Part shown: piece by piece, positions 1 to 64,000 of the stretch
Layout: the number at the start of each line of letters is the position of its first letter
How positions within the stretch are numbered: position 1 is the first letter of the stretch
From: Microbacterium sp. ProA8
GTDB lineage: Bacteria; Actinomycetota; Actinomycetes; Actinomycetales; Microbacteriaceae
Direction of reading: 5' to 3'
DNA: 64,000 nt
NCBI RefSeq assembly: GCF_039905635.1
Contig: NZ_CP157000.1
Location: 2,666,001 to 2,730,000 of the forward strand
Program-made: the position numbers and the translations under genes
The notes under the pieces: model-generated
The model's database searches: none
Seen by the model: the letters and a program-made list of their open reading frames with translations, nothing else
What the model was told of the DNA's origin: nothing

Positions 1-245
1 ACGTTGATCGTCACGGGCACGTCGGTGTGGATGCCCTGGTAGGTGATCGCGGTGTTCTTCGCGAGGATCGTGATGCCCTTTTCGCGCTCGAGGTCGTTCG
101 AGTCCATCGCGCGCTCCTCCATGTGCTCGTGAGAGCCGAAGGAGCCGGTCTGGCGCAGCATCGCGTCGACGAGGGTGGTCTTGCCGTGGTCGACGTGAGC
201 GACGATAGCCACGTTGCGGAGGTCCGGACGGAGGGCGCGCGCCAT
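1..245 (-). CDS. typA: TypA/BipA ribosome-associated GTPase, N-terminal part
   Basis: This is the 5' end of a translational GTPase running off the left edge; about 81 codons are visible. The start is [20 protein letters not shown], followed by the P-loop AHVDHGKTT and the switch region [17 protein letters not shown], in which ITILAKNTA is typical of TypA/BipA rather than EF-G or LepA. The family binds 70S ribosomes and helps 50S assembly and growth under cold or other stress. It faces away from the window, with a strong terminator of the neighbouring ABC gene just upstream of its start. The family call is firm; the C-terminal domains are not visible. Confidence 0.93.
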
Positions 246-263
246 GAGGGAATCCTTGAAAAG

Positions 264-299
264 AGAATGGGGATGCCGGAGTGCCGGCATCCCCATTCT
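264..299 (-). terminator. Hairpin terminator with GGATGCC word pair
   Basis: Perfect 16-bp inverted repeat (264-279 with 284-299) around a 4-base loop, followed on the minus strand by a short T-rich stretch (CTCTTTTC). It lies 38 bases beyond the stop of the double ATPase, so it should end that transcript before typA. Each arm contains GGATGCCGG, the word found in other terminators of this window. Confidence 0.85.
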
Positions 300-336
300 A
301 TTGGGCGCTCCTGTGTGTCGCCTTTCGGCGGTCGCG

Positions 337-2097
337 TCAGTCCTCCAGGCCTGCGGCGAGGAGCGCCGCGCGCGCCTCGCGGCGCACCCGCTGCTCTTCG
401 GGATCCGGCACCGGGATGGCGGCGATCAGGCGGCGGGTGTAGTCCTCGCGCGGTGCGCGCAGGATCTGGCCCGTCGCGCCCTGCTCGACGATCTTCCCGT
501 GGTGCATCACGATGATGCGGTCGGCGAGCGAGTCGACGACGGCGAGGTCGTGGCTGATGAACAGGCACGCGAAGCCGAGGTCGGCCTGCAGCCGGCGCAG
601 GAGCTGGAGCACGGTGGCTTGCACCGACACGTCCAGCGCCGACGTGGGCTCGTCGGCGATCAGCAGCTTCGGCTGCAGCGCCAGGGCGCGGGCGATGCCG
701 ACACGCTGCTTCTGGCCGCCCGAGAGCTCGTGCGGGTACCGGTTGCGGTACGAGCGGGGCAGCTCGACGGAATCGAGCAGGTCCTGCACCTTCATGTCGA
801 GGTCGCGGCCCTTCGCCACGTTCGCCAGCAACATCGGCTCGCCGATCGACTGGCCGATCGGCAGGCGCGGGTTCAGCGACGATGACGGGTCCTGGAAGAC
901 GATGCCGACGTCCTTGTGCACCCGGTGCAGCAGACGGCGGTCGGCCTTGGAGATGTCGTGACCGACCACCTCGGCCCGCCCATCCGCGATCGGCAGGAGC
1001 CCGATGGCGGCGCGACCGACGGTCGTCTTGCCCGAGCCGGACTCGCCGACCAGGCCGGTGACCTCGCCCGGGAAGATCGAGAACGTCGCGTGCTCCACCG
1101 CCCGGAACGCGGGGACGCGCCCGCGCTTCGGGTAGTCGATCGCGACGTCGGCGAAGTCGAGCACCGGCGCGCCCAGGCCCTTGCGGCGCTCGGCGTCCTC
1201 GCGGGCCGCGACATCCGCCAGACGGATCACCGACGTGTCGCCCGCGAGCGCCGCCGTCGTGTCGATCGACTCGCCGGCCGCATCGCCGATGCGCGGCACG
1301 GCCGCGAGCAGCTGCTTCGTGTACGGGTGCTGCGGGGCGTTGAACACGCCGCCGACGGTGCCGCGCTCGACGATCTCGCCCTTGCGCATCACCACGATGT
1401 CGTCGGCGAGGTCGGCCACGACGCCCATGTCATGCGTGATGAGCAGGATCGCGGAGTCCAGCCGGTGACGCAGGTCGCGCATGAGATCGAGGATCTCGGC
1501 CTGCACGGTGACATCGAGCGCCGTCGTCGGCTCGTCGGCGATGAGCAGCTGAGGATCGCACGAGATCGACTGCGCGATCATGGCGCGCTGCCGCTGGCCG
1601 CCCGACAGCTGGTGCGGGTAGGAGTTGAACGCCTTGAGGGGGTCGGGCAGCTCGACCATGTCGAGCAGCTCGAGCGCGCGCGTGCGCGCCTCGCTCGGCG
1701 TCATTCCGCGGTGGTTGCGCAGCGTCTCGATGATCTGGAAGCCGACGGTGAACACCGGGTTCAGCGCCGTCATCGGCTCCTGGAAGATCACGGCGATGTC
1801 GCGACCGCGCACGCGGCGCAGGTCGTCCTTGCGCAGGCCCAGGATCTCCCGCCCGCCGAGCTTGACGCTTCCGGTGACGCGGGCGTTGTTCGGGAGCAGT
1901 CCGAGCATCGCCATCGAGCTCGCGCTCTTGCCGGAGCCCGACTCACCCACGATGGCGAGCGCCTTTCCGGAGCTCACGGTGTAGTCGAGCTTCTTGGCCG
2001 CGGGAACCCAGTAATTGTCGACGGCGAAGTCGACGGACAGGCCGCTCACTTCCAGCAGCGGGCTGCCGGATGCCGGGGACGTCGGGAACTCGTTCAT
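337..2097 (-). CDS. Fused double ATPase of a dipeptide/oligopeptide ABC importer (DppD-DppF type)
   Basis: A 586-residue protein with two complete ABC ATPase domains in one chain. Domain 1 has Walker [11 protein letters not shown] near residue 52, signature [13 protein letters not shown] and Walker [13 protein letters not shown]. Domain 2 has [11 protein letters not shown] near residue 354, signature [13 protein letters not shown] and [12 protein letters not shown]. Each half ends with a peptide-importer C-terminal region ([26 protein letters not shown]). It should power the permeases at 2756-5445 fed by the binding protein at 5605-7380. It is separated from them by an opposite-strand gene at 2136-2741, so it probably has its own promoter. 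An AAGGACC ribosome site precedes the ATG. Substrate is inferred from family only. Confidence 0.92.
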
Positions 2098-2135
2098 TGG
2101 ATGGTCCTTGTGGGATCGTTGGAGACAATGGGGGG

Positions 2136-2741
2136 GTGACCGACCAGGCGATCCGCATCGACTCCCGCTTCAACCGCATCGCGGCCATCATCGTCTGGAG
2201 TCTTGCGGCGCTCGCAGTGATCACCGCCGTGTGGAGCTCGGATCCGAGGCTGGCGTGGGTGTACGCCGGCGCCCCGCTCGCCGCTCTCCTCGGCTGGGCC
2301 GCGTTGTGGCGACCGTGCGTCATCGTTTCGGAGCATGGCGTGCGCATCGAGAACGTCAGCCACGACGTCGACATCCCGTGGGCGGCCCTGGTGCACGTGG
2401 AGACCGCCCGAGCGCTGACGCTGCATACGCCGTCGGGAGGCTTCACGGCGTGGTCCGCGCCGGCTCCCGGCTACTTCACCACCATGATGGGCAACACCAG
2501 AGCACGCCGTGAGGCGCGAGCCGCGGGAGGCGATGCTCGTCCGAGCGACCGCATGGGCACCGACTCGGGCAACGCGGCCGTCGTGGTGCGCGAGACCTGG
2601 CGCCGGCGCCTCGACGCCGGTCAGGTCCCGCTCGGCGTCGCCGGCGAGACGCCGGTGAAGCGCCAGTGGCACGTGCTGCTCATCGCGGCGTGCGTCGTGC
2701 TCGCGATGGTGTCCGTCGCGCTGATCGTCGCCACGGGCTGA
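2136..2741 (+). CDS. Membrane-anchored PH-domain (bPH2-like) protein
   Basis: A 201-residue protein. I chose the GTG at 2136, which has GGAGA about ten bases upstream and gives MTDQAIRIDSRFNRI. Two hydrophobic segments lie near residues 14-32 and 39-57, then a segment beginning CVIVSEHGVRIEN that looks like a bacterial PH fold, and a C-terminal membrane segment (HVLLIAACVVLAMVSVALIV). Such proteins are common in actinobacteria and have no assigned function. It lies opposite to the importer genes: 38 bases divergent from the ATPase and 14 bases convergent with the second permease. The fold call comes from resemblance only. Confidence 0.7.
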   Translation: MTDQAIRIDSRFNRIAAIIVWSLAALAVITAVWSSDPRLAWVYAGAPLAALLGWAALWRPCVIVSEHGVRIENVSHDVDIPWAALVHVETARALTLHTPSGGFTAWSAPAPGYFTTMMGNTRARREARAAGGDARPSDRMGTDSGNAAVVVRETWRRRLDAGQVPLGVAGETPVKRQWHVLLIAACVVLAMVSVALIVATG

Positions 2742-2755
2742 GAGCCCGGCGCGCA

Positions 2756-3910
2756 TCATGCGCCACGTCCCGGGTCGGGCGCGATCTCCTCGTCGAGGAC
2801 GTCGTCGGCACGCTCGCTCGTGACGCCCGACACGTTGGTGCCGCCGCCGGCGGTGACCAGGGCGCCCTCGGGCACGTCGACGGTCGTCCCGCCGACCAGC
2901 ACGGCGTCCTGAGGCAGCTCCTTGACCTTGCGGAAGACCACGCGCTTCTGGCGCGGATCGAACGCATCGCGCAGTCCGTCTCCGACGAAGTTGACGAGCA
3001 GCGACAGGATCACGATGAAGAACGCCGGCCACCAGAACAGCCACGGGCGGGTCTGGAACGCCGACTCGTTCGCCGAGATCAGCAGGCCCAGCGACACGTC
3101 GGGAGAACGCACGCCGTAGCCGAGGAACGACAGGGACGTCTCCAGGATGACCGCGGCGGCGATCAGCAGCGTCGTGGCCACGATCACCACGCCGATGGCG
3201 TTCGGCAGGATGTGCTTGAAGATGATGCGCGCGTCGGAGGCACCCGCCACCCGCGCCGCTTCCACGAACTCCCGCTCGCGCAGCGTGAGGAACTCCGCGC
3301 GGACCAGTCGTGCGATGCCGGTCCAGGCGACGAAGCCGAGGAAGACGGCGAGGAGGACCGGCCCGAGGCCGCCGACCGCCGAACCGACGACCGCGCCGAT
3401 GACGATCACCGGGATCACGATGACGATGTCGGTCAGTCGCATCAGCACGGAATCGACCCAGCCGCGGTAGTAGCCCGCGAGTGCGCCGACCACCACGCCG
3501 AGGAAGGCGCCGATGATGCCGATCGTGAACATGATGTACGACGAGTTCACGAGGCCGCGCATGACCATCGCGAAGTAGTCCTTGCCGACGGTGCTCTGCC
3601 CGAACGGGTGGTCGCCCAGCGAGAACGGGAAGAGCGTCAGGGTCGGCAGGCCGCTGTTCGTGATCGGGATCAGCTGCTCGTAGCTCCACTTCCACCAGCC
3701 CGGGATCGGGCCGATGCCCGTCGCCGAGACGGCGAAGCCGACGATGAGGATGAACAGGATCGCGCTGATGACGGCCGGCTTGTGGGCCAGGAACCGACGG
3801 AGGGTGAGGCGTCCCTGGCTGACGCCGCGCTCATCCGCCGTCTGGACGTGCACACCGCCGTCGGAGGGCGATGAGGGGGGCTCGAGGCTCGGATCGATCG
3901 GGATGGACAT
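2756..3910 (-). CDS. ABC importer permease, DppC/OppC type
   Basis: A 384-residue integral membrane permease. The N-terminal tail (residues 1-40) is hydrophilic, then RRFLAHKPAVISAILFILIV begins the N-terminal OppC-like domain, and the BPD transport domain carries the ATPase-coupling loop around EFVEAARVAGASDARIIFKH. The C-terminal tail after LRDAFDPRQK is extended (about 70 residues, acidic). The start codon overlaps the stop of the upstream permease gene by one base (TAATG), indicating translational coupling. It should form a heterodimer with that permease in the cytoplasmic membrane. Confidence 0.9.
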   Translation of the reverse strand: MSIPIDPSLEPPSSPSDGGVHVQTADERGVSQGRLTLRRFLAHKPAVISAILFILIVGFAVSATGIGPIPGWWKWSYEQLIPITNSGLPTLTLFPFSLGDHPFGQSTVGKDYFAMVMRGLVNSSYIMFTIGIIGAFLGVVVGALAGYYRGWVDSVLMRLTDIVIVIPVIVIGAVVGSAVGGLGPVLLAVFLGFVAWTGIARLVRAEFLTLREREFVEAARVAGASDARIIFKHILPNAIGVVIVATTLLIAAAVILETSLSFLGYGVRSPDVSLGLLISANESAFQTRPWLFWWPAFFIVILSLLVNFVGDGLRDAFDPRQKRVVFRKVKELPQDAVLVGGTTVDVPEGALVTAGGGTNVSGVTSERADDVLDEEIAPDPGRGA

Positions 3911-5445
3911 TACTTGACCCTCACTCTCGGGTCGATCGCCGAGTACGCAAGATCGGCGAGGAAGTTGAACGTGATGGCGAACACCGCGATGACGACGAAG
4001 TACGCCATGACGGGGTTCGGGTCGGCGTGCTGCAGACCCTGGTTGAACAGCGCACCCATTCCGCTGAACGCGAAGATGCGCTCGGTGATGATCGCGCCGC
4101 CGATGAGGGCGCCCACATCCGCCGCGACGATCGTCGTGATCGGGATCAGCGAGTTGCGGAACGCGTGCCGGACGACGACCGTGCGCTCGGGCAGGCCCTT
4201 CGCCCGTGCCGTCCGGATGTAGTCCTGGTTGAGCGTCTCGAGCATGCCGCCGCGGGAGTACCGCGTGTATGCCGCGAACGAGATCAGCATGAGGCTGATC
4301 GTCGGCAGCAGCAGGTGCGTGAACGTGTCGATGCTCTGGATCCACCAGTCGCCGACCAGGTTGGGCGTCTCCGAGCCGATCGTGGCGATCGGGCGGCCGT
4401 TCACCTTCGGGTTGGTGACGTAGTCGTACCAGCGCGACATGAACTGATTCAGGATGATGACGCCCATGCCGAGCGCGCCCGTGAGGATGCCGATGCGGAT
4501 GGCCTGGCCCTTGTCGTATTCGCCGAGGAGCCAGCCCGCGACCGCGCCGATGAGGCTCGCGCCGACGAACAGTCCGAACACGCCCCAGCCGTTGAGCGAG
4601 TCGAGGAAGGGCTGCAGCACGAAGAACGCCACGACGAGCACGATCACGGTGGCCCCGGCGGTGCGCCACGCGTAGCGCGCACGGGGACCGGCGATGATCA
4701 GCACCATCGCCGCGCCGAAGGCCGCGATGAGCAGGGGCGTGAGCACGGGGCCGAGGGACGGGTGGAGGAACCACGCCGTCACGCTCATGCCGTAGAGCAT
4801 GGCTCCGGTCGTCACGACCGACGCGGCGAAGACGACCAGGCGACGCTGCCTGTTCCCGCCGATGATCGCTTGCCAGAAGACACCCGAGATCAGACTGAGC
4901 GCGATGATCCAGGGCCAGGTGAAGACCGGACTGACGAGCCAGTTGTTGAAGCCCAGGGCCAGGAAGACCTTGAGGAGGACGCCCATCACGAAGGAGGGCA
5001 GCGAGTAGAAGAGGAAGCTGGCGAACGTGAACGAGTAGTCGACCGCGCTGTACTGACGCAGGGCCGAGACGATCCCGACGAGGATGCCGAGCACGATGGC
5101 GAGGATGGTCGACGCCGTCACGAGCTGGAGCGTCGCGCCCATCGCGCGTGCCAGCAGCACGGTGACCGGCTGGTTCTGGATGGTCACGCCGAGGTCGCAG
5201 CCGCCGAACGGGATGACGCAGCGCGCGGCGCCGAGAAGCCAGTTGAACCAGCGGACGGGAATGGGCTGGTCGAGGTTCAGCCAGTCGGTCCGCTGCGCGA
5301 TGAGCTGATCTTTGTTCGGGCTGTTGGAGGCGTACAGGTCCTCGAGGGGGTCTCGGGCGAGCGCCACGAGGGTGTACATCAGGAAGGATGCGGCGATGAG
5401 GATCAGGATCGAGACCCCGATGCGCCGCAGAACGAAGCTAAGCAC
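3910..5445 (-). CDS. ABC importer permease, DppB/OppB type, enlarged
   Basis: A 511-residue permease starting at GTG 5445. The N-terminus (VLRRIGVSILILIAASFLMY), the periplasmic loop and the C-terminal coupling loop (DYIRTARAKGLPERTVVV) are typical of DppB. Typical DppB proteins have about 310-340 residues. The extra length is a block around residues 175-340 with roughly five additional hydrophobic segments, placed between the third typical helix and the conserved TFTHLLLPTISLML region. I see no frameshift, so the insertion is part of the protein. It follows the binding-protein gene after 159 bases that include a hairpin, so binding protein and permeases may be expressed at different levels. 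Confidence 0.88.
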   Translation of the reverse strand: MLSFVLRRIGVSILILIAASFLMYTLVALARDPLEDLYASNSPNKDQLIAQRTDWLNLDQPIPVRWFNWLLGAARCVIPFGGCDLGVTIQNQPVTVLLARAMGATLQLVTASTILAIVLGILVGIVSALRQYSAVDYSFTFASFLFYSLPSFVMGVLLKVFLALGFNNWLVSPVFTWPWIIALSLISGVFWQAIIGGNRQRRLVVFAASVVTTGAMLYGMSVTAWFLHPSLGPVLTPLLIAAFGAAMVLIIAGPRARYAWRTAGATVIVLVVAFFVLQPFLDSLNGWGVFGLFVGASLIGAVAGWLLGEYDKGQAIRIGILTGALGMGVIILNQFMSRWYDYVTNPKVNGRPIATIGSETPNLVGDWWIQSIDTFTHLLLPTISLMLISFAAYTRYSRGGMLETLNQDYIRTARAKGLPERTVVVRHAFRNSLIPITTIVAADVGALIGGAIITERIFAFSGMGALFNQGLQHADPNPVMAYFVVIAVFAITFNFLADLAYSAIDPRVRVK

Positions 5446-5544
5446 TGGGCTGGCCCTTCATGCAGAAAAGGTAGCAGGCGGTGGATGACGGGAGCAGAGC
5501 CCCGCTGTCGCCTCCGCCGGCTGTGGACGGGAAGACACACGCAC

Positions 5545-5575
5545 GGGGCGCCGGGCTGCAAAGACCCGACGCCCC
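5545..5575 (-). terminator. Intra-operon hairpin after the binding-protein gene
   Basis: Inverted repeat 5545-5555 with 5565-5575 (11 bp, one mismatch, 9-base loop), 29 bases after the stop of the binding-protein gene. The T tract is weak, so it may be a partial terminator or a 3' stabilising hairpin. Such hairpins often keep binding-protein mRNA in excess over permease mRNA. Confidence 0.55.
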
Positions 5576-5604
5576 ATGGCGTGGTGTTTCAGCTAGTCAC
5601 CGAA

Positions 5605-7380
5605 TTACTCGGAGACCGTCCACTCCCAGAAGTTCCAGAACACACCCGTCTGGTTGCCCATGAAGGTGATGCCCTCGATGTTGTCGGCGTGCGCCTCGAG
5701 ACCGGGGCCCTGGAAGAGCGGCAGACCGTAGGCGTCGGCGAACAGCTCCGCGTCGGCCTCGACAGTCAGCTCGTCGATCGCGTCGGTGTCGAGCGTCGTC
5801 GGGATCTCGCGGGCGATCTCGTCCACGCGCTCGTTGGCGTACTTGTTGTAGTTGCTGCCACCGAAGCTGGCGAAGATCTGCGGGATGGTGCCGTTGCCGA
5901 CACCGGGCGAGATCCAGCCGAAGATGACCGCGTCGTAGATGTCCGACCCGAGCTGAGCGCTCCAGTCCTCACGGCCCACATCCTCGACCACGAAGCCGGC
6001 CTCTGCAGCCGAAGCCTGGATGGCCTCGAACGCCGCGACGCGGTTGGGGTTGTTGATGTTGTACATGAGGCGGATCGTCGGGGTCGCACCGGCGAGGAGC
6101 TCCTTGGCGCCCTCGATGTCGACCTCGGCGTACGCGTCCGAACCGTTGCTGGCGACGGCGTCCTCGTACGAGGACTGCGCCGGGATGAACAGCTGCGAGT
6201 TGAGAACCTCGGCCTCGGGGTTGACCGGCTTGATCAGCGTGTCGACGAGCTGCTGACGCGGGATCGTCTTGAGGAAGGCCTCACGCACGCTCTGCTCGGC
6301 CAGCGGGCCGGCGAACGTCAGGTCGAGGTGGTCGTAGTTCAGCGCGTCGCCCTGGAGCACCTCGACGCCGTCGATGCCCTGGAGCGCCGTCAGCGTGTCA
6401 CCGCTCGCCTGCGGGGCGATGACATCGACCTCGCCGTTCTGGAGGGCGGTCACCTGGGCCTGCGCGTCACCGATGAAGCGGATGACGAGCTCGGAGAACT
6501 GCGGCTTCAGGTCGCCCTGGTACTTGTCGTTGAGCTTCAGCGTCATGGACTGCGTGGGCTCGTACGAGTCGATGATGAACGGGCCGCTCGCGAGGTACAG
6601 CGAGGGGTCCTCCGGCAGCGACGTCATGTCGAAGCCGGTGTTCCAGAAGTCAGCCGCGGCCTTGAGCGTCTCGTTGACCGGGGCCGGAGCCGCAGCGTCA
6701 CCGCGGGGGCTGGTCAGGATCGTGTCGACGAGCTCGGCCTGGTCGACGCCCGCCTTCTCGGAGACGACGTGGACCGGCTGGTCGATGAGGTCCTGGATGT
6801 TCCAGTCGACGAAGGGCTCGTCGTACTCGAGCGTGAGGGAGAGCTTGTCGTCGGCCACCTCGGTGATGGTCGAGGTGATGAGGCCCTCGGTGCTGCCTGC
6901 GTACTGGAAGTACTGGGTGCCGCTGATCGGCTCACCCGACTCGGGGTCGAGCGTCGCGTCGTCGAAGATGCCCGACGTGACCGCCCAGCCGAAGACCAGG
7001 TCGTCGGTCGTGATGGGCTCGCCGTCCGACCACTGCAGTCCCTCGTTGAGGGTGTACTGGACCTGAAGCGGATCCTCGCTGACGACCTCCATCGTGCCGA
7101 ACGACTCGTCGGGGACGACCTCGTAGCTGTCGCTCACGTAGTAGAACGTCGACTTGGTCAGGTAGTCGACCTTGCCGTTGATGTCGAGGTTGCCGTTGAC
7201 GCTGTTCGAGTTCGTGCCCGTGAACTCGTTCGTCTCAGCAACGGTCACCGCGGTGTCGGTGGCCGTGGGGGCCTCCTCCTCCGGCGGGGTCGTCGAGCAG
7301 CCGGCAAGGACCAACGCGGTCACTCCGACGCCCGCCGCGACTCCGAGTGCGCGCTTGCGCCACGTCGTCTTGTCAGACAC
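5605..7380 (-). CDS. Extracellular solute-binding lipoprotein, family 5 (peptide/nickel type)
   Basis: A 591-residue binding protein. The GTG at 7380 has an AGGAGA ribosome site and gives a lipoprotein signal peptide with positive residues (KTTWRKRA), a hydrophobic core and lipobox LVLAGC. The SBP family 5 body follows, with typical passages such as LNEGLQWSDGEPITTDDLVF and FLKTIPRQQLVDTL. It should sit lipid-anchored on the outer face of the membrane and deliver peptides or related solutes to the permeases just downstream. The start codon position is supported by the signal peptide. Substrate cannot be read from sequence. Confidence 0.92.
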   Translation of the reverse strand: MSDKTTWRKRALGVAAGVGVTALVLAGCSTTPPEEEAPTATDTAVTVAETNEFTGTNSNSVNGNLDINGKVDYLTKSTFYYVSDSYEVVPDESFGTMEVVSEDPLQVQYTLNEGLQWSDGEPITTDDLVFGWAVTSGIFDDATLDPESGEPISGTQYFQYAGSTEGLITSTITEVADDKLSLTLEYDEPFVDWNIQDLIDQPVHVVSEKAGVDQAELVDTILTSPRGDAAAPAPVNETLKAAADFWNTGFDMTSLPEDPSLYLASGPFIIDSYEPTQSMTLKLNDKYQGDLKPQFSELVIRFIGDAQAQVTALQNGEVDVIAPQASGDTLTALQGIDGVEVLQGDALNYDHLDLTFAGPLAEQSVREAFLKTIPRQQLVDTLIKPVNPEAEVLNSQLFIPAQSSYEDAVASNGSDAYAEVDIEGAKELLAGATPTIRLMYNINNPNRVAAFEAIQASAAEAGFVVEDVGREDWSAQLGSDIYDAVIFGWISPGVGNGTIPQIFASFGGSNYNKYANERVDEIAREIPTTLDTDAIDELTVEADAELFADAYGLPLFQGPGLEAHADNIEGITFMGNQTGVFWNFWEWTVSE

Positions 7381-7447
7381 TGTGTCTCCTCTTGTGCAGG
7401 GTAATGCGCGCACGTTCAGCCTCTGACCGGACGGGCGCGCGGATGGG

Positions 7448-7498
7448 AAAACGATAAGCACCGCTTGTGAGATGGTCAAAACGATCGACCAAAACGTT
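7448..7498. promoter_or_regulatory. Three AAAACG repeats upstream of the binding-protein gene
   Basis: AAAACGAT occurs at 7448 and 7478, and AAAACGTT at 7491, in the 163-base gap between the divergent binding-protein and CPBP genes. GGTC...GACC around 7475-7490 adds partial symmetry. It could be an operator or promoter region for either gene. No protein partner can be named. Confidence 0.35.
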
Positions 7499-7543
7499 AC
7501 AGAGCCTTAACTCAATCGACGCAGGGTGTGACAATCTGACAAG

Positions 7544-8413
7544 ATGACGCCGCTCACCCCTGCCGCTGATAGGGGGAAATCCACTACGCTGTCTCGGCTC
7601 GATCCGTTCCAGCGCCGACGACTGACGTGGGAAGTGTGGATCGTGCTGGCGATCACCGTCGGCCAGTCGGCGCTGTACTCCGTGCTCTCGCTGGTGCGCA
7701 AGCTCGTCGCACCGATCCCGCTGGGCTCTCAGCAGACTCAGGTGAACCCCCCGCGCGACGCGCAGGCGATCTGGGACATCGTGTACCAGCTGCTGTCCGT
7801 CTTCTTCGCGCTCGCACTGGTGGCGCTCGTCGTCTACCTGCTCTGGGAGCCCGGAGGCAACGCGCTGCGGCGCATCGGCCTGGACTTCACGCGGTTCGGC
7901 GGCGACCTCGGCCGCGGCATCCTGCTCACCGCCGTCATCGGCCTGCCGGGGCTCGCGCTCTATGCGGCGGGCCGGGCGCTGGGCATCACGGTCGCCGTCG
8001 TCGCGTCGCCCCTGGACGCCGCCTGGTGGACGGTGCCGCTCCTGCTGCTGTCGGCGCTGCGGGCCGGGCTCACCGAAGAGGTCATCTTCATCGGCTACCT
8101 GTTCGACAGGCTCCGCCGGCTGGGCTGGAACGACTGGTCGATCATCCTGACGACGGCGGCCCTGCGCGGCGCGTACCACGCCTATCAGGGCTTCGGCGCG
8201 ATCGTCGGCAACTTCGCGATGGGCGTGGTCTTCGGCTGGTGCTACCGCCGATGGGGGCGCGTCATGCCCCTCGTCATCGCGCACACCCTCCTCGACATCG
8301 TCGCGTTCGTGGGCTATCCCCTCGCTGCCGCGCTGTGGCCCGAGATCTTCGCCCCGATACCTCAGCCGACCCCGACGCCCGCACCGACCCCGGAGCCGAC
8401 TCCCGCGACATGA
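7544..8413 (+). CDS. CPBP-family intramembrane metalloprotease homologue
   Basis: A 289-residue membrane protein of the CPBP (CAAX protease/bacteriocin self-protection) family. Motif 1 reads EEVIFIGYLFDR, motif 2 region LRGAYHAYQG, and motif 3 VIAHTLLD. The usual arginine of the EExxxR motif is replaced by isoleucine, a variant I recall from other actinobacterial members. About eight hydrophobic segments precede a Pro/Thr-rich cytoplasmic or external tail of about 20 residues (PTPTPAPTPEPTPAT). It is monocistronic and convergent with gcvP, sharing a bidirectional terminator. Whether it is an active protease is uncertain. Confidence 0.82.
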   Translation: MTPLTPAADRGKSTTLSRLDPFQRRRLTWEVWIVLAITVGQSALYSVLSLVRKLVAPIPLGSQQTQVNPPRDAQAIWDIVYQLLSVFFALALVALVVYLLWEPGGNALRRIGLDFTRFGGDLGRGILLTAVIGLPGLALYAAGRALGITVAVVASPLDAAWWTVPLLLLSALRAGLTEEVIFIGYLFDRLRRLGWNDWSIILTTAALRGAYHAYQGFGAIVGNFAMGVVFGWCYRRWGRVMPLVIAHTLLDIVAFVGYPLAAALWPEIFAPIPQPTPTPAPTPEPTPAT

Positions 8414-8415
8414 AA

Positions 8416-8450
8416 GCGATGGGATGCCGGGGGCACCGGCATCCCATCGC
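8416..8450. terminator. Bidirectional terminator with GGATGCC word pair
   Basis: Perfect 15-bp inverted repeat (8416-8430 with 8436-8450), 5-base loop, lying between the convergent CPBP gene and gcvP. The arms contain GGATGCCGG and CCGGCATCC. Confidence 0.85.
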
Positions 8451-8476
8451 TCACGGACCGTCGGGGGCCCTGCCCG

Positions 8477-11364
<2,888 letters not shown>

Positions 11365-11368
<4 letters not shown>

Positions 11369-11748
11369 TCGGCGCTGCCCGTGAGCGAGATGTACGCGTC
11401 GCGGTCGAGCAGCTCGGCCACGGCGGCGGGGTCGACCGTGAGCTTCACGAGCCAGCCGGCGCCGAACGGGTCGGCGTTGACGAGCGACGGGTCGTCGACC
11501 ACGGCGTCGTTGACCTCGATGACCTCGCCCGTGAGCGGCGCGTAGAGCTCGCCGACCGACTTGGTGGACTCGATCTCGCCCACGACGGTCGCGGCCGTGA
11601 CCGTGCTGCCCACCGCGGGAAGCTCGACGAACACGACGTCGCCGAGCTTGTCGGCGGCGTACGAGGTGATGCCGACGGTCGCGGTGTCGCCGTCGAGGGC
11701 GACCCACTCGTGCTCGGCGGTGTACTTGAGTGCGGTGAGGTCGGTCAT
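11365..11748 (-). CDS. gcvH: Glycine cleavage system H protein
   Basis: A 127-residue lipoyl carrier that shuttles the aminomethyl group between P, T and L proteins. It begins [16 protein letters not shown], and the lipoylated lysine is in the motif GEIESTKSV near residue 63. Length and the acidic C-terminal half fit the family. Start and stop overlap gcvT and gcvP by four bases each, giving coupled translation. Confidence 0.97.
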
Positions 11749-12878
11749 GAGTTCCTCCGGTAGAAAGGCAGGGCGGTCACGGTCGCGGGGATGCGGGTCC
11801 CCCGCACGTCGATGAAGAGCTCGGTGCCGGGCTCGGTGAGTGACGGGGAGACGAACGCCATGGCGATCGGATGCCCCAGCGTCGGGCTGAGCGCACCGCT
11901 CGTGATCTCGCCGACCGGCGCCGCGCCATCGGCCGCATCGAACACGGCGTAACCGGCGCGGCCCGCGCGACGCCCCTCCGAGACGAGGCCGACGAGCACG
12001 GGGGCGTCGGGCGTCACGACGGCCGCGAGCGCGGACTTGCCGACGAAGTCGTCCTTGTCGACCGCGACGACGCGGCCGAGGCCGGCCTGGGCCGGGACGA
12101 TGTCGCGCGAGAGCTCGTGGCCGTAGAGCGGCATGCCGGCCTCCAGGCGCAGCGTGTCGCGCGCGGCGAAGCCGGCCGGAACCAGACCGAGCGGTTCGCC
12201 GGCCGCCAGCAGCGCGTCCCAGAGCGCCGGCGCGGCCGCGTTCGGGATCAGCAGCTCGAAGCCGTCCTCGCCCGTGTATCCGGTGCGGGCCACGAACAGG
12301 GGGGCGTCGTCGAACGATCCGGACGACCACGCGTAGTAGCCGAGGTCGGCGAAGGACGGCGTGACGTCGACGATGCCGGGAGTGGTCTCCACCACGGCAC
12401 GGGCGATGGGGCCCTGTACGGCGATCAGCGACATGTCGTCGGTGTGGTCGTCCAGCTCGGCATCGAAGCCCTCGACGCGCGCGGCGAACGCGCGGCCGAC
12501 GGCATCGCGGTTTCCCGCGTTCGCGATCACGAGGAAGCGACGCTCGGCGATGCGGTACACGATGACGTCGTCGACGATGCCGCCCGAGTCGTCGAGCACC
12601 AGCGAGTACTTCGCCTTGCCCACGCGCATCGAGGAGATCGCTCCGGCCAGTGCGTAGTCGAGGAACGCCCCGGCGCCCGACCCGTCGACGCCGAACTCCG
12701 CCATGTGCGAGATGTCGAAGAGTCCGGCCACCGTGCGGACCGCGTGGTGCTCAGCCAGATCGGACGTGTAGCGCACGGGCATCAGCCAGCCGCCGAAGTC
12801 GGTGAACGAGGCGCCGAGCGCCTCGTGGCGGGCATGGAGCGCGGTCGTCCGCGGGTCCGAAGGGCGGTGGTCTGTCAT
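11745..12878 (-). CDS. gcvT: Glycine cleavage system aminomethyltransferase, T protein
   Basis: A 377-residue folate-dependent aminomethyltransferase. It takes the methylene group from aminomethyl-lipoyl-GcvH to tetrahydrofolate and releases ammonia. Family landmarks are the early segment [34 protein letters not shown] and [17 protein letters not shown]. It is the first gene of the operon, and its leader carries a tandem glycine riboswitch ending about 47 bases before the ATG at 12878. The lpd/GcvL partner is not in this window. Confidence 0.97.
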
Positions 12879-12924
12879 GAGTTCTCCCGGTCGCTGACGG
12901 GCAGGCGCCGCTCGACGCCTGTGA

Positions 12925-13108
12925 ACTCCCCCTCTGTCATGGGCCTGAGAGTTTCGCCGGATGCGCGGCATCCGACTTTCTCCTTCGGCGGACGCATCAG
13001 CGTCACTCTCCAGAGTCGGCCTGCCCGAACGGTACGCGTACCTGAGAGATTGGCGGGGAGGCTTGCTCCTTCGGTGCTCGACGATCGCGCTGCCGAGGCT
13101 CTCCCGCC
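12925..13108 (-). ncRNA. Tandem glycine riboswitch in the gcvT leader
   Basis: Two consecutive glycine aptamers read on the minus strand. Aptamer 1 (about 13108-13035) has GGGAGAGCC, CCGAAGGAGCAAG and AATCTCTCAGGTA. Aptamer 2 (about 13020-12925) has GGAGAGTGACG, CCGAAGGAGAAAG and ACTCTCAGGCCCATGACAGA. These are the hallmark gcvT-motif blocks. In other bacteria, glycine binding turns on expression of the cleavage genes, which is the expected outcome here. The P3-type stem of aptamer 2 contains GGATGC...GGCATCC when read on the plus strand. Confidence 0.95.
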
Positions 13109-13160
13109 CGGGTGATGGGCCGTATTGACTTGCGCAGCAAGCATAGCGGTCGCCCGGGGC

Positions 13161-14333
13161 TCAGCCGACGCAGGATCCCGTCGACACGGTGTTCGAGAGC
13201 GACGGCGCGCGCTCCGCGACCGGGGTGAGCTCCGCCATCGTCATCGCGTAGCCCAGGTTCTCGTCGTTCTCGGCACGGGCGAAGACGACACCCGCGACGG
13301 CGCCGTCGTCGGTGAGCAGCGGGCCGCCCGAGTTGCCGGGCCGCACTACGGCGTCGAGAGCGTAGATCTCGCGCGGGTTCCACGACTCGTCGTACACGTC
13401 GGGCACGCTGGCCGTTCCCACGGACTCCACTCCGGCCGCCACCATCGTGAACGGGCCCCCGTAGGGAAATCCCTGCACGGCGGCCGCGTCACCGGCGGCC
13501 AGCGTCCCCGAGAACGGCAGGACGTCGGCGCCCAGGTCGTCGACGGCGATCACGGCGAGGTCGTCGATCGGGTCGAAGTACACGATGCGACCCTCGCGCG
13601 CCGACACGCCGGGCAGTTCCACGATGGGGGTGTCGACGCCGGCGACGACGTGGGCGTTCGTCACGAGCCGGTCCTCCGCGATGACGAATCCGCTTCCCGC
13701 CGATCCGCGTCCGCAGGCGTAGGCGGTGCCCGAGATGCGGGCGACGGATGCCGCGGCCCGCTGCAGCTCCGGATCGTCCAGGGCGACCGGGGGCGCCGCC
13801 TCGACGGTCCCGGGCCCGAGCAGCCGACCGAGGCCCGGGAGGCTGTCCTCGAGCACCGCGCCGCGCAGCTGTGCCAGCGCCGCGGCGACCGGGTCGGGGG
13901 TGGCCGCCTCGATGCCGCGCAGGATGTTCGACGAGGCGACGGCGGACGAGACGACGGGGATGCCGGCGACGGCGATCGCCGGAGCCACGAAGGCCAGCGC
14001 CAGGATGGCGGCGAGCACCGATGCGATGCCGCCGAGGAACCGCTCGACGCCGCGGAGTTTGAGACGGTCCGCGCCGGAGCGCAGCGCCGCGCCGATCGCT
14101 GCGCCGATGGCGGCGCCCGCGAAGATGAGTCCGATCGCGGCGAGGATCACGGCCGGCCCACGCCAGATGGGCGACGGCACCCACGAGCTCACCAGCGGCG
14201 TGAGCCAGTACGCCGCGAAGGCGCCGGCGGCGATGCCCGCGAAGGTGCCGATGCTGGCGAAGAAGCCGCGCTGCACCCCGGCGATGCAGGCCGCAATCAG
14301 GAGGAGGACGATCACCACGTCGACGACGACCAT
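13161..14333 (-). CDS. MarP-type membrane serine protease (CvpA domain plus trypsin-like domain)
   Basis: A 390-residue protein. The start at ATG 14333 (preceded by GGAAGGGG) gives MVVVDVVIVLLLIAACIAG, the first of about four membrane helices of a CvpA/colicin V production domain (residues 1-170). A chymotrypsin-fold protease follows, with triad His in VTNAHVVAG, Asp in DDLAVIAVDD and Ser in RPGNSGGPLL. The architecture matches mycobacterial MarP (Rv3671c), a periplasmic protease required for acid resistance. It is monocistronic, transcribed towards the gcv leader. Substrate here is unknown. Confidence 0.88.
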   Translation of the reverse strand: MVVVDVVIVLLLIAACIAGVQRGFFASIGTFAGIAAGAFAAYWLTPLVSSWVPSPIWRGPAVILAAIGLIFAGAAIGAAIGAALRSGADRLKLRGVERFLGGIASVLAAILALAFVAPAIAVAGIPVVSSAVASSNILRGIEAATPDPVAAALAQLRGAVLEDSLPGLGRLLGPGTVEAAPPVALDDPELQRAAASVARISGTAYACGRGSAGSGFVIAEDRLVTNAHVVAGVDTPIVELPGVSAREGRIVYFDPIDDLAVIAVDDLGADVLPFSGTLAAGDAAAVQGFPYGGPFTMVAAGVESVGTASVPDVYDESWNPREIYALDAVVRPGNSGGPLLTDDGAVAGVVFARAENDENLGYAMTMAELTPVAERAPSLSNTVSTGSCVG

Positions 14334-14450
14334 CCCACCCCTTCCGCCCGTCAGGATCCGCCTCGACAGGCTACGCATCAAGCCTGGGAGACGACCCCGA
14401 CGGGCACTCCGGGCGTGTCGTGCGGTGGGGTGCGGCGCGCGGGAGGTGGC

Positions 14451-15317
14451 TCAGTGCTGCGGCGCGGCCAGCTCCCTGCGCACCTCGTCGCGCAGCCTCC
14501 CCTGGTTCTCGGGATCGGGCGCGGCTCCCAGCAGCGTGCGGGTGTAGTCGTGCTGCGGGTCGAGGATGACGGTGTCGGCCGGGCCGCGCTCGACGATGTC
14601 GCCGCGGTACATCACCAGGATCTCGTCCGAGAAGTGGCGCGCGGTCGCGAGGTCGTGGGTGATGTAGAGGACTCCCAGGTGGTCCTCGCGCTGCAGCTGT
14701 GCGAGGAGGTTCAGCACGCCGAGGCGGATCGACACGTCGAGCATCGAGACGGGCTCGTCGGCGATGATGAACTGCGCCCCCGGCGCGAGGGCGCGCGCGA
14801 TCGCGACGCGCTGGCGCTGACCGCCCGACAGCTCGTGCGGGCGGCGCTCCGCCATCTTGTCGGTCGGGGTGAGTCGCACGCGGTCGAGCAGCTCGAGCAC
14901 CCGCCGGCGGACCTCCGCCTTGCCCATGCCCGGATTGTGGATGCGCAGCGGGCGCTCGAGGTGATGCTCGATCGAATGGAAGGGGTTCAGCGAAGAGAAC
15001 GGGTCCTGGAACACCATCTGCACGTCGCCGCGGTACGCCGCGACCTCGCGGCTGCTGTTGCCCGCCGGTCTCCCGTCGAGGAGGATCTGCCCCTTCGTCG
15101 GCGTCTCGAGCCGTGCGAGCATCTTCGCGATGGTGGACTTGCCGGAGCCGGACTCCCCCACCAGCGCGATCGTGCGACCCGCCTCGAGCGTGAACGAGAC
15201 ATCCTTCACGGCGTGGAGGGTGGAGAAGCTCAGCCCGCTGCGGAGCCGGAAGTCCTTGACCAGGTTGCGGGCCTCGAGCGTGCGCGGCCCCTGCGCGGTG
15301 GGTGGCTGGGCGCTCAT
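14451..15317 (-). CDS. ABC importer ATPase, OppF/DppF type
   Basis: A 288-residue ATPase with Walker [14 protein letters not shown], signature [15 protein letters not shown], and Walker B FIIADEPVSMLDVS; the SMLD form is usual for OppF-like subunits. The C-terminus is HDYTRTLLGAAPDPENQGRL. It is the last gene of the second importer, and its start overlaps the OppD-like gene by four bases. It pairs with that ATPase to drive uptake. Confidence 0.92.
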   Translation of the reverse strand: MSAQPPTAQGPRTLEARNLVKDFRLRSGLSFSTLHAVKDVSFTLEAGRTIALVGESGSGKSTIAKMLARLETPTKGQILLDGRPAGNSSREVAAYRGDVQMVFQDPFSSLNPFHSIEHHLERPLRIHNPGMGKAEVRRRVLELLDRVRLTPTDKMAERRPHELSGGQRQRVAIARALAPGAQFIIADEPVSMLDVSIRLGVLNLLAQLQREDHLGVLYITHDLATARHFSDEILVMYRGDIVERGPADTVILDPQHDYTRTLLGAAPDPENQGRLRDEVRRELAAPQH

Positions 15318-16210
15318 GCGGCTCCTCCTTCGAGCGGGACGTTCACGGCCGAGCCCAGCGTCGCCGAGACCGGCTGCGCGCCGGTGCGCACGAAGTCGCC
15401 GCGATCGCCGCGCAGGCTCGGGAAGCTCGACAGCAGCTTCTTCGTGTATTCATGCTGCGGATCGCGGTAGATCTCGGTCGCGGTGCCCAGCTCGACGATC
15501 TCGCCCTGCAGCATGACGGCGATGCGGTCGCTGATCTCGATCAGCATGGGCAGGTCGTGGGTGATGAAGATCACGGCGAACCCGAGCCGCTCGCGCAGGC
15601 GCATGATCTCGCGGATGATGCCGCGCTGCACCACGACGTCGAGTGCGGTCGTCGGCTCGTCCATGATCATGACCTGCGGATCGAGGGCGAGCGCCATGGC
15701 GATCATGACGCGCTGACGCATCCCGCCCGACAGCTCGTGCGGGAAGCTCGACAGCCGCTTCGGGTCGACACCCACGAGCTCGAGGAGCTCTTCGCTGCGC
15801 CGCTGCTTGTCGCGTTTGGACATCTCGGGGCGGTGGGTGGTGAACACGTCGAACAGCTGCGCACGAACGTTGATGACGGGGTTCAGCGAGTTCATCGCCC
15901 CCTGGAAGACCATCGACACCTTGTCCCAGCGGAAGCGGCGCAGCTCCTCGTCGGCAAGGCCGACGACGTCGATGTCCTCGCCGGAGCGGTCGTGGAACAC
16001 GATCTCGCCCGACGTCATCAGCGCCGGCGGCTTGAGCAGGCGGTTGACCCCGTACGCGAGGGTGGACTTGCCGCAGCCCGATTCCCCGGCGAGGCCGAGG
16101 ATCTCGCCGCGGTGGAGCGTCAGCGACACATCGCGCACCGCCTTGACGGGCGGATCGACCTCGTACTCGATCGATACGCTGCGCGCCGTGAGGACGGCAT
16201 CCCGGTTCAT
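15314..16210 (-). CDS. ABC importer ATPase, OppD/DppD type
   Basis: A 298-residue ATPase with Walker A GESGCGKSTLAYG, signature LSGGMRQRVMIAMAL and Walker [15 protein letters not shown]. Four-base ATGA overlaps on both sides tie it to the upstream permease and downstream ATPase. Together with the 14451-15317 gene it forms the heterodimeric motor of importer 2. Confidence 0.92.
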   Translation of the reverse strand: MNRDAVLTARSVSIEYEVDPPVKAVRDVSLTLHRGEILGLAGESGCGKSTLAYGVNRLLKPPALMTSGEIVFHDRSGEDIDVVGLADEELRRFRWDKVSMVFQGAMNSLNPVINVRAQLFDVFTTHRPEMSKRDKQRRSEELLELVGVDPKRLSSFPHELSGGMRQRVMIAMALALDPQVMIMDEPTTALDVVVQRGIIREIMRLRERLGFAVIFITHDLPMLIEISDRIAVMLQGEIVELGTATEIYRDPQHEYTKKLLSSFPSLRGDRGDFVRTGAQPVSATLGSAVNVPLEGGAA

Positions 16211-17298
16211 GCGGCGACTCCGTTCGTGCTGCGGACCGACTCGACACCGCGGCCCGCGCGCTTGGCCTTGCGCACACGGCGCGCATTCTCGGGGGCGAGG
16301 CGGAGCTTCGGGTTGATGATCTCGTCGATCGAGAAGTTGATGAGCGACAGTCCGGCGCCGAGCAGCGCGATCATGAGGCCCGGCGGCACGAACCACCACC
16401 AGGCGCCCGTGCCGAGCGCCTGACCGGTCTGCGCGTCGTTGAGCATCGTGCCCCACGTGATGGATCCCGTCGGCCCGAGCCCGAGGTACGACAGGCCCGC
16501 TTCGCCGAGGATCGCGAAGATGATCGCGAAGAGGAACTGCGCCGCGAGCAGCGGGAGCAGGTTGGGCAGGATCTCGACGCGGATGATGCGCGTCGTCTTC
16601 TCGCCCGCGACGCGGCTGGCGGCCACGTAGTCGCGCGACCGCAGCGAGCGCGCCTGCGCCCGGAGCACGACCGCGGATCCCGCCCAGCCCGTGATGCCGA
16701 GCACCACGGCCACCAGCATCCAGCTTCGCCCGGGGATGTAGGTGGCGATCACCATCACGAGGGGCAGGCCCGGGATGACGAGCATGATGTTCGTGAAGAG
16801 CGAGAGGATCTCGTCCCACCAGCCGCCCTTGTAGCCGGCGATGATGCCGAACACGATCGACAGCACCAGCGCGATGAGACCGGCGGTGATGCCGACCATC
16901 AGCGATCCGCGCGTGCCCCAGGCGAGCTGGGCGAGCACGTCGTAGCCCAGCTTGGTCGTGCCGAGGAGATGCTCGGCGCTGGGCGGCGACAGGGCGGGGT
17001 TGTCGGAGTCCATCGGGTCCTGGGTGAACAGCGGCCCGAGGATGCCGAACAGCACGATTCCGATGACGATGGTGAGGCCGAGCGCCAGCTTCAGCGACAT
17101 GCGCGGCAGCAGCTGCCGGATGCCGCGGCGGGCGGCGGACGCCTCGTCCCGTGCGGCGATGACCTCGGCGTCGACGGGCGGCGTCATGAGGGCGCCGGGC
17201 GCGACGATGACGGAGTCGATGGTGCGGTCGGAGAGCGTCTCGGGGGCGCTCTCGAGACGGCCGGTCGACGATTCGGTCACTTCGACCCTCTCAGACAT
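16207..17298 (-). CDS. ABC importer permease, OppC/DppC type
   Basis: A 363-residue permease. A hydrophilic N-terminal tail (about 75 residues) precedes LKLALGLTIVIGIVLFGILG and a periplasmic loop, then a BPD transport domain with coupling loop RDYVAASRVAGEKTTRI. It overlaps the preceding permease gene by eight bases and the ATPase gene by four. Membrane partner of the 17291-18286 permease. Confidence 0.9.
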   Translation of the reverse strand: MSERVEVTESSTGRLESAPETLSDRTIDSVIVAPGALMTPPVDAEVIAARDEASAARRGIRQLLPRMSLKLALGLTIVIGIVLFGILGPLFTQDPMDSDNPALSPPSAEHLLGTTKLGYDVLAQLAWGTRGSLMVGITAGLIALVLSIVFGIIAGYKGGWWDEILSLFTNIMLVIPGLPLVMVIATYIPGRSWMLVAVVLGITGWAGSAVVLRAQARSLRSRDYVAASRVAGEKTTRIIRVEILPNLLPLLAAQFLFAIIFAILGEAGLSYLGLGPTGSITWGTMLNDAQTGQALGTGAWWWFVPPGLMIALLGAGLSLINFSIDEIINPKLRLAPENARRVRKAKRAGRGVESVRSTNGVAA

Positions 17299-18286
17299 TG
17301 TGACGCGCTCTCGGGTCGATGAATCCGTAGACGATGTCCATGATGAAGTTCGCCGCGAGCACCGCGACGGTGATCACGAGGAAGACGCCCTGCATGAGCG
17401 CGTAGTCGCTGTTCTGCACGGACTGGATCATGAGCTTGCCGATGCCGGGGTAGGTGAACACCTGCTCCATCACGATGGAGCCGGCCACCACGAAGCCGAG
17501 CGAGATGCTGAAGCCGGCGATCGACGGGATCGCGGCGTTGCGCGTCGCATAGGTGCGGAGGATGCGCATCGGCTTCAGCCCTTTGGCCTCGGCCGTGATG
17601 ATGTAGTCCTCCGACACGGTCGAGACCATCATGTTGCGCATGCCGAGCAGCCAGCCGCCGACGGAGCTCAGCACGATCGTCAGCGCCGGCAGGAAGCCGT
17701 GGTAGATCGCGCTGCCGATGAAGTCCCAGCTCCACTCCGGGCCGTTGGGGAACTCCCAGACGTCGTAGCCGCCGAAGATCGGGAAGATCCCGAGTGCGAC
17801 CGAGAAGATCGCCACCAGCACGAGGGCCAGCCAGAAGTACGGGATCGACTGGAGCACCGTGGTGAACGGCACCAGGTGATCGACCCACGTGCCCCGCCGC
17901 CACCCCACCCAGGCGCCGATGCCGACGCCGAGCACGAACGAGATGACGGTGGCGATCCCCACCAGGATGACCGTCCACGGCAGCGCCGCGGCGATCAGCT
18001 CGGTGACCGGCGTCGGGTACTTGGTGACCGAGACGCCCAGGTCGCCCTGGAGCATCCGGCCCCAGTACGCGACGTACTGCTCCCACATCGACGACGTGTC
18101 GCCGCCGAGGAGGGCCTTGATGTTGCGGACGGTCGTCTCATTGAGCTCGCCGCCCGCCCGCTGCATCTTCGCGAGGAGGATGTCGGCGGGGTCCCCGGGC
18201 AGAAGCCTCGGCAGGAGGAAGTTGAGGGAGATCGTCGCCCACAGTGTCACCACGTAGAACGCGATCCGCCGCGCATAGAACTTCAT
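17291..18286 (-). CDS. ABC importer permease, OppB/DppB type
   Basis: A 331-residue permease of normal length, unlike the enlarged one at 3910-5445. N-terminus ARRIAFYVVTLWATISLNFL, conserved LPRLLPGDPAD loop, and coupling loop DYIITAEAKGLKPMRILRT. It follows the binding-protein gene after 43 bases with no obvious terminator. Confidence 0.91.
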   Translation of the reverse strand: MKFYARRIAFYVVTLWATISLNFLLPRLLPGDPADILLAKMQRAGGELNETTVRNIKALLGGDTSSMWEQYVAYWGRMLQGDLGVSVTKYPTPVTELIAAALPWTVILVGIATVISFVLGVGIGAWVGWRRGTWVDHLVPFTTVLQSIPYFWLALVLVAIFSVALGIFPIFGGYDVWEFPNGPEWSWDFIGSAIYHGFLPALTIVLSSVGGWLLGMRNMMVSTVSEDYIITAEAKGLKPMRILRTYATRNAAIPSIAGFSISLGFVVAGSIVMEQVFTYPGIGKLMIQSVQNSDYALMQGVFLVITVAVLAANFIMDIVYGFIDPRARHNV

Positions 18287-18329
18287 TGCGGCCTGCTCCT
18301 CCGTGCCGCGGCCTCTGCCCGGTTCTGCA

Positions 18330-20006
18330 TTACTTCACCGGCTCCAGGTGCTGGAGGACGTAGCCGGACGCGACCGAGCCCCACGCGGGCGGGAAGGCGT
18401 ACAGGTCGTCCTCGGTCGGCCAGCCCGTGAAGTCCTTGGTGTTGAAGAACGTCTGGGTGGCGTTGATGACCAGCGGGATGTAGGGCAGGTCGCGCACGAT
18501 CTCGGCCTGGAGGGCGGCGTACGCCTCCTGCTTCGCGGCCTCGTCGTCGGTGGCGGCCGCCGCGGCGACGGCCTCGTTGACGACGGGGTTGTCGTAGCGG
18601 CTGAAGTTCCAGCGACCCGAGGGGACCTCCTCGCCGACCTGCGACGTCGACTCACCGGCGAACCAGTCCTTGTAGATCTGGAACGGGTCGGCGACCGAGG
18701 TGCCGATGACGCCGCCCATGATCAGCTGGTACTGACCGGTCTGGCGCGCGTCCGAGAACTCCTGCCACTGCACCGTCGAGGCGTTGACCTTGATGCCGGC
18801 CTCGGCGGCCTGCTCGCTGATGAGCTTCGCGGCGTCGTTGTAGTCGGTCCAGCCGTCGACCGAGATGAGGCTGAGCTCGAGCGGCGCGCCGTCCTTCGCG
18901 TAGAAGCCGTCACCGCCCTTCGCGTAGCCGGCGGCCTCGAGGATCTCGCCGGCGGCCGCGGCGTCGGGCGACTGGGGGCTGATCTCGTTCGCCGGGTCGC
19001 CGACCCACTTCTGGTCGCGCGGCAGCAGCGCGAAGGTCGGCGAGATGTCGCCGGTCAGGCCGACGAAGGCCTTCTCCTTGATGGTGCCGCGGTCGATCGC
19101 GACGTTGAGGGCCTGACGCACGGCGACGTCGGTCTGCGGACCGGTGCAGCCGAGTTCGGCGTTGGCGCAGGTGTACAGGACCGTCGGGTCCTGCGGCGTG
19201 TTGAGCATGCTGATCACGCCCTTGGACGTGATGGAGTCCGGGTTGGGCACGAACATGCCCGTCCAGTCCAGCTCGCCCGCGGTCAGCAGATCCTGGGCCG
19301 ACTGGTTGGCGTCGATGCCGATGTACTGCAGCTTCTTGATCGCGGGCACGCCCTCGTCGCGGAACTCCTCGTTGGCGACGACGGTGTAGGAGGCATCGGT
19401 CACGGTGTCGACGACGTACGGGCCGGTGCCGACCGGCTCCTCGTCGGTGAACGTGGTGTAGTCGTCGACCTCCGACCAGATGTGCTCGGGCAGCATCCAG
19501 GTGGTGCCGAGGATCTGGAACTCGTTGGTGAACTGCGGCGTCTCGTAGGTGAGGACGACGGTGCTCTCGTCCGTGGCCTCGGCCGAGATGAGGCCGTCGC
19601 GGTGGTTCGGCTCGTAGTTGAAGGTGAAGGCGGCGTCGTCGGCGGTGAAGTCCTCACCGTCGTTCCACTTCACGCCCTCCTTGAGCTTCACCGTGATGAC
19701 GGTGCCGTCCTCGTTGTACTCGTAGCTCTCGCCGAGCATGGGCGCGGGAGTGTCGTCCGCGGTCTTGTTGTAGAAGAACAGCGGCTCGTAGATCGGGCCG
19801 AGTGCGGCGTGCAGCACGCTCGGCGAGAACGGGTTGAAGTTGGCCTCGATGGGCGTCTGGCTGCCGGCCCAGACCCGGAGGGTGCGTCCCTCGGAGTCAC
19901 TGTCGTCGTCGCCGCCACCACCGGCACAGCCCGACAGGCCGATGCCCAGGATCGCTGTCCCGGCCACGGCGATGAGCGCCGCTCGGCGCTTCGCGTTTCG
20001 AATCAT
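18330..20006 (-). CDS. Extracellular solute-binding lipoprotein, family 5
   Basis: A 558-residue binding protein. The ATG at 20006 gives a signal peptide (NAKRRAALIAVAGTAILGIG) with lipobox GLSGCA and then a glycine/aspartate linker. SBP family 5 passages include VKLKEGVKWNDGEDFTADDA and VRQALNVAIDRGTIKEKAF. It is the first gene of a five-gene importer operon reading down to 14451. Oligopeptide or oligosaccharide are both possible substrates. An operator-like palindrome lies about 80 bases upstream, suggesting substrate-dependent repression. Confidence 0.92.
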   Translation of the reverse strand: MIRNAKRRAALIAVAGTAILGIGLSGCAGGGGDDDSDSEGRTLRVWAGSQTPIEANFNPFSPSVLHAALGPIYEPLFFYNKTADDTPAPMLGESYEYNEDGTVITVKLKEGVKWNDGEDFTADDAAFTFNYEPNHRDGLISAEATDESTVVLTYETPQFTNEFQILGTTWMLPEHIWSEVDDYTTFTDEEPVGTGPYVVDTVTDASYTVVANEEFRDEGVPAIKKLQYIGIDANQSAQDLLTAGELDWTGMFVPNPDSITSKGVISMLNTPQDPTVLYTCANAELGCTGPQTDVAVRQALNVAIDRGTIKEKAFVGLTGDISPTFALLPRDQKWVGDPANEISPQSPDAAAAGEILEAAGYAKGGDGFYAKDGAPLELSLISVDGWTDYNDAAKLISEQAAEAGIKVNASTVQWQEFSDARQTGQYQLIMGGVIGTSVADPFQIYKDWFAGESTSQVGEEVPSGRWNFSRYDNPVVNEAVAAAAATDDEAAKQEAYAALQAEIVRDLPYIPLVINATQTFFNTKDFTGWPTEDDLYAFPPAWGSVASGYVLQHLEPVK

Positions 20007-20079
20007 CGTTGGTTCTTTCTCTCGTGCGGCATTGCAGGAAGGGAAGGTGCGGGGCACCGGCATTCATTAAGTACTGAGC

Positions 20080-20115
20080 CCTAACAAATGTTTGGACGTA
20101 AACCTAACAAACATT
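20080..20115. promoter_or_regulatory. Operator-like repeats upstream of importer 2
   Basis: The block has a near-palindrome CCTAACA-AA-TGTTTGG (20080-20095) and a second half-site CCTAACAAA at 20103-20111. A longer perfect inverted pair is AATGTTTG (20087-20094) with CAAACATT (20108-20115), centres 21 bp apart, two helical turns. It is markedly A+T-rich for this DNA. TAACA...TGTTA-type sites are typical of dimeric repressors such as LacI family, but no such gene is adjacent. Confidence 0.5.
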
Positions 20116-20211
20116 CCTCCCACTTCGCATCCCTCAGCGGCCGCGCGTACGTCACGTCTTGGCAACGGTTCGCCCGAGCAGCCAGGAGCCGGCTCGTGTG
20201 ACGGCGACGGT

Positions 20212-20240
20212 TTGGCTTCTGGTCGCAGTGACACTATGAT
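20212..20240 (+). promoter_or_regulatory. Sigma-A-type promoter for the NAD operon
   Basis: TTGGCT (20212-20217), a 17-base spacer, and TATGAT (20235-20240). The palindrome AGTGACACT (20227-20235) overlaps the -10 box, and GTCATCATGAC (20257-20267) overlaps the first start codon. Either could be an NrtR-type operator for autoregulation; that part is inference. Confidence 0.55.
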
Positions 20241-20262
20241 CGATTCGACAGTTAGAGTCATC

Positions 20263-20982
20263 ATGACCAGAACAGCTTCCGAAGTCCCCGCCCCCGGCTC
20301 ACCGACCGGCGCCGATCCCACGCGCGTGGCGGTGTCGACCGTGATCTTCACGCTCCGACGCCTGCCCGGCAGCGACGGCGTCCGGGTGGTGCTTCCGCTC
20401 GTGCGGCGCACCCGGGATCCGCACGAAGGTCAGTGGGCGCTCCCCGGCGGCTGGCTCGATGCGGCCGAAGGCCTCGCCGCCGCGGCATCCCGCACCCTCG
20501 CCGAGACGACCGGCCTCGCGCCCAGCTATCTCGAGCAGCTGTACGCCTTCGGCGCCGTCGACCGCTCCCCCACGCGCGTCGTCTCGATCGTGTACTGGGC
20601 GCTCCTGCGGGCCGACGAGATCACCGACGCCTCGGTCGAGAACGTCGCCTGGTTCGATGCCGCGACGCTCCCCCGCCTCGCCTTCGACCACAACGAGATC
20701 GTCGAATACGCACTGTGGCGCCTGCGCAACAAGGTGGGCTACAGCCGCATCGCCCACGGCCTCCTCGCCGACGAGTTCACCCTCGCCGAGCTGCGCGAGG
20801 TGTACGAGGCGATCCTCGACAGACGCCTCGACCCGGCGAACTTCCGCCGCCAGGTCGAGAACTCCGGCACCCTCATCCCCACCGAGGGATTCCGCACCGG
20901 CAGCCACCGCCCGGCGCGCCTGTACCGCTACAACAAGGACGTCGAGCTCGCCGACCGCGGCCCGCTCGACACCCGCGACTGA
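20263..20982 (+). CDS. NrtR-like Nudix-domain transcriptional regulator of NAD synthesis
   Basis: A 239-residue protein with an N-terminal Nudix-like domain (VSTVIFTLRR through GGWLDAAEGLAAAASRTLAE) and a C-terminal winged helix (LLADEFTLAELREVYEAILD, FRRQVENSGTLIPTEG). The Nudix box is degenerate, as in NrtR regulators that sense ADP-ribose or related NAD metabolites instead of hydrolysing them. It is 23 bases upstream of nadA on the same strand, the classic NrtR context. I prefer ATG 20263 because an earlier in-frame ATG (20236) lies inside the -10 box. Confidence 0.85.
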   Translation: MTRTASEVPAPGSPTGADPTRVAVSTVIFTLRRLPGSDGVRVVLPLVRRTRDPHEGQWALPGGWLDAAEGLAAAASRTLAETTGLAPSYLEQLYAFGAVDRSPTRVVSIVYWALLRADEITDASVENVAWFDAATLPRLAFDHNEIVEYALWRLRNKVGYSRIAHGLLADEFTLAELREVYEAILDRRLDPANFRRQVENSGTLIPTEGFRTGSHRPARLYRYNKDVELADRGPLDTRD

Positions 20983-21005
20983 CCCATCCGAACGGAGCGC
21001 CCGAC

Positions 21006-22376
21006 ATGCCTGCCGTCAACATCACCCTCCAGCCGCCGCCCGCCGCCGCGGAGCGGACTCCGACCGATGCGTCGGTGGACCACGCGATCCAGGCGATCAT
21101 CGCGGGCGCGTCGACCGGCGAGACCTGCAACACCGACCTGGCCGCCGGCCCGTGGGACTTCGACACGCGCCCCGGCTACGGACCCGGCTCGTCGATGGGA
21201 GACGTCATCCCCACCGGCTCCCCCCGCCAGGGAGAGCTGCCCCGTGAGTACCGCGAGGCGTCCGAGGCCGAGCTCGCCGATCGCGTCCGCGCCGCCAAGG
21301 CGACGCTCGGCGACCGCGTCGTCGTGCTCGGCCACTTCTACCAGCGGGAAGAGGTCGTCGTCCACGCCGACTACGTGGGCGACTCGTTCCAGCTCGCCAA
21401 CGCGGCCCTCGAGCATCCGGATGCCGAAGCCATCGTGTTCTGCGGCGTGCACTTCATGGCCGAGACCGCCGATCTGCTGTCGCGCCCCGAGCAGGCCGTG
21501 ATCCTGCCCAACCTCGCCGCCGGCTGCTCGATGGCCGACATGGCCGACATCGACCAGGTCGAGGACTGCTGGGAGCAGCTCGCCGAGGTGTACGGCGACA
21601 TGGACGCCACGGATGCCGACGGCCTCGTGCCCGTCATCCCCGTCACGTACATGAACTCCTCCGCCGCGATCAAGGGCTTCGTCGGTCGCCACGGCGGCAT
21701 CGTGTGCACGTCGTCGAACGCGCGCACCGTCCTCGAATGGGCCTTCCAGCGTGGACGCCGGGTGCTGTTCTTCCCCGACCAGCACCTCGGGCGCAACACC
21801 GCGAAGGCGATGGGCGTCCCCCTCGAGCAGATGCCGATGTGGAATCCGCGCAAGCACCTGGGCGGGGCATCCGTCGACGCGATCGAGAGCGCCCGCGTCA
21901 TCCTCTGGCACGGCTTCTGCTCGGTGCACCGGCGCTTCTCGGTCGACCAGATCGAGAAGGCGCGCGCCGAGCACCCCGGTGTGCGGGTCATCGTGCACCC
22001 GGAGTGCCCGATGGAGGTCGTGGACGCCGCCGACGAGGCCGGCTCGACCGACTACATCCGCAAGGCCATCGCCGGCGCGACCGAGCCCACGACGTTCGCC
22101 ATCGGCACCGAGGTGAACCTCGTGCAGCGCCTCGCCGCCCAGTACCCGCAGCACGAGATCTTCTGCCTCGACCCGGTCGTGTGCCCCTGCTCGACGATGT
22201 ACCGCATCCACCCGGGCTACCTCGCCTGGGTGCTCGAGGGGCTCGTGGCGGGCGAGGTGCGCAACCGCATCGAGGTGCCGCAGGACGTGGCCGATCCCGC
22301 CCGTCTGGCACTGGAGCGGATGCTGGCGGCCAAGCCCCCCGCCGCACCCGCGGCCGCCTGGGAGCACGCGTCATGA
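21006..22376 (+). CDS. nadA: Quinolinate synthase
   Basis: A 456-residue quinolinate synthase, which condenses iminoaspartate with dihydroxyacetone phosphate using a [4Fe-4S] cluster. Candidate cluster cysteines sit in FCGVHFMAE, HPECPMEVV and DPVVCPCSTM. Other landmarks are GHFYQREEVV, VTYMNSSAAIKG and FFPDQHLGRNT. It is the long actinobacterial form with an N-terminal extension of about 80 residues. The ATG at 21006 follows GGAGCG, and the gene overlaps nadB by four bases. Confidence 0.97.
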   Translation: MPAVNITLQPPPAAAERTPTDASVDHAIQAIIAGASTGETCNTDLAAGPWDFDTRPGYGPGSSMGDVIPTGSPRQGELPREYREASEAELADRVRAAKATLGDRVVVLGHFYQREEVVVHADYVGDSFQLANAALEHPDAEAIVFCGVHFMAETADLLSRPEQAVILPNLAAGCSMADMADIDQVEDCWEQLAEVYGDMDATDADGLVPVIPVTYMNSSAAIKGFVGRHGGIVCTSSNARTVLEWAFQRGRRVLFFPDQHLGRNTAKAMGVPLEQMPMWNPRKHLGGASVDAIESARVILWHGFCSVHRRFSVDQIEKARAEHPGVRVIVHPECPMEVVDAADEAGSTDYIRKAIAGATEPTTFAIGTEVNLVQRLAAQYPQHEIFCLDPVVCPCSTMYRIHPGYLAWVLEGLVAGEVRNRIEVPQDVADPARLALERMLAAKPPAAPAAAWEHAS

Positions 22377-24148
22377 CCGCGGCTGCGACTCGGCCGCACG
22401 CGATCGTCGTCGGGTCGGGGATCGCCGGACTCCTCACCGCGCTGCACGCCGTCGCGCACGGCTGCCGCGTGACGCTCGTCACCAAGGACGTGCTCGAGCA
22501 CGCCAACACCCGCTACGCCCAGGGCGGGATCGCCGGCGTCATGTTCGACGACGACCGCGCCCAGGACCACGTGCGCGACACGCTCGTCGCGGGCGCCGGG
22601 CTCAGCGATCCCGACGCCGTCCAGGTGCTGGTCGACGAGGGCCCGGCCCGCATCCGCGAGCTCATCGCCCTCGGCGTCGCCTTCGACCGCGACGCCGGCG
22701 GCGGGTTCGTGAAGGGTCTCGAGGCCGCGCATTCGTATCCGCGGATCCTGCACGCGGGCGGCGACGCCACCGGGACGGCGATCGAGAAGGCGCTGGTCGC
22801 CGGGCTGCGCGTGAGCGACGTCACCGTCATCGAGCACGCCTTCCTGCTCGGCCTGGTGCTGGACGAGGTCGGCGCGCCCGCGGCGGGCGGGCGACGGGTC
22901 ACCGGAGTGGAGCTGCTGATCGGCGAGACGGATGCCGGCCCCGACGGCCGCGCGACCCTCGCGGCCGACGCGGTCGTGCTGGCCACGGGCGGCGCCGGCG
23001 AGCTGTACGCGCACTCGACCAACCCCGAGGTGGCCACGGGCGACGGCATCGCCGCGGCGATCCGCGCCGGCGCCGACGTCGCCGACCTGGAGTTCTTCCA
23101 GTTCCACCCGACGGTGCTGGAAGGCAAGGCTGACGCCGCCGGACTGGCGATCGGAAGATCGTTCCTGGTGTCGGAGGCCGTACGCGGCGAGGGCGCGACC
23201 CTGGTCGACGAGCACGGGCGCCGGTTCGTCTTCGACGCCCATCCCGACGGCGAGCTGGCGCCTCGCGACGTCGTCGCCCGGGCGATCGCGCAGCAGATGG
23301 AGGCTCAGGACGGGCGCCCGGTGCTCCTCGACGCGACGCACATCCACTCCTCGGACGCCGACGAGCGCGCGGCGTTCCTCGCGCGGCGCTTCCCGACGAT
23401 CGACCGCGCCGTGCGCGAGCGCGGCCTCGACTGGGCGCGCGAGCCGATCCCGGTGACGCCGGCCGCCCACTACCTGATGGGCGGTGTCGCCACCGACCTG
23501 TTCGGCCGCACGTCCCTGCCGGGTCTCTACGCGGTGGGTGAGGTCGCCCGCACCGGCGTACACGGCGCGAACCGTCTGGCGTCGAACTCGCTGCTCGAGG
23601 GCGCTGTGTTCGGCGCGCGTGCCGGAGATGCGATCGCGGCGGATGCGGCATCCGGTTCGTGGCCGGCATCCGCGGTCCAGGACGCAGCCGTCACCGCGGG
23701 ACTCCAGTCCACCGGCGCCGCGGCATCCGCGCGCGATACGCCTGGACCGACCACGCCGGGCTTCTCGCGGCGAGCGCTGCAGGAGCTCATGTGGGAGCAC
23801 GTGGGACTGGTCCGCGACGAGGAGGGACTCGGGCGCGCGGCATCCGTCCTCGCGCACTGGCGTGCCGAATCGCGCACCCCGGTCGCCGAGCACGGATACG
23901 AGGACGAGAATCTGCTGCTCGTCGCGGGGGAGGTCGTCGCCGCGGCCCGCGCCCGCCGCGAGTCCGTCGGCGCGCACTTCCGCGCCGACGCACCGGTCGA
24001 GGATTCCGCTCCCGCCCCGGCCCGCAGAACTCCACGGATCGACGCGCCAGCCCGCCTCGCGGCCGCGGGCGCTGCAGATCGGCGCCAGGATCTGTGGAGT
24101 TCTGCAGATACCCCGGCGCCCGCCGTCGAGGAGGTGGTCGCTTGCTGA
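22373..24148 (+). CDS. nadB: L-aspartate oxidase
   Basis: A 591-residue FAD enzyme that oxidises L-aspartate to iminoaspartate for NadA. FAD-binding motif VVGSGIAGLLTALHA at the N-terminus, then NTRYAQGGIAGVM, FFQFHPTVL, PAAHYLMGGVATDL and GANRLASNSLLEG. The C-terminal helical domain ends in a poorly conserved Ala/Pro-rich tail of about 45 residues that contains a 17-bp inverted repeat at DNA level (24024-24105). The word GCATCC (Ala-Ser) occurs repeatedly in its 3' third. It overlaps nadC by seven bases. Confidence 0.96.
   Translation: MTAAATRPHAIVVGSGIAGLLTALHAVAHGCRVTLVTKDVLEHANTRYAQGGIAGVMFDDDRAQDHVRDTLVAGAGLSDPDAVQVLVDEGPARIRELIALGVAFDRDAGGGFVKGLEAAHSYPRILHAGGDATGTAIEKALVAGLRVSDVTVIEHAFLLGLVLDEVGAPAAGGRRVTGVELLIGETDAGPDGRATLAADAVVLATGGAGELYAHSTNPEVATGDGIAAAIRAGADVADLEFFQFHPTVLEGKADAAGLAIGRSFLVSEAVRGEGATLVDEHGRRFVFDAHPDGELAPRDVVARAIAQQMEAQDGRPVLLDATHIHSSDADERAAFLARRFPTIDRAVRERGLDWAREPIPVTPAAHYLMGGVATDLFGRTSLPGLYAVGEVARTGVHGANRLASNSLLEGAVFGARAGDAIAADAASGSWPASAVQDAAVTAGLQSTGAAASARDTPGPTTPGFSRRALQELMWEHVGLVRDEEGLGRAASVLAHWRAESRTPVAEHGYEDENLLLVAGEVVAAARARRESVGAHFRADAPVEDSAPAPARRTPRIDAPARLAAAGAADRRQDLWSSADTPAPAVEEVVAC
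24024..24105. repeat. Inverted repeat inside the nadB 3' end
   Basis: GCAGAACTCCACGGATC (24024-24040) pairs with GATCTGTGGAGTTCTGC (24089-24105), 16 of 17 positions, with a 48-base centre. It is translated as part of the variable NadB tail. It resembles a REP-like intergenic element captured by a reading frame; I see no second copy in the window. Confidence 0.6.
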
Positions 24149-24999
24149 CCCGGGCCGTGATCGACCGGGCGGTCGCCGCCGCGCTCGAAGAGGACGCCCC
24201 CTGGGGCGACCTCACGAGCGAGACGCTCATCGCCGAGAACGCGGTCGCGCGCGCCGACCTGGTGGCCCGGGAGCGCGGCGTCTTCTCGGGCGGCGAGGTG
24301 TTCCAGGCCGCGTTCCGGCTCACCGATCCGGCGATCGACGTCGAGCTCGTCGTCGAGGACGGCGAATGGTTCGAACCGGGCGCGGTGCTCGCCGTCGTCA
24401 CCGGACCCGCGCGGGGGGTGCTGACGGCCGAGCGCATCGGACTGAACTTCGTGCAGCGGATGTCGGGCATCGCGACGCTCACCGGCGCCTACGTCGCCGA
24501 GGTGGCCCACACCGGCGCTCGCATCGCCGACACCCGCAAGACGACGCCGGGTCTGCGCGCCTTCGAGCGCAAGGCGGTACGCGACGGCGGCGGCCGCAAC
24601 CACCGCCACTCTCTGTCGGACGCCGTCATGGCGAAGGACAACCACCTCGCGGTGCTCGCACACAAGGGTGTCTCGCCCACCGCGGCACTCCTCGCCGCGA
24701 AGGACCTCCTGCCCCACACCACCCACATCGAGGTCGAGGTGGACCGGCTGGAGCAGATCGAGCCGGTGCTGGCCGCCGGCATCGGCACGATCATGCTCGA
24801 CAACTTCTCGCTCGACGAGCTGCGCGCGGGTGTCGCCCAGGTCGCCGGCCGGGCGACGGTCGAGGCATCCGGCGGCGTGTCTCTCGAGACGGTGCGCGCG
24901 ATCGCCGAGACCGGTGTGGACGTCATCTCGGTCGGCGCGCTCACCCACTCCGCCCGCGCGCTCGATCTCGGGCTCGACGTGCGGATCGACGCACCCTGA
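24142..24999 (+). CDS. nadC: Nicotinate-nucleotide pyrophosphorylase (carboxylating)
   Basis: A 285-residue quinolinate phosphoribosyltransferase making nicotinate mononucleotide from quinolinate and PRPP. N-terminus AALEEDAPWGDLTSETL, then NFVQRMSGIATLT, ADTRKTTPGLRAFERKAV and the C-terminal EASGGVSLETV barrel segment. The start is TTG 24142 (then CTG ACC CGG), with GAGGAGG about eight bases upstream, overlapping the nadB end. It completes the aspartate-to-NaMN route. Confidence 0.95.
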   Translation: MLTRAVIDRAVAAALEEDAPWGDLTSETLIAENAVARADLVARERGVFSGGEVFQAAFRLTDPAIDVELVVEDGEWFEPGAVLAVVTGPARGVLTAERIGLNFVQRMSGIATLTGAYVAEVAHTGARIADTRKTTPGLRAFERKAVRDGGGRNHRHSLSDAVMAKDNHLAVLAHKGVSPTAALLAAKDLLPHTTHIEVEVDRLEQIEPVLAAGIGTIMLDNFSLDELRAGVAQVAGRATVEASGGVSLETVRAIAETGVDVISVGALTHSARALDLGLDVRIDAP

Positions 25000-25018
25000 G
25001 CCACGGGAGCCGCAGCCC

Positions 25019-26194
25019 ATGAGCATGCTCTACCTCGACAACGCCGCGACCACCCCGGTGCGCCCCGAGGTGCTCGAGGCGATGACGCCGTACCTGACCC
25101 GCTGGTACGGCAATCCGTCGAGCCATCACACCGTCGGCGAGGCGGCGGCCGATGCGCTGGCCGATGCGCGCGCGCGCGTCGCCCGGGTGCTGGCGCTGCG
25201 CGCCGGCGACATCGTCTTCACGTCCGGCGGCACCGAGGCCAACAACCTCGCGATCAAGGGCATCGCGATCGCCGCGGCCCTGCGCCGCGCGGGGGCCGAC
25301 GGTCCGCGGGCTGGGCTGCACGTCGTCACGACTCCGATCGAGCACGAGTCGGTGCTCGAGTCGGTCGCCTACCTCGAGCGGGTGCACGGATTCGCGGCGA
25401 CGCGGGTGCCGGTCGACGCGCACGCACGCGTGTCGACAGATGCCGTCGCCCGAAGCCTCCGCGAAGACACGGCGCTGGTGAGCATCGGCTACGCCAACAA
25501 CGAGGTGGGCACCGTTCAGGATGTCGCCGCGGTGTCTGCCGCCGTTCGCGACCGCGGCGTCCCGCTGCACCTCGACGCTGTGCAGGCCGCCGGCTGGCTG
25601 TCGCTGTCGGCGGCGGAGCTCGGCTACGACGCGATCTCGCTCGCCGGGCACAAGCTCGGTGCACCCAAGGGCACCGGGGTGCTCGGCATCCGCGGCCGGA
25701 TCCCGCTCGAGCCGCTGCTGCACGGGGGCGGGCAGGAGCGCGGTCGCCGCAGCGGCACCGAAGACGTCGCCGGCGCCGTCGGCTTCGCCACCGCGCTGGA
25801 GCTCGCCGAGGCGGAGCGGGTCGAGGCATCCGCTCGCGTCAGCGCGATCCGCGACCGCTTCATCGCCCGCGTGCTCGAGCGCGTGCCGTCTGCACGGCTC
25901 ACGGGCGATCCCGTGCACCGGCTCGCCGGCACCGCGAGCTTCACCTTCGCCGGCACCAGCGGCGAGGCCGTCCTGCTCGAGCTCGAACGCCGGGGCGTCG
26001 TCTCGTCCAGCGGCTCGGCCTGCGCGGCGGGCAGCGACGAGCCGTCGCACGTCCTCCTTGCGATGGGCATCGCGCCGGAGCTGGCGCAGACCGCCGTGCG
26101 GTTCACCTTCCCTCGTTGGCTGAACGCACCGCTGGATGCCGTCGCCGACGCGGTCGAGGCATCCGTCGCCGCGGTTTCGCCGCCCGGCCGCTGA
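25019..26194 (+). CDS. Cysteine desulfurase (NifS/IscS-like) of the NAD operon
   Basis: A 391-residue PLP enzyme. Start MSMLYLDNAATTPVRPEV; PLP lysine in SLAGHKLGAPKGTG; mobile-loop cysteine in SSSGSACAAGSDEPSHVL. It follows nadC by 19 bases. In other bacteria a desulfurase next to nadABC supplies sulfur for the NadA [4Fe-4S] cluster, and that is the likely job here; a general Fe-S or thiolation role remains possible. Confidence 0.92.
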   Translation: MSMLYLDNAATTPVRPEVLEAMTPYLTRWYGNPSSHHTVGEAAADALADARARVARVLALRAGDIVFTSGGTEANNLAIKGIAIAAALRRAGADGPRAGLHVVTTPIEHESVLESVAYLERVHGFAATRVPVDAHARVSTDAVARSLREDTALVSIGYANNEVGTVQDVAAVSAAVRDRGVPLHLDAVQAAGWLSLSAAELGYDAISLAGHKLGAPKGTGVLGIRGRIPLEPLLHGGGQERGRRSGTEDVAGAVGFATALELAEAERVEASARVSAIRDRFIARVLERVPSARLTGDPVHRLAGTASFTFAGTSGEAVLLELERRGVVSSSGSACAAGSDEPSHVLLAMGIAPELAQTAVRFTFPRWLNAPLDAVADAVEASVAAVSPPGR

Positions 26195-26200
26195 GCCGCC

Positions 26201-26240
26201 GCACCGCGCACGCCCCGCAGAGCCGCCCGCAGCGCGGTGC
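26201..26240 (+). terminator. Possible terminator of the NAD operon
   Basis: Inverted repeat GCACCGCGC (26201-26209) with GCGCGGTGC (26232-26240), 22-base loop, 6 bases after the desulfurase stop. No T tract follows. It could also be chance in G+C-rich DNA. Confidence 0.4.
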
Positions 26241-26285
26241 CGCCCGAAGGATCCCGGTGCCCCCGGGCGACCGTAGGATCAGGAC

Positions 26286-27239
26286 GTGACTTCCGCCGTG
26301 ACCGTGATCGTGCCCGGTTACGACGTGGCGGCCTACGCCGGCGAGGCGCTGGACTCCCTCCGTGCCCAGACCCGGACCGACTGGACCGCGATCCTCGTCG
26401 ACGATGCGTCGACGGATGAGACCGGTGCCCTGTTCGACGCCGCAGCGGCCGACGACGACCGCTTCCGGGTGGTCCACCACCCGGCGCAGCAGGGCCTCGG
26501 CGCAGCGCGCAACAGCGGGCTGGATCTGGTGCGCACGCCCTTCGTCGGCTTCCTCGACGCCGATGACCGCCTGACCCCCCGTGCCCTCGAGCGGCTCGTG
26601 GGCACTCTCACGGCCAGCGGCAGCGACTTCGCGCTCGGCGCGTACGTGCGGCTGCGTCCCGACACCGCGGGCGGCTATACGCCCGGCATCGTGCAGCCGT
26701 GGGTCGCGGCCGCCACCGCTCCGACGCGCCTCGGCACGACTCTCGATCAGCACCCCGAGGCATCGGGCAACATCGTCGCGTGGTCGAAGGTCAGCCGCAC
26801 CGATCTGTGGCAGCGCACCGGCCTGCGGTTCCCCGTCGGCAAGGCGTACGAAGACCAGATCGTCGCGCAGCAGATGTACACGCGCGCCCGGGCGTTCGAC
26901 GTCATCCCCGACGTCGTGGTCGAGTGGCGCGAGCGGGCGGACGGCTCGTCGATCACCCAGCACAAGGGTGAGCTGCCGGTGCTGCGCGACTACCTCGACG
27001 CGCTGACGGGTGGCATCGCGGTGCTGGATGCCGCCGGCCAGGCACGTGCCGCGGCATCCCGGGTGCGACTCATCCTCGCCATGGACCTGCCGCCGCTCGT
27101 CGATCTTGCCCGCGACCATGCCGACGAGGACTACCGGCGGGAACTCGGGGCGTTCGCACGGGCGCTCTGGGCGCGCTTCGACGGTCCGGAGCTTCCCGAG
27201 CCCGCCGCGACCGCCGTCGCCGCCGCCCGGCTGTGGTGA
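26286..27239 (+). CDS. Glycosyltransferase family 2
   Basis: A 317-residue GT-A fold glycosyltransferase starting at GTG 26286: SAVTVIVPGYDVAAY is the nucleotide-binding start, LVDDASTDETG the first acidic motif, GAARNSGLDLV, and FLDADDRL the DxD metal site. The C-terminal part has an EDQIVAQQMYTRA segment typical of wall teichoic acid or polysaccharide transferases. No membrane helix. It is alone between the NAD operon and a convergent ABC exporter, so acceptor and sugar are unknown. Confidence 0.85.
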   Translation: MTSAVTVIVPGYDVAAYAGEALDSLRAQTRTDWTAILVDDASTDETGALFDAAAADDDRFRVVHHPAQQGLGAARNSGLDLVRTPFVGFLDADDRLTPRALERLVGTLTASGSDFALGAYVRLRPDTAGGYTPGIVQPWVAAATAPTRLGTTLDQHPEASGNIVAWSKVSRTDLWQRTGLRFPVGKAYEDQIVAQQMYTRARAFDVIPDVVVEWRERADGSSITQHKGELPVLRDYLDALTGGIAVLDAAGQARAAASRVRLILAMDLPPLVDLARDHADEDYRRELGAFARALWARFDGPELPEPAATAVAAARLW

Positions 27240-27258
27240 CCCGGGTCTGACGACCGCG

Positions 27259-29280
27259 TCAGTCCTCGCGCCACTCCGCCTCGACAGCGCCCCGCCCGGA
27301 CGCCAGCACCTCGTCCACGGGGACCACCGGAACGTCCGGAGCGATGTCCGCCCGACGGCCCGGGTGGTCGGCCGGCGGCTCGGCATCCTCCGCCTCGAGG
27401 ATCTTGGTCGTCGCGAGCTGCTGGGCCGCGAGCTCGGTGTAGAGGCCGCCCGCCGCCAGCAGCGACGCGTGGGTGCCCGACTCGACGATGCGTCCCGCCT
27501 CGACCACGTGGATCACGTCGGCCGCGATCACCGTCGACAGCCGGTGGGCGATCGACAGGGTGGTCCGGCCGCGGGCCGCGGCATCCAGCGCCTCCTGAAC
27601 CACGCGCTCCGACACGGTGTCGAGCGCCGACGTGGCCTCGTCGAGCAGCAGCACCGGCGGGTCCTTCAGCAGCACGCGGGCAATGGCGATGCGCTGCTTC
27701 TCACCGCCCGAGAGCCGGTAGCCGCGCTCACCGACGACGGTGTCGTAGCCCTGCTCGAAGCGCTCGATGACGTGGTGGATGTTGGCCGCACGGCACGCGG
27801 CCTCGAGCTCGGCATCCGTCGCCGCCGGCTTCGCGTAGCGGAGGTTCTCGCGAATCGTGGCGTGGAAGAGGTATGTCTCCTGCGAGACGATGCCGACGTG
27901 GTCGACGATCGACTCCTGCCGAAGGCGGCGCACGTCTTCACCGGCGAAGAGCACGGAGCCGCCGGATGCCTCGTACAGCCGCGGCGTCAGATACAGCACC
28001 GTCGTCTTGCCCGCGCCCGAAGGCCCGACGAACGCGACGTGCTGGCCCGGCTCGGCCACGAACGAGACGCCGCGCAGCGTCGCCCGGCTGTCGGCGGCGG
28101 CGTCGGGGTAGCGGAACACGACATCGCGGAACTCGATGCGCCCGAGGGGACCGGGCGCGTCGGCCACGTCGATCGCGACGGGATCGTCGCGGATGGCCGG
28201 CACCAGGTCGAGGTACTCGAAGATGCGCGCGAACAGCGCCGACGAGGTCTGCAGGTCGAGGGAGACGCGCATCAGGCCCATGAGCGGCATGAGCAGCCGG
28301 GCCTGCACGGTCGTGAAAGCCACGATCGTGCCCGCGGTGATGGTGTCGCTGCCACCGCCGATCAGGTAGCCCGAGACCAGGTAGATGATCGCGGGCACGC
28401 TCGCCATGATGACCTGCACGACGGCGAAGAAGCCCTGGCCGCTCATCGCCCGGCGCACCTGCAGCCGCACCTGGTTGAGGTTCTCGTCGGCATAGCGGCT
28501 CGCTTCGGTGCGCTGCCGGTTGAAGGACTTCGAAAGGAGGATGCCCGAGACGCTCAGCGTCTCCTGCGTGATGGCCGTCAGCTCCGAGAGCGACTCCTGC
28601 GTCTCGCCGGCGATGCGGGCCCGCACCTGGCCCACACGTCGCTGCACCAGCACCAGGAAGGGCATGAGCACGACCGCGATGATCGTGAGCCGCCAGTCGA
28701 TGAGGATCATCGCCACGAGCGAGGCCACGACCGTCACGGTGTTGCCGAGGATGCTCGTCACCGTGTTGGTGAGCACCCCCGAGACGCCGCCCACATCGTT
28801 CTGCAGGCGCGATTGGATGACGCCGGTCTTCGTGCGCGTGAAGAAGCCGAGCTCCATCGACTGCAGGTGGTCGAACAGCTTCACCCGCAGATCGCCCGTG
28901 ACCCGGTTGCCGACGGTGGAGGTGAGCCAGGTCTGCACCACGCCGAGCGCCGCCGACAGCAGGAACAGCGCGATCATCGCGACCACGAGCTGCCAGAGCA
29001 GCCTCAGGTCGGGCGGCGAGCCGTCGAGCGGGAACAGCGCATCGTCGAACACCCGCTGCACGAGGAGCGGCGGGATGACGGCGATACCCGCTCCGACGAC
29101 GACGAGCAGGCCCGTGATGAGGATGGACCACTTGTACGGACGGAAGAGTCCGACGACGCGCTTGCCCAGCCCTGGGATCTCGGGCGCCTCCGCGTTCGCG
29201 CGGCGCTGCGCCTCGGTGTCGACGGGCCGGAAGCCGGGGTGTCCGCCGCCTCCCCCGCCCCCACCACCGCGCATGCTCAC
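27259..29280 (-). CDS. ABC exporter, permease-ATPase half-transporter (MsbA/MDR type)
   Basis: A 673-residue half transporter. Glycine-rich N-terminus (nine Gly in a row), about 60 cytoplasmic residues, six membrane helices (residues about 50-340, with SITSILGNT-like exporter loops), and an ATPase with Walker A VGPSGAGKTTVLY, signature LSGGEKQRIAIAR and Walker B VLLLDEATSALD. Works as a homodimer or with an unlinked partner. Start is GTG 29280; ATG 29274 is two codons inside. Substrate not predictable. Confidence 0.9.
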   Translation of the reverse strand: MSMRGGGGGGGGGHPGFRPVDTEAQRRANAEAPEIPGLGKRVVGLFRPYKWSILITGLLVVVGAGIAVIPPLLVQRVFDDALFPLDGSPPDLRLLWQLVVAMIALFLLSAALGVVQTWLTSTVGNRVTGDLRVKLFDHLQSMELGFFTRTKTGVIQSRLQNDVGGVSGVLTNTVTSILGNTVTVVASLVAMILIDWRLTIIAVVLMPFLVLVQRRVGQVRARIAGETQESLSELTAITQETLSVSGILLSKSFNRQRTEASRYADENLNQVRLQVRRAMSGQGFFAVVQVIMASVPAIIYLVSGYLIGGGSDTITAGTIVAFTTVQARLLMPLMGLMRVSLDLQTSSALFARIFEYLDLVPAIRDDPVAIDVADAPGPLGRIEFRDVVFRYPDAAADSRATLRGVSFVAEPGQHVAFVGPSGAGKTTVLYLTPRLYEASGGSVLFAGEDVRRLRQESIVDHVGIVSQETYLFHATIRENLRYAKPAATDAELEAACRAANIHHVIERFEQGYDTVVGERGYRLSGGEKQRIAIARVLLKDPPVLLLDEATSALDTVSERVVQEALDAAARGRTTLSIAHRLSTVIAADVIHVVEAGRIVESGTHASLLAAGGLYTELAAQQLATTKILEAEDAEPPADHPGRRADIAPDVPVVPVDEVLASGRGAVEAEWRED

Positions 29281-29334
29281 ACCGCCAGCCTAATGAGCCC
29301 TGCCGACGCGGGGCTCCGACGCTAGGCTCGAAAC

Positions 29335-29544
29335 ATGACCTCGACTCCCGACGCCCCCGAACACGATGGCAGCGACCTCGCCGAGCTGCGCGAGGAGATC
29401 GACGCGCTCAAGGCGATCCCGCACGAGGAGATCGTCAACCCGCTTCCGAAGAACCTCGAGGACCGCGAGCCCGACGCCGAGCCGACCGACGCGATCGGAT
29501 CGGAGAGGTGGGACGACACCGAGTCCCCGCGCCCCGGCAGCTGA
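29335..29544 (+). CDS. Small acidic hypothetical protein (69 residues)
   Basis: A 69-residue, strongly acidic protein with a short predicted helix (DLAELREEIDALKAI) and disordered ends (TDAIGSERWDDTESPRPGS). No membrane segment. It diverges from the ABC exporter by 54 bases. I recall similar short proteins next to such exporters in Microbacteriaceae, but function is unknown. The coding call rests on codon composition and this resemblance. Confidence 0.6.
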   Translation: MTSTPDAPEHDGSDLAELREEIDALKAIPHEEIVNPLPKNLEDREPDAEPTDAIGSERWDDTESPRPGS

Positions 29545-29678
29545 TCCCCGCGGACCGTCCGCCCGGCGGTCGACCTTCCCCGAATCGGGAATGGGATGTC
29601 GGAACCTGTGGTTATGGTGAGAGCTTGCCATCCTCGGGTGGCACTTCGCTGTCCATCCGAGCCTCGAGGAGACGACCT

Positions 29679-31208
29679 ATGGCCGCCATCGATACGACCC
29701 CCGGAACCGGCAGCATCGCCGTCCCCCGCACCACCGCCGCCACCGGCGTCGCGAAGCTCGGCCCGCGCGAGAGCCGCGTCATCTGGCTGCTCCTCGCCGC
29801 CGCGTTCGTCGCGATTCTCAACGAGACCACGATGGGCGTCGCGATCCCGCACCTCATCACCGATCTCGGCATCACCGCCCTGGCCGCGCAGTGGCTGACG
29901 ACCGCGTTCATGCTGACGATGGCCGTCGTCATCCCGATCACCGGCTTCCTGCTGCGCCGCTTCACCACGCGGACGATGTTCGTCGCCGCGATGTCGCTGT
30001 TCTCGACCGGGACGCTCCTCGCGTTCCTCGCGCCCGGGTTCCCGATGCTCCTCGTCGCGCGCGTGGTGCAGGCCTCGGGCACCGCCATCATGATGCCGCT
30101 GCTCATGACGACGCTGATGACCGTCGTGCCCGCAGCCATCCGCGGCCGCATGATGGGCCGCGTCAGCATCGTGATCTCGCTCGCCCCCGCGATCGGCCCG
30201 ACGCTCGCCGGCGCCATCCTGAACAACTTCGAATGGCGCTGGATCTTCGGCATGGTCCTGCCGATCGCCATCGTGGCGCTCGTCGTCGGCGCCCGCTGGA
30301 TCCACAACCTCGGTGAGACCACGCACGCTCCCATCGACGTGCTGTCGGTGATCCTGTCGGCTCTCGGCTTCGGCGGACTGGTCTTCGGGCTCAGCCAGCT
30401 GGGGGCCGGCGGCCATGGCGGTGGAGCGGATGCCGCGGCCGCGAGCGCCGCCTCGACCACCACGCTCGTCGTGTCGCTGACCGTGGGCATCATCGCACTC
30501 GGCCTGTTCGGCTGGCGCCAGGTGCTGCTGCAGCGCAAGGACGACGCGCTGCTCGACCTCCGCGTCTTCCGCAGCGCGAACTTCTCGCTCTCGATCGGGC
30601 AGATGGCCATCATGTCGATGGCGTTCTTCGGTGCCATCACCGTCGTGCCGCTGTACCTGCAGGACGTGATCGGCGTCGACGCGCTCACCGCGGGTCTCGT
30701 GGTGCTGCCCGGCGCGCTGGCGATGGGACTCGCCGGTCCCTTCATCGGTCGCATCTACGACCGCTGGGGCACGAGGGTGCTGCTCGTGCCCGGTGCCGTG
30801 ATCACCAGCGCGATGCTGTGGTTCTACACGACCTTCGGCACCGAGACTCCGGTGTGGCTCGTCGCAGGGGCGCAGACCGTGCTGTCGATCGGCCTGGCGC
30901 TGTCGTTCACCCCGCTGTTCACGGCGTCGCTCGCGTCGCTGCAGCCGAAGTTCTACTCGTACGGCTCGGCGGTCGTCGGCACCGTGCAGCAGGTCGCGGG
31001 CGCCGCCGGCATCGCGGTGATGTTCGGGGTCATGGCCGCAGCCACCGCCGCGGCCACCTCGTCCGGCGCGGAGCAGGCCGCCGCGGGCGCCGCCGGCACG
31101 CATGCGGCGTTCCTGACGGCTGCCGTCCTGTCGCTGCCGATGCTCGTCGGCGCCTTCCTGATCCGCAAGCCCGCCGATCAGCCGATGGGCATGCCCGCGG
31201 CCCACTGA
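29679..31208 (+). CDS. MFS drug efflux transporter, DHA2 (EmrB/QacA) type
   Basis: A 509-residue proton-coupled transporter with 12-14 hydrophobic segments. Start MAAIDTTPGTGSIAVP with GAGGAGA ribosome site; helix 1 LLLAAAFVAILNETTMGVAI carries the family motif with conserved Asn-Glu/Asp; motif A-like LLRRFTTRTMF; motif C-like region LAPAIGPTLAGAI. It is monocistronic, ended by the hairpin at 31237-31277. Likely expels drugs or toxic metabolites. Confidence 0.9.
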   Translation: MAAIDTTPGTGSIAVPRTTAATGVAKLGPRESRVIWLLLAAAFVAILNETTMGVAIPHLITDLGITALAAQWLTTAFMLTMAVVIPITGFLLRRFTTRTMFVAAMSLFSTGTLLAFLAPGFPMLLVARVVQASGTAIMMPLLMTTLMTVVPAAIRGRMMGRVSIVISLAPAIGPTLAGAILNNFEWRWIFGMVLPIAIVALVVGARWIHNLGETTHAPIDVLSVILSALGFGGLVFGLSQLGAGGHGGGADAAAASAASTTTLVVSLTVGIIALGLFGWRQVLLQRKDDALLDLRVFRSANFSLSIGQMAIMSMAFFGAITVVPLYLQDVIGVDALTAGLVVLPGALAMGLAGPFIGRIYDRWGTRVLLVPGAVITSAMLWFYTTFGTETPVWLVAGAQTVLSIGLALSFTPLFTASLASLQPKFYSYGSAVVGTVQQVAGAAGIAVMFGVMAAATAAATSSGAEQAAAGAAGTHAAFLTAAVLSLPMLVGAFLIRKPADQPMGMPAAH

Positions 31209-31236
31209 TCGCTCGGCCGCGCCGGCCCCGGTATCA

Positions 31237-31277
31237 GGCGGATGCCCCACCCCTCGACAAGGGGTGGGGCATCCGCC
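31237..31277 (+). terminator. Terminator with GGATGCC word pair after the MFS gene
   Basis: Perfect 18-bp inverted repeat (31237-31254 with 31260-31277) with loop CGACA, followed by ATTCTGGTTG. Arms contain CGGATGCCCC and GGGGCATCCG. It separates the MFS gene from the next gene on the same strand. Confidence 0.85.
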
Positions 31278-31315
31278 ATTCTGGTTGCGCCCGAACCCGA
31301 CGGGAAGGCACGACA

Positions 31316-31912
31316 ATGATCGTCAGCACTCCGGATCTCGACGGCGCCACCGGCCACGTCGCCGACATGTACGACAGCGACCGGAAGGGCGACGGCTTCG
31401 TCTTCGCGTACACCCGGGCGATGGCCGTGAATCCCGAGGCGCACCAGGCCTTCGAGACGCTGGTCCGCGCGATCGTGCCGTCCATCGGCCTGCGCACCTA
31501 CGAACTCGCCACGCTGGGCGCCGCGCGCGCGATGGGCTCCGAGCACTGTCTCCTCGCGCACGGCCGCCGGAGCCTGCGCGCGGGTCTCTTCGACGAAGAC
31601 CAGCTGGCGAGCGTCGCGCGCGACGGCGTCGGGGCCGACCTCGACGAGCGCGACCGTGCCGTGGTCGCCTACGCCGAGAAGCTCTCGACGGATGCCGCGG
31701 CCATGACGGACGCCGACTCGGGCCGGCTGCGCGAGGTCGGGTTCACCGACCGCGAGATCGTCGACATCACTCTGGCCGCCGCCGCGCGCAATTTCTTCAG
31801 TCGCGCGCTGCTCGCTCTCGCCGTTCCGGTCGACGACGTCCCCGGGTTGACGCCGGCGCTCGTCGCCGCGCTGCGCGCACCGGGCGACGCCGCGCGCGTC
31901 AGTGCCGGTTGA
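31316..31912 (+). CDS. AhpD/carboxymuconolactone decarboxylase-like protein
   Basis: A 198-residue alpha-helical protein resembling AhpD-like peroxidase-related proteins. The signature region reads RAMGSEHCLLAHGRRSLRAG: the second cysteine of the AhpD CxxC pair and the following His are present, but the first cysteine position is Glu. A single-cysteine form suggests a role other than the classic disulfide-relay. GGGAAGG precedes the ATG. The stop codon lies within a 17-bp tandem repeat that continues to the next gene. Confidence 0.75.
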   Translation: MIVSTPDLDGATGHVADMYDSDRKGDGFVFAYTRAMAVNPEAHQAFETLVRAIVPSIGLRTYELATLGAARAMGSEHCLLAHGRRSLRAGLFDEDQLASVARDGVGADLDERDRAVVAYAEKLSTDAAAMTDADSGRLREVGFTDREIVDITLAAAARNFFSRALLALAVPVDDVPGLTPALVAALRAPGDAARVSAG

Positions 31913-31983
31913 TCTTCAGCGCTGGTCGATCGTCAGTGCTGGTTGATCGTCAGCGCTGGTCGAGCCTCAGTGGTGGATGAGCG
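31899..31983. repeat. Five tandem 17-bp repeats bridging two stop codons
   Basis: Units at 31899, 31916, 31933, 31950 and 31967 follow TCAG[CT]GCTGGT[CT]GATCG with drift in the first and last units. The TGA of the upstream plus-strand gene is in unit 1, and the minus-strand gene's stop (TCA on plus) opens unit 5. Because 17 is not a multiple of three, the TCA of successive units gives minus-strand stops in all frames. Confidence 0.8.
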
Positions 31984-32476
31984 CCTTCAACAGGATGAGC
32001 ACCCCGCCGAAGGCGGCCGTGATCACGGCGCTGAGGATGCGGGGAATCCAGTGGGTGCTCCAGCGGGCCACGGCGATCCAGCCCAGCGCGCCGAGCAGCA
32101 CGGTGTTGGCGATGAGCGCGACCCAGAGGGCGAGGCTGTCGTCGATCACGCGCGTCGCGCCGAGGAGCAGGATGATCAGGGGCGGCACGGCGGCGAGGAG
32201 CATGCCGCCCGACAGATGGGCGGAGGCCCGAAGGCTTGCCCGCAACCCGGCCTTCCCGTCCGTCGCGGCGAGGCGACCGAGCGTCCCGGCGAACACATGG
32301 GCCGCGAAGAACACGACGACCGTCACTCCGACGGTGATGAACGCATCGACGGCGGTGCCCGTCGAGGACCCGCTGACCACGATCATCCCCGAGACGAGGA
32401 TCAGTCCGTAGATCGCCTCCTCGGACATGAGGATGCGACCCACGCGGGGCGTGATGTGGAGCTGTTCGTCGGTCAT
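31967..32476 (-). CDS. Small integral membrane protein, unknown family
   Basis: A 169-residue protein with about five hydrophobic segments (for example IYGLILVSGMIVVSG, AFITVGVTVVVFFAAHVFAG, MLLAAVPPLIILLLGA, LWVALIANTVLLGALGWIAV, ILSAVITAAFGGVLILLKAL). A basic and histidine-containing C-terminus (ALIHH) ends inside the tandem repeat. Histidine in a helix (FAAHVF) and in SAHLSG might bind metal, but that is only suggestive. The gene for a cysteine-tailed peptide is 33 bases upstream on the same strand. Confidence 0.7.
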   Translation of the reverse strand: MTDEQLHITPRVGRILMSEEAIYGLILVSGMIVVSGSSTGTAVDAFITVGVTVVVFFAAHVFAGTLGRLAATDGKAGLRASLRASAHLSGGMLLAAVPPLIILLLGATRVIDDSLALWVALIANTVLLGALGWIAVARWSTHWIPRILSAVITAAFGGVLILLKALIHH

Positions 32477-32509
32477 CGACGGCGCGTGGCGAGGTTGGGG
32501 AGCGTCAGG

Positions 32510-32632
32510 TCAGTCGATGCTGCAGCTGCCGCCGCCGCAGCACGAGCCGGCGGAGTCGACGACCGTGAGAAGGTTCTTGTCGTCCGGAACCGGCGCGAGC
32601 GTGATCGGGGCCGGCTGCTGCGAAGTCGTCAT
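32510..32632 (-). CDS. 40-residue peptide with cysteine-rich C-terminus
   Basis: A very short gene. The product begins MTTSQQPAPITLAPVPDDK, has a short LLTVVDSAG segment, and ends SAGSCCGGGSCSID: three cysteines in CCGGGSC, well suited to bind a metal ion or Fe-S precursor. An in-frame ATG three codons earlier (32641) is an alternative start. It sits between a Fpg/Nei glycosylase gene and a membrane-protein gene, all on the minus strand, with 33 bases to the latter. No signal peptide. Function unknown; metallochaperone or modified peptide are possibilities only. Confidence 0.6.
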   Translation of the reverse strand: MTTSQQPAPITLAPVPDDKNLLTVVDSAGSCCGGGSCSID

Positions 32633-32682
32633 GCCGTCCATGCTACCTACGCGGGCGCCCGCCGGGGCCCACTGCGACCCGG

Positions 32683-33522
32683 TCACAGCGGCACTCCCCC
32701 GTTCTGACAGGTGGGGCAGTACTGCGCCGATGCGCCGGAGAACGTCAGATCGAGGATCGTATCGCCGCAGACGGGGCATGCTTCGCCTCTGCGCCCGTGC
32801 ACGCGCATCGCGGCGACCTTCTGCGCCTTCAGCTGATCGATGGGCACGCCGCTCCGAGCCGCGATGGCCCCTCTGACCGTGGTGATCGTCGCCTCGAAAA
32901 GGCGGTCGGTCGCCTCCGCATCGAGTGCCGCAGCGTGGGTGACAGGCGACTGGCGTGCGAGGTGGAGGATCTCGTCGGAGTACGCATTGCCGATGCCTGC
33001 GAGCGTCTCCTGCTCCTGGAGGATCGCCTTGATCTGCTTCCGGCGCCCGCCGAGCGCGGCATCGAACTGGGCGCGTGTGAAGTCCGGATCCGCCGGATCA
33101 GGGCCGAGCTTCGCGATGGCGGGGACTTCGTCGGCCCGGTCGACCACGAACAGGCCGAGCGACACCCAGGATCCGGCATCCGTCACCTCAAGAGCGATGT
33201 CGCGCGACAGATCGAGCGTGGCGAGGGCCGGCGGCGCATCGGAAGGCACCTCCGACTCCGCCTCCGTCGAGTCCGCGCCGACCCAGCGCATCCACCCGTG
33301 CCGGCCGAGCGACACCACGAGACTCTTCTCGTCGAGGATGAGCTCGACATGCTTGCCGTGACGCGCCGCACCCGTGATCGTGCGTCCGGCGATGCCGGTC
33401 GGCGGCGCACTGCGGGTCTTGACCGTGCGGAACTCCAGCACATCGACGGCGCGGATCTCACGACCGGATGCCTCGTCGGCGAGGAACCGCGCGAGAGCCT
33501 CGACCTCTGGCGACTCAGGCAT
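32683..33522 (-). CDS. Fpg/Nei-family DNA glycosylase/AP lyase
   Basis: A 279-residue base-excision-repair enzyme. After Met removal the N-terminal Pro of MPESPEVEALARFL is the catalytic nucleophile, with Glu3 next to it. Helix-two-turn-helix region QEQETLAGIGNAYSDEILH. The C-terminal zinc finger has CPVCGDTI...YCPTCQ. In actinobacteria such proteins range from true Fpg/MutM to Nei2; the sequence alone does not separate them. Confidence 0.88.
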   Translation of the reverse strand: MPESPEVEALARFLADEASGREIRAVDVLEFRTVKTRSAPPTGIAGRTITGAARHGKHVELILDEKSLVVSLGRHGWMRWVGADSTEAESEVPSDAPPALATLDLSRDIALEVTDAGSWVSLGLFVVDRADEVPAIAKLGPDPADPDFTRAQFDAALGGRRKQIKAILQEQETLAGIGNAYSDEILHLARQSPVTHAAALDAEATDRLFEATITTVRGAIAARSGVPIDQLKAQKVAAMRVHGRRGEACPVCGDTILDLTFSGASAQYCPTCQNGGVPL

Positions 33523-33562
33523 GGCCCCATCCTGCCATCGCCCGCCGACACGGGCGATGAGC

Positions 33563-33850
33563 TCACGCGCGGGCGGGTGGGCGGTGCGGGATCGGGTCGG
33601 GCTTGAGAGCGCCGAGGCTGCGGCACTGCTCCAGCATCTGCACGGCCGCGAGGAAGAGCATCTCCAGCGATGCGAACCGCGCCGTGCCGCTGCCGACCGA
33701 GACCCAGACGGCCTCGTACATGCCGTCGTCATCGAGCTCGACGTAGGCGACGAGGCTGGAGGGATCGCCCCGGTCGATCGCGTGATCGCGCAAGCGCCAC
33801 GCGCGATCGGCCAGCGGGGTCAGCACCAGCTGATGTATGTCGTCGCGCAT
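33563..33850 (-). CDS. Hypothetical protein (95 residues)
   Basis: I take the ATG at 33850, which has GGAGG six bases upstream; an earlier ATG (33874) lacks one. The product has a hydrophilic N-terminal half (RDDIHQLVLTPLADRAWRL), a segment YEAVWVSVGSGTARFASLE, and a helix LEMLFLAAVQMLEQC, ending Pro-rich. No transmembrane segment and no family I recognise. It is 16 bases after another small gene on the same strand, so they may be cotranscribed. Confidence 0.6.
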   Translation of the reverse strand: MRDDIHQLVLTPLADRAWRLRDHAIDRGDPSSLVAYVELDDDGMYEAVWVSVGSGTARFASLEMLFLAAVQMLEQCRSLGALKPDPIPHRPPARA

Positions 33851-33866
33851 GTTCGCCTCCGCGCTC

Positions 33867-34055
33867 TCACTCATGCCGGTCGGCCGGCATGGGACCCCAC
33901 CAGGGGTGCTCGTCGGAGAGGCGCCGCCGCGGGCGTTCCGGGGCGTCGCTGCGCGCCGATCGCTCCCCGGACCTCGTTCCGCGTGGCGATTCTGGCGCCG
34001 ATGTGCTCGGCGCCGGCTTGTGCGCGACGTCCTCGTCGGCGATGGATTCGGTCAT
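33867..34055 (-). CDS. Small disordered hypothetical protein (62 residues)
   Basis: ATG 34055 has a strong AGGAGG ribosome site eight bases upstream, the main evidence that it is real. The 62-residue product is rich in Ser, Pro, Arg and charged residues and ends DEHPWWGPMPADRHE, with no hydrophobic core. The two Trp near the C-terminus may be a short interaction motif. Function unknown. It lies between two other small minus-strand genes. Confidence 0.5.
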   Translation of the reverse strand: MTESIADEDVAHKPAPSTSAPESPRGTRSGERSARSDAPERPRRRLSDEHPWWGPMPADRHE

Positions 34056-34175
34056 CGTCAACCTCCTGCGCTCCGAGGATGCGGCCCCGCCGGCACGAGG
34101 ACAAAAGGGTTGACAGCGGACGCCTCGACCGGTCTGCGAGACCGAACCCGGGCGCGACGCAGGTCGAGGCCGCGA

Positions 34176-34544
34176 TCACGCCGCCGGCTGGGCCACCTCG
34201 GCCGGTGCCTTCTCCGGCCGCGGCGGAGCGTCGCCCGACGCCGCGAGCAGATGCATGTCTGCGAGGTCGAGGATGAGTCCGCCGTTGGAACTGGCCGCCG
34301 CCGCCAGGCTCGCGAGCAGAGCGTGATCGATCGCCGGTTCTTCGATGCTCTCGAAGACGAACCGCAGTGGAATGGACGGCTCGAGCCACACCGAGGAACG
34401 GCCGCTGCCGTCAGGATGACGCCAGGTCATCATGAAGCTCTCGTTGCGGCGCAGCTTCGTGGCGACGACGAGTTTGACATGTGCGAGGAGATGTTCCGGC
34501 ATGTGCACCGGATCGCCCTCGGCACCGTAGATGAGTTCAGCCAT
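34176..34544 (-). CDS. DUF7882-like protein
   Basis: A 122-residue protein starting MAELIYGAEGDPVHMPEH, followed by HLLAHVKLVVATKLRRNESF, MMTWRHPDGSGRSSVWL and PSIPLRFVFES. This matches a small protein family of Microbacteriaceae that I know as DUF7882; function is unknown. GGAAGGA precedes the start. It is divergent from a MarR regulator gene, with an exact palindrome between them, so regulation by that MarR protein is likely. Confidence 0.72.
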   Translation of the reverse strand: MAELIYGAEGDPVHMPEHLLAHVKLVVATKLRRNESFMMTWRHPDGSGRSSVWLEPSIPLRFVFESIEEPAIDHALLASLAAAASSNGGLILDLADMHLLAASGDAPPRPEKAPAEVAQPAA

Positions 34545-34586
34545 GGGTGCTGTTCCTTCCGAAGGCCAGAGCTCCATGATACTTCG

Positions 34587-34605
34587 TCATCGAACTATTC
34601 GATGA
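34587..34605. promoter_or_regulatory. Palindromic operator between DUF7882 and marR genes
   Basis: TCATCGAA-CTA-TTCGATGA, two perfect 8-bp arms around three bases, in an A+T-rich 163-base divergent intergenic region. Size, symmetry and position fit a MarR-dimer operator controlling one or both genes. Confidence 0.65.
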
Positions 34606-34707
34606 TGAGAGTTTTACCATCTGGTGTTTCATTCACTTGAATTTCATGGTCCAATAGGACCCCGGCGTCCTCACCGCGGCGCCGGAGGCAGAGAAGGGCG
34701 AGTCGTG

Positions 34708-35181
34708 ATGGTCCAGACCGGGGCTTCCGAACCAGCAGAGGGCAGACGACCTGACGTCGCCGGCATCCTCGAGCATCTCCGCCTCGCCGAGGCGAAACTC
34801 ACGCGCCAGCGCGAACAGCAGAGCGGGATGACCGAGACCGACCGGGCCGCGATGCGGTACCTGCTCGAGCGCGATGACTCAGAAGAGGTCACGCCGGGGA
34901 GGATCGCACGCGCGCTGCACCTCTCCCCCGCCTCGGGCACGGCGCTCATCGATCGCCTGGTGGCACGCGGACTCGTGGTCGTGCACGGGCACCCCAATGA
35001 CCGCCGCAAGAAGCTCGTGCGGCCCCTCGACGGCGACCTCGACCTCGACCACCTCGACCCGCTCACGGTGCGGCTGCGCTCGATCGCCGCGAAGCTCACA
35101 TCCGGCGACGCGCGGATCGTGGCGACGTTCCTCGAGGACGTGCTCGCGAGCGTCACGCACGCGACGGCACCGTCGCACTGA
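34708..35181 (+). CDS. MarR-family transcriptional regulator
   Basis: A 157-residue regulator. N-terminal dimerisation helix DVAGILEHLRLAEAKLTRQ, then MTETDRAAMRYLLER, the recognition helix region GRIARALHLSPASGTALIDR and the wing LVVVHGHPNDRRKKLV, typical MarR. Start ATG 34708 with GAAGGG upstream; GTG 34705 directly before it is also possible. It is divergent from the DUF7882 gene across a palindrome. No cysteine or other ligand sensor stands out. Confidence 0.88.
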   Translation: MVQTGASEPAEGRRPDVAGILEHLRLAEAKLTRQREQQSGMTETDRAAMRYLLERDDSEEVTPGRIARALHLSPASGTALIDRLVARGLVVVHGHPNDRRKKLVRPLDGDLDLDHLDPLTVRLRSIAAKLTSGDARIVATFLEDVLASVTHATAPSH

Positions 35182-35254
35182 CCGCCGGGTCGTCGATGCC
35201 TGTCGCAGGACGGACGGCACCGGACGCTCGAGACGGCGTCGTAGGCTGAGGCAG

Positions 35255-36040
35255 ATGCGCGAGATCGGCAGAGGAGTGGCCCACCTGGGGCGCGGCTTCG
35301 CCTACTGGCGGCGCCGCCCCGGTCTGATGATGCTCGGGCTGCTGCCCGCGGCGATCGTCGGGGCTCTGTTCCTGGCCGGGCTGATCGCCCTGAGCGCCTC
35401 GCTGCCCGGACTCACGGACGCCATGACGCCCTTCGCCGACGGTTGGCCGAGCCTCTGGGCGACGGTCTTCCGCATCGCCGTCGGCACGGCCCTGCTGGGC
35501 GCCGCGCTCGTGCTGGTGGTCGTGACCTTCACCGCCGTGACGCTGCTCGTCGGCGACCCCTTCTATGAGCGCATCTGGAGAGCCGTGGAGACGGATGCCG
35601 GTGCCGCGCCTCCCGATGCGCGCTATGGTTTCTGGCGCTCGGTCTTCGACGGACTGTCACTCATCGGCCGCGGACTGGGGGTGGCGCTGCTCGCCGCGCT
35701 CATCGGGCTGGTGCCGGTCGTGGGCGGCGCGCTCAGCGCGGTGTTCGGCGTGGCGCTCACCGGATGGCTGGTGGCAGACGAGCTCACGTCGCGGGCCTTC
35801 ACGGCGCGGGGGATGGCCCGGTCCGAGCGTCACCGGCTGATGCGCCGCCACCGCGGTCGCGTGCTGGGCTTCGGCGTGGCCACGCAGCTCACCTTCCTGG
35901 TGCCGCTGGGCGCGGTCGTCACGATGCCGGCGGCGGTGGCGGGTGCGGCGCTGCTGGCGCGGTCGATGCTCGACACGGGTACCGGGCAGGCGGAGCCACC
36001 CCGCGGGAACGATCCGAGGCTCGGCATCCCTCGGACGTGA
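35255..36040 (+). CDS. EI24-domain membrane protein
   Basis: A 261-residue membrane protein of the EI24/CysZ-like family. Start MREIGRGVAHLGRGFAYW RR with four to five hydrophobic segments (for example LMMLGLLPAAIVGALFLAGL; LLGAALVLVVVTFTAVTLLV) and the family block LLVGDPFYERIWRAVE. CysZ members are sulfate channels in enterobacteria, but actinobacterial EI24 proteins are uncharacterised. Monocistronic. Confidence 0.82.
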   Translation: MREIGRGVAHLGRGFAYWRRRPGLMMLGLLPAAIVGALFLAGLIALSASLPGLTDAMTPFADGWPSLWATVFRIAVGTALLGAALVLVVVTFTAVTLLVGDPFYERIWRAVETDAGAAPPDARYGFWRSVFDGLSLIGRGLGVALLAALIGLVPVVGGALSAVFGVALTGWLVADELTSRAFTARGMARSERHRLMRRHRGRVLGFGVATQLTFLVPLGAVVTMPAAVAGAALLARSMLDTGTGQAEPPRGNDPRLGIPRT

Positions 36041-36132
36041 TCGCGGATCGACCGCCACCGCGGCGCCGCGCCCACAGTCAGCACCCATGTGCGCGGTGCT
36101 AGCTTGGCTCCGCACGACGAGCGGAGGACCAC

Positions 36133-36915
36133 GTGGGCGACGACCCTGATCTCGGGCTCGTGCTCGGCGGCGGCGGCGCGTTCGGCGCCGCGCACGTGGG
36201 TGTCCTGCAGGTCCTCGCGGAGCGCGGCATCCGACCGGGCATCGTCACGGGAACCAGCTCGGGCGCCCTCGTCGGCGCCGCCTACGCCGCGGGCGTCGAG
36301 CAGGAGGCTCTCGACCGGGCTGCGCGCGAATTCCGCTGGGGCGCCATCGCACGCTGGTCGCTGGCTCCGCGATGGGGCCTGCTCGACACGACGGCCATCG
36401 TCGACGCGGTGTCGCGCACGTTGGGCGACGATCCGCTCATCGAGGAGCTGCCGCGACGATTCGCGGCTTTCGCCACCGATCTGCGGACGCGACGAGGCGT
36501 GATCATCGACACCGGTCCGCTCAGCTTCGCCCTGCGGGCGACCGTCGCCGTCCCCGGCCTGCTTCCGCCCGTGAGGCGAGGTCGCGAACTGCTGGCCGAC
36601 GGCGGGATGATCGACAACGTGCCGGTCGCGGCCGCCCGGGAACTCGGCGCGTCCCGCGTCATCGTGGTGCGCCTGCACGCGAAATGGGAGAACGTGCGCA
36701 TGATGCGCACCGTCACCCGCACGGCGGACCTCGTACAGGATCCGTCGGTCGTGCTCGTGCAGCCGGAGATGGAGGGGATGGCGCAGTGGACGATGTCCGA
36801 CGTGCCGCGCCTCATCGGCGAGGGGCGCCGCGCCGCGATCTCGGCGCTGGACGACGCGGACTGGGAAGGGCGGAGCGTCGCGGCGTCGGATGACGGGCAG
36901 CCGGAGGCCCGCTGA
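36133..36915 (+). CDS. Patatin-like phospholipase (RssA type)
   Basis: A 260-residue protein. Start GTG 36133 after GGAGGACC. Oxyanion-hole glycines LGGGGAFGAAH, nucleophile elbow GTSSG (Ser about residue 42), and the catalytic Asp in DGGMIDNVPV complete the patatin Ser-Asp dyad. In the usual GGGxRG motif the Arg is replaced (GGGAFG). Cytosolic, probably lipid acyl hydrolase; natural substrate unknown. Confidence 0.88.
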   Translation: MGDDPDLGLVLGGGGAFGAAHVGVLQVLAERGIRPGIVTGTSSGALVGAAYAAGVEQEALDRAAREFRWGAIARWSLAPRWGLLDTTAIVDAVSRTLGDDPLIEELPRRFAAFATDLRTRRGVIIDTGPLSFALRATVAVPGLLPPVRRGRELLADGGMIDNVPVAAARELGASRVIVVRLHAKWENVRMMRTVTRTADLVQDPSVVLVQPEMEGMAQWTMSDVPRLIGEGRRAAISALDDADWEGRSVAASDDGQPEAR

Positions 36916-36942
36916 TCCCGGGCGGATGGGCGTCGGAGCGGC

Positions 36943-37743
36943 TCACATGCGCGCGTAGCGGGCACGCGCGAAGCAGAACAGTCCGTAGATGATGAGACCC
37001 GCCGCGACCACCCAGAGGATCACCGGCCCGAACGGCAGCTCGGCGAGCGCGTGGAGGGCGCCGTCCAGTCCGCCGGCCTTCTCAGGGTCGTTGGTGAAGG
37101 CCGCGACGATGAAGAGCACGCCGGTGACGGCGACGGCGACGCCCTTCGCGACGTAGCCGACCACCCCGAACGTCACGATGCCCTTGCGGACGGTGCCGGC
37201 CGGCAGATCCAGGTGCTTCTCGAACGCCCGGGTGAACCCGCGGACGACGAAGGCGATCCCGATGGCGAGCACGACGAGCCCGATCAGCACCAGCAGGATC
37301 ATGCCGCCCGTGCTGGCCATCAGCTGCGCGCTGAGGCCCTGCGACGACTGGGACGAGTCGGACTGGCCTCCCACGGCGTACACCAGCGCGGTGAGGGCGA
37401 TCGCGACGTAGACGATCGCGGTGCCGGCGAACTTGACCCGATGACCCCACTTCTTCTTGGCGTCCGCATCCCGAGCGAGAAAGGCCTCGGCGATCTGCCA
37501 CGCGGCGAGCGCCACGAGCCCGATCACGATCGCCCAGAGCAGCGCCACGCCGGCGGGGGAATCCCGGATCATCTCCATCGCACCGCCCTGGTCGGCCTGG
37601 CCCCCACCGCCCGTCGCGACGGAGATCGCGATGATGCCGATCACGATGTGCAGCACACCCAGCACGACGTAGCCGATGCGGGCGATCGTACGGAAGGCGG
37701 GCGATTCCGTCGCGGTGCGTGCCGCGTTCTTGGCAGTGGTCAT
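36943..37743 (-). CDS. DUF1206 membrane protein
   Basis: A 266-residue protein with three consecutive DUF1206 repeats, each two membrane helices: RIGYVVLGVLHIVIGIIAIS, FAGTAIVYVAIALTALVYAV and FGVVGYVAKGVAVAVTGVLF begin them. Start ATG 37743 gives MTTAKNAARTATESP. Widespread in actinobacteria, function not established. Confidence 0.88.
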   Translation of the reverse strand: MTTAKNAARTATESPAFRTIARIGYVVLGVLHIVIGIIAISVATGGGGQADQGGAMEMIRDSPAGVALLWAIVIGLVALAAWQIAEAFLARDADAKKKWGHRVKFAGTAIVYVAIALTALVYAVGGQSDSSQSSQGLSAQLMASTGGMILLVLIGLVVLAIGIAFVVRGFTRAFEKHLDLPAGTVRKGIVTFGVVGYVAKGVAVAVTGVLFIVAAFTNDPEKAGGLDGALHALAELPFGPVILWVVAAGLIIYGLFCFARARYARM

Positions 37744-37818
37744 GGCGGAAGCGTATCGAGGTGCCGGCGCCGAAATTGGGGCTTGCAATCGGGCGCGATC
37801 CAGGCATCAGGCGGCCGA

Positions 37819-38505
37819 CTACGACGACGACATCGTCCGCCGGATCCGGTAGGCCTGGACGGCACTCCACACCAGCGTGGCCACCGCCACGCCCTCCAGC
37901 ATCCCGGCGACGACGTCGCTCAGCCAGTGCGCCTGCAGATAGGTCCGGCTCCACATCATGTAGAGCACCCAGATCGCGCCGAGGAGCCAGACGTACCAGC
38001 GCCGCAGCAGCAGACCGAGGGTGACCGCCATCGTCGTCGCGACCGCGGTATGGCCGGACGGGAACGACGTGGCGACGCTCTCGGCGAGCGAGTCGGCGGG
38101 CCGCACGCGCGCGATGATGGCGGCCATGGGCGCGCCGATCGCGACGACCACGATGATGGCGCCGGCAAGGGTCACGGCATCCCATCGCCTTCGCTGCCAC
38201 AGGAAGACCGCGACGAGCAGGATGCCGATCACGATCATGCCGATCATGCCACCGGCGATCGCCGGCACCCATGCCGCGATGATGCCGACCTCGCTGACGG
38301 TCGCCACCATGAGGTCGTGCCACCACAGGTCGATCGGAAGCGGCTCATGCCCGCCGAGTGCCACGACGAAGCGCAGCACGACGAAGGCGACCGTCGCGAC
38401 CACCCCCACGACGAGGACGACGGCCCGGTGCGGTTCGGGGTGCGGAAGCTGCTCGAGGGGCGGGGCCGCGTACGGCGCTGTCCCCTGACGTTCGTCGTCG
38501 GTCAC
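37819..38505 (-). CDS. PAP2-family lipid phosphatase-like membrane protein
   Basis: A 228-residue membrane protein starting at GTG 38505. The phosphatase motifs are RVRPADSLAE, FPSGHTAVATT and SRTYLQAHWLSDVVAG, containing the conserved His and Arg/His/Asp residues, with about six membrane helices. Probably hydrolyses lipid phosphates such as undecaprenyl-PP or phosphatidic acid on the outer membrane face. Divergent from the flavoprotein gene. Confidence 0.88.
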   Translation of the reverse strand: MTDDERQGTAPYAAPPLEQLPHPEPHRAVVLVVGVVATVAFVVLRFVVALGGHEPLPIDLWWHDLMVATVSEVGIIAAWVPAIAGGMIGMIVIGILLVAVFLWQRRRWDAVTLAGAIIVVVAIGAPMAAIIARVRPADSLAESVATSFPSGHTAVATTMAVTLGLLLRRWYVWLLGAIWVLYMMWSRTYLQAHWLSDVVAGMLEGVAVATLVWSAVQAYRIRRTMSSS

Positions 38506-38620
38506 CAGCCCATTGTGGGTGCACCGGGCCGGGCCGCCGTCGCACTTGCCCCAGGTCGCGCATCGGTGTAACGCGGGGCGGCCCATTGACGCCGTCCATC
38601 GCCACTGCTCTGATGAGCGC

Positions 38621-39994
38621 ATGGAGGCGATCGTCGACGTCGACTACCTGGTGGTCGGCGCGGGAGCCATGGGGATGGCGTTCGTCGACGCCCTGACCGC
38701 CCACGCCGACGTCTCGGTCGCGATCGTCGACCGTCGCCACGGCGCCGGCGGCCACTGGCTCGACGCATACGGATTCGTGCGGCTGCACCAGGCCTCGGCG
38801 TTCTACGGCGTCGCGTCGACGCTGCTGGGCGGCGGGCGCGTGCAGTCCGACGGCCCCGAGCGCGGATTGCACGAACGCGCGCGTGCCGCCGAGGTCACGG
38901 AGTACTACGCGCGGGTGCTGACCCGCCTGACGGCGAACGGGCAGGTGGTGTTCCACGGGCGCTCCGAGTACCTGGGCGACCGCCGGTTCGCATCGCTCCT
39001 GAGCGGGCGACGGTACCGAGCGCCCCGTGCGCGGGTGGTGGATGCCGCGTATCTGTCGCCCGACATCCCCGCCCTCACTCCCCCGCCGTTCGCCGTCGAC
39101 GACGGCGCCCGGGTCATCCCCGTGAACGACCTGGTCCGCATGTCGCGCGCCCCCGAGCACTACGTCATCGTGGGGGCGGGGAAGACCGCGACCGACACGT
39201 GCGTGTGGCTGCTGCAGAACGGCGTCTCGCCGAGCGCCATCACCTGGGTGCGCCCGCGCGACCCCTGGCTGCTCAATCGCGCCGTCGTGCAGCCCGACCC
39301 GCGGGTCTTCCTCGGCATGGCCGCGGACACGATGGCCGCGGCGGCGCAGGCGACGAGCCCCGACGACGTGTTCCTCCGGATGGAGGATGCCGGGATCATG
39401 CTCCGCATCGACCCGACGGTGACGCCGACCATGGCCAAGACCCCGACCCTTGCGACGTGGGAGCTCGACCTCGTCCGCACCATCGACGACGTCGTCCGCC
39501 GCGGCCACCTGCGCGCCGTCGCTCCCGGACGCCTGGTCTTCGCCGACGGTGAGGTGCGGGTCCCTCTCGACACGCTCGTCGTGCACTGCGCGGCCGAGGG
39601 CCTCAAATACCCGGGCCTGCGGCCGATCTGGACGCCGGCCGCGATCACCCCGCAGCCGGTCCGGGTGGGGTTCCCCTGCTTCGGGGCGGCGCTCGCGGGC
39701 TATGTGGAGGCCACGCGCGACGACGATGCCGACAAGAACCGCGTCTGCAAGCCGTCGCCGTATTCGAACACGCCCGCCGACTGGACCACCATGCAGGTGA
39801 TCGGCGGGGATGCGTCGCTGGCGATGACGAGGGAGGCCGACCTGCGGGAGTGGTCGAACACCACGCCGCTCAACCCTGCCCGCATCCCCGCGGAGCTCAC
39901 CGACGATCCGTCGGTGCTCGGCGCCCGCGACCGGTTGAAGCAGACCATCGGAGCCGGACGCGCGCGTCTCGCGGCGCTCGCGGACCTCGGGTGA
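38621..39994 (+). CDS. FAD/NAD(P)-binding oxidoreductase (flavin monooxygenase-like)
   Basis: A 457-residue flavoprotein. The N-terminal dinucleotide fold is YLVVGAGAMGMAFVDAL and the second, NAD(P)-type fold is YVIVGAGKTATDTCVW near residue 180. GGHWLDAYGFVRLHQASAFY after the first fold resembles flavin-dependent monooxygenases. Start ATG 38621; preceding bases show no strong ribosome site. Substrate unknown. It ends 16 bases from the convergent NIPSNAP gene. Confidence 0.8.
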   Translation: MEAIVDVDYLVVGAGAMGMAFVDALTAHADVSVAIVDRRHGAGGHWLDAYGFVRLHQASAFYGVASTLLGGGRVQSDGPERGLHERARAAEVTEYYARVLTRLTANGQVVFHGRSEYLGDRRFASLLSGRRYRAPRARVVDAAYLSPDIPALTPPPFAVDDGARVIPVNDLVRMSRAPEHYVIVGAGKTATDTCVWLLQNGVSPSAITWVRPRDPWLLNRAVVQPDPRVFLGMAADTMAAAAQATSPDDVFLRMEDAGIMLRIDPTVTPTMAKTPTLATWELDLVRTIDDVVRRGHLRAVAPGRLVFADGEVRVPLDTLVVHCAAEGLKYPGLRPIWTPAAITPQPVRVGFPCFGAALAGYVEATRDDDADKNRVCKPSPYSNTPADWTTMQVIGGDASLAMTREADLREWSNTTPLNPARIPAELTDDPSVLGARDRLKQTIGAGRARLAALADLG

Positions 39995-40010
39995 CGCCGC
40001 GGGATCCCTG

Positions 40011-40316
40011 TCAGTCGAAGACCGGGGTCTGGAAGCGGCGCTCGTAGCGGCGGATGCACTGCGTGTCACGCGCGAACTGGAAGGCCGCCACGCATTCCGG
40101 GTCGGTGCGGGAAGCGATGCGGTAGGCCTCGTAGTCCGCCATGGACGGGAAGGTGAACAGCGCGAAGGCCTCGTCGCTGTCGCCCTCGCCGGGCATGAAG
40201 TAGCCGTGGTGGGTGCCGCCGAGCCTGTTGACGAGCCGGATCCACTCCCGGCCGTACTGCGTGAACTCCTCGAGCTTGTCGGGGTCGATCTCGTAGCGCA
40301 GGTGGATGGTGATCAT
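40011..40316 (-). CDS. NIPSNAP-family protein
   Basis: A 101-residue dimeric alpha-beta barrel (ferredoxin-like) protein: MITIHLRYEIDPDKLEEF, then GYFMPGEGDSDEAFALFTFP and MADYEAYRIASRTDPEC. NIPSNAP proteins have no agreed biochemical activity. It is convergent with the flavoprotein gene and divergent from the short LysR-like gene with a 230-base gap. Confidence 0.82.
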   Translation of the reverse strand: MITIHLRYEIDPDKLEEFTQYGREWIRLVNRLGGTHHGYFMPGEGDSDEAFALFTFPSMADYEAYRIASRTDPECVAAFQFARDTQCIRRYERRFQTPVFD

Positions 40317-40546
40317 GGGTGTCCGTTCGTCCGTCGGGCCGGCAGTCGCGCCGTGGGCCGTCTTCGATTGTCGCCGACCGTGGGTCCCCGACTGTCGACG
40401 GGGCGGCCCATCGGCCGCGGCTGGCGGAATCGCGTCCACCTTTGGCAGGACGTCGCCCACCCTCTGCCGCGGTGCCGAGGGCGAACCGAACGCGGAGGGT
40501 CCTGATACCGCCGTATCCTGAAGACGCCGGCGACGGAAGGCCCTCT

Positions 40547-40897
40547 GTGAACATCACCCTGCTGCAACGGTTCGTCACCGTCGTCGCCGAAGACCTGCAC
40601 TTCCCGCGCGCCGCGCAGGCGCTCGGCATCCCGCTCGCCGCGCTGTATTCGTCGATCGACAAGCTGGAGGCCGAGGTCGGACACCCGCTGATCGTCCGCG
40701 GCAAACCCAGCTGGTCGCTGACGCCGGCCGGGGTCCTGCTGCTCGAAGAGGCGCAGCGGCGGATCGCCGAGGCGCCCGTGTCCGCTCCGAAGCCGGCCGT
40801 GCCCGCCGGCGGCAAGGCCAAGGCCTCGAAGGGCAAGGGTCGGGCTCCGGCGGTGAAGGGCCAGCCGAAGCCGTTCAAGAAGCGCCAGGGCCGCTAG
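40547..40897 (+). CDS. Short LysR-type winged-helix protein with lysine-rich tail
   Basis: A 116-residue protein starting at GTG 40547 behind GGAAGG. Residues 1-60 are a LysR-type helix-turn-helix (LLQRFVTVVAEDLHFPRAAQ, ALYSSIDKLEAEVGHPLIVR, SLTPAGVLLLEEA). The effector-binding domain is absent; instead there is a Lys/Gly/Ala/Pro tail (KAKASKGKGRAPAVKGQ, KPFKKRQGR) like nucleoid proteins. The frame closes cleanly, so it is not an obvious truncation. I recall similar short proteins in Microbacterium. It may be a non-specific or architectural DNA binder. Confidence 0.75.
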   Translation: MNITLLQRFVTVVAEDLHFPRAAQALGIPLAALYSSIDKLEAEVGHPLIVRGKPSWSLTPAGVLLLEEAQRRIAEAPVSAPKPAVPAGGKAKASKGKGRAPAVKGQPKPFKKRQGR

Positions 40898-40969
40898 AGC
40901 GGTCGCCGTCCGGACGTCAGACGCGCGGCCGATGCGCGAATACTCGGCGCGGGCGCTGCGGGATGCCGC

Positions 40970-41659
40970 TCAGTCCCAGTCGAGGTAGTCCTCGATCGGC
41001 CACGCGGTGGCACCGACGTGGGTCACGGGGAACAGGTGCCCGGCGCCCTCGACGCGCGCGACACTCACGCGATCCGGTGCGGATGCCTGGAGCTCTTCGC
41101 CGTTCGACGGCGGGGTCATCCGGTCCTCGGTGCCCTGCACGACCAGCACCGGCACGGCCGGTGCGAGGGACGACCACTCGAGCTCGGGCGTCGCTTCCAG
41201 CGCGCTGCGCTGCATCGACTCGACTTCGGCATCGCGCGCCTGCGCAGGGATCTCCGACATATCGGATCCGAGCTCGTCCGTCGACTCGGCGCCTTCGACG
41301 CCGAGCAGCAGCACGCCGTTCACCCGTCCCGGGTGGTCGAGCGAGACCGCCCGCGCGACCGAGCCGCCGAACGCGTGGCCGCCGACCCAGGCGCTCGCGA
41401 GTCCGAGGTGCTCCATCACGTCGACGACGTCCTGGGCCAGATCGTGCATCGAGACCACCTGGTCGGCGGCGGCACGCGGATGACGCGGGCCGATGCGGAC
41501 GACGTGGAAATCCTCCTCGGCCAGCGCGTGCGTGAGCGGACCCAGATAGCTGATGTTGAGGCCGCGCCCCGGAAGCAGCACGAGGGCGGGGCCGTTGGCC
41601 CGCTCGTCGACGTAGGGGATCGCACGGCCGTCGGGCTCGAAGATCTGGGTTTCAGCCAA
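40970..41659 (-). CDS. Alpha/beta hydrolase-fold protein lacking the nucleophilic Ser
   Basis: A 229-residue alpha/beta hydrolase. LVLLPGRGLNISYLGPL is the oxyanion loop, VGGHAFGGSVARAV the nucleophile elbow, GTEDRMTPP the acid region and GAGHLFPVT the His region. The elbow reads G-H-A-F-G: the usual catalytic Ser is Ala, although Asp and His remain. Start is TTG 41659 with GAGGACC upstream. It may be a non-hydrolytic family member or binding protein. Confidence 0.8.
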   Translation of the reverse strand: MAETQIFEPDGRAIPYVDERANGPALVLLPGRGLNISYLGPLTHALAEEDFHVVRIGPRHPRAAADQVVSMHDLAQDVVDVMEHLGLASAWVGGHAFGGSVARAVSLDHPGRVNGVLLLGVEGAESTDELGSDMSEIPAQARDAEVESMQRSALEATPELEWSSLAPAVPVLVVQGTEDRMTPPSNGEELQASAPDRVSVARVEGAGHLFPVTHVGATAWPIEDYLDWD

Positions 41660-41725
41660 GGTTCTGGGGTCCTCTCGCGTGCACGTTCGTGGGTTCGTCG
41701 CGCCCGGCCGGACGCGGTGGGGGCT

Positions 41726-42799
41726 TCAGACGTTGAAGCGGAACTCGACGACGTCGCCGTCCTGCATGACGTAGTCCTTGCCCTCGAGGCGGGCCTTGCC
41801 CTTCGAGCGCGCCTCCACGACCGAGCCGGTCGCCACGAGGTCGTCGAACGAGATGACTTCGGCCTTGATGAAGCCCTTCTCGAAGTCGGTGTGGATGACG
41901 CCCGCGGCCTGCGGAGCCTTCCAGCCCTTCCCGATCGTCCAGGCGCGGGCCTCCTTCGGCCCGGCGGTCAGGTACGTCTGCAGGCCGAGCGTGTCGAAGC
42001 CGATGCGCGCGAGCTGGTCGAGGCCCGACTCCTCCTGGCCGGTCGATGCCAGCAGCTCCGCCGCGTCCTCCGGGTCGAGGTCGATGAGCTCGGATTCGAT
42101 CTTCGCGTCGAGGAAGACGGCATGGGCGGGCGCGACCAGCGCCTCGAGCTCCGCCTTGCGGGCGGCATCCGTCAGCACCGCCTCATCGACGTTGAAGACG
42201 AAGATGAACGGCTTCGCGGTCAAGAGGCCCAGCTCCTTGATCGGGGCGAGGTCGATTCCCGACGCCGACAGCAGGACGCCGCGCTCGAGGGCGTCCTTCG
42301 CCTCGACGGCCGTGGCGAGCACCGAGGGGTCGAGCTTGCGGCCCTTGACCTCCTTCTCGTACCGGGTGATCGCCTTCTCGAGCGTCTCGAGGTCGGCGAG
42401 CTGCAACTCGGCGTTGATGGTCTCCATGTCGCTCTTCGGGTTCACCGCGCCCTCGACGTGCACGACGTCGTCGTCGGCGAATCCCCGGACCACCTGGGCG
42501 ATGGCGTCGGCCTCCCGGATGTTCGCGAGGAACTTGTTGCCGAGCCCCTCGCCTTCCGAGGCGCCGCGCACGATGCCGGCGATGTCGACGAACGACACCG
42601 CTGCGGGCAGGATGCGCTCGGAGTGGAAGATCTCCGCCAGCTTGTCGAGCCGAGGGTCGGGCAGGTTGACCACGCCGATGTTGGGCTCGATCGTGGCGAA
42701 CGGGTAGTTCGCCGCGAGCACCTGGTTCTTGGTCAGCGCGTTGAAGAGGGTCGACTTGCCGACGTTCGGGAGTCCGACGATTCCGATGGTGAGAGCCAC
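41726..42799 (-). CDS. ychF: YchF/OLA1-family ATPase
   Basis: A 357-residue P-loop protein: TIGIVGLPNVGKSTLFNALT, IPKNQ-less YchF form with NQVLAANYPFATIEPN, VDIAGIVRGASEGEGLGNKF (G3), and FVFNVDEA in place of NKxD, which explains ATP preference in the family. A coiled-coil insert and C-terminal TGS domain (ending GDVVEFRFNV) follow. It binds ribosomes and affects translation and stress responses. Start taken as GTG 42799 (MALTIGIVG in the family); ATG 42805 is two codons earlier. Confidence 0.96.
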   Translation of the reverse strand: MALTIGIVGLPNVGKSTLFNALTKNQVLAANYPFATIEPNIGVVNLPDPRLDKLAEIFHSERILPAAVSFVDIAGIVRGASEGEGLGNKFLANIREADAIAQVVRGFADDDVVHVEGAVNPKSDMETINAELQLADLETLEKAITRYEKEVKGRKLDPSVLATAVEAKDALERGVLLSASGIDLAPIKELGLLTAKPFIFVFNVDEAVLTDAARKAELEALVAPAHAVFLDAKIESELIDLDPEDAAELLASTGQEESGLDQLARIGFDTLGLQTYLTAGPKEARAWTIGKGWKAPQAAGVIHTDFEKGFIKAEVISFDDLVATGSVVEARSKGKARLEGKDYVMQDGDVVEFRFNV

Positions 42800-42800
42800 G

Positions 42801-42828
42801 GGCATCCAGTCTACGTGGGAGGGATGCC
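42801..42828 (-). terminator. Small hairpin with GGATGCC word pair
   Basis: GGCATCC (42801-42807) with GGATGCC (42822-42828), 14-base loop, between the reductase gene stop (42857) and ychF on the minus strand. The stem is only 7 bp and overlaps the ychF start region, so terminator function is uncertain. Confidence 0.4.
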
Positions 42829-42856
42829 GCACCCTGCCCCGCCTGCACCGGAAGAG

Positions 42857-43468
42857 TCAGTCGGGGTCGACGCGCCAGCGCATGAGCACGTTGCCGCTCT
42901 CCTCCCACACCCGCGTCTCCAGCAGCTTGAGCGCGACCGGCGGTCGATCGTCGAACAGCGGGACCCCCGATCCGGCGATCAGCGGGAACGTCACCAGGTG
43001 CAGCTCGTCGACGAGTCCCGCGCGCATCAGGTCGTTCCACAGCACCCGGCCGAGCAGGATCAGGATGCCGCGTCCCTCGCGCTCCTTCAGCGCGGCGACT
43101 TCTGCGCGCGCCGCGGCGACGGGCACGATGCGGACGTTCTCGTAGGGAGCGACGTCGGCATCGGTGATCGTGTCCGAGACGACGATCTTCTCGACACCGA
43201 GGATGAGCTCGGCGAACTCGCGGCGGATGGCGGTCGCGGCGGGGTCCGCGCGCACGCTGGTCCAGTAGCCGAGGTTCCCGAGCGCCGAGCGGCGGCCGGC
43301 CAGCAGCAGGGTGTCGGAGTCCCGCAGGAGCGCCGTGGTGTAGTGGTCGAACGTGTCCGCACCGTGGTAATCGGGGTGCCAGTGCTCGAAGAACGAGACG
43401 ATGTCGTGGTCGTCGTCCTCGTAACGGCCGTCGACGGTGACGAAGTTGCAGACGGTGAGAGTGCGCAT
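42857..43468 (-). CDS. RibD C-terminal/dihydrofolate reductase-like protein
   Basis: A 203-residue protein with the RibD C-terminal reductase fold: [63 protein letters not shown] and [19 protein letters not shown]. Stand-alone members are probably NADPH reductases of unknown substrate. Divergent from the methyltransferase at 43550. Confidence 0.87.
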
Positions 43469-43549
43469 CCGCGACACGGTACTCCGCCCCGAGGACACCC
43501 GAGGACCGCACCCGTTGCCCGGCCGTCGCCGCCGGACGATACTGACGCC

Positions 43550-44206
43550 ATGGACGACTGCTGCGCACCGCAGACGCCTGACGGATACGAGCGCGAGTTC
43601 GACGCGCGGTTCGCACGCGGGCTCGCGCGTCGCTACCGCAACGAGGGGCTGACGCCCAGCGCGCAGCTGATCCTCTCGTTCGCGGCATCCATCGGCCTGG
43701 ACGGCGCCTCCGTGCTCGAGATCGGCGGCGGCATCGGCGACATCCAGCTCGAAGCACTCAAGCGCGGCGCTGCCCACGCCACGAACGTCGAGCTGTCGTC
43801 GGCGTACGAGCCCGAGGCGGGTCGGCTGCTCGATGAGGCGGGACTCCGCGAACGCGTCACGCGTGTGCTGGGCGTCGACCTCGCGGGCACGCCGCAGGCC
43901 GTGGATCGGGCGGACATCGTCGTCCTGCATCGGGTCGTCTGCTGCTACCCCGATTACCGTCGGCTGCTCGGCGCCGCGGCCGGCCGAGGCAACCGCGCCG
44001 TGGTCTTCAGCCATCCGACGCACAGCCTCGGCATGCGCTTCGCCGCACGCATGATCAACGCGTGGTACACGCTGACGGGCAATCCGTACCGCGCGTTCGC
44101 GCACGCGCCCGATGCGATGGTCGACGTGCTGCGCGAACGCGGGTTCGAGCCCCGGTTCCGCGAGCGCAGAGGACCGTGGCACGTCGTGGGGACGGTTCGC
44201 ATCTGA
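43550..44206 (+). CDS. Class I SAM-dependent methyltransferase
   Basis: A 218-residue methyltransferase. The N-terminus [19 protein letters not shown] has a Cys pair; motif I is [17 protein letters not shown], motif II region LGVDLAGTP, motif [18 protein letters not shown]. Resembles cytosolic small-molecule methyltransferases. No operon partner; the next gene is convergent by 29 bases. Confidence 0.83.
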
Positions 44207-44235
44207 CGACGCCGTCGGTGCCCGCACCCGCGGCG

Positions 44236-45006
44236 TCAGGGACGGATGCTGCGGTACGCGCGCGTGACGTACGGCAACGTGATCGTCTCGGCGCCGTCGC
44301 CCGCTCCGTGCGGCTCCGCGCGCCGCCGCTCGTCGAACAGGTCGCCGACGGCGGCGAGGATCCTGGCGCGCTCGGCGTCGGAAGCGGTGATGATGTAGCT
44401 CCGTGAGGCGACCATGTCGAGCAGGGCGGCACGGGAGAGCGAGCGGGTCCAGCTCCACGACCTCGCCTCGAGGCCGTCGAACGGCTGGGCGACCTGCGGC
44501 CCGTCGCCCGCGAGCATCTCCTCGGCGTGACTGCCGTGCATCGCGGCGGTGAGCCGCGCGACCCAGGGGTCGGACTCGTCGCGGATGTTCCACACGAGGC
44601 CGAGCACGCCGCCGGCGCGGAGCACGCGCCCGGCCTCCGCGGAGGCCGCGACCGGGTCGACCCAGTGCCACGCCTGTCCGAGCAGCACGGCGTCGACGGA
44701 GGCGTCGGGCAGCGGCATCCGCTCGCCCGTGCCCACGAAGGTGGGGATGCCGTGCACGTTGCCGCGCAGCGTGGCGAGCATGTCGGGGTCGGGATCGATC
44801 GCGACGACCTCGGCGCCCGCCTCGACGATCGTGCGGGTGAGCTTGCCGGTGCCGGCGCCCACGTCGGCGACGCGCAGCGCGCGGCCCTCGTCGCGCACGG
44901 GGGCGAGCATCCAGTCCACCGCTTCGCGGGGGTAGTCCGGCCTCCCCGACTCGTAGGCTCCGGCGGCGGACCCGAACGACAGCGACATCTCCTCGCGGCT
45001 GGCCAT
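44236..45006 (-). CDS. Class I SAM-dependent methyltransferase (UbiE/MenG-like fold)
   Basis: A 256-residue methyltransferase: motif [21 protein letters not shown], motif [14 protein letters not shown], motif post-[12 protein letters not shown], and motif [14 protein letters not shown]. The HWVD signature is common in actinobacterial methyltransferases of unknown substrate. Divergent from the exonuclease gene by 81 bases. Confidence 0.86.
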
Positions 45007-45087
45007 GATCCGACCCTATGCCGACACCCTCGTGCGGCGCGCCTTCCGTCGGCGCGGCCTGTGCCGGGTGAGTCTGGGGAGGTGCCA

Positions 45088-45684
45088 TTGGACTTCACCG
45101 CGATCGACTTCGAGACGGCGAATTCCAGCAACGCCTCCGCCTGCGCCGTCGGCCTCGTGCGCGTGCGCGACGGCCGGGTCGTCGACAAGACGGGCTGGCT
45201 CATCCGCCCGCCCGCCGGTCACGACGTGTTCTTCGAGCTGAATGTGCGCATCCACGGCATCCAGCCCGAGGACGTCGCCGACGCCGCCCCATGGAGCCGG
45301 CAGCTCGCCGACATCATCGCCTTCGCGGGCGACGACATCCTGGTGGCGCACAACGCCGGCTTCGACATGGCCGTGCTCAAGCGCGCGTGCGACGCGACGG
45401 GCGACGACTGCCCCGCCTACCGCTACGCCTGCAGCCTGCAGGTCGCGCGCAAGGTCTACCGGCTCGAGTCGTACCGGCTGCCGTTCGTCGCGGCCGAGGC
45501 GGGCTTCGGGGACTTTCCGCACCACAACGCGACGGCCGACGCGCTCGCCTGCGCCCACGTCATGATCGACGCCGCGCGCCGCCTGGGCGCGGCGGACATC
45601 GAGGCGCTCACCGAGGCGGTCGGCGTGCGCGTGTCGCAGATCGCGATCACCCAGGCCCCCGCCGTCTCGTTCGCCGTCGCCTGA
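45088..45684 (+). CDS. DEDDh 3'-5' exonuclease (DnaQ epsilon-like)
   Basis: A 198-residue exonuclease. The metal-binding acids are in [21 protein letters not shown] and the DEDDh His/Asp in [11 protein letters not shown] choose TTG 45088, six bases after GGGGAGG; GTG 45082 overlaps that site but would also be in frame. Stand-alone DnaQ-like nucleases act in proofreading, RNA turnover or repair; which one is not clear. Confidence 0.86.
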
Positions 45685-45736
45685 AGCCCCAGCGCGGTGC
45701 GAGCGTCATGTCGGAGGCCTCGGTCATTCTGAAGGC

Positions 45737-47068
45737 ATGGACGCAGCAGTGATCGGTGTGGTGGTGATCGCCTGCATCGTCGTGGGTGCCGTGGCCGGAT
45801 GGGCGGCAGGACTCGCGCGCGGTGCCGCCCGCGCGGCCCGAGAGCAGGCAGCACTCACGGCGCAGCTGGCGGGGTCTGAAGCCGCGCGTCAGGGCGTCCA
45901 GGCCCAGCTCGAGCACCAGCAGCTGCTGTACCGCGAGCTGGCGAGCCAGGCGCGCCATGACCAGGCGGCGCGGGAGGAGCGGGAGCGGCGCGAGCAGTCC
46001 GTGCTGCGGGCCCTCGCCCCCGTGCAGGAGACGCTCGCCGCGATGCACACCAAGGTCGACGACCTCGAGCGCGATCGGCACCTCCAGTTCGGCACGCTGG
46101 CCGAGCAGCTGCGCCGTGCGCAGGAGTCCGACGAGGCCCTGCGCGTGACGACCGAGTCGCTGGCGAGCGCCCTGCGCTCGGGCAGCACGCGCGGGGTCTG
46201 GGGCGAGACCCAGCTGCGCCGCGTCGTCGAGGCGGCCGGCCTCACCCGACATGTCGACTTCGACCTGCAGGCATCGATCACGACGGATGCCGGTGCAGGC
46301 CGCCCCGACATGGTCATCCGCCTGCCCGGCGACAAGGCCATCGCCGTCGACGCGAAGGTGCCGCTCGACGCGTTCCTCGAGGCCAGCGCGATCCCGCTGA
46401 CCGCACAGGGGGCGGAAGCGGCGCGACGTCGCTCACTGCTCGACAAGCACGTCAAGGCGGTGCGCGCGCATGTCGACGCGCTCGCGCGCAAGACCTACTG
46501 GGCCGGCCTGTCGTCGAGCCCAGAGTTCGTGGTGTGCTTCCTTCCGAGCGAGTCGCTGCTGGCCGCCGCTCTCGAAGAGGATGCCTCGCTGCTCGACTAC
46601 GCGTTCGGCAAGCGGGTCGCGCTGGCGTCGCCCGTGAACCTCTGGGCGGTGCTCAAGACGGTCGCCTACACCTGGACCCAGCAGGACGTGTCGCAAGAGG
46701 CCCGAGCCCTCTTCGACCTCGGCAACCAGCTGTACGAGCGACTCGGGTCGCTCGCCACGCACGCCGACGACCTGCGGCGCGCGATCGAGCGGACCGTCGA
46801 CAGCTACAACCGCTTCGCCGGGTCGCTCGAGACCCGCGTGCTGGTGAGCGCGCGCAAGTTCCCCGGCATCGATGCGACGAAGCTCGACGCGGTGAGCGAA
46901 CCCGCCACGATCGACAAGAGCCCGCGCCGGCTCACCGCGCCCGAACTGCTCGACGAGACCCTCGCCGGCATCGACGAGACCCCCGCACCGCCGACGGCGA
47001 CCACGACGCCCACGGCGACCGCGGAACTCGGCGACGTGCGCGTGCGCATCGCCATGCCGAACGACTAG
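45737..47068 (+). CDS. rmuC: RmuC-family DNA recombination protein
   Basis: A 443-residue protein: N-terminal membrane helix (VIGVVVIACIVVGAVAGWAA), a long coiled coil (residues about 30-130, Gln/Arg/Glu-rich), then the RmuC nuclease-like core (GVWGETQLRRVVEAAGL, IAVDAKVPLDAFLE, EFVVCFLPSESLL). RmuC limits inversion at short repeats in E. coli. The tail after residue 410 is Pro/Thr-rich. Confidence 0.9.
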   Translation: MDAAVIGVVVIACIVVGAVAGWAAGLARGAARAAREQAALTAQLAGSEAARQGVQAQLEHQQLLYRELASQARHDQAAREERERREQSVLRALAPVQETLAAMHTKVDDLERDRHLQFGTLAEQLRRAQESDEALRVTTESLASALRSGSTRGVWGETQLRRVVEAAGLTRHVDFDLQASITTDAGAGRPDMVIRLPGDKAIAVDAKVPLDAFLEASAIPLTAQGAEAARRRSLLDKHVKAVRAHVDALARKTYWAGLSSSPEFVVCFLPSESLLAAALEEDASLLDYAFGKRVALASPVNLWAVLKTVAYTWTQQDVSQEARALFDLGNQLYERLGSLATHADDLRRAIERTVDSYNRFAGSLETRVLVSARKFPGIDATKLDAVSEPATIDKSPRRLTAPELLDETLAGIDETPAPPTATTTPTATAELGDVRVRIAMPND

Positions 47069-47077
47069 CGCCGGAGC

Positions 47078-47290
47078 TCAGGCGCCGCCCGGCACGAAGC
47101 TGAGGAGCACGATCACGGCGGCGGACACGCCGACGAAAGCGCCCACCATCCACCAGGCGCTGATCTCGTGGCCCTCGTCACGCCGGACGCGCAGCAGCAC
47201 GTCGGGGCGACGAGCCGGATCGATCGCATTGGCGACCACCGCATGCGCGCCCGTCTGGGGCGACGACGGTTCAGCGGACTGCGCAGACAT
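47078..47290 (-). CDS. Small single-pass membrane protein (70 residues)
   Basis: A 70-residue protein: disordered N-terminus (MSAQSAEPSSPQTGAHA), basic middle (RRPDVLLRVRRDEGHE), and one C-terminal membrane helix (WWMVGAFVGVSAAVIVLLSF). GAGGAG lies about eight bases before the ATG at 47290, in the order GAGGAG-TTGACG-ATG, as for the small gene at 34055. Convergent with rmuC. Function unknown. Confidence 0.65.
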   Translation of the reverse strand: MSAQSAEPSSPQTGAHAVVANAIDPARRPDVLLRVRRDEGHEISAWWMVGAFVGVSAAVIVLLSFVPGGA

Positions 47291-47451
47291 CGTCAACTCC
47301 TCGCGTCGGAAACACCATCATGTCTCCATCGACACCACAGTCGATTCTGCCAGAGTCGCCCGTGAACGGCGGTCACGAATCAGTCACAAGAGCATCATCT
47401 GCCACACCGGCCACAGCTGCCCCGCGGGACACGTCCTCAGATGCAGTCAGC

Positions 47452-48441
47452 TCACAGCCACTTCGAGACGAGGTGCTCCGACGAGATGCGCCGCAGCGTC
47501 CCCGACGCTCCACGCAGCACGACGCTCTCGGTGTACAGATAGCCGCCCTCGCGGCGCACACCGGCGACGAGCGCGCCGTCGGTCACCCCGGTCGCCACGA
47601 AGATGGTGTTGCTGCCCTTGACGAGTTCGTCGGCCTCGTACACGTATCCGTCGAGCCGCAGGCCGGCATCGACGCCGCGCTGCTTCTCGTCGTCGTCGCG
47701 CGGCCAGAGCCTGCCCTGGATGTGACCTCCGAGCGCCTTGATCGCACAAGCCGTCACAATGCCCTCGGGGCTGCCGCCGACGCCGACGCACATGTCGGTG
47801 CGCGCGTTGTGACGGGCGGCGTTGATCCCGCCGGCGACGTCGCCGTCGCTCATCAGGCGCGTGCCCGCCCCCGCTTCGCGGATCTCCTCGATGAGGCGCT
47901 CGTGGCGTGGGCGGTGCAGCACCGACACGACCAGCTCGTCGACGGGCTTGCCGAGCGCCTTGGCCAGCAGACGGATGTTCTCGCCGATCGGAAGGCGGAT
48001 GTCGACCACTCCGACTCCGGCCGGGCCGGTGACGAGCTTGTCCATGTAGAAGACGCTGGAGGCGTCGAGCATCGTGCCGTGGTCCGAGACGGCGATGACC
48101 GACAGCGCGTTGTTGCGCCCGGCGGCCGTCAGCGAGGTGCCGTCGATCGGGTCGACCGCCACGTCGGCCTGAGGCCCGCGGCCGTTCCCGACCCGCTCGC
48201 CGTTGTACAGCATCGGGGCTTCGTCCTTCTCGCCCTCGCCGATGACGATGGTGCCGTCGAAGTTCACGGTGGTGAAGAACGCGCGCATCGCATCGACGGC
48301 GGCTCCGTCCGCCGCCTCCTTGGCTCCGCGGCCGATGAACGGCACAGCGCGGATCGCGGCGGCCTCGGTGGCCCTCACCAGCTCGAGTGCGAGGTTGCGG
48401 TCGGGATGGAGGGGACTCATGTCCGCGGTCAGACTCACCAT
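47452..48441 (-). CDS. glpX: Class II fructose-1,6-bisphosphatase
   Basis: A 329-residue GlpX-type phosphatase of gluconeogenesis. Metal and substrate motifs: TIVIGEGEKDEAPML, DVAVDPIDGTSLTAAG, LMSDGDVAGGINAAR and GGSPEGIVTACAIK. It is divergent from fba across a 297-base leader, so the two gluconeogenic/glycolytic enzymes share a control region. Confidence 0.96.
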   Translation of the reverse strand: MVSLTADMSPLHPDRNLALELVRATEAAAIRAVPFIGRGAKEAADGAAVDAMRAFFTTVNFDGTIVIGEGEKDEAPMLYNGERVGNGRGPQADVAVDPIDGTSLTAAGRNNALSVIAVSDHGTMLDASSVFYMDKLVTGPAGVGVVDIRLPIGENIRLLAKALGKPVDELVVSVLHRPRHERLIEEIREAGAGTRLMSDGDVAGGINAARHNARTDMCVGVGGSPEGIVTACAIKALGGHIQGRLWPRDDDEKQRGVDAGLRLDGYVYEADELVKGSNTIFVATGVTDGALVAGVRREGGYLYTESVVLRGASGTLRRISSEHLVSKWL

Positions 48442-48630
48442 GCTGGTCAGCCTAGCCAGGCGGCTGCCCGATTCCCCGGAATTTCACGCTTTCAGAAGTG
48501 AAGGAATCGCATTTCTTTCCGATGCTGCAGGGACGTGGATTTCCCGCGGCGGCGCAGCGCAGCGGCATCCGTGCGCGATCCGGCGCTTCGGTAGAGTTTG
48601 CAGTACGCCCGCAAGGATCGACAGCCTGGG

Positions 48631-48713
48631 GCCGACGCCCTTCCGCCGACGCCCTTCCGCCCGACACCCTTCGGCCGGCACTTTCAGCCGAAACCCTTCA
48701 GCCGACACGTTCA
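48631..48713. repeat. Degenerate 13-15-bp tandem repeats in the fba leader
   Basis: Six units beginning GCCGACGCCCTTCC (48631 and 48645, identical), then 48659, 48674, 48687 and 48701 with drift to GCCGACACGTTCA. Together they fill most of the 5' leader of fba, ending 26 bases before its ATG. The reading frame is open through them, but I do not regard them as coding. Confidence 0.75.
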
Positions 48714-48738
48714 GCACAGCGAAGATCTAGGAGCACCC

Positions 48739-49770
48739 ATGCCCGTCGCCACCCCGGAACAGTACGCCGACATGCTGGACCGCGCGAAGGCCGGTGGCTT
48801 CGCGTATCCCGCCATCAACGCCGCCAGCTCGCAGTCGGTCAACGCCGTCCTGCAGGGCCTCACCGAGGCCGGATCCGACGGCATCATCCAGGTCACCACC
48901 GGCGGCGCCGACTACTTCGCCGGCCACACCGTCAAGGCCCGCGCGACCGGCGCCCTCGCCTTCGCCGCCTACGTCCACGAGGTCGCCAAGAGCTACCCCA
49001 TCACGGTCGCCCTCCACACCGACCACTGCCCCAAGCCGGCGCTCGAGGACTTCGTGCTGCCGCTCATCAAGGCATCGGAGCAGGTCGTCGCCGACGGCGG
49101 CAACCCCATCTTCCAGTCGCACATGTGGGACGGCTCGGCCGTGCCGCTCGCCGAGAACATCGAGATCGCGAAGGAGCTGCTCCCCCGCATCAAGGCGATC
49201 AACGCCATCCTCGAGGTAGAGATCGGCGTCGTCGGCGGCGAAGAGGACGGCGTCCAGCACGAGGGCTCGAACGAGGCTCTCTACACGACGACCGCCGACG
49301 TCTCGCAGGTCGTCGAAGCACTCGGCCTCGGCGACCAGGGCCGCTGGATCGCGGCCCTCACGTTCGGCAACGTGCACGGCGTCTACAAGCCCGGCAACGT
49401 GAAGCTGCGCCCCGAGCTGCTCGGCGAGATCCAGGAGGGCATCGCCGCGCAGTTCGGCACCGGCCCGAAGCCTCTCGACCTCGTCTTCCACGGCGGCAGC
49501 GGCTCGACCGACGAGGAGATCGCGCTGGCCGTGGCCAACGGCGTCGTGAAGATGAACATCGACACCGACACGCAGTACGCCTTCACCCGCTCGGTCGCCG
49601 GCTTCATGTTCCAGAACTACGACGGCGTGCTGAAGGTCGACGGCGAGGTGGGCAACAAGAAGGCCTACGACCCGCGTGCGTGGGGCAAGATCGCCGAGTC
49701 GGCGATGGCGGCCCGCGTCGTCGAGGCGACGCGGCAGCTCGGTTCGGCGGGCAAGAGCCTCGCCGCGTAA
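48739..49770 (+). CDS. fba: Class II fructose-bisphosphate aldolase
   Basis: A 343-residue zinc aldolase of glycolysis and gluconeogenesis. Landmarks: GGFAYPAINAASSQSVNAVL, zinc His in ALHTDHCPKP, VEIGVVGGEEDGV, TFGNVHGVYKP and LVFHGGSGSTDEEI. ATG 48739 follows AGGAGC. It contains none of the GGATGCC words despite their frequency around it, consistent with strong selection for optimal codons in a highly expressed gene. Confidence 0.97.
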   Translation: MPVATPEQYADMLDRAKAGGFAYPAINAASSQSVNAVLQGLTEAGSDGIIQVTTGGADYFAGHTVKARATGALAFAAYVHEVAKSYPITVALHTDHCPKPALEDFVLPLIKASEQVVADGGNPIFQSHMWDGSAVPLAENIEIAKELLPRIKAINAILEVEIGVVGGEEDGVQHEGSNEALYTTTADVSQVVEALGLGDQGRWIAALTFGNVHGVYKPGNVKLRPELLGEIQEGIAAQFGTGPKPLDLVFHGGSGSTDEEIALAVANGVVKMNIDTDTQYAFTRSVAGFMFQNYDGVLKVDGEVGNKKAYDPRAWGKIAESAMAARVVEATRQLGSAGKSLAA

Positions 49771-49802
49771 CAGCCCACGCGGGCAGCGATGCCCGTGAAC
49801 AT

Positions 49803-49851
49803 CGGATGCCCCGGCACCCGCCCTGCGAGGGGCTGGGCGCCGGGGCATCCG
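49803..49851. terminator. Bidirectional terminator with GGATGCC word pair
   Basis: Inverted repeat CGGATGCCCCGGC (49803-49815) with GCCGGGGCATCCG (49839-49851), a perfect 13-bp outer stem; inner bases can extend it with mismatches. It lies between convergent fba and the MOSC gene. Confidence 0.75.
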
Positions 49852-49881
49852 CATCTCGTCGAGGCGGCCGGGAGGCAGCGT

Positions 49882-50433
49882 CTATTCGGGGTCGCGGTAG
49901 ACGTCGAGGAGCCCGGGAGCGCCCTCCGGGCGATGGAGCACCACGATCTCGTCCCCGGCCTGCACCCGCCCACCCTGGACCACGCGCAGGTAGGGTCCGA
50001 GGCGGCGTTCGCTCGAGAAGCGCTTCACCCAGCCGCGCGCCGCGTCGCCGCCGACCCAACGGGCGAACGTCTGACACGGCGTCCGCGGCATCGTCACCTC
50101 GACCTCCACGCGGTCGCCGATCCGCCATCGCTCGCCGATCAGCGCCCCGTTGACATCGAGCCCTTCGACGCGGAGGTTCTCGCCGAACCATCCGGGCGGG
50201 AGTTCCCGCCCGAGCTCCGACTCCCAGTACGCCGCGTCCTCCGCCGCGTACGCGTACAGCGCCTTGTCCACGCCGCCGTGGTGCTTGCGGTCCGCCTGCA
50301 CGTCGGCGTAGACGCCGTACGGCCCGACGCGCACCGGCCCGTCCACGGGGGCCTTGTCGATGGCGGTCACGCCGACGGAGCCGCGGTCGGGGTGCAGACG
50401 CCGGACAGCGCAGACGGCGACGAGGCGAGGCAT
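49882..50433 (-). CDS. MOSC-domain protein
   Basis: A 183-residue MOSC protein (YiiM/MOSC type). DKAPVDGPVRVGPYGVYADV, FGENLRVEGLDVNGALIG, and the conserved cysteine in MPRTPCQTFARWV, which in homologues handles sulfur or molybdenum cofactor. Likely linked to Moco-dependent reduction of N-hydroxylated compounds, but no partner enzyme is adjacent. Confidence 0.88.
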   Translation of the reverse strand: MPRLVAVCAVRRLHPDRGSVGVTAIDKAPVDGPVRVGPYGVYADVQADRKHHGGVDKALYAYAAEDAAYWESELGRELPPGWFGENLRVEGLDVNGALIGERWRIGDRVEVEVTMPRTPCQTFARWVGGDAARGWVKRFSSERRLGPYLRVVQGGRVQAGDEIVVLHRPEGAPGLLDVYRDPE

Positions 50434-50482
50434 CCGCTCATCGTAGCCAGCGCGCCCGTACCCACGCGAGGCCAGGACGACC

Positions 50483-51187
50483 TCACTCTCCCGGCTCCCC
50501 GCGCAGCAGGACGCTGCCGTCCGAGACGGCACGCACCTCGATCGCGGCGATATCGGAGCGGTCCAGTGCGGTGCCGGCGTCCAGGTGCGCGGTCGATCCC
50601 GGGCCGGCGCGCCAGCTCGACAGTTCGCTGGTGGCGCCGTCGGCCGACGTGACGACGAGCACGTACGGCCACTCCTGGTCGGCGACGGAGGGGTCGTCGC
50701 TGGAGGCGTACTCGCAGACCATCGCGATGCGCGTGCCCCACGCGACGTCGGTCAGCTCCACCGTCGCACTCAGCGGCACGTCGGTGACGGGCTGGAGCGC
50801 GACGACCTCTTCGGGCACCGCCGCCGGAACGATCGAGGTCGTGACCGCGAAGGCGACCACCACCGCGAGCACCGCCGCCGCCGCGATGCCGGCTCCCCAC
50901 GCGATCACCCGCCGACGGCGGGCGTAGCGCCTGCCCCGTGCCACGAGCCGCGCCCGCGTCGCGGGATCGAGGCCGCTGCCCTGACCCGGCGCGTCGAGGA
51001 GCGACTCGGCGCGGTCGACCCCCACGCGCGCCAGCAGACCGATCGCCGGGGCGAGGTCGGCGATCGCGTCACGACAGATACGGCAGTCGTCGAGGTGCGC
51101 CTCGTAGAGCTTGCGGTCGTCGGAGCCCAGCGCGCGCACGACGTACGCGGCATCCCATTCCGCGAAGCGGACGTGGTCGGTGCTCAT
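50483..51187 (-). CDS. Zinc-type anti-sigma factor (RskA-like)
   Basis: A 234-residue membrane anti-sigma factor. The N-terminal zinc anti-sigma (ZAS) motif is HLDDCRICRD (H-x3-C-x2-C), a single membrane helix VIAWGAGIAAAAVLAVVVAF follows near residue 100-130, and the C-terminus is an extracytoplasmic domain. It overlaps the sigma gene by four bases, standard for an ECF pair in which the anti-sigma holds the sigma factor at the membrane. Confidence 0.9.
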   Translation of the reverse strand: MSTDHVRFAEWDAAYVVRALGSDDRKLYEAHLDDCRICRDAIADLAPAIGLLARVGVDRAESLLDAPGQGSGLDPATRARLVARGRRYARRRRVIAWGAGIAAAAVLAVVVAFAVTTSIVPAAVPEEVVALQPVTDVPLSATVELTDVAWGTRIAMVCEYASSDDPSVADQEWPYVLVVTSADGATSELSSWRAGPGSTAHLDAGTALDRSDIAAIEVRAVSDGSVLLRGEPGE

Positions 51188-51723
51188 CGCGTCAGCCCCT
51201 TCTCCTGCAGGGTGAGCCGAAGGGCGCGCAATCCGTAGTGGAGGCGGGACTTGACGGTGCCGGCGGGGATGTCGAGCTCGTCAGCCATCTCGGCGACCGA
51301 CTGCCCGCGGTAATAGGCCCGCACGACGACGGCGCGATGCTCCGTCGTCAATGCGGCCAGCGCCTCCTCGACGATGATCGCCTCGAACAGCGCGTCGGTC
51401 CCATCGGGCGCGATGCGCTCGGGCACCTCCGCCACGCCGATCTCACGGCGGCGGCGCGCGCTGCGGGCCTCGTCGATGACGAGGTGGCGGGCCACCGTGA
51501 ACATCCACGAACGCGTGGTCGAGGGGTCCTGCTCGAGGATCCTGGGCGTACGCCACGCCCGCAGCAGCGTCTCCTGCACGATGTCGTCGGCACCGGAACG
51601 ATCGCCGGTGAGATGCACGACGTAGCGCCAGACCGGGGCGGCGTGGGCATCGTAGAGAGCGGCCAGCCGAGCGGCGTCACGATCGGCGGCGCCCTCCCGA
51701 CTCTCCACGCTGTCGTGCGGCAT
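51184..51723 (-). CDS. ECF-family RNA polymerase sigma factor
   Basis: A 179-residue ECF sigma factor with region 2 (ADDIVQETLLRAWRTPRILE) and region 4 (GQSVAEMADELDIPAGTVKS). It is released by degradation or modification of the anti-sigma factor encoded just downstream. Signal and regulon cannot be inferred. No clear autoregulated promoter was recognised in the 172 bases upstream. Confidence 0.93.
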   Translation of the reverse strand: MPHDSVESREGAADRDAARLAALYDAHAAPVWRYVVHLTGDRSGADDIVQETLLRAWRTPRILEQDPSTTRSWMFTVARHLVIDEARSARRRREIGVAEVPERIAPDGTDALFEAIIVEEALAALTTEHRAVVVRAYYRGQSVAEMADELDIPAGTVKSRLHYGLRALRLTLQEKGLTR

Positions 51724-51895
51724 CCATCACCTCCCGCAGGAGACACGAGACGTGGCAGCCGCAGGTTCAGGTGAGCCGCAACGCCCGTGCCGTCATCCGA
51801 GTATGGACCTTTGGCACCTGGTCACGGCACCCCGACGCCGCGTGCCGCCCGCACCCGACAGCGCACCGCCGTTACGCGACCCGCGCTGCGGGCAC

Positions 51896-52600
51896 TCAGC
51901 CGCCCGCGCTGTCGATGAGCGCCTGCCACACCGCGGGATCGCTCAGGAGCGGGACAGCCATCAGCGCGCCGGCCGCGAACGTGAACAGGATGCCGGCCAC
52001 CAGCGGGATCCACCAGGTCAGCCGCCCGCGGCGCACGCTCCAGAACGAGACCGCCGTCGTCGCGCACCACCCGATGGTCAGCACGAGGACGGCGGCGATC
52101 CCCCACGCCCTTCCGTCGGCAGGGTCGCTGACCTGAACGTCGACGCCCAGCATCGTGAGCATCGTCTCGGCGTACGCGCCGTAGTCGAGGAACGCCGGCA
52201 CCGCCGACACGACGTTCACCAGGCCGTACGCCAGCAGCGCGAACGTCACGATCCGGTCCACCGGGCGTGGGCGTCGCGGGGCGGGCTCGGCAGGCTGAGA
52301 CGGCGACGGGATGCCGGCTGCCGGGGCCTCCTCCGTCATGATGGGCGTCGCCAGCTCCTGCTGCCAGGGAGCGGGCGCCTGGATGCGAGCGCGCTGCTCT
52401 TCGGGCGTGGCGTACTCGCCGTATTGCGGCCGGGGTCGCGATGATTCGGCACCGTGCGGCCGGGGTCGCGATGTTTCGGCACTGTGCGGCCGGGGTGAGG
52501 ATGACTCGGCACCGCGCGGATGGGGCAGCGGTGCCTCCGCGGGCGGCGCCGCCGATCCCGACGGCGGATCGGGCTCTGCGGTCGCCGGTGCGTCGCTCAT
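51896..52600 (-). CDS. DUF6264-like membrane protein with N-terminal repeats
   Basis: A 234-residue protein. The N-terminal half is disordered and includes 10-residue repeats [20 protein letters not shown] encoded by 30-bp DNA repeats (52440-52529). The C-terminal half has four membrane helices (for example [38 protein letters not shown]). Known to me as DUF6264 in Microbacteriaceae, function unknown. Its start overlaps the end of ispH by four bases, so it is the downstream gene of that unit. Confidence 0.75.
52440..52529. repeat. Three 30-bp tandem repeats within the DUF6264 gene
   Basis: Units at 52440, 52470 and 52500, each starting GATG-[AT/TT/AC]-TCGGCACC-like sequence, preceded by a partial unit. 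Units keep the reading frame, so copy number changes would only lengthen the disordered protein N-terminus. Confidence 0.8.
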
Positions 52601-53688
52601 GCGCGGCTCCGGCCACCGAGGGCACGGTCGTCACGCCGGCCCGCGGCATCCGTCCGCAGCTCCTTGGGGAGGGAGAACTGCAGGTCCTCCTCGGCGGTGC
52701 GCACCTCTTCGACGTCGCGGTATCCGGCGGAGGCGAGGTCGTCGAGCACCTGCTGCACGAGCACCTCGGGCACCGACGCGCCGCTGGTGACCCCGACGGT
52801 CTCGACGCCCTCGAGCCAGGCCTGCTCCACCTCGTCCGCGTAGTCCACGCGATAGGCGGCCTTGGCACCGTACTCGAGTGCGACCTCGACGAGCCGCACG
52901 CTGTTCGACGAGTTCGCCGAGCCCACGACGATCACGAGGTCGGCATCCTTCGCGACCTTCTTGATCGCGACCTGGCGGTTCTGCGTCGCGTAGCAGATGT
53001 CGTCCGACGGCGGGTCCTGGAGCTCGGGGAACCGTGCCCGCAGGCGCCGCACCGTCTCCATGGTCTCGTCGACCGACAGCGTCGTCTGCGACAGCCACAC
53101 GACCTTCGACGGATCGCGCACCTCGATGGTGTCAGCTTCGTCGGGAGAGTTCACGATGGTGACGTGGTCGGGCGCCTCGCCCGCCGTTCCCTCGACCTCT
53201 TCGTGGCCGACGTGACCGATGAGGAGGATCTCGAAATCGTCGCGGGCGAAGCGCACGGCTTCACGGTGCACCTTGGTGACGAGCGGGCAGGTCGCGTCGA
53301 TGGCGCGGAGGCCGCGATCGGATGCCGCATTCACGACCGCCGGCGACACCCCGTGCGCGCTGAACACGACGTGGGCGCCCTCGGGGACCTCGTCGACCTC
53401 CTCGACGAAGATCGCGCCGGCGGCCTCGAGCTCGGTGACGACGTGGATGTTGTGGACGATCTGCTTGCGCACGTACACCGGCGCACCGAAACGCTCGAGC
53501 GCCTTCTCGACGGCGATCACGGCGCGGTCCACGCCCGCGCAGTAGCCGCGCGGGGATGCCAGGAGCACCCGCTTCTGTCCGGACCCGGCGATATCCTGGA
53601 GCGGTTCACGCCGCCGCGGGATGCGCGGAATGGGCATGCTCACAGGGGTCTGACTCATTCGGGTCTGCCCCGCGGTGCTGATGCTCAC
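52597..53688 (-). CDS. ispH: 4-hydroxy-3-methylbut-2-enyl diphosphate reductase
   Basis: A 363-residue [4Fe-4S] enzyme, last step of the MEP isoprenoid pathway. Cluster cysteines in [24 protein letters not shown] and [13 protein letters not shown]; also [12 protein letters not shown] and [13 protein letters not shown]. An 8-to-23-residue N-terminal extension depends on the start. GTG 53688 follows a TAGAAT box by six bases and might be leaderless; ATG 53658 or 53637 are alternatives with family-like N-termini. Confidence 0.95.
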
Positions 53689-53797
53689 CCCACGATTCTA
53701 CGGGCGGGCTCCTGAGCGGGGCCTCCGTGAGACCACCCGCGGCGCCGAGCGGTGCCCCGGGCGAGAGCCACCCGCCCTCCGGGCACGAAAGGACCGC

Positions 53798-55153
53798 ATG
53801 ACGACCTTCCAGCCCGTCGCCGTCCCCGGCGAGCCCCCGCCCGCCGACTCGGTGCGCCCGCGGGACTCCACCGCGCAGGCTCCGACCTCGGTCGCCCGCC
53901 TCAACGACACGATCCGCGGCTTCGTGCAGACGTGGGGGTCGGTGTGGGTCGAGGGCGAGATCACGGCGTTCAACCTGCGCGGCGGCAACGTGTTCGGGCG
54001 CCTCAAGGACCTCGCCGGCGACGCCACGATCTCGTTCCGCATCTGGTCGTCCACGCGCGACCGGCTGCCCGGCGACCTCAAGGTCGGCGACCACGTGATC
54101 GCCTGCGTGAAGGCGGACTACTTCGTCAAGAACGGCGACTTCGGCTTCGGCGTCTCGGCGATGCGTCATGTCGGGCTCGGCGACCAGCTCGAGCGTCTCG
54201 AGCGGCTGCGGGTGCAGCTGCGAGCCGAGGGGCTGTTCGACCCGTCGCGCAAGAACGCCCTGCCGTTCCTTCCGCGCCTGATCGGCCTGATCACCGGCGA
54301 GAATTCGGATGCCGAGAAGGACGTGCACCGCAACGCCGAGCTGCGCTGGCCCCAGGTGCGGTTCCAGACCAAGTACGCCGCCGTCCAGGGCGACCGCTGT
54401 GTGCCCGAGACGATCGCGGCACTGAAGGCGCTGGATGCCGCGCCCGACGTCGACGTCATCATCATCGCGCGCGGCGGCGGCGACCCGCAGACCCTGCTCG
54501 GCTTCAGCGACGAGCGCCTGCTGCGGGCGGTGGCCGCGGCATCCACCCCCGTCGTCAGCGCCATCGGCCACGAGAACGACCATCCGCTGCTCGACGACGT
54601 CGCCGACCTCCGCGCCTCGACGCCGACGGATGCCGCCAAGCGCGTCGTCCCGGATGTCGCGGAGCAGCGCGCCATCGTCGGTCAGCTGCGCTCCCGCATG
54701 AACATGCGGCTGACGCAGCGGATCTCGCACGACATCGCGCAGCTCGAGCAGCTCAGGTCGCGTCCGGTGCTGCGTGCGCCCGAGACGCTCCTCACGACGC
54801 GCGCCCACGAGGTGGAGCTGCTCGCGGCGCGGGGGCGCGACCGCGTGGGCCGCTCGCTCCAGCTGCACGAGCGTCGCACCGCCGAGCTCCGTGCGACGCT
54901 GCGCGCGCTCTCGCCGGCGTCCACCCTCGCCCGGGGCTACGCCATCGCGCACCTGACCGACGGCGTCATCGTGCGCGACGCGGCGCAGGCTCCGGCATCC
55001 ACTCCCGTCATCGTCACCGTAGGGCGCGGATCGTTCGCCGCGCACTCCGACGGCGAGATCGCCGAACAGCCGTCCCCCGCCGCCGAGCCTGCGGGGGAAG
55101 ATGCCGCGCAGGCCGATTCGCCGGGGCGCGGGGCCCCCTCGGCCGCGAACTAA
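53798..55153 (+). CDS. xseA: Exodeoxyribonuclease VII large subunit
   Basis: A 451-residue subunit: N-terminal OB fold (IRGFVQTWGSVWVEGEITAF, GRLKDLAGDATISF), catalytic region with ENSDAEKDVHRN and IIIARGGGDPQTLLGF, and a long C-terminal coiled coil for small-subunit binding. AGGACC precedes ATG 53798. Degrades single-stranded DNA with XseB. First gene of a run of four coupled genes. Confidence 0.96.
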   Translation: MTTFQPVAVPGEPPPADSVRPRDSTAQAPTSVARLNDTIRGFVQTWGSVWVEGEITAFNLRGGNVFGRLKDLAGDATISFRIWSSTRDRLPGDLKVGDHVIACVKADYFVKNGDFGFGVSAMRHVGLGDQLERLERLRVQLRAEGLFDPSRKNALPFLPRLIGLITGENSDAEKDVHRNAELRWPQVRFQTKYAAVQGDRCVPETIAALKALDAAPDVDVIIIARGGGDPQTLLGFSDERLLRAVAAASTPVVSAIGHENDHPLLDDVADLRASTPTDAAKRVVPDVAEQRAIVGQLRSRMNMRLTQRISHDIAQLEQLRSRPVLRAPETLLTTRAHEVELLAARGRDRVGRSLQLHERRTAELRATLRALSPASTLARGYAIAHLTDGVIVRDAAQAPASTPVIVTVGRGSFAAHSDGEIAEQPSPAAEPAGEDAAQADSPGRGAPSAAN

Positions 55154-55163
55154 GATGGAGGCC

Positions 55164-55409
55164 ATGACTGAGACGAGCGGCGCCCTCGAGGACGTCGCGA
55201 CCCTCTCGTTCGAGCAAGCGCGTGATGAGCTCGTGCGCGTCGTCGCCGAGCTCGAGCAGGGTGCGCCGACGCTCGAGCACTCTCTGGCCCTGTGGGAGCG
55301 CGGCGAAGCCCTCGCCGCGCGCTGCGAGGAGTGGCTGCTGGGCGCCAAGCGCCGGCTCGAGGCCGCGCGGGCGACGGTCGAACGTGGCGACGGCGAGGCG
55401 GCCCGATGA
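55164..55409 (+). CDS. xseB: Exodeoxyribonuclease VII small subunit
   Basis: An 81-residue helical subunit: LSFEQARDELVRVVAELEQG, APTLEHSLALWERGEALAARC and RRLEAARATVERG form the two-helix coiled-coil. It sits 10 bases after xseA and overlaps DUF4245 by four bases. Confidence 0.94.
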   Translation: MTETSGALEDVATLSFEQARDELVRVVAELEQGAPTLEHSLALWERGEALAARCEEWLLGAKRRLEAARATVERGDGEAAR

Positions 55410-56053
55410 CGCGCGGGCCCCGCATCGTCGCCGAGCTCGGCCGGCCCGAGACACCGGAAGAGACCGCCGACCGCAAGGCGGAGTCGTCGCGGGTCTACCG
55501 CTCGAGCCAGAATGTGCGCAACCTCGTGGCGGCCCTGCTGGCGACCCTGGCGGTCGTCGTCGTCATCATGTTCGCCGTTCCTCGTGGCACTCCCCCGGAG
55601 CGCGAGCCCATCGACGTCGCCGCGGTCGCCGAGAGCATCGCGGCCTCGGAGGAGCGCACCGTGATCACGCCCGAGATGTCGGACGGGTGGGTGGTGAACA
55701 ACGCGGGCATCGAAGGCAACGGCTCGGTGCGCGCCTTCACCGTCGTCTACGCCCCGGCAGGAGAAGACCAGCGGGGCTTCCTGCGTGTGGCTCAGGGCTT
55801 CGACGCCGACGAGGCGTGGGCGGCACGGGTGCTCTCGGGCTCCGCCCCGCAGGACACCGTGACCATCGACGGCATCACGTGGGAGCGCTACGACCTCGAC
55901 GCCGATCGCACCGGCAACATCACGGTCGCTCTGGCCACCGACGCCGGCACCGACACCGTGCTGATCTACGGCGCCGCCGCCGAGAAGGCCCTGGAAGAGA
56001 CGGCGCGCTCCGTCACCGATCAGATCACCGCGCTGCGCGAGGAGGCCGAGTGA
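55406..56053 (+). CDS. DUF4245 membrane-anchored protein
   Basis: A 215-residue protein: 40 cytoplasmic residues, one membrane helix (NLVAALLATLAVVVVIMFAV), and an extracytoplasmic domain (DGWVVNNAGIEGNGSVRAF, ADEAWAARVLSGSAPQDT). DUF4245 is an actinobacterial family often next to xseAB, function unknown. ATGA overlap with xseB and GTGA overlap with the carbonic anhydrase gene. Confidence 0.88.
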   Translation: MTRGPRIVAELGRPETPEETADRKAESSRVYRSSQNVRNLVAALLATLAVVVVIMFAVPRGTPPEREPIDVAAVAESIAASEERTVITPEMSDGWVVNNAGIEGNGSVRAFTVVYAPAGEDQRGFLRVAQGFDADEAWAARVLSGSAPQDTVTIDGITWERYDLDADRTGNITVALATDAGTDTVLIYGAAAEKALEETARSVTDQITALREEAE

Positions 56054-56700
56054 CCGACCAGCCCGCACCTGCCAAGGCATGGCAGGAGATGCAGCGCGGA
56101 AACGCCCGCTTCGTCGCCGGCAACCCGCGGCACCCCCGCCAGGACGTCGACACCCGTCATGAGCTCGCCGACGGACAGCGCCCCCGCGCCGCCCTGTTCG
56201 GCTGCTCCGACTCGCGGCTGGCGGCGGAGATCATCTTCGACAAGGGCCTCGGCGACCTGTTCGTCGTGCGCAACGCCGGTCAGGTCATCTCGGACTCGGT
56301 CGTCGGCAGTCTCGAGTATGCGGTGGCGGTGCTCGAAGTGCCGCTCATCGTGGTGCTCGGCCACGACGCGTGCGGTGCCGTGCGCGCGGCGATCGACATC
56401 ACCGCTCCCGAGGCCGACCCCCTGCCGCCGCACATCTGGCGGCTGATCTCCCCCATCGTGCCCGCGGTGCGCCGCGTCCAGCGCGGGTCCGCCGTGGACG
56501 GCGTCTACCCGGCCGCGATCGACGCCGACGAGGTCGGCCGCGAGCACCTGCGCGACACCGTAGGCGAGCTGCTCAACGCGTCCGAGCTCATCAGCACAGC
56601 CGTCGCCGAGGGCCGCCTCGCGATCGTCGGCGCCAACTACCGCCTCGCCGAAGGCACCGCGGTCCCCGACGTGATGGTCGGCATCCCCGACCTGGCCTGA
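56050..56700 (+). CDS. Beta-class carbonic anhydrase
   Basis: A 216-residue zinc enzyme interconverting CO2 and bicarbonate. The zinc ligands are Cys in [10 protein letters not shown], His and Cys in [10 protein letters not shown], with the Asp/Arg dyad of CSDSR present. Start is GTG 56050 with GAGGAGG before it. Length is normal for the family. Cytosolic. Confidence 0.94.
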
Positions 56701-56746
56701 TCCCGACTTCTCCCCCCACCCGTACCGACACGTGAGGAACAACGAC

Positions 56747-58141
56747 GTGACCGACATCGAGTACCGCATCGAGCACGACACCATGGGCGAGGTGCGTGTG
56801 CCCAAGGACGCGCTCTACGCCGCGCAGACGCAGCGCGCCGTCGAGAACTTCCCGATCTCCGGCGACCGGCTCGAGCCCGCGCAGATCGTGGCGCTCGCTC
56901 GCATCAAGAAGGCCGCGGCGCTCGCGAACAAAGAGCTCGGCACCCTCGACGGCGCGATCGCCGACGCGATCGCCGGCGCCGCCGACCGGATCATCGCGGG
57001 CGAGTTCGCCGACCAGTTCCCGATCGACGTCTACCAGACCGGCAGCGGCACGTCGTCGAACATGAACATGAACGAGGTGCTGGCCACTCTCGCGACGCAG
57101 GCGCTCGGCGCCACCGTGCACCCGAACGACCACGTCAACGCGTCGCAGTCGTCCAACGACGTCTTCCCCACGTCGGTGCACATCGCGGTGACACAGGAGA
57201 TCATCGACGACCTGATCCCCGCGCTCGACCACCTCGCGGTGGCCCTGGAGGCGAAGGCCGACCTGTGGAAGACCGTCGTCAAGTCGGGCCGCACCCACCT
57301 GATGGACGCGACGCCGGTGACCCTGGGCCAGGAGTTCGGCGGCTACGCCCGTCAGATCCGCCTCGGCATCGAGCGCGTGCAGTCTGTGCTCCCCCGCGTC
57401 GCAGAGGTGCCGCTGGGCGGCACGGCGGTGGGAACCGGCATCAACACGCCGCTCGGCTTCCCGCAGCGCGTGATCGAGCTGATCGTGACCGACACCGAGC
57501 TTCCGATCACCGAAGCCAAGGACCACTTCGAGGCCCAGGCCAACCGCGACGCTCTGGTCGAGGCATCCGGCGCTCTGCGCACCGTCGCCGTCTCGCTCAC
57601 GAAGATCAACAACGACCTCCGCTGGATGGGCTCGGGCCCGAACACCGGCCTCGGCGAGCTGCACATCCCCGACCTGCAGCCCGGTTCGTCGATCATGCCG
57701 GGCAAGGTCAACCCGGTGATCCCCGAAGCGACGCTCATGGTGTGCGCCCGGGTCATCGGCAACGACGCGACGGTCGCGTGGGCCGGAGCCTCCGGCGCCT
57801 TCGAGCTGAACGTCGCGATCCCCATCATGGGCAGCGCGGTGCTCGAGTCCATCGAACTGCTCGCCAACACCTCGCGCGTGCTCGCCGACAAGACCATCGA
57901 CGGTCTCGAGGCGAACGTCGAGCGCGCGGCGGCCTACGCCGGGATGTCGCCGTCAATCGTCACGCCCCTCAACAAGCTCATCGGCTACGAGGCGGCGGCG
58001 AAGATCGCCAAGCACTCGGTGGCGAAGGGCATCACGGTGCGCGAAGCCGTGATCGACCTCGGCTACGTGGAGCGCGGCGAGCTCTCCCTTGAGCAGCTCG
58101 ACGAGAAACTCGACCTGCTCTCGATGACGCACGCGGGCTGA
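56747..58141 (+). CDS. fumC: Fumarate hydratase, class II
   Basis: A 464-residue TCA-cycle enzyme, homotetrameric and iron-independent. Signature [11 protein letters not shown], and the active-site passages [16 protein letters not shown] and [16 protein letters not shown] choose GTG 56747, eight bases after GAGGAA, giving [16 protein letters not shown]; an upstream GTG 56732 has no such site. Confidence 0.96.
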
Positions 58142-58177
58142 TTCGCCCGCCCCATGCCGCTCCCCCTGCGTCGGCGG

Positions 58178-58183
58178 GATAAT
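58178..58183 (+). promoter_or_regulatory. Possible -10 box of the two-component operon
   Basis: GATAAT lies six bases before ATG 58190, which would give a leaderless or nearly leaderless transcript starting at the kinase gene. No strong -35 box was recognised. Confidence 0.4.
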
Positions 58184-58189
58184 CGGGAC

Positions 58190-59698
58190 ATGGCCCGAAC
58201 GCCCCGCCCGGTCCCCGCGCGCGTCAGGATCCTTGCCGCGATCCTCGCCGTGGCGTGCGTCGGTCTGGCGATCGTGGGCAGTGTGACGTTCCTCGTGCAG
58301 CGCGAGCAGGCCCTGGCGGGCATCAACGAACGGCTCGAAGCTCAGGTCGACTCGCTGCAGGCGGTGTCCGCCGATGCCGCCGAGGGCGCGACCCAGGGGG
58401 CTCCCGCGGCGACCGAGGAGAAACTCGACAAGGACGACTTCCGCTCCATCGACGAGTACCTCAGAGCCGTCGTCGCGCGGCTCGTCCCCGCCCGCAACGA
58501 GGCCTCGCTGGCGCTGGTCGACGGCGTACCGCGCTGGGTTCCGGCCACGCTGTCCGGCTTCGACATCTCGAAGAACCAGCAGCTCATCGACCGCGTCGTC
58601 GAGGAGACCGCAGACGGCGGCACGAAGCGGGGAACCGCGGTGACCGACCAGGGATCGCTGCGCTACATCGCGATTCCGGTGCGCATGGATGGCGACCCGG
58701 GACAGGGACTCTACGTGCGCGCGGTCAACCTCGGCGAGGAACTGCAGCCGGTGACGTTCGCGATGACGACGTACGTGATCGCCGCGGTGGCGGTGCTGTT
58801 CGCGATCGGCATCGTGGGCTGGTTCGTGACGGGGCGGCTGCTGTCGCCGATCCGCCATCTGCGTGAGACGGCCGACGCCATCTCCATCAGCGACCTCTCG
58901 CGGCGACTGGAGCCGCACGGCAACGACGACATCTCCGACCTCTCCCGCACCGTGAACTCGATGCTCGACCGCCTGGAGGACTCGGTCGACGGTCAGCGTC
59001 AGCTGCTCGACGACGTGCGTCACGAGCTGAAGACCCCGATCACCATCGTCCGTGGCCACCTCGAACTGATGAATCCGCAGGATGCCGCGGATGTGGCCTC
59101 GGCACGCGACATCGGCATCGCCGAGCTCGACCGGCTGACCCGGCTCGTCGAAGACATCGATCTGCTCGCGACCGCCGAAGCGGACTCCAACACGGTCGCG
59201 CCGGTGGACCTCGCGTCCCTGACCGCGCGTGTCGGCGAACTCGTCGCCGTGATCCCGGGTCACACCTGGACGATCGAGGCGATGGCCGACGGTGAGACGA
59301 GCGGTGATCAGGACCGCCTGCTGCAGGCCTGGCTTCAGCTGGCCGACAACGCGGCCAAGTACACGCCCGTCGGCAGTCCGATCGAGATCGGCAGCGCGCG
59401 CGACCTCGAGGGCACCCGTCTCTGGGTGCGCGATCATGGCCAAGGGATCCCGCCGGACGAGCGTACCCGGATCTTCCGGCGCTTCGACCGCGCTCACGTC
59501 AAACGCTCCGTGGGAGGCTCGGGACTGGGCCTCGCCATCGTCGACGCCATCGCCAAGGGTCACGGCGGTCACTGCACGGTCACCGACACCCCCGGCGGCG
59601 GGGCCACTTTCACCATCCATCTGCCTCCGACGGAGGCCGAGCTGCCGGTGCCGGTGCGCGCCGGAGACGTCGTACTGCAACGGGAGGCCGCCGGATGA
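58190..59698 (+). CDS. Sensor histidine kinase
   Basis: A 502-residue membrane kinase (ATG 58190). Two membrane helices (RILAAILAVACVGLAIVGSV; TTYVIAAVAVLFAIGIVGW) flank an extracytoplasmic sensor domain of about 150 residues. Then HAMP (SPIRHLRETADAIS), HisKA phosphoacceptor in DDVRHELKTPITIV, and HATPase N (AWLQLADNAAKYTP), G1 (RDHGQGIP) and G2 (GGSGLGLAIVDAI) boxes. Signal unknown. Overlaps the response regulator gene by four bases. Confidence 0.94.
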   Translation: MARTPRPVPARVRILAAILAVACVGLAIVGSVTFLVQREQALAGINERLEAQVDSLQAVSADAAEGATQGAPAATEEKLDKDDFRSIDEYLRAVVARLVPARNEASLALVDGVPRWVPATLSGFDISKNQQLIDRVVEETADGGTKRGTAVTDQGSLRYIAIPVRMDGDPGQGLYVRAVNLGEELQPVTFAMTTYVIAAVAVLFAIGIVGWFVTGRLLSPIRHLRETADAISISDLSRRLEPHGNDDISDLSRTVNSMLDRLEDSVDGQRQLLDDVRHELKTPITIVRGHLELMNPQDAADVASARDIGIAELDRLTRLVEDIDLLATAEADSNTVAPVDLASLTARVGELVAVIPGHTWTIEAMADGETSGDQDRLLQAWLQLADNAAKYTPVGSPIEIGSARDLEGTRLWVRDHGQGIPPDERTRIFRRFDRAHVKRSVGGSGLGLAIVDAIAKGHGGHCTVTDTPGGGATFTIHLPPTEAELPVPVRAGDVVLQREAAG

Positions 59699-60351
59699 CC
59701 AGGATCCTGATCGTCGAGGACGAGCCGCGGATCGCCGCCTTCGTCAGCCGTGGGCTGGAGGCAGCGGGCTACGAGACCCTCGTGGTCGAGGACGGGCCGG
59801 AAGGACTCGAGGCGGCCCTCCGCGGTGATGCCGACCTGGTGCTGCTGGATGTGGGCCTGCCGACGATGGACGGATTCGAACTGCTGCGCGAGCTGCGCGC
59901 CCGCGGGTCGGCGATCCCGGTCATCATGCTCACGGCGCGTTCCAGCACCCGCGACACCGTCACCGGATTGGATGCCGGAGCCAACGACTACGTACCCAAG
60001 CCCTTCACGTTCGAAGAGCTTCTGGCCCGCGTCCGCTCCCGGCTGCGCGAAAGCGTGCCCCAGCCCGGAGTGTCGATCTCCCATGGCGACGTCGTCCTGG
60101 ACATCCTGGCTCGCCGCGCCACCGTCACCGGACGGGAGATCGACCTGTCGGCGCGTGAGTTCTCGCTGGCCGAGCAGTTCCTGCGCAACCCCGGGCGGGT
60201 CCTCAGCCGTGAGCAGCTGCTGAGCCGCGTGTGGGGGCTGGACTTCGATCCCGGGTCCAACGTGGTCGACGTGTACGTGCGCTACCTGCGGGGCAAGCTC
60301 GGCTCGGACCACATCGTCACGGTCCGCGGCGCCGGCTACCGCTGGGAGTAG
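59695..60351 (+). CDS. OmpR/PhoB-family response regulator
   Basis: A 218-residue regulator. Receiver domain: RILIVEDEPRIAAF acidic pocket, phosphoacceptor Asp in LVLLDVGLPTMDG, Thr in IMLTARSS, Lys in DYVPKPF. C-terminal winged helix: LSAREFSLAEQFLRNPGRVL, SREQLLSRVWGL, VDVYVRYLRGKLG. Phosphorylated by the kinase just upstream. Targets unknown. Confidence 0.95.
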   Translation: MTRILIVEDEPRIAAFVSRGLEAAGYETLVVEDGPEGLEAALRGDADLVLLDVGLPTMDGFELLRELRARGSAIPVIMLTARSSTRDTVTGLDAGANDYVPKPFTFEELLARVRSRLRESVPQPGVSISHGDVVLDILARRATVTGREIDLSAREFSLAEQFLRNPGRVLSREQLLSRVWGLDFDPGSNVVDVYVRYLRGKLGSDHIVTVRGAGYRWE

Positions 60352-60369
60352 GGCCGGAGGGCACGAAGA

Positions 60370-60399
60370 AGCCCCCGGTGCTGGGGGACACCGGGGGCT
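60370..60399 (+). terminator. Terminator of the two-component operon
   Basis: Perfect 11-bp stem AGCCCCCGGTG (60370-60380) with CACCGGGGGCT (60389-60399), 8-base loop, 18 bases beyond the regulator stop. It also faces the convergent gene at 60432. Confidence 0.85.
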
Positions 60400-60431
60400 G
60401 TGAAAGGCCGGACTGGGGAATCCGACCGTTG

Positions 60432-61163
60432 TCAGTCGCGCTTGTCTGGGGAATTGCGCGACTGGTCTTTCTTCGCGTCGTGACCGGCGCCGTTGCCGTT
60501 CCCGACGTTCGAGCCCGCTTGCGCGGGACGTTCTTTGCCGACCGATACCGGGTCGGGAGCGGTCTGGCGGTCGTACTCCGCCTCAGCCTGGACCTGACGC
60601 CGCTGGGTGTCGGGCTCGCTGGGCACAGGGGCCTCGGCGAGTTCGGCGTTGTTGGACAGCTCCGACGACTTCTCTGCCAGTTCCCGCTCGAGGCGTGACA
60701 CCAGGGCATCGATTCGCGCGGCGGTCCAGCCGTGCGCCTGCGTCCACGCGCGGAGCTCGTCCCACGAGCCGGACGCCTTCGCCGCCGCGATCACGGGCTC
60801 GATGTCGGCTGCGGGGGCGGGCCCCGATGCATCCGGCGGCGTCGCCGGGGTGGCGGGGGCCGCAGGCGCCGCCGGGATCTTGGGCGCGTCGGATGCGAAC
60901 GGCGGATCCACGACGAGCGGAGCAGGTGCTTCGACGACTTCCGCGTCAGCCGGAGGAGCCGCTTCGAGTGTGGCGGTCGGCGTCGCCCGAGGAGACGCGG
61001 ACGGCGATGTGGTGGAGGGAACGACCACGCTCTCGGACGCGAGGCTCGTGCCGCGCGAGTCCGTCAGGGCCATGGTGTTCGTCAGCGCGACCGCGGTCAC
61101 GACGGCGATGCTCGCTGCGACGGCGGTGACGCCGCCGATCACGAGCCCCGTGCGTGCTTCCAC
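60432..61163 (-). CDS. Membrane-anchored Ala/Pro-rich hypothetical protein
   Basis: Start taken as GTG 61163 (after GGGGAGG), giving a 243-residue protein; an ATG at 61205 would add 14 residues. One N-terminal membrane helix (VIGGVTAVAASIAVVTAVAL), a long disordered Ala/Pro/Thr region, then a short folded part (SGSWDELRAWTQAHGWTAAR) resembling a single three-helix unit, and a hydrophilic tail. Extracytoplasmic, function unknown. Confidence 0.65.
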   Translation of the reverse strand: MEARTGLVIGGVTAVAASIAVVTAVALTNTMALTDSRGTSLASESVVVPSTTSPSASPRATPTATLEAAPPADAEVVEAPAPLVVDPPFASDAPKIPAAPAAPATPATPPDASGPAPAADIEPVIAAAKASGSWDELRAWTQAHGWTAARIDALVSRLERELAEKSSELSNNAELAEAPVPSEPDTQRRQVQAEAEYDRQTAPDPVSVGKERPAQAGSNVGNGNGAGHDAKKDQSRNSPDKRD

Positions 61164-61270
61164 GTCTCGCCTGCCTCCCCTGTGCGCCGAACGATTCCCC
61201 TCCATCCATGGTGACAGACCGACCGCGTCACAGGAGCCACGGGCGATGAGACTCTTCTCATGCTGATCCG

Positions 61271-61311
61271 GCGCGGCGGGTCAGGGATGCGGCATCCCCG
61301 ACCCGCCGCGC
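61271..61311 (-). terminator. Terminator of the PhoH gene with GGATGC/GCATCC pair
   Basis: Stem GCGCGGCGGGTC (61271-61282) with GACCCGCCGCGC (61300-61311), one mismatch, then GGGATGC with GCATCCC. It lies 22 bases after the PhoH stop on the minus strand. Confidence 0.75.
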
Positions 61312-61333
61312 CGTCAGCGCATCCGACGGTCTC

Positions 61334-62689
61334 TCAGGCGAGTTCTCCCGCCTCGAGCAGGTCGGTGACGAGCGCGGCGATGGCGGAGCGCTCCGAGCGC
61401 ACGAGCGTCACGTGCCCGAACAGCGCGTGCCCCTTCAAGGTCTCGATCACCGACGCGACACCGTCGTGGCGGCCGACGCGCAGGTTGTCGCGCTGGCCCA
61501 CATCGTGGGTGAGCACGACGCGTGAGCCCTGACCGATCCGGCTCAGCACCGTCAGCAGCACGTTGCGTTCGAGCGACTGCGCCTCGTCCACGATCACGAA
61601 CGCGTCGTGCAGCGAGCGTCCGCGGATGTGCGTCAGGGGCAGCACCTCCAGTAGGCCCCGCTCGATCACCTCTTCGAGCACGTTGCTCGACACGACCGAG
61701 CCGAGAGTGTCGAACACCGCCTGACCCCAGGGGTTCATCTTCTCCTGCTGGTCCCCCGGCAGGTATCCGAGCTCTTGCCCGCCGACGGCGAACAGCGGCC
61801 GGAACACGATGATCTTGCGCTGCTGCTGCCGTTCCAGCACCGCCTCCAGCGCTGCGCAGAGCGCCAGCGCGGACTTGCCTGTGCCGGCCCGGCCGCCGAG
61901 CGAGATGATGCCCACCTCCGGGTCGAGGAGCAGGTCGATGGCGATGCGCTGTTCGGCAGAGCGTCCGTGCAGCCCGAACACGTCCCGATCGCCGCGGACG
62001 AGGCGGAACTCGCCGTCGCCGATGACGCGCCCGAGCGCCGATCCCCGCTCGGAGTGGACGATCAGCCCGGTGTTGACCGGGAGCCCGCGGACGTCCTCGC
62101 TGACGGCGACTTCGCTCTCGTAGAGGTCGCTGATGTCGTCGCCCGACACGTCGATCTCGGAGATGCCGGTCCAGCCGGAGTCGACGGCCTGCTCCGCGAG
62201 GTACTCCTCCGCGCTGATGCCGAGCGAGGCGGCCTTGACGCGCATGGGCAGGTCCTTCGAGACGACGGTGACCTCCTGCCCGTCCCTCGCGATATTCATC
62301 GCGATGGCCAGGATGCGACTGTCGTTGTCGCCGAGTCGCATGCCCGACGGCAGCACCGTGGGGTCGGTGTTGTTGAGCTCGACGCGCAGCGTCCCGCCCT
62401 CGCCGACCGGCACCGGGAAGTCGAGGCGGCCGTGCTCGACGCGAAGCTCGTCGAGGTGGCGCAGCGCCTGCCGGGCGAAGTAGCCGATCTCGGGATCGTG
62501 CCGCTTGCCTTCGAGCTCCGTGATCACCACGACGGGGATCACGACGCTGTGTTCGGCGAAACGGAAGAATGCCCGTGGATCACTGAGCAGCACCGATGTG
62601 TCGAGGACGTAGGTGCGCAGATCCTGATCGGAGTCCGCGACCTCCTCGAGATGCCGACTGCGCTGCTCGTGTGGTGCTCGTGTGGTCAC
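61334..62689 (-). CDS. PIN-PhoH ATPase/nuclease fusion protein
   Basis: A 451-residue protein of the PhoH2/PhoAT type. N-terminal PIN ribonuclease domain ([26 protein letters not shown]) and C-terminal PhoH P-loop domain (Walker [40 protein letters not shown]). Start GTG 62689. PhoH2 proteins act as RNA helicase/nucleases in actinobacteria and sometimes pair with small antitoxins, but I find no small partner gene upstream. Confidence 0.9.
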
Positions 62690-62945
62690 AACCCACTCCC
62701 GCCCCGGGTGTTTCACCCGGCAGTCACGAGTCGACCAGGGTAGCGAGTCGAAGATCGTGAAGTCGCGATCCGTGAGGCCGACTCGACCGGGCTCTTTGCC
62801 CGATGCGCTCACGCTACGTCCGTGCGCCGACATTGCGCGCGCCCGACACGCAGGAAACATGTGTCGATTCGATGAACGGATGCTGTGGCCCCTCGCCTCG
62901 CCGACGGCTCCGGCATCGCGAGGCGATGTCAGCCGGCGAGCGTCG
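62690..62945. other. Intergenic region without recognised feature
   Basis: 256 bases between the PhoH gene start and the aminotransferase stop. I see no convincing reading frame, hairpin, or repeat. It must hold the promoter of the PhoH gene. Confidence 0.5.
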
Positions 62946-64000
62946 TCACCAGACCCGCGCGGAAGAGAACGCGGCGAGCGCGTCCCCGAACAGCCGGAGC
63001 GTGTCTGCGCCCGTGCCGACGTGCGGGGCGACGCGGATGCGGCCCGCCCGCGTGGTCACGGTGAGGCCATGGTTCGCGAGCGACGCGGCGAGCGGTGCGG
63101 CGTCCTGCGGAGCGGGTTCGAGTGTGACGATCCCCGCGCGGTGCTCAGGCTCGCGCGGCGTCACCACCGGCACCTCATAGCGGTCGGCGAAGAACATCAC
63201 GTCCGTCGCGCGTGCCGACAGCGCCGACTCGATCTGCGTGACGCCGACGTCGGCGACCTCGCGGAGCGCCGTCGCCAACCGCGCGGTCGCGAGCGTGTCG
63301 GGCCCGGAGACCGAGAATGCCTGGGCCGACGCAGAGGGCGCCGGCACGGTGTCCACCGGCAGGTCGCCGTCGACGCCGCGGAATCCCGAGAGCACGGGCG
63401 CGATGCGCTCGAGCGCGCGCTCTCCGAACCACGAGAAGCCGGTCCCGCGTCCGGCGCGGAGCCACTTGTACCCGTGGCCGCAGACGACGTCGGCGGCCAG
63501 ATAATCCGCCTCGACCATGCCGAAGCCCTGGATGGCATCGACGATGAGCAGACGATCGCCGATGACCTCGCGCAGAGCGGACAGGTCGGTGCGGTAGCCC
63601 GTGCGGAAGTCGACGAGACTCACCGCCACGGCCCGGGTGTCGTCGGAGAGAGCAGAGCGCACCGCGTCCGGCGTCATGAATCCGTGCGACGGCTCCACCC
63701 ACTGCAGCTGGAGTGATCCGAAGGCGTCCGAGGCGCGGGTGGCGGCCACCGTGAGGCTGGGGAACTCGCCCCGGCTCATCATCAGTCCGCCTGCCAGTCC
63801 GTAGACGGCGTGCATCAGTCCGTGCGTGGTGGACGGCTGCAGCACCACGTGCTCGGCATCCGTGCCGATCAGCTCGGCGACCAGCTCGCGCGCCTCGCGG
63901 ACGTGGTCGGCCACCAGCTCGATGCTCGTGCGGCGCCCCGAGCCGAGCAGCTCGGTGTCTCCCTGCGCCTCGCTGCGGACGGCAGGAGAGAGCGGGCCGA
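62946..64000 (-). CDS. Class V PLP aminotransferase, 3' part
   Basis: The gene runs off the right edge; at least 351 residues are present. PLP-lysine region [14 protein letters not shown], preceded by [13 protein letters not shown], and [16 protein letters not shown] before the C-terminal domain. The visible N-terminal end ([19 protein letters not shown]) is close to the true start, which usually lies 15-20 residues earlier. Could be a kynureninase-like or cysteine desulfurase-like enzyme; motif details favour neither. Confidence 0.85.

Follow-up and report, generated by a model that had tools for sequence, protein, structure and literature searches.

GGATGCC as a candidate DNA-uptake word in Microbacterium sp. 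ProA8, with related words across Microbacteriaceae

Why does one seven-base word recur so often, on both strands and in and between genes, in the DNA of Microbacterium sp. ProA8? The question arose from a stretch of 64,000 nucleotides (hereafter, the window), in which the first-pass annotation had counted about 80 copies of GGATGCC/GGCATCC and had suggested either DNA uptake sequences or sites at which an enzyme binds or modifies DNA. The over-representation proved real and larger than claimed: The window contains 92 exact copies (45 on the + strand, 47 on the - strand), scattered along its length, whereas 100 dinucleotide-preserving shuffles averaged 16.9 and never exceeded 27. By our own simple gene caller, 74 of these copies lie within genes and 16 between genes, while 2 span gene edges. 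The entire genome of 4,373,776 bases holds 6041 copies (3036 and 3005 on the two strands), i.e., ~1.4 per kb, against 388 for the backwards reading of the word.

Abundance and placement of the word

We compared the counts in 464 kb of the genome to a null model in which synonymous codons, not codon pairs, were shuffled inside genes. Ranked by z-score, GGATGCC was the top over-represented 7-mer: genes contained 519 copies versus 164 after shuffling (3.2-fold), with all six frames enriched and up to 19-fold enrichment in one frame (G-GCA-TCC; 128 versus 6.7 expected). Under the same null, GACGGATGCC occurred 81 times versus 4.0 expected. Between genes, we found 114 copies where 16 were expected (7-fold), at a density (1.80/kb) that was higher than the genic one (1.30/kb). 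The core word in these 464 kb is CGGATGCCG, which extends on the GGATGCC strand into the consensus (G/A)ACGGATGCCGCG with weak outer positions. As six frames, both strands, and intergenic copies are all involved, selection or drive acts on the DNA and not on the protein, and the earlier claim to this effect survived both the codon-shuffled and the intergenic comparison.

The codon usage around the word tells the same story. GAT and GCA had been described as otherwise rare codons, and this was borne out: of the 305 Asp codons flanked as G_GCC, 196 are GAT, versus 13-17% before codons other than GCC, and of the 184 Ala codons flanked as G_TCC, 128 are GCA, versus 4-7% before codons other than TCC. 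All four copies that had been listed in nadB exist (at 23647, 23665, 23722, and 23839), the second of them one base away from the position originally given (23664). The word is less frequent in strongly codon-biased genes (0.89/kb versus 1.75/kb in the second codon-score quartile, scores 26-32), which would explain its absence from fba, a further claim that we could confirm (Table 1). The stretches of importer genes, previously called nearly free of the word, are indeed poor in it (about one-third of the window average) but not empty, with three copies in 2.1-8.4 kb and three in 14.4-20 kb. Genes that are atypical of the genome were not depleted of the word (observed/expected of 3.45 in low-codon-score genes). 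One 5.7-kb stretch of low GC content carries no copy at all.

Intergenic copies are frequently arranged in pairs. In the 464 kb, we counted 15 close intergenic pairs in the order GGATGCC...GGCATCC versus 1.7 expected, and a single pair in the opposite order. Eleven of the 15 begin 8-33 bases downstream of a + strand stop codon, and 8 sit between convergent genes. These oriented pairs resemble terminator hairpins and may act as such; Table 1 lists the examples from the window.

Table 1. Hairpins and genes of the window that are discussed in the text (RNA folding energies in kcal/mol with z-scores).
Feature	Coordinates	Strand	Remarks
Intergenic hairpin, stem with GGATGCCGG/CCGGCATCC	271..292	+	44 bases past the stop of - strand gene 337-2097; fold -32.8, z -8.0
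Intergenic hairpin GGATGCCGG/CCGGCATCC, convergent genes on either side	8422..8444	+	8 bases past the stop of 7643-8413; fold -35.1, z -6.7
Intergenic hairpin, 18-bp stem, word in each arm	31240..31274	+	31 bases past the stop of 29679-31208; fold -46.6, z -7.7
Intergenic hairpin, word at stem base	49804..49850	+	33 bases past fba; fold -50.1, z -6.1
nadB (L-aspartate oxidase; gene scores as nadB)	22373..24148	+	5 copies versus 0.5 after codon shuffling
xseA (exonuclease VII large subunit)	53798..55153	+	5 copies versus 0.17 expected
fba	48739..49770	+	zero copies

Related words and competence genes in the family

A comparison with related Microbacteriaceae revealed that the kin carry related words of a GGA type in place of GGATGCC, namely CGGATCC, CGGAACCA, GGATGCTG, CGGATGGC, GGATGCG, and CAGGATC. 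In a de novo word search across 41 genomes of the family, a GGA-type word was, in our reading, outstanding in 26, with at least eight forms. These dialect words exceeded expectation between genes in all 11 genomes tested, one of which had just 2 copies there. Enrichment in CGGATGCC was found in 13 of 14 family genomes and in none of 184 others of the order, where it stayed at background level. Among 149 Microbacterium genomes, 7 are rich in CGGATCC (4115-9980 copies, with at most 1674 in the others), and these same 7 hold merely 434-1441 copies of GGATGCC; one family genome (G126) is rich in two words at once. CGGATCC contains the palindrome GGATCC, which is most enriched with a C before or a G after it. 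On a leuS tree (10 of 70 rows left out for a locus without comEA or for short or odd loci), with dialects assigned from how dense the words are in some 3-23 kb of each locus, the CGGATCC dialect requires at least three changes. Hairpin pairs are frequent only in the ProA8 genome: Two of nine other GGATGCC genomes sampled had an intergenic GGATGCC...GGCATCC pair, and four CGGATCC genomes yielded seven pairs, all of them in the opposite order (raw counts).

A search for competence genes showed that the ProA8 genome encodes comEA, comEC, and two Tad/Flp clusters. A ComEC match is present in 195 of 199 family genomes, and the four genomes without one are all in at least 80 contigs. In Micrococcus luteus, transformation requires comEC and both tad clusters, as stated in parts of PMC4322843, and the ProA8 clusters share the gene order described there (matched by order, not by sequence). 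Across genomes of at least 2.4 Mb, the GGATGCC index had a median of 1.12 with a match to TadE2 of tad-1 (n = 110) and 0.60 without (n = 41), ignoring kinship, setting aside 8 genomes with weak or partial matches, and scoring 36 genomes that were absent from the match listing as lacking one. At the genus level, with 9 mixed genera left out, the association was weaker (p = 0.006). Several word-rich genomes have no TadE2 match (G499, G557, G003, G019, G153, and G151, and, on the CGGATCC index, G005), and tad-1 carriers such as G016, G576, and G584 have no outstanding word. The link between tad-1 and the word is hence a loose one, and a strict requirement for tad-1 is contradicted by the word-rich G499 and G557. 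A classical PilB/type IV pilus-type ATPase is not the common element either, as it matched strongly in G000, G063, and G016 and not in the word-rich G106, G057, G164, and G034. No tree of ComEA, ComEC, TadE1, TadE2, TadG, or Flp, labeled by the same local word densities, united the CGGATCC group (two to three changes each), and the tad-1 pilins displayed no obvious dialect-specific residues.

Weighing the explanations

Could a DNA methyltransferase, or a repair or modification system, act on the word, with a modification-linked drive keeping it abundant? Such drive has been suggested for the HIP1 word of cyanobacteria, which is likewise short and very abundant; HIP1 is a palindrome, however, whereas GGATGCC is not and belongs to a set of related, nonidentical words that replace one another. 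A short and fixed word would suit a modifying enzyme, dialects could be alternative specificities, and the at least three origins of CGGATCC look as if a few specificities were being exchanged. Furthermore, three of six Microbacterium phages have zero GGATCC where about 9-11 are expected in genes, which suggests that cutting enzymes act on such phages. On the other hand, the motif has an extended, asymmetric form, restriction should lower the number of sites and not raise it, and the hairpin pairs would be left unexplained. GGACGCC, the sequence that methylation and subsequent C-to-T deamination would deplete, is scarcer in the word-rich G057 (observed/expected of 0.22), but its level in ProA8 (0.58) is close to that in genomes that are not enriched in GGATGCC (0.63 in G164, 0.52 in G014, and 0.69 in G016), so this route is not supported. 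Taken together, we consider a modification target unlikely. A site for a chromosome-handling protein, serving as a Chi-like signal in recombination, guiding segregation, or binding a nucleoid protein, would fit the genome-wide density, a slightly even spacing (coefficient of variation of 0.92), and the family specificity of the words. Chi-like signals and segregation guides are oriented, though, and we saw no strand polarity: The genome-wide strand counts are nearly equal, and the same strand leads in either half of the sampled stretches (141/126 and 150/129, counted without reference to the origin). Nor would such a site predict oriented hairpin pairs after stop codons, and we judge it rather improbable.

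Codon-pair, amino-acid, or mutation-context bias exists in a general form, as TCGGCGA likewise exceeds the codon-shuffled null (741 versus 432), and the six phages of the genus are mildly enriched in GGATGCC (106 versus 65; 1.62-fold, compared to 3.2-fold in the host). As the sole cause, it is very hard to reconcile with the size of the genic enrichment in six frames, with the intergenic excess, and with G164, G034, and G605, kin that use another word and lack GGATGCC enrichment; we reject codon-pair bias alone on the codon-shuffled, codon-context, and intergenic counts. Equally improbable is that terminator hairpins carry the word along as they spread, or that it moves as a REP-like palindrome. 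The 15 paired hairpins might suggest as much, yet 519 of the 638 copies in the 464 kb are genic, few of these form close pairs, and pairs are missing in most of the word-rich kin sampled.

Among the explanations named at the outset, an uptake sequence provides the best fit, judging from the density, the hairpin pairs, the dialects that share GGA, and the competence genes. We thus think it likely that GGATGCC labels DNA as self for uptake in natural transformation, akin to the DUS of Neisseria and the USS of Haemophilus. A DNA-binding competence component at the surface (candidates being a Tad/Flp minor pilin or ComEA) would bind the word, and the word-bearing DNA would enter via ComEA/ComEC and recombine. 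With word-bearing fragments taken up more often, biased recombination would let copies accumulate wherever the protein tolerates them, i.e., in six frames and between genes and less so in strongly codon-biased genes. Some copies may have been reused pairwise as terminator-like hairpins, and changes in specificity could lead to a slow rewriting of the genome into a new dialect.

Like the DUS of Neisseriaceae, the word reaches a density of roughly 1 per kb or higher, lies on both strands, in genes and between them, and comes in several dialects around a common core. Two words in one genome, as in G126, are also described for Simonsiella muelleri in sections of PMC3630211. The orientation bias of Neisseria pairs (+-) and their frequent position between convergent genes, as presented in parts of PMC1852404, are matched by the ProA8 pairs. 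The USS of Pasteurellaceae, as likewise covered in parts of PMC1852404, similarly combines a short core, a wider weak consensus, and terminator-hairpin pairs, and the Flp-pilus transformation system of M. luteus (PMC4322843, in part) has, like ProA8, comEA/comEC and two tad clusters whose genes come in the same order. In contrast, Neisseriaceae use type IV pili with ComP and share CTG, whereas here Tad/Flp pili of Gram-positive Actinobacteria and a shared GGA are concerned; unlike in Pasteurellaceae, at least eight word forms occur within one family; and for both comparisons, the uptake role is established there and proposed here. The term "uptake sequence" had no hits in the main texts of PMC4322843 and PMC8467076, we found no open-access paper on Microbacteriaceae with uptake sequences, and literature searches with the bare words gave primer-type hits among the matches listed.

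Implications for Microbacteriaceae

On balance, we favor the broader proposal that Microbacteriaceae possess a dialect-structured self-recognition word that is read by a Tad/Flp competence pilus. This would give Gram-positive Actinobacteria a system of uptake sequences, probably independent in origin from those of Neisseriaceae and Pasteurellaceae, that would divide the species within a genus into separate circles of gene exchange. To our knowledge, word-gated DNA uptake is established only in Neisseriaceae and Pasteurellaceae. If the proposal is true, the evolution of word-gated uptake is not tied to one type of pilus and cell envelope, and the family would offer an independent replicate for studying how dialects originate. 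The words would then predict the partners of gene exchange across a large bacterial family, and adding the word to DNA would become a practical rule for the transformation of genera in which engineering is difficult.

Abundance of GGATGCC within and between genes

The window holds 92 copies of the 7-mer GGATGCC/GGCATCC (45 on the plus and 47 on the minus strand, by exact count over 64 kb), bearing out the over-representation that the first-pass annotation had estimated by eye at about 80 copies; 100 dinucleotide-preserving shuffles of the window gave a mean of 16.9 and a maximum of 27. The genome of Microbacterium sp. ProA8, a single contig of 4,373,776 bases with the window at 2,666,001–2,730,000, carries 3036 and 3005 copies by strand, and 388 copies of the same word read backwards.

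This excess is unexplained by protein coding. We sampled the window plus 20 stretches of 20 kb spread round the genome (464 kb), predicted genes with a simple codon-score program written for this analysis, and permuted synonymous codons inside each gene. Against this null, a check that the first-pass annotation had proposed, the excess persisted: GGATGCC was the top over-represented 7-mer in genes (519 observed vs 164 expected), in excess in all six frames, least so in GGC-ATC (147 vs 104 expected) and most in G-GCA-TCC (128 vs 6.7). In the context G_GCC, 196 of 305 Asp codons were GAT, compared with 13–17% where the next codon was not GCC; in the context G_TCC, 128 of 184 Ala codons were GCA, compared with 4–7% where the next codon was not TCC, so both are otherwise rare codons, as had been claimed. 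Intergenic DNA, also proposed for checking, was enriched as well: GGATGCC was again the top 7-mer (114 copies vs 16 from a trinucleotide expectation), at a density of 1.80 per kb, higher than the 1.30 per kb in genes. Over the 464 kb, the extended consensus was (G/A)ACGGATGCCGCG, with weak outer positions, and GACGGATGCC occurred 81 times where 4.0 copies were expected. Genes of the strongest codon bias held 0.89 copies per kb (observed/expected 2.5), and the richest codon-bias class 1.75 per kb (3.6); this lower density in the most codon-biased genes would account for fba, which is indeed without any copy.

The sample held two further features. Intergenic DNA of the window and of the sampled stretches L003–L022 contains a second set of overlapping words, around GCTCAACGAC, several-fold enriched in this genome, and a 5.7-kb segment of 61% G+C (genome, 70%) with zero GGATGCC looks like acquired DNA.

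Features referred to in the text (L-numbers are sequence records)
Feature	Record	Position or size	Content
fba	window	48739-49770 (+)	
comEC	own contig	2,230,047-2,232,227	adjoins comEA
comEA	own contig	2,232,448-2,233,077	adjoins comEC
Tad locus beside topA	own genome		TadA ATPase, fused TadB/C, DUF4244 Flp-type protein, two small proteins
Other Tad locus	own genome		TadA, TadB, TadC, short Flp-like protein, two TadE-type pilins, TadG
Low-G+C segment	L011	11261-16946	
Mobile-looking stretch, genome G106	L068	1157-6200	primase/helicase-type genes
Phage Dismas	L190	41.6 kb	no GGATCC in called genes
Phage Musetta	L191	50 kb	no GGATCC in called genes
Phage Quhwah	L192	50 kb	no GGATCC in called genes

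Paired copies and related words in Microbacteriaceae

Among the 114 intergenic copies of the 464-kb sample, neighbours no more than 45 bases apart stood in the order GGATGCC...GGCATCC 15 times and in the opposite order once (four times under a looser count in which the pair may touch a gene), whereas random placement predicted 1.7 pairs of the former order and never gave more than 7 in 2000 trials. Eleven of the 15 begin 8–33 bases past a plus-strand stop codon, a twelfth is 44 bases past a minus-strand stop, and the other three lie away from any gene end; eight are between convergent genes. The four of these pairs that lie in the window had hairpin-fold z-scores of −6 to −8. The prevailing order and the many convergent locations resemble the paired uptake sequences of Neisseria, which, according to excerpts of PMC1852404, are far commoner in +− than in −+ order and enriched between convergent genes. 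Such pairing is not general among the kin sampled: across nine other GGATGCC genomes, intergenic pairs occurred in G106 (one) and G149 (two) and in none of the other seven, and four CGGATCC genomes had no pair in the corresponding order and seven in the opposite order (a raw count, with no chance expectation).

GGATGCC counts ranged from 82 to 7364 across 199 family genomes, in which a codon-matched control word, GCCGATG, was also counted. Among 198 genomes of the order, CGGATGCC reached 1554–4093 copies in 13 of the 14 family members (the exception, G164, had 313) and at most about 0.16 per kb in the 184 others; in agreement, all four family genomes in a phylum sample of 296 were rich in CGGATGCCG (800–3084) and none of the rest was. 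A de novo word search covering 40 to 464 kb from each of 41 family genomes (top lists judged by reading) picked out a GGA-type word as outstanding in 26 of them: GGATGCC or CGGATGC in 10, CGGATCC in five, GGATGCT(G) in three (two weak), GGATGCG in three, and CAGGATC or CAGGATGC in two; a single genome each had CGGAACC(A), CGGATGG(C) or GGATGCCTC. For a few of these (G079, G100 and G627), the word was conspicuous as an 8-mer and not as the leading 7-mer; of the 15 genomes with no outstanding GGA-type word, a few had GGATGCC at about twofold. Intergenic copies of these dialect words exceeded expectation in all 11 genomes tested, in small numbers (2 to 23 copies).

Seven of 149 Microbacterium genomes were rich in CGGATCC (4115–9980 copies) and poor in GGATGCC (434–1441); the other 142 had at most 1674 and 507 to 9877 copies, respectively. 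In a 60-locus leuS tree, three changes were needed to account for the CGGATCC group, all of them forced by well-supported branches. One genome, G126 (L033, L034), was rich in both words (6046 GGATGCC, 4111 CGGATCC) and is possibly in dialect transition. According to excerpts of PMC3630211, the DNA uptake sequence of Neisseriaceae comes in eight dialects that share the core CTG, numbering up to 5918 within 2.4 Mb; two dialects coexist in one of the genomes. Among named sources, the leuS genes nearest to ours (identity up to 91%) belong to Microbacterium. Separately, two leuS loci 85–87% identical to that of our Microbacterium, L088 (titled Planococcus sp.) and L089 (Stenotrophomonas maltophilia), probably come from mislabelled or contaminated assemblies, and intergenic DNA of G045 (L059–L061) was strongly enriched in CAGCATG, ACCAGCA and TACTCGA words, which suggests an intergenic repeat family.

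Competence genes

A ComEC match was present in 195 of the 199 family genomes, and a search for comEC and comEA, as the first-pass annotation had advised, found both in our genome, together with two Tad loci. By gene order, the topA-side locus, whose two small proteins occupy the TadE and TadG positions with no Pfam match, corresponds to tad-2 of Micrococcus luteus, and the other, in which one TadE-type pilin scores below the Pfam cut-off, to tad-1. Excerpts of PMC4322843 report that, in M. luteus, transformation was abolished by deleting comEC and likewise by deleting any gene of the two tad clusters but one, whose deletion reduced it >100-fold.

Using the tad-1 pilin gene TadE2 as marker in family genomes of at least 2.4 Mb, we found a median GGATGCC index (count relative to the control word) of 1.12 in the 110 genomes with TadE2 vs 0.60 in the 41 without it (p = 1e-6), 1.22 vs 0.71 for the higher of the two words, and an association at genus level (p = 0.006), all from statistics that ignore kinship. 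Clear exceptions were G499, G557, G003, G019, G153 and G151, word-rich without a TadE2 match, and several tad-1-bearing genomes with no outstanding word. Dialect changed two or three times on the tree of each protein compared (ComEA, ComEC and five from tad-1), as it did on leuS, which leaves no one of them favoured as the specificity gene. In G106, a mobile-looking stretch of primase/helicase-type genes closely follows tadC within the tad-1 cluster, and the TadE2 match lies about 15 kb beyond it.

Modification or uptake

The chief rival to selection through uptake is a word linked to DNA modification. GGACGCC is scarce also in kin without GGATGCC enrichment, which argues against simple methyl-deamination. 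Six Microbacterium phages carried 106 GGATGCC vs 65.3 under the codon-shuffled null (1.62-fold, vs 3.2-fold in the host; control word, 1.12-fold). GGATCC was absent from the called genes of three of the six, where about 9–11 copies were expected, which likely reflects avoidance of a BamHI-type site under restriction pressure.

We found no open-access paper pairing Microbacteriaceae with "uptake sequence", and no such word was reported among the matches listed for open-access literature on uptake and competence in Actinobacteria or Microbacterium. To our knowledge, uptake sequences are established only in two Gram-negative families, Neisseriaceae and Pasteurellaceae. A density of about one copy per kb, occurrence in any frame and on either strand, avoidance under strong codon selection, re-use in hairpins and replacement in kin by close GGA-sharing variants together point to a word favoured by biased uptake and recombination. 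From these sequence patterns, we consider it fairly probable that GGATGCC has an uptake-sequence-like function and would have been favoured through biased uptake followed by recombination.
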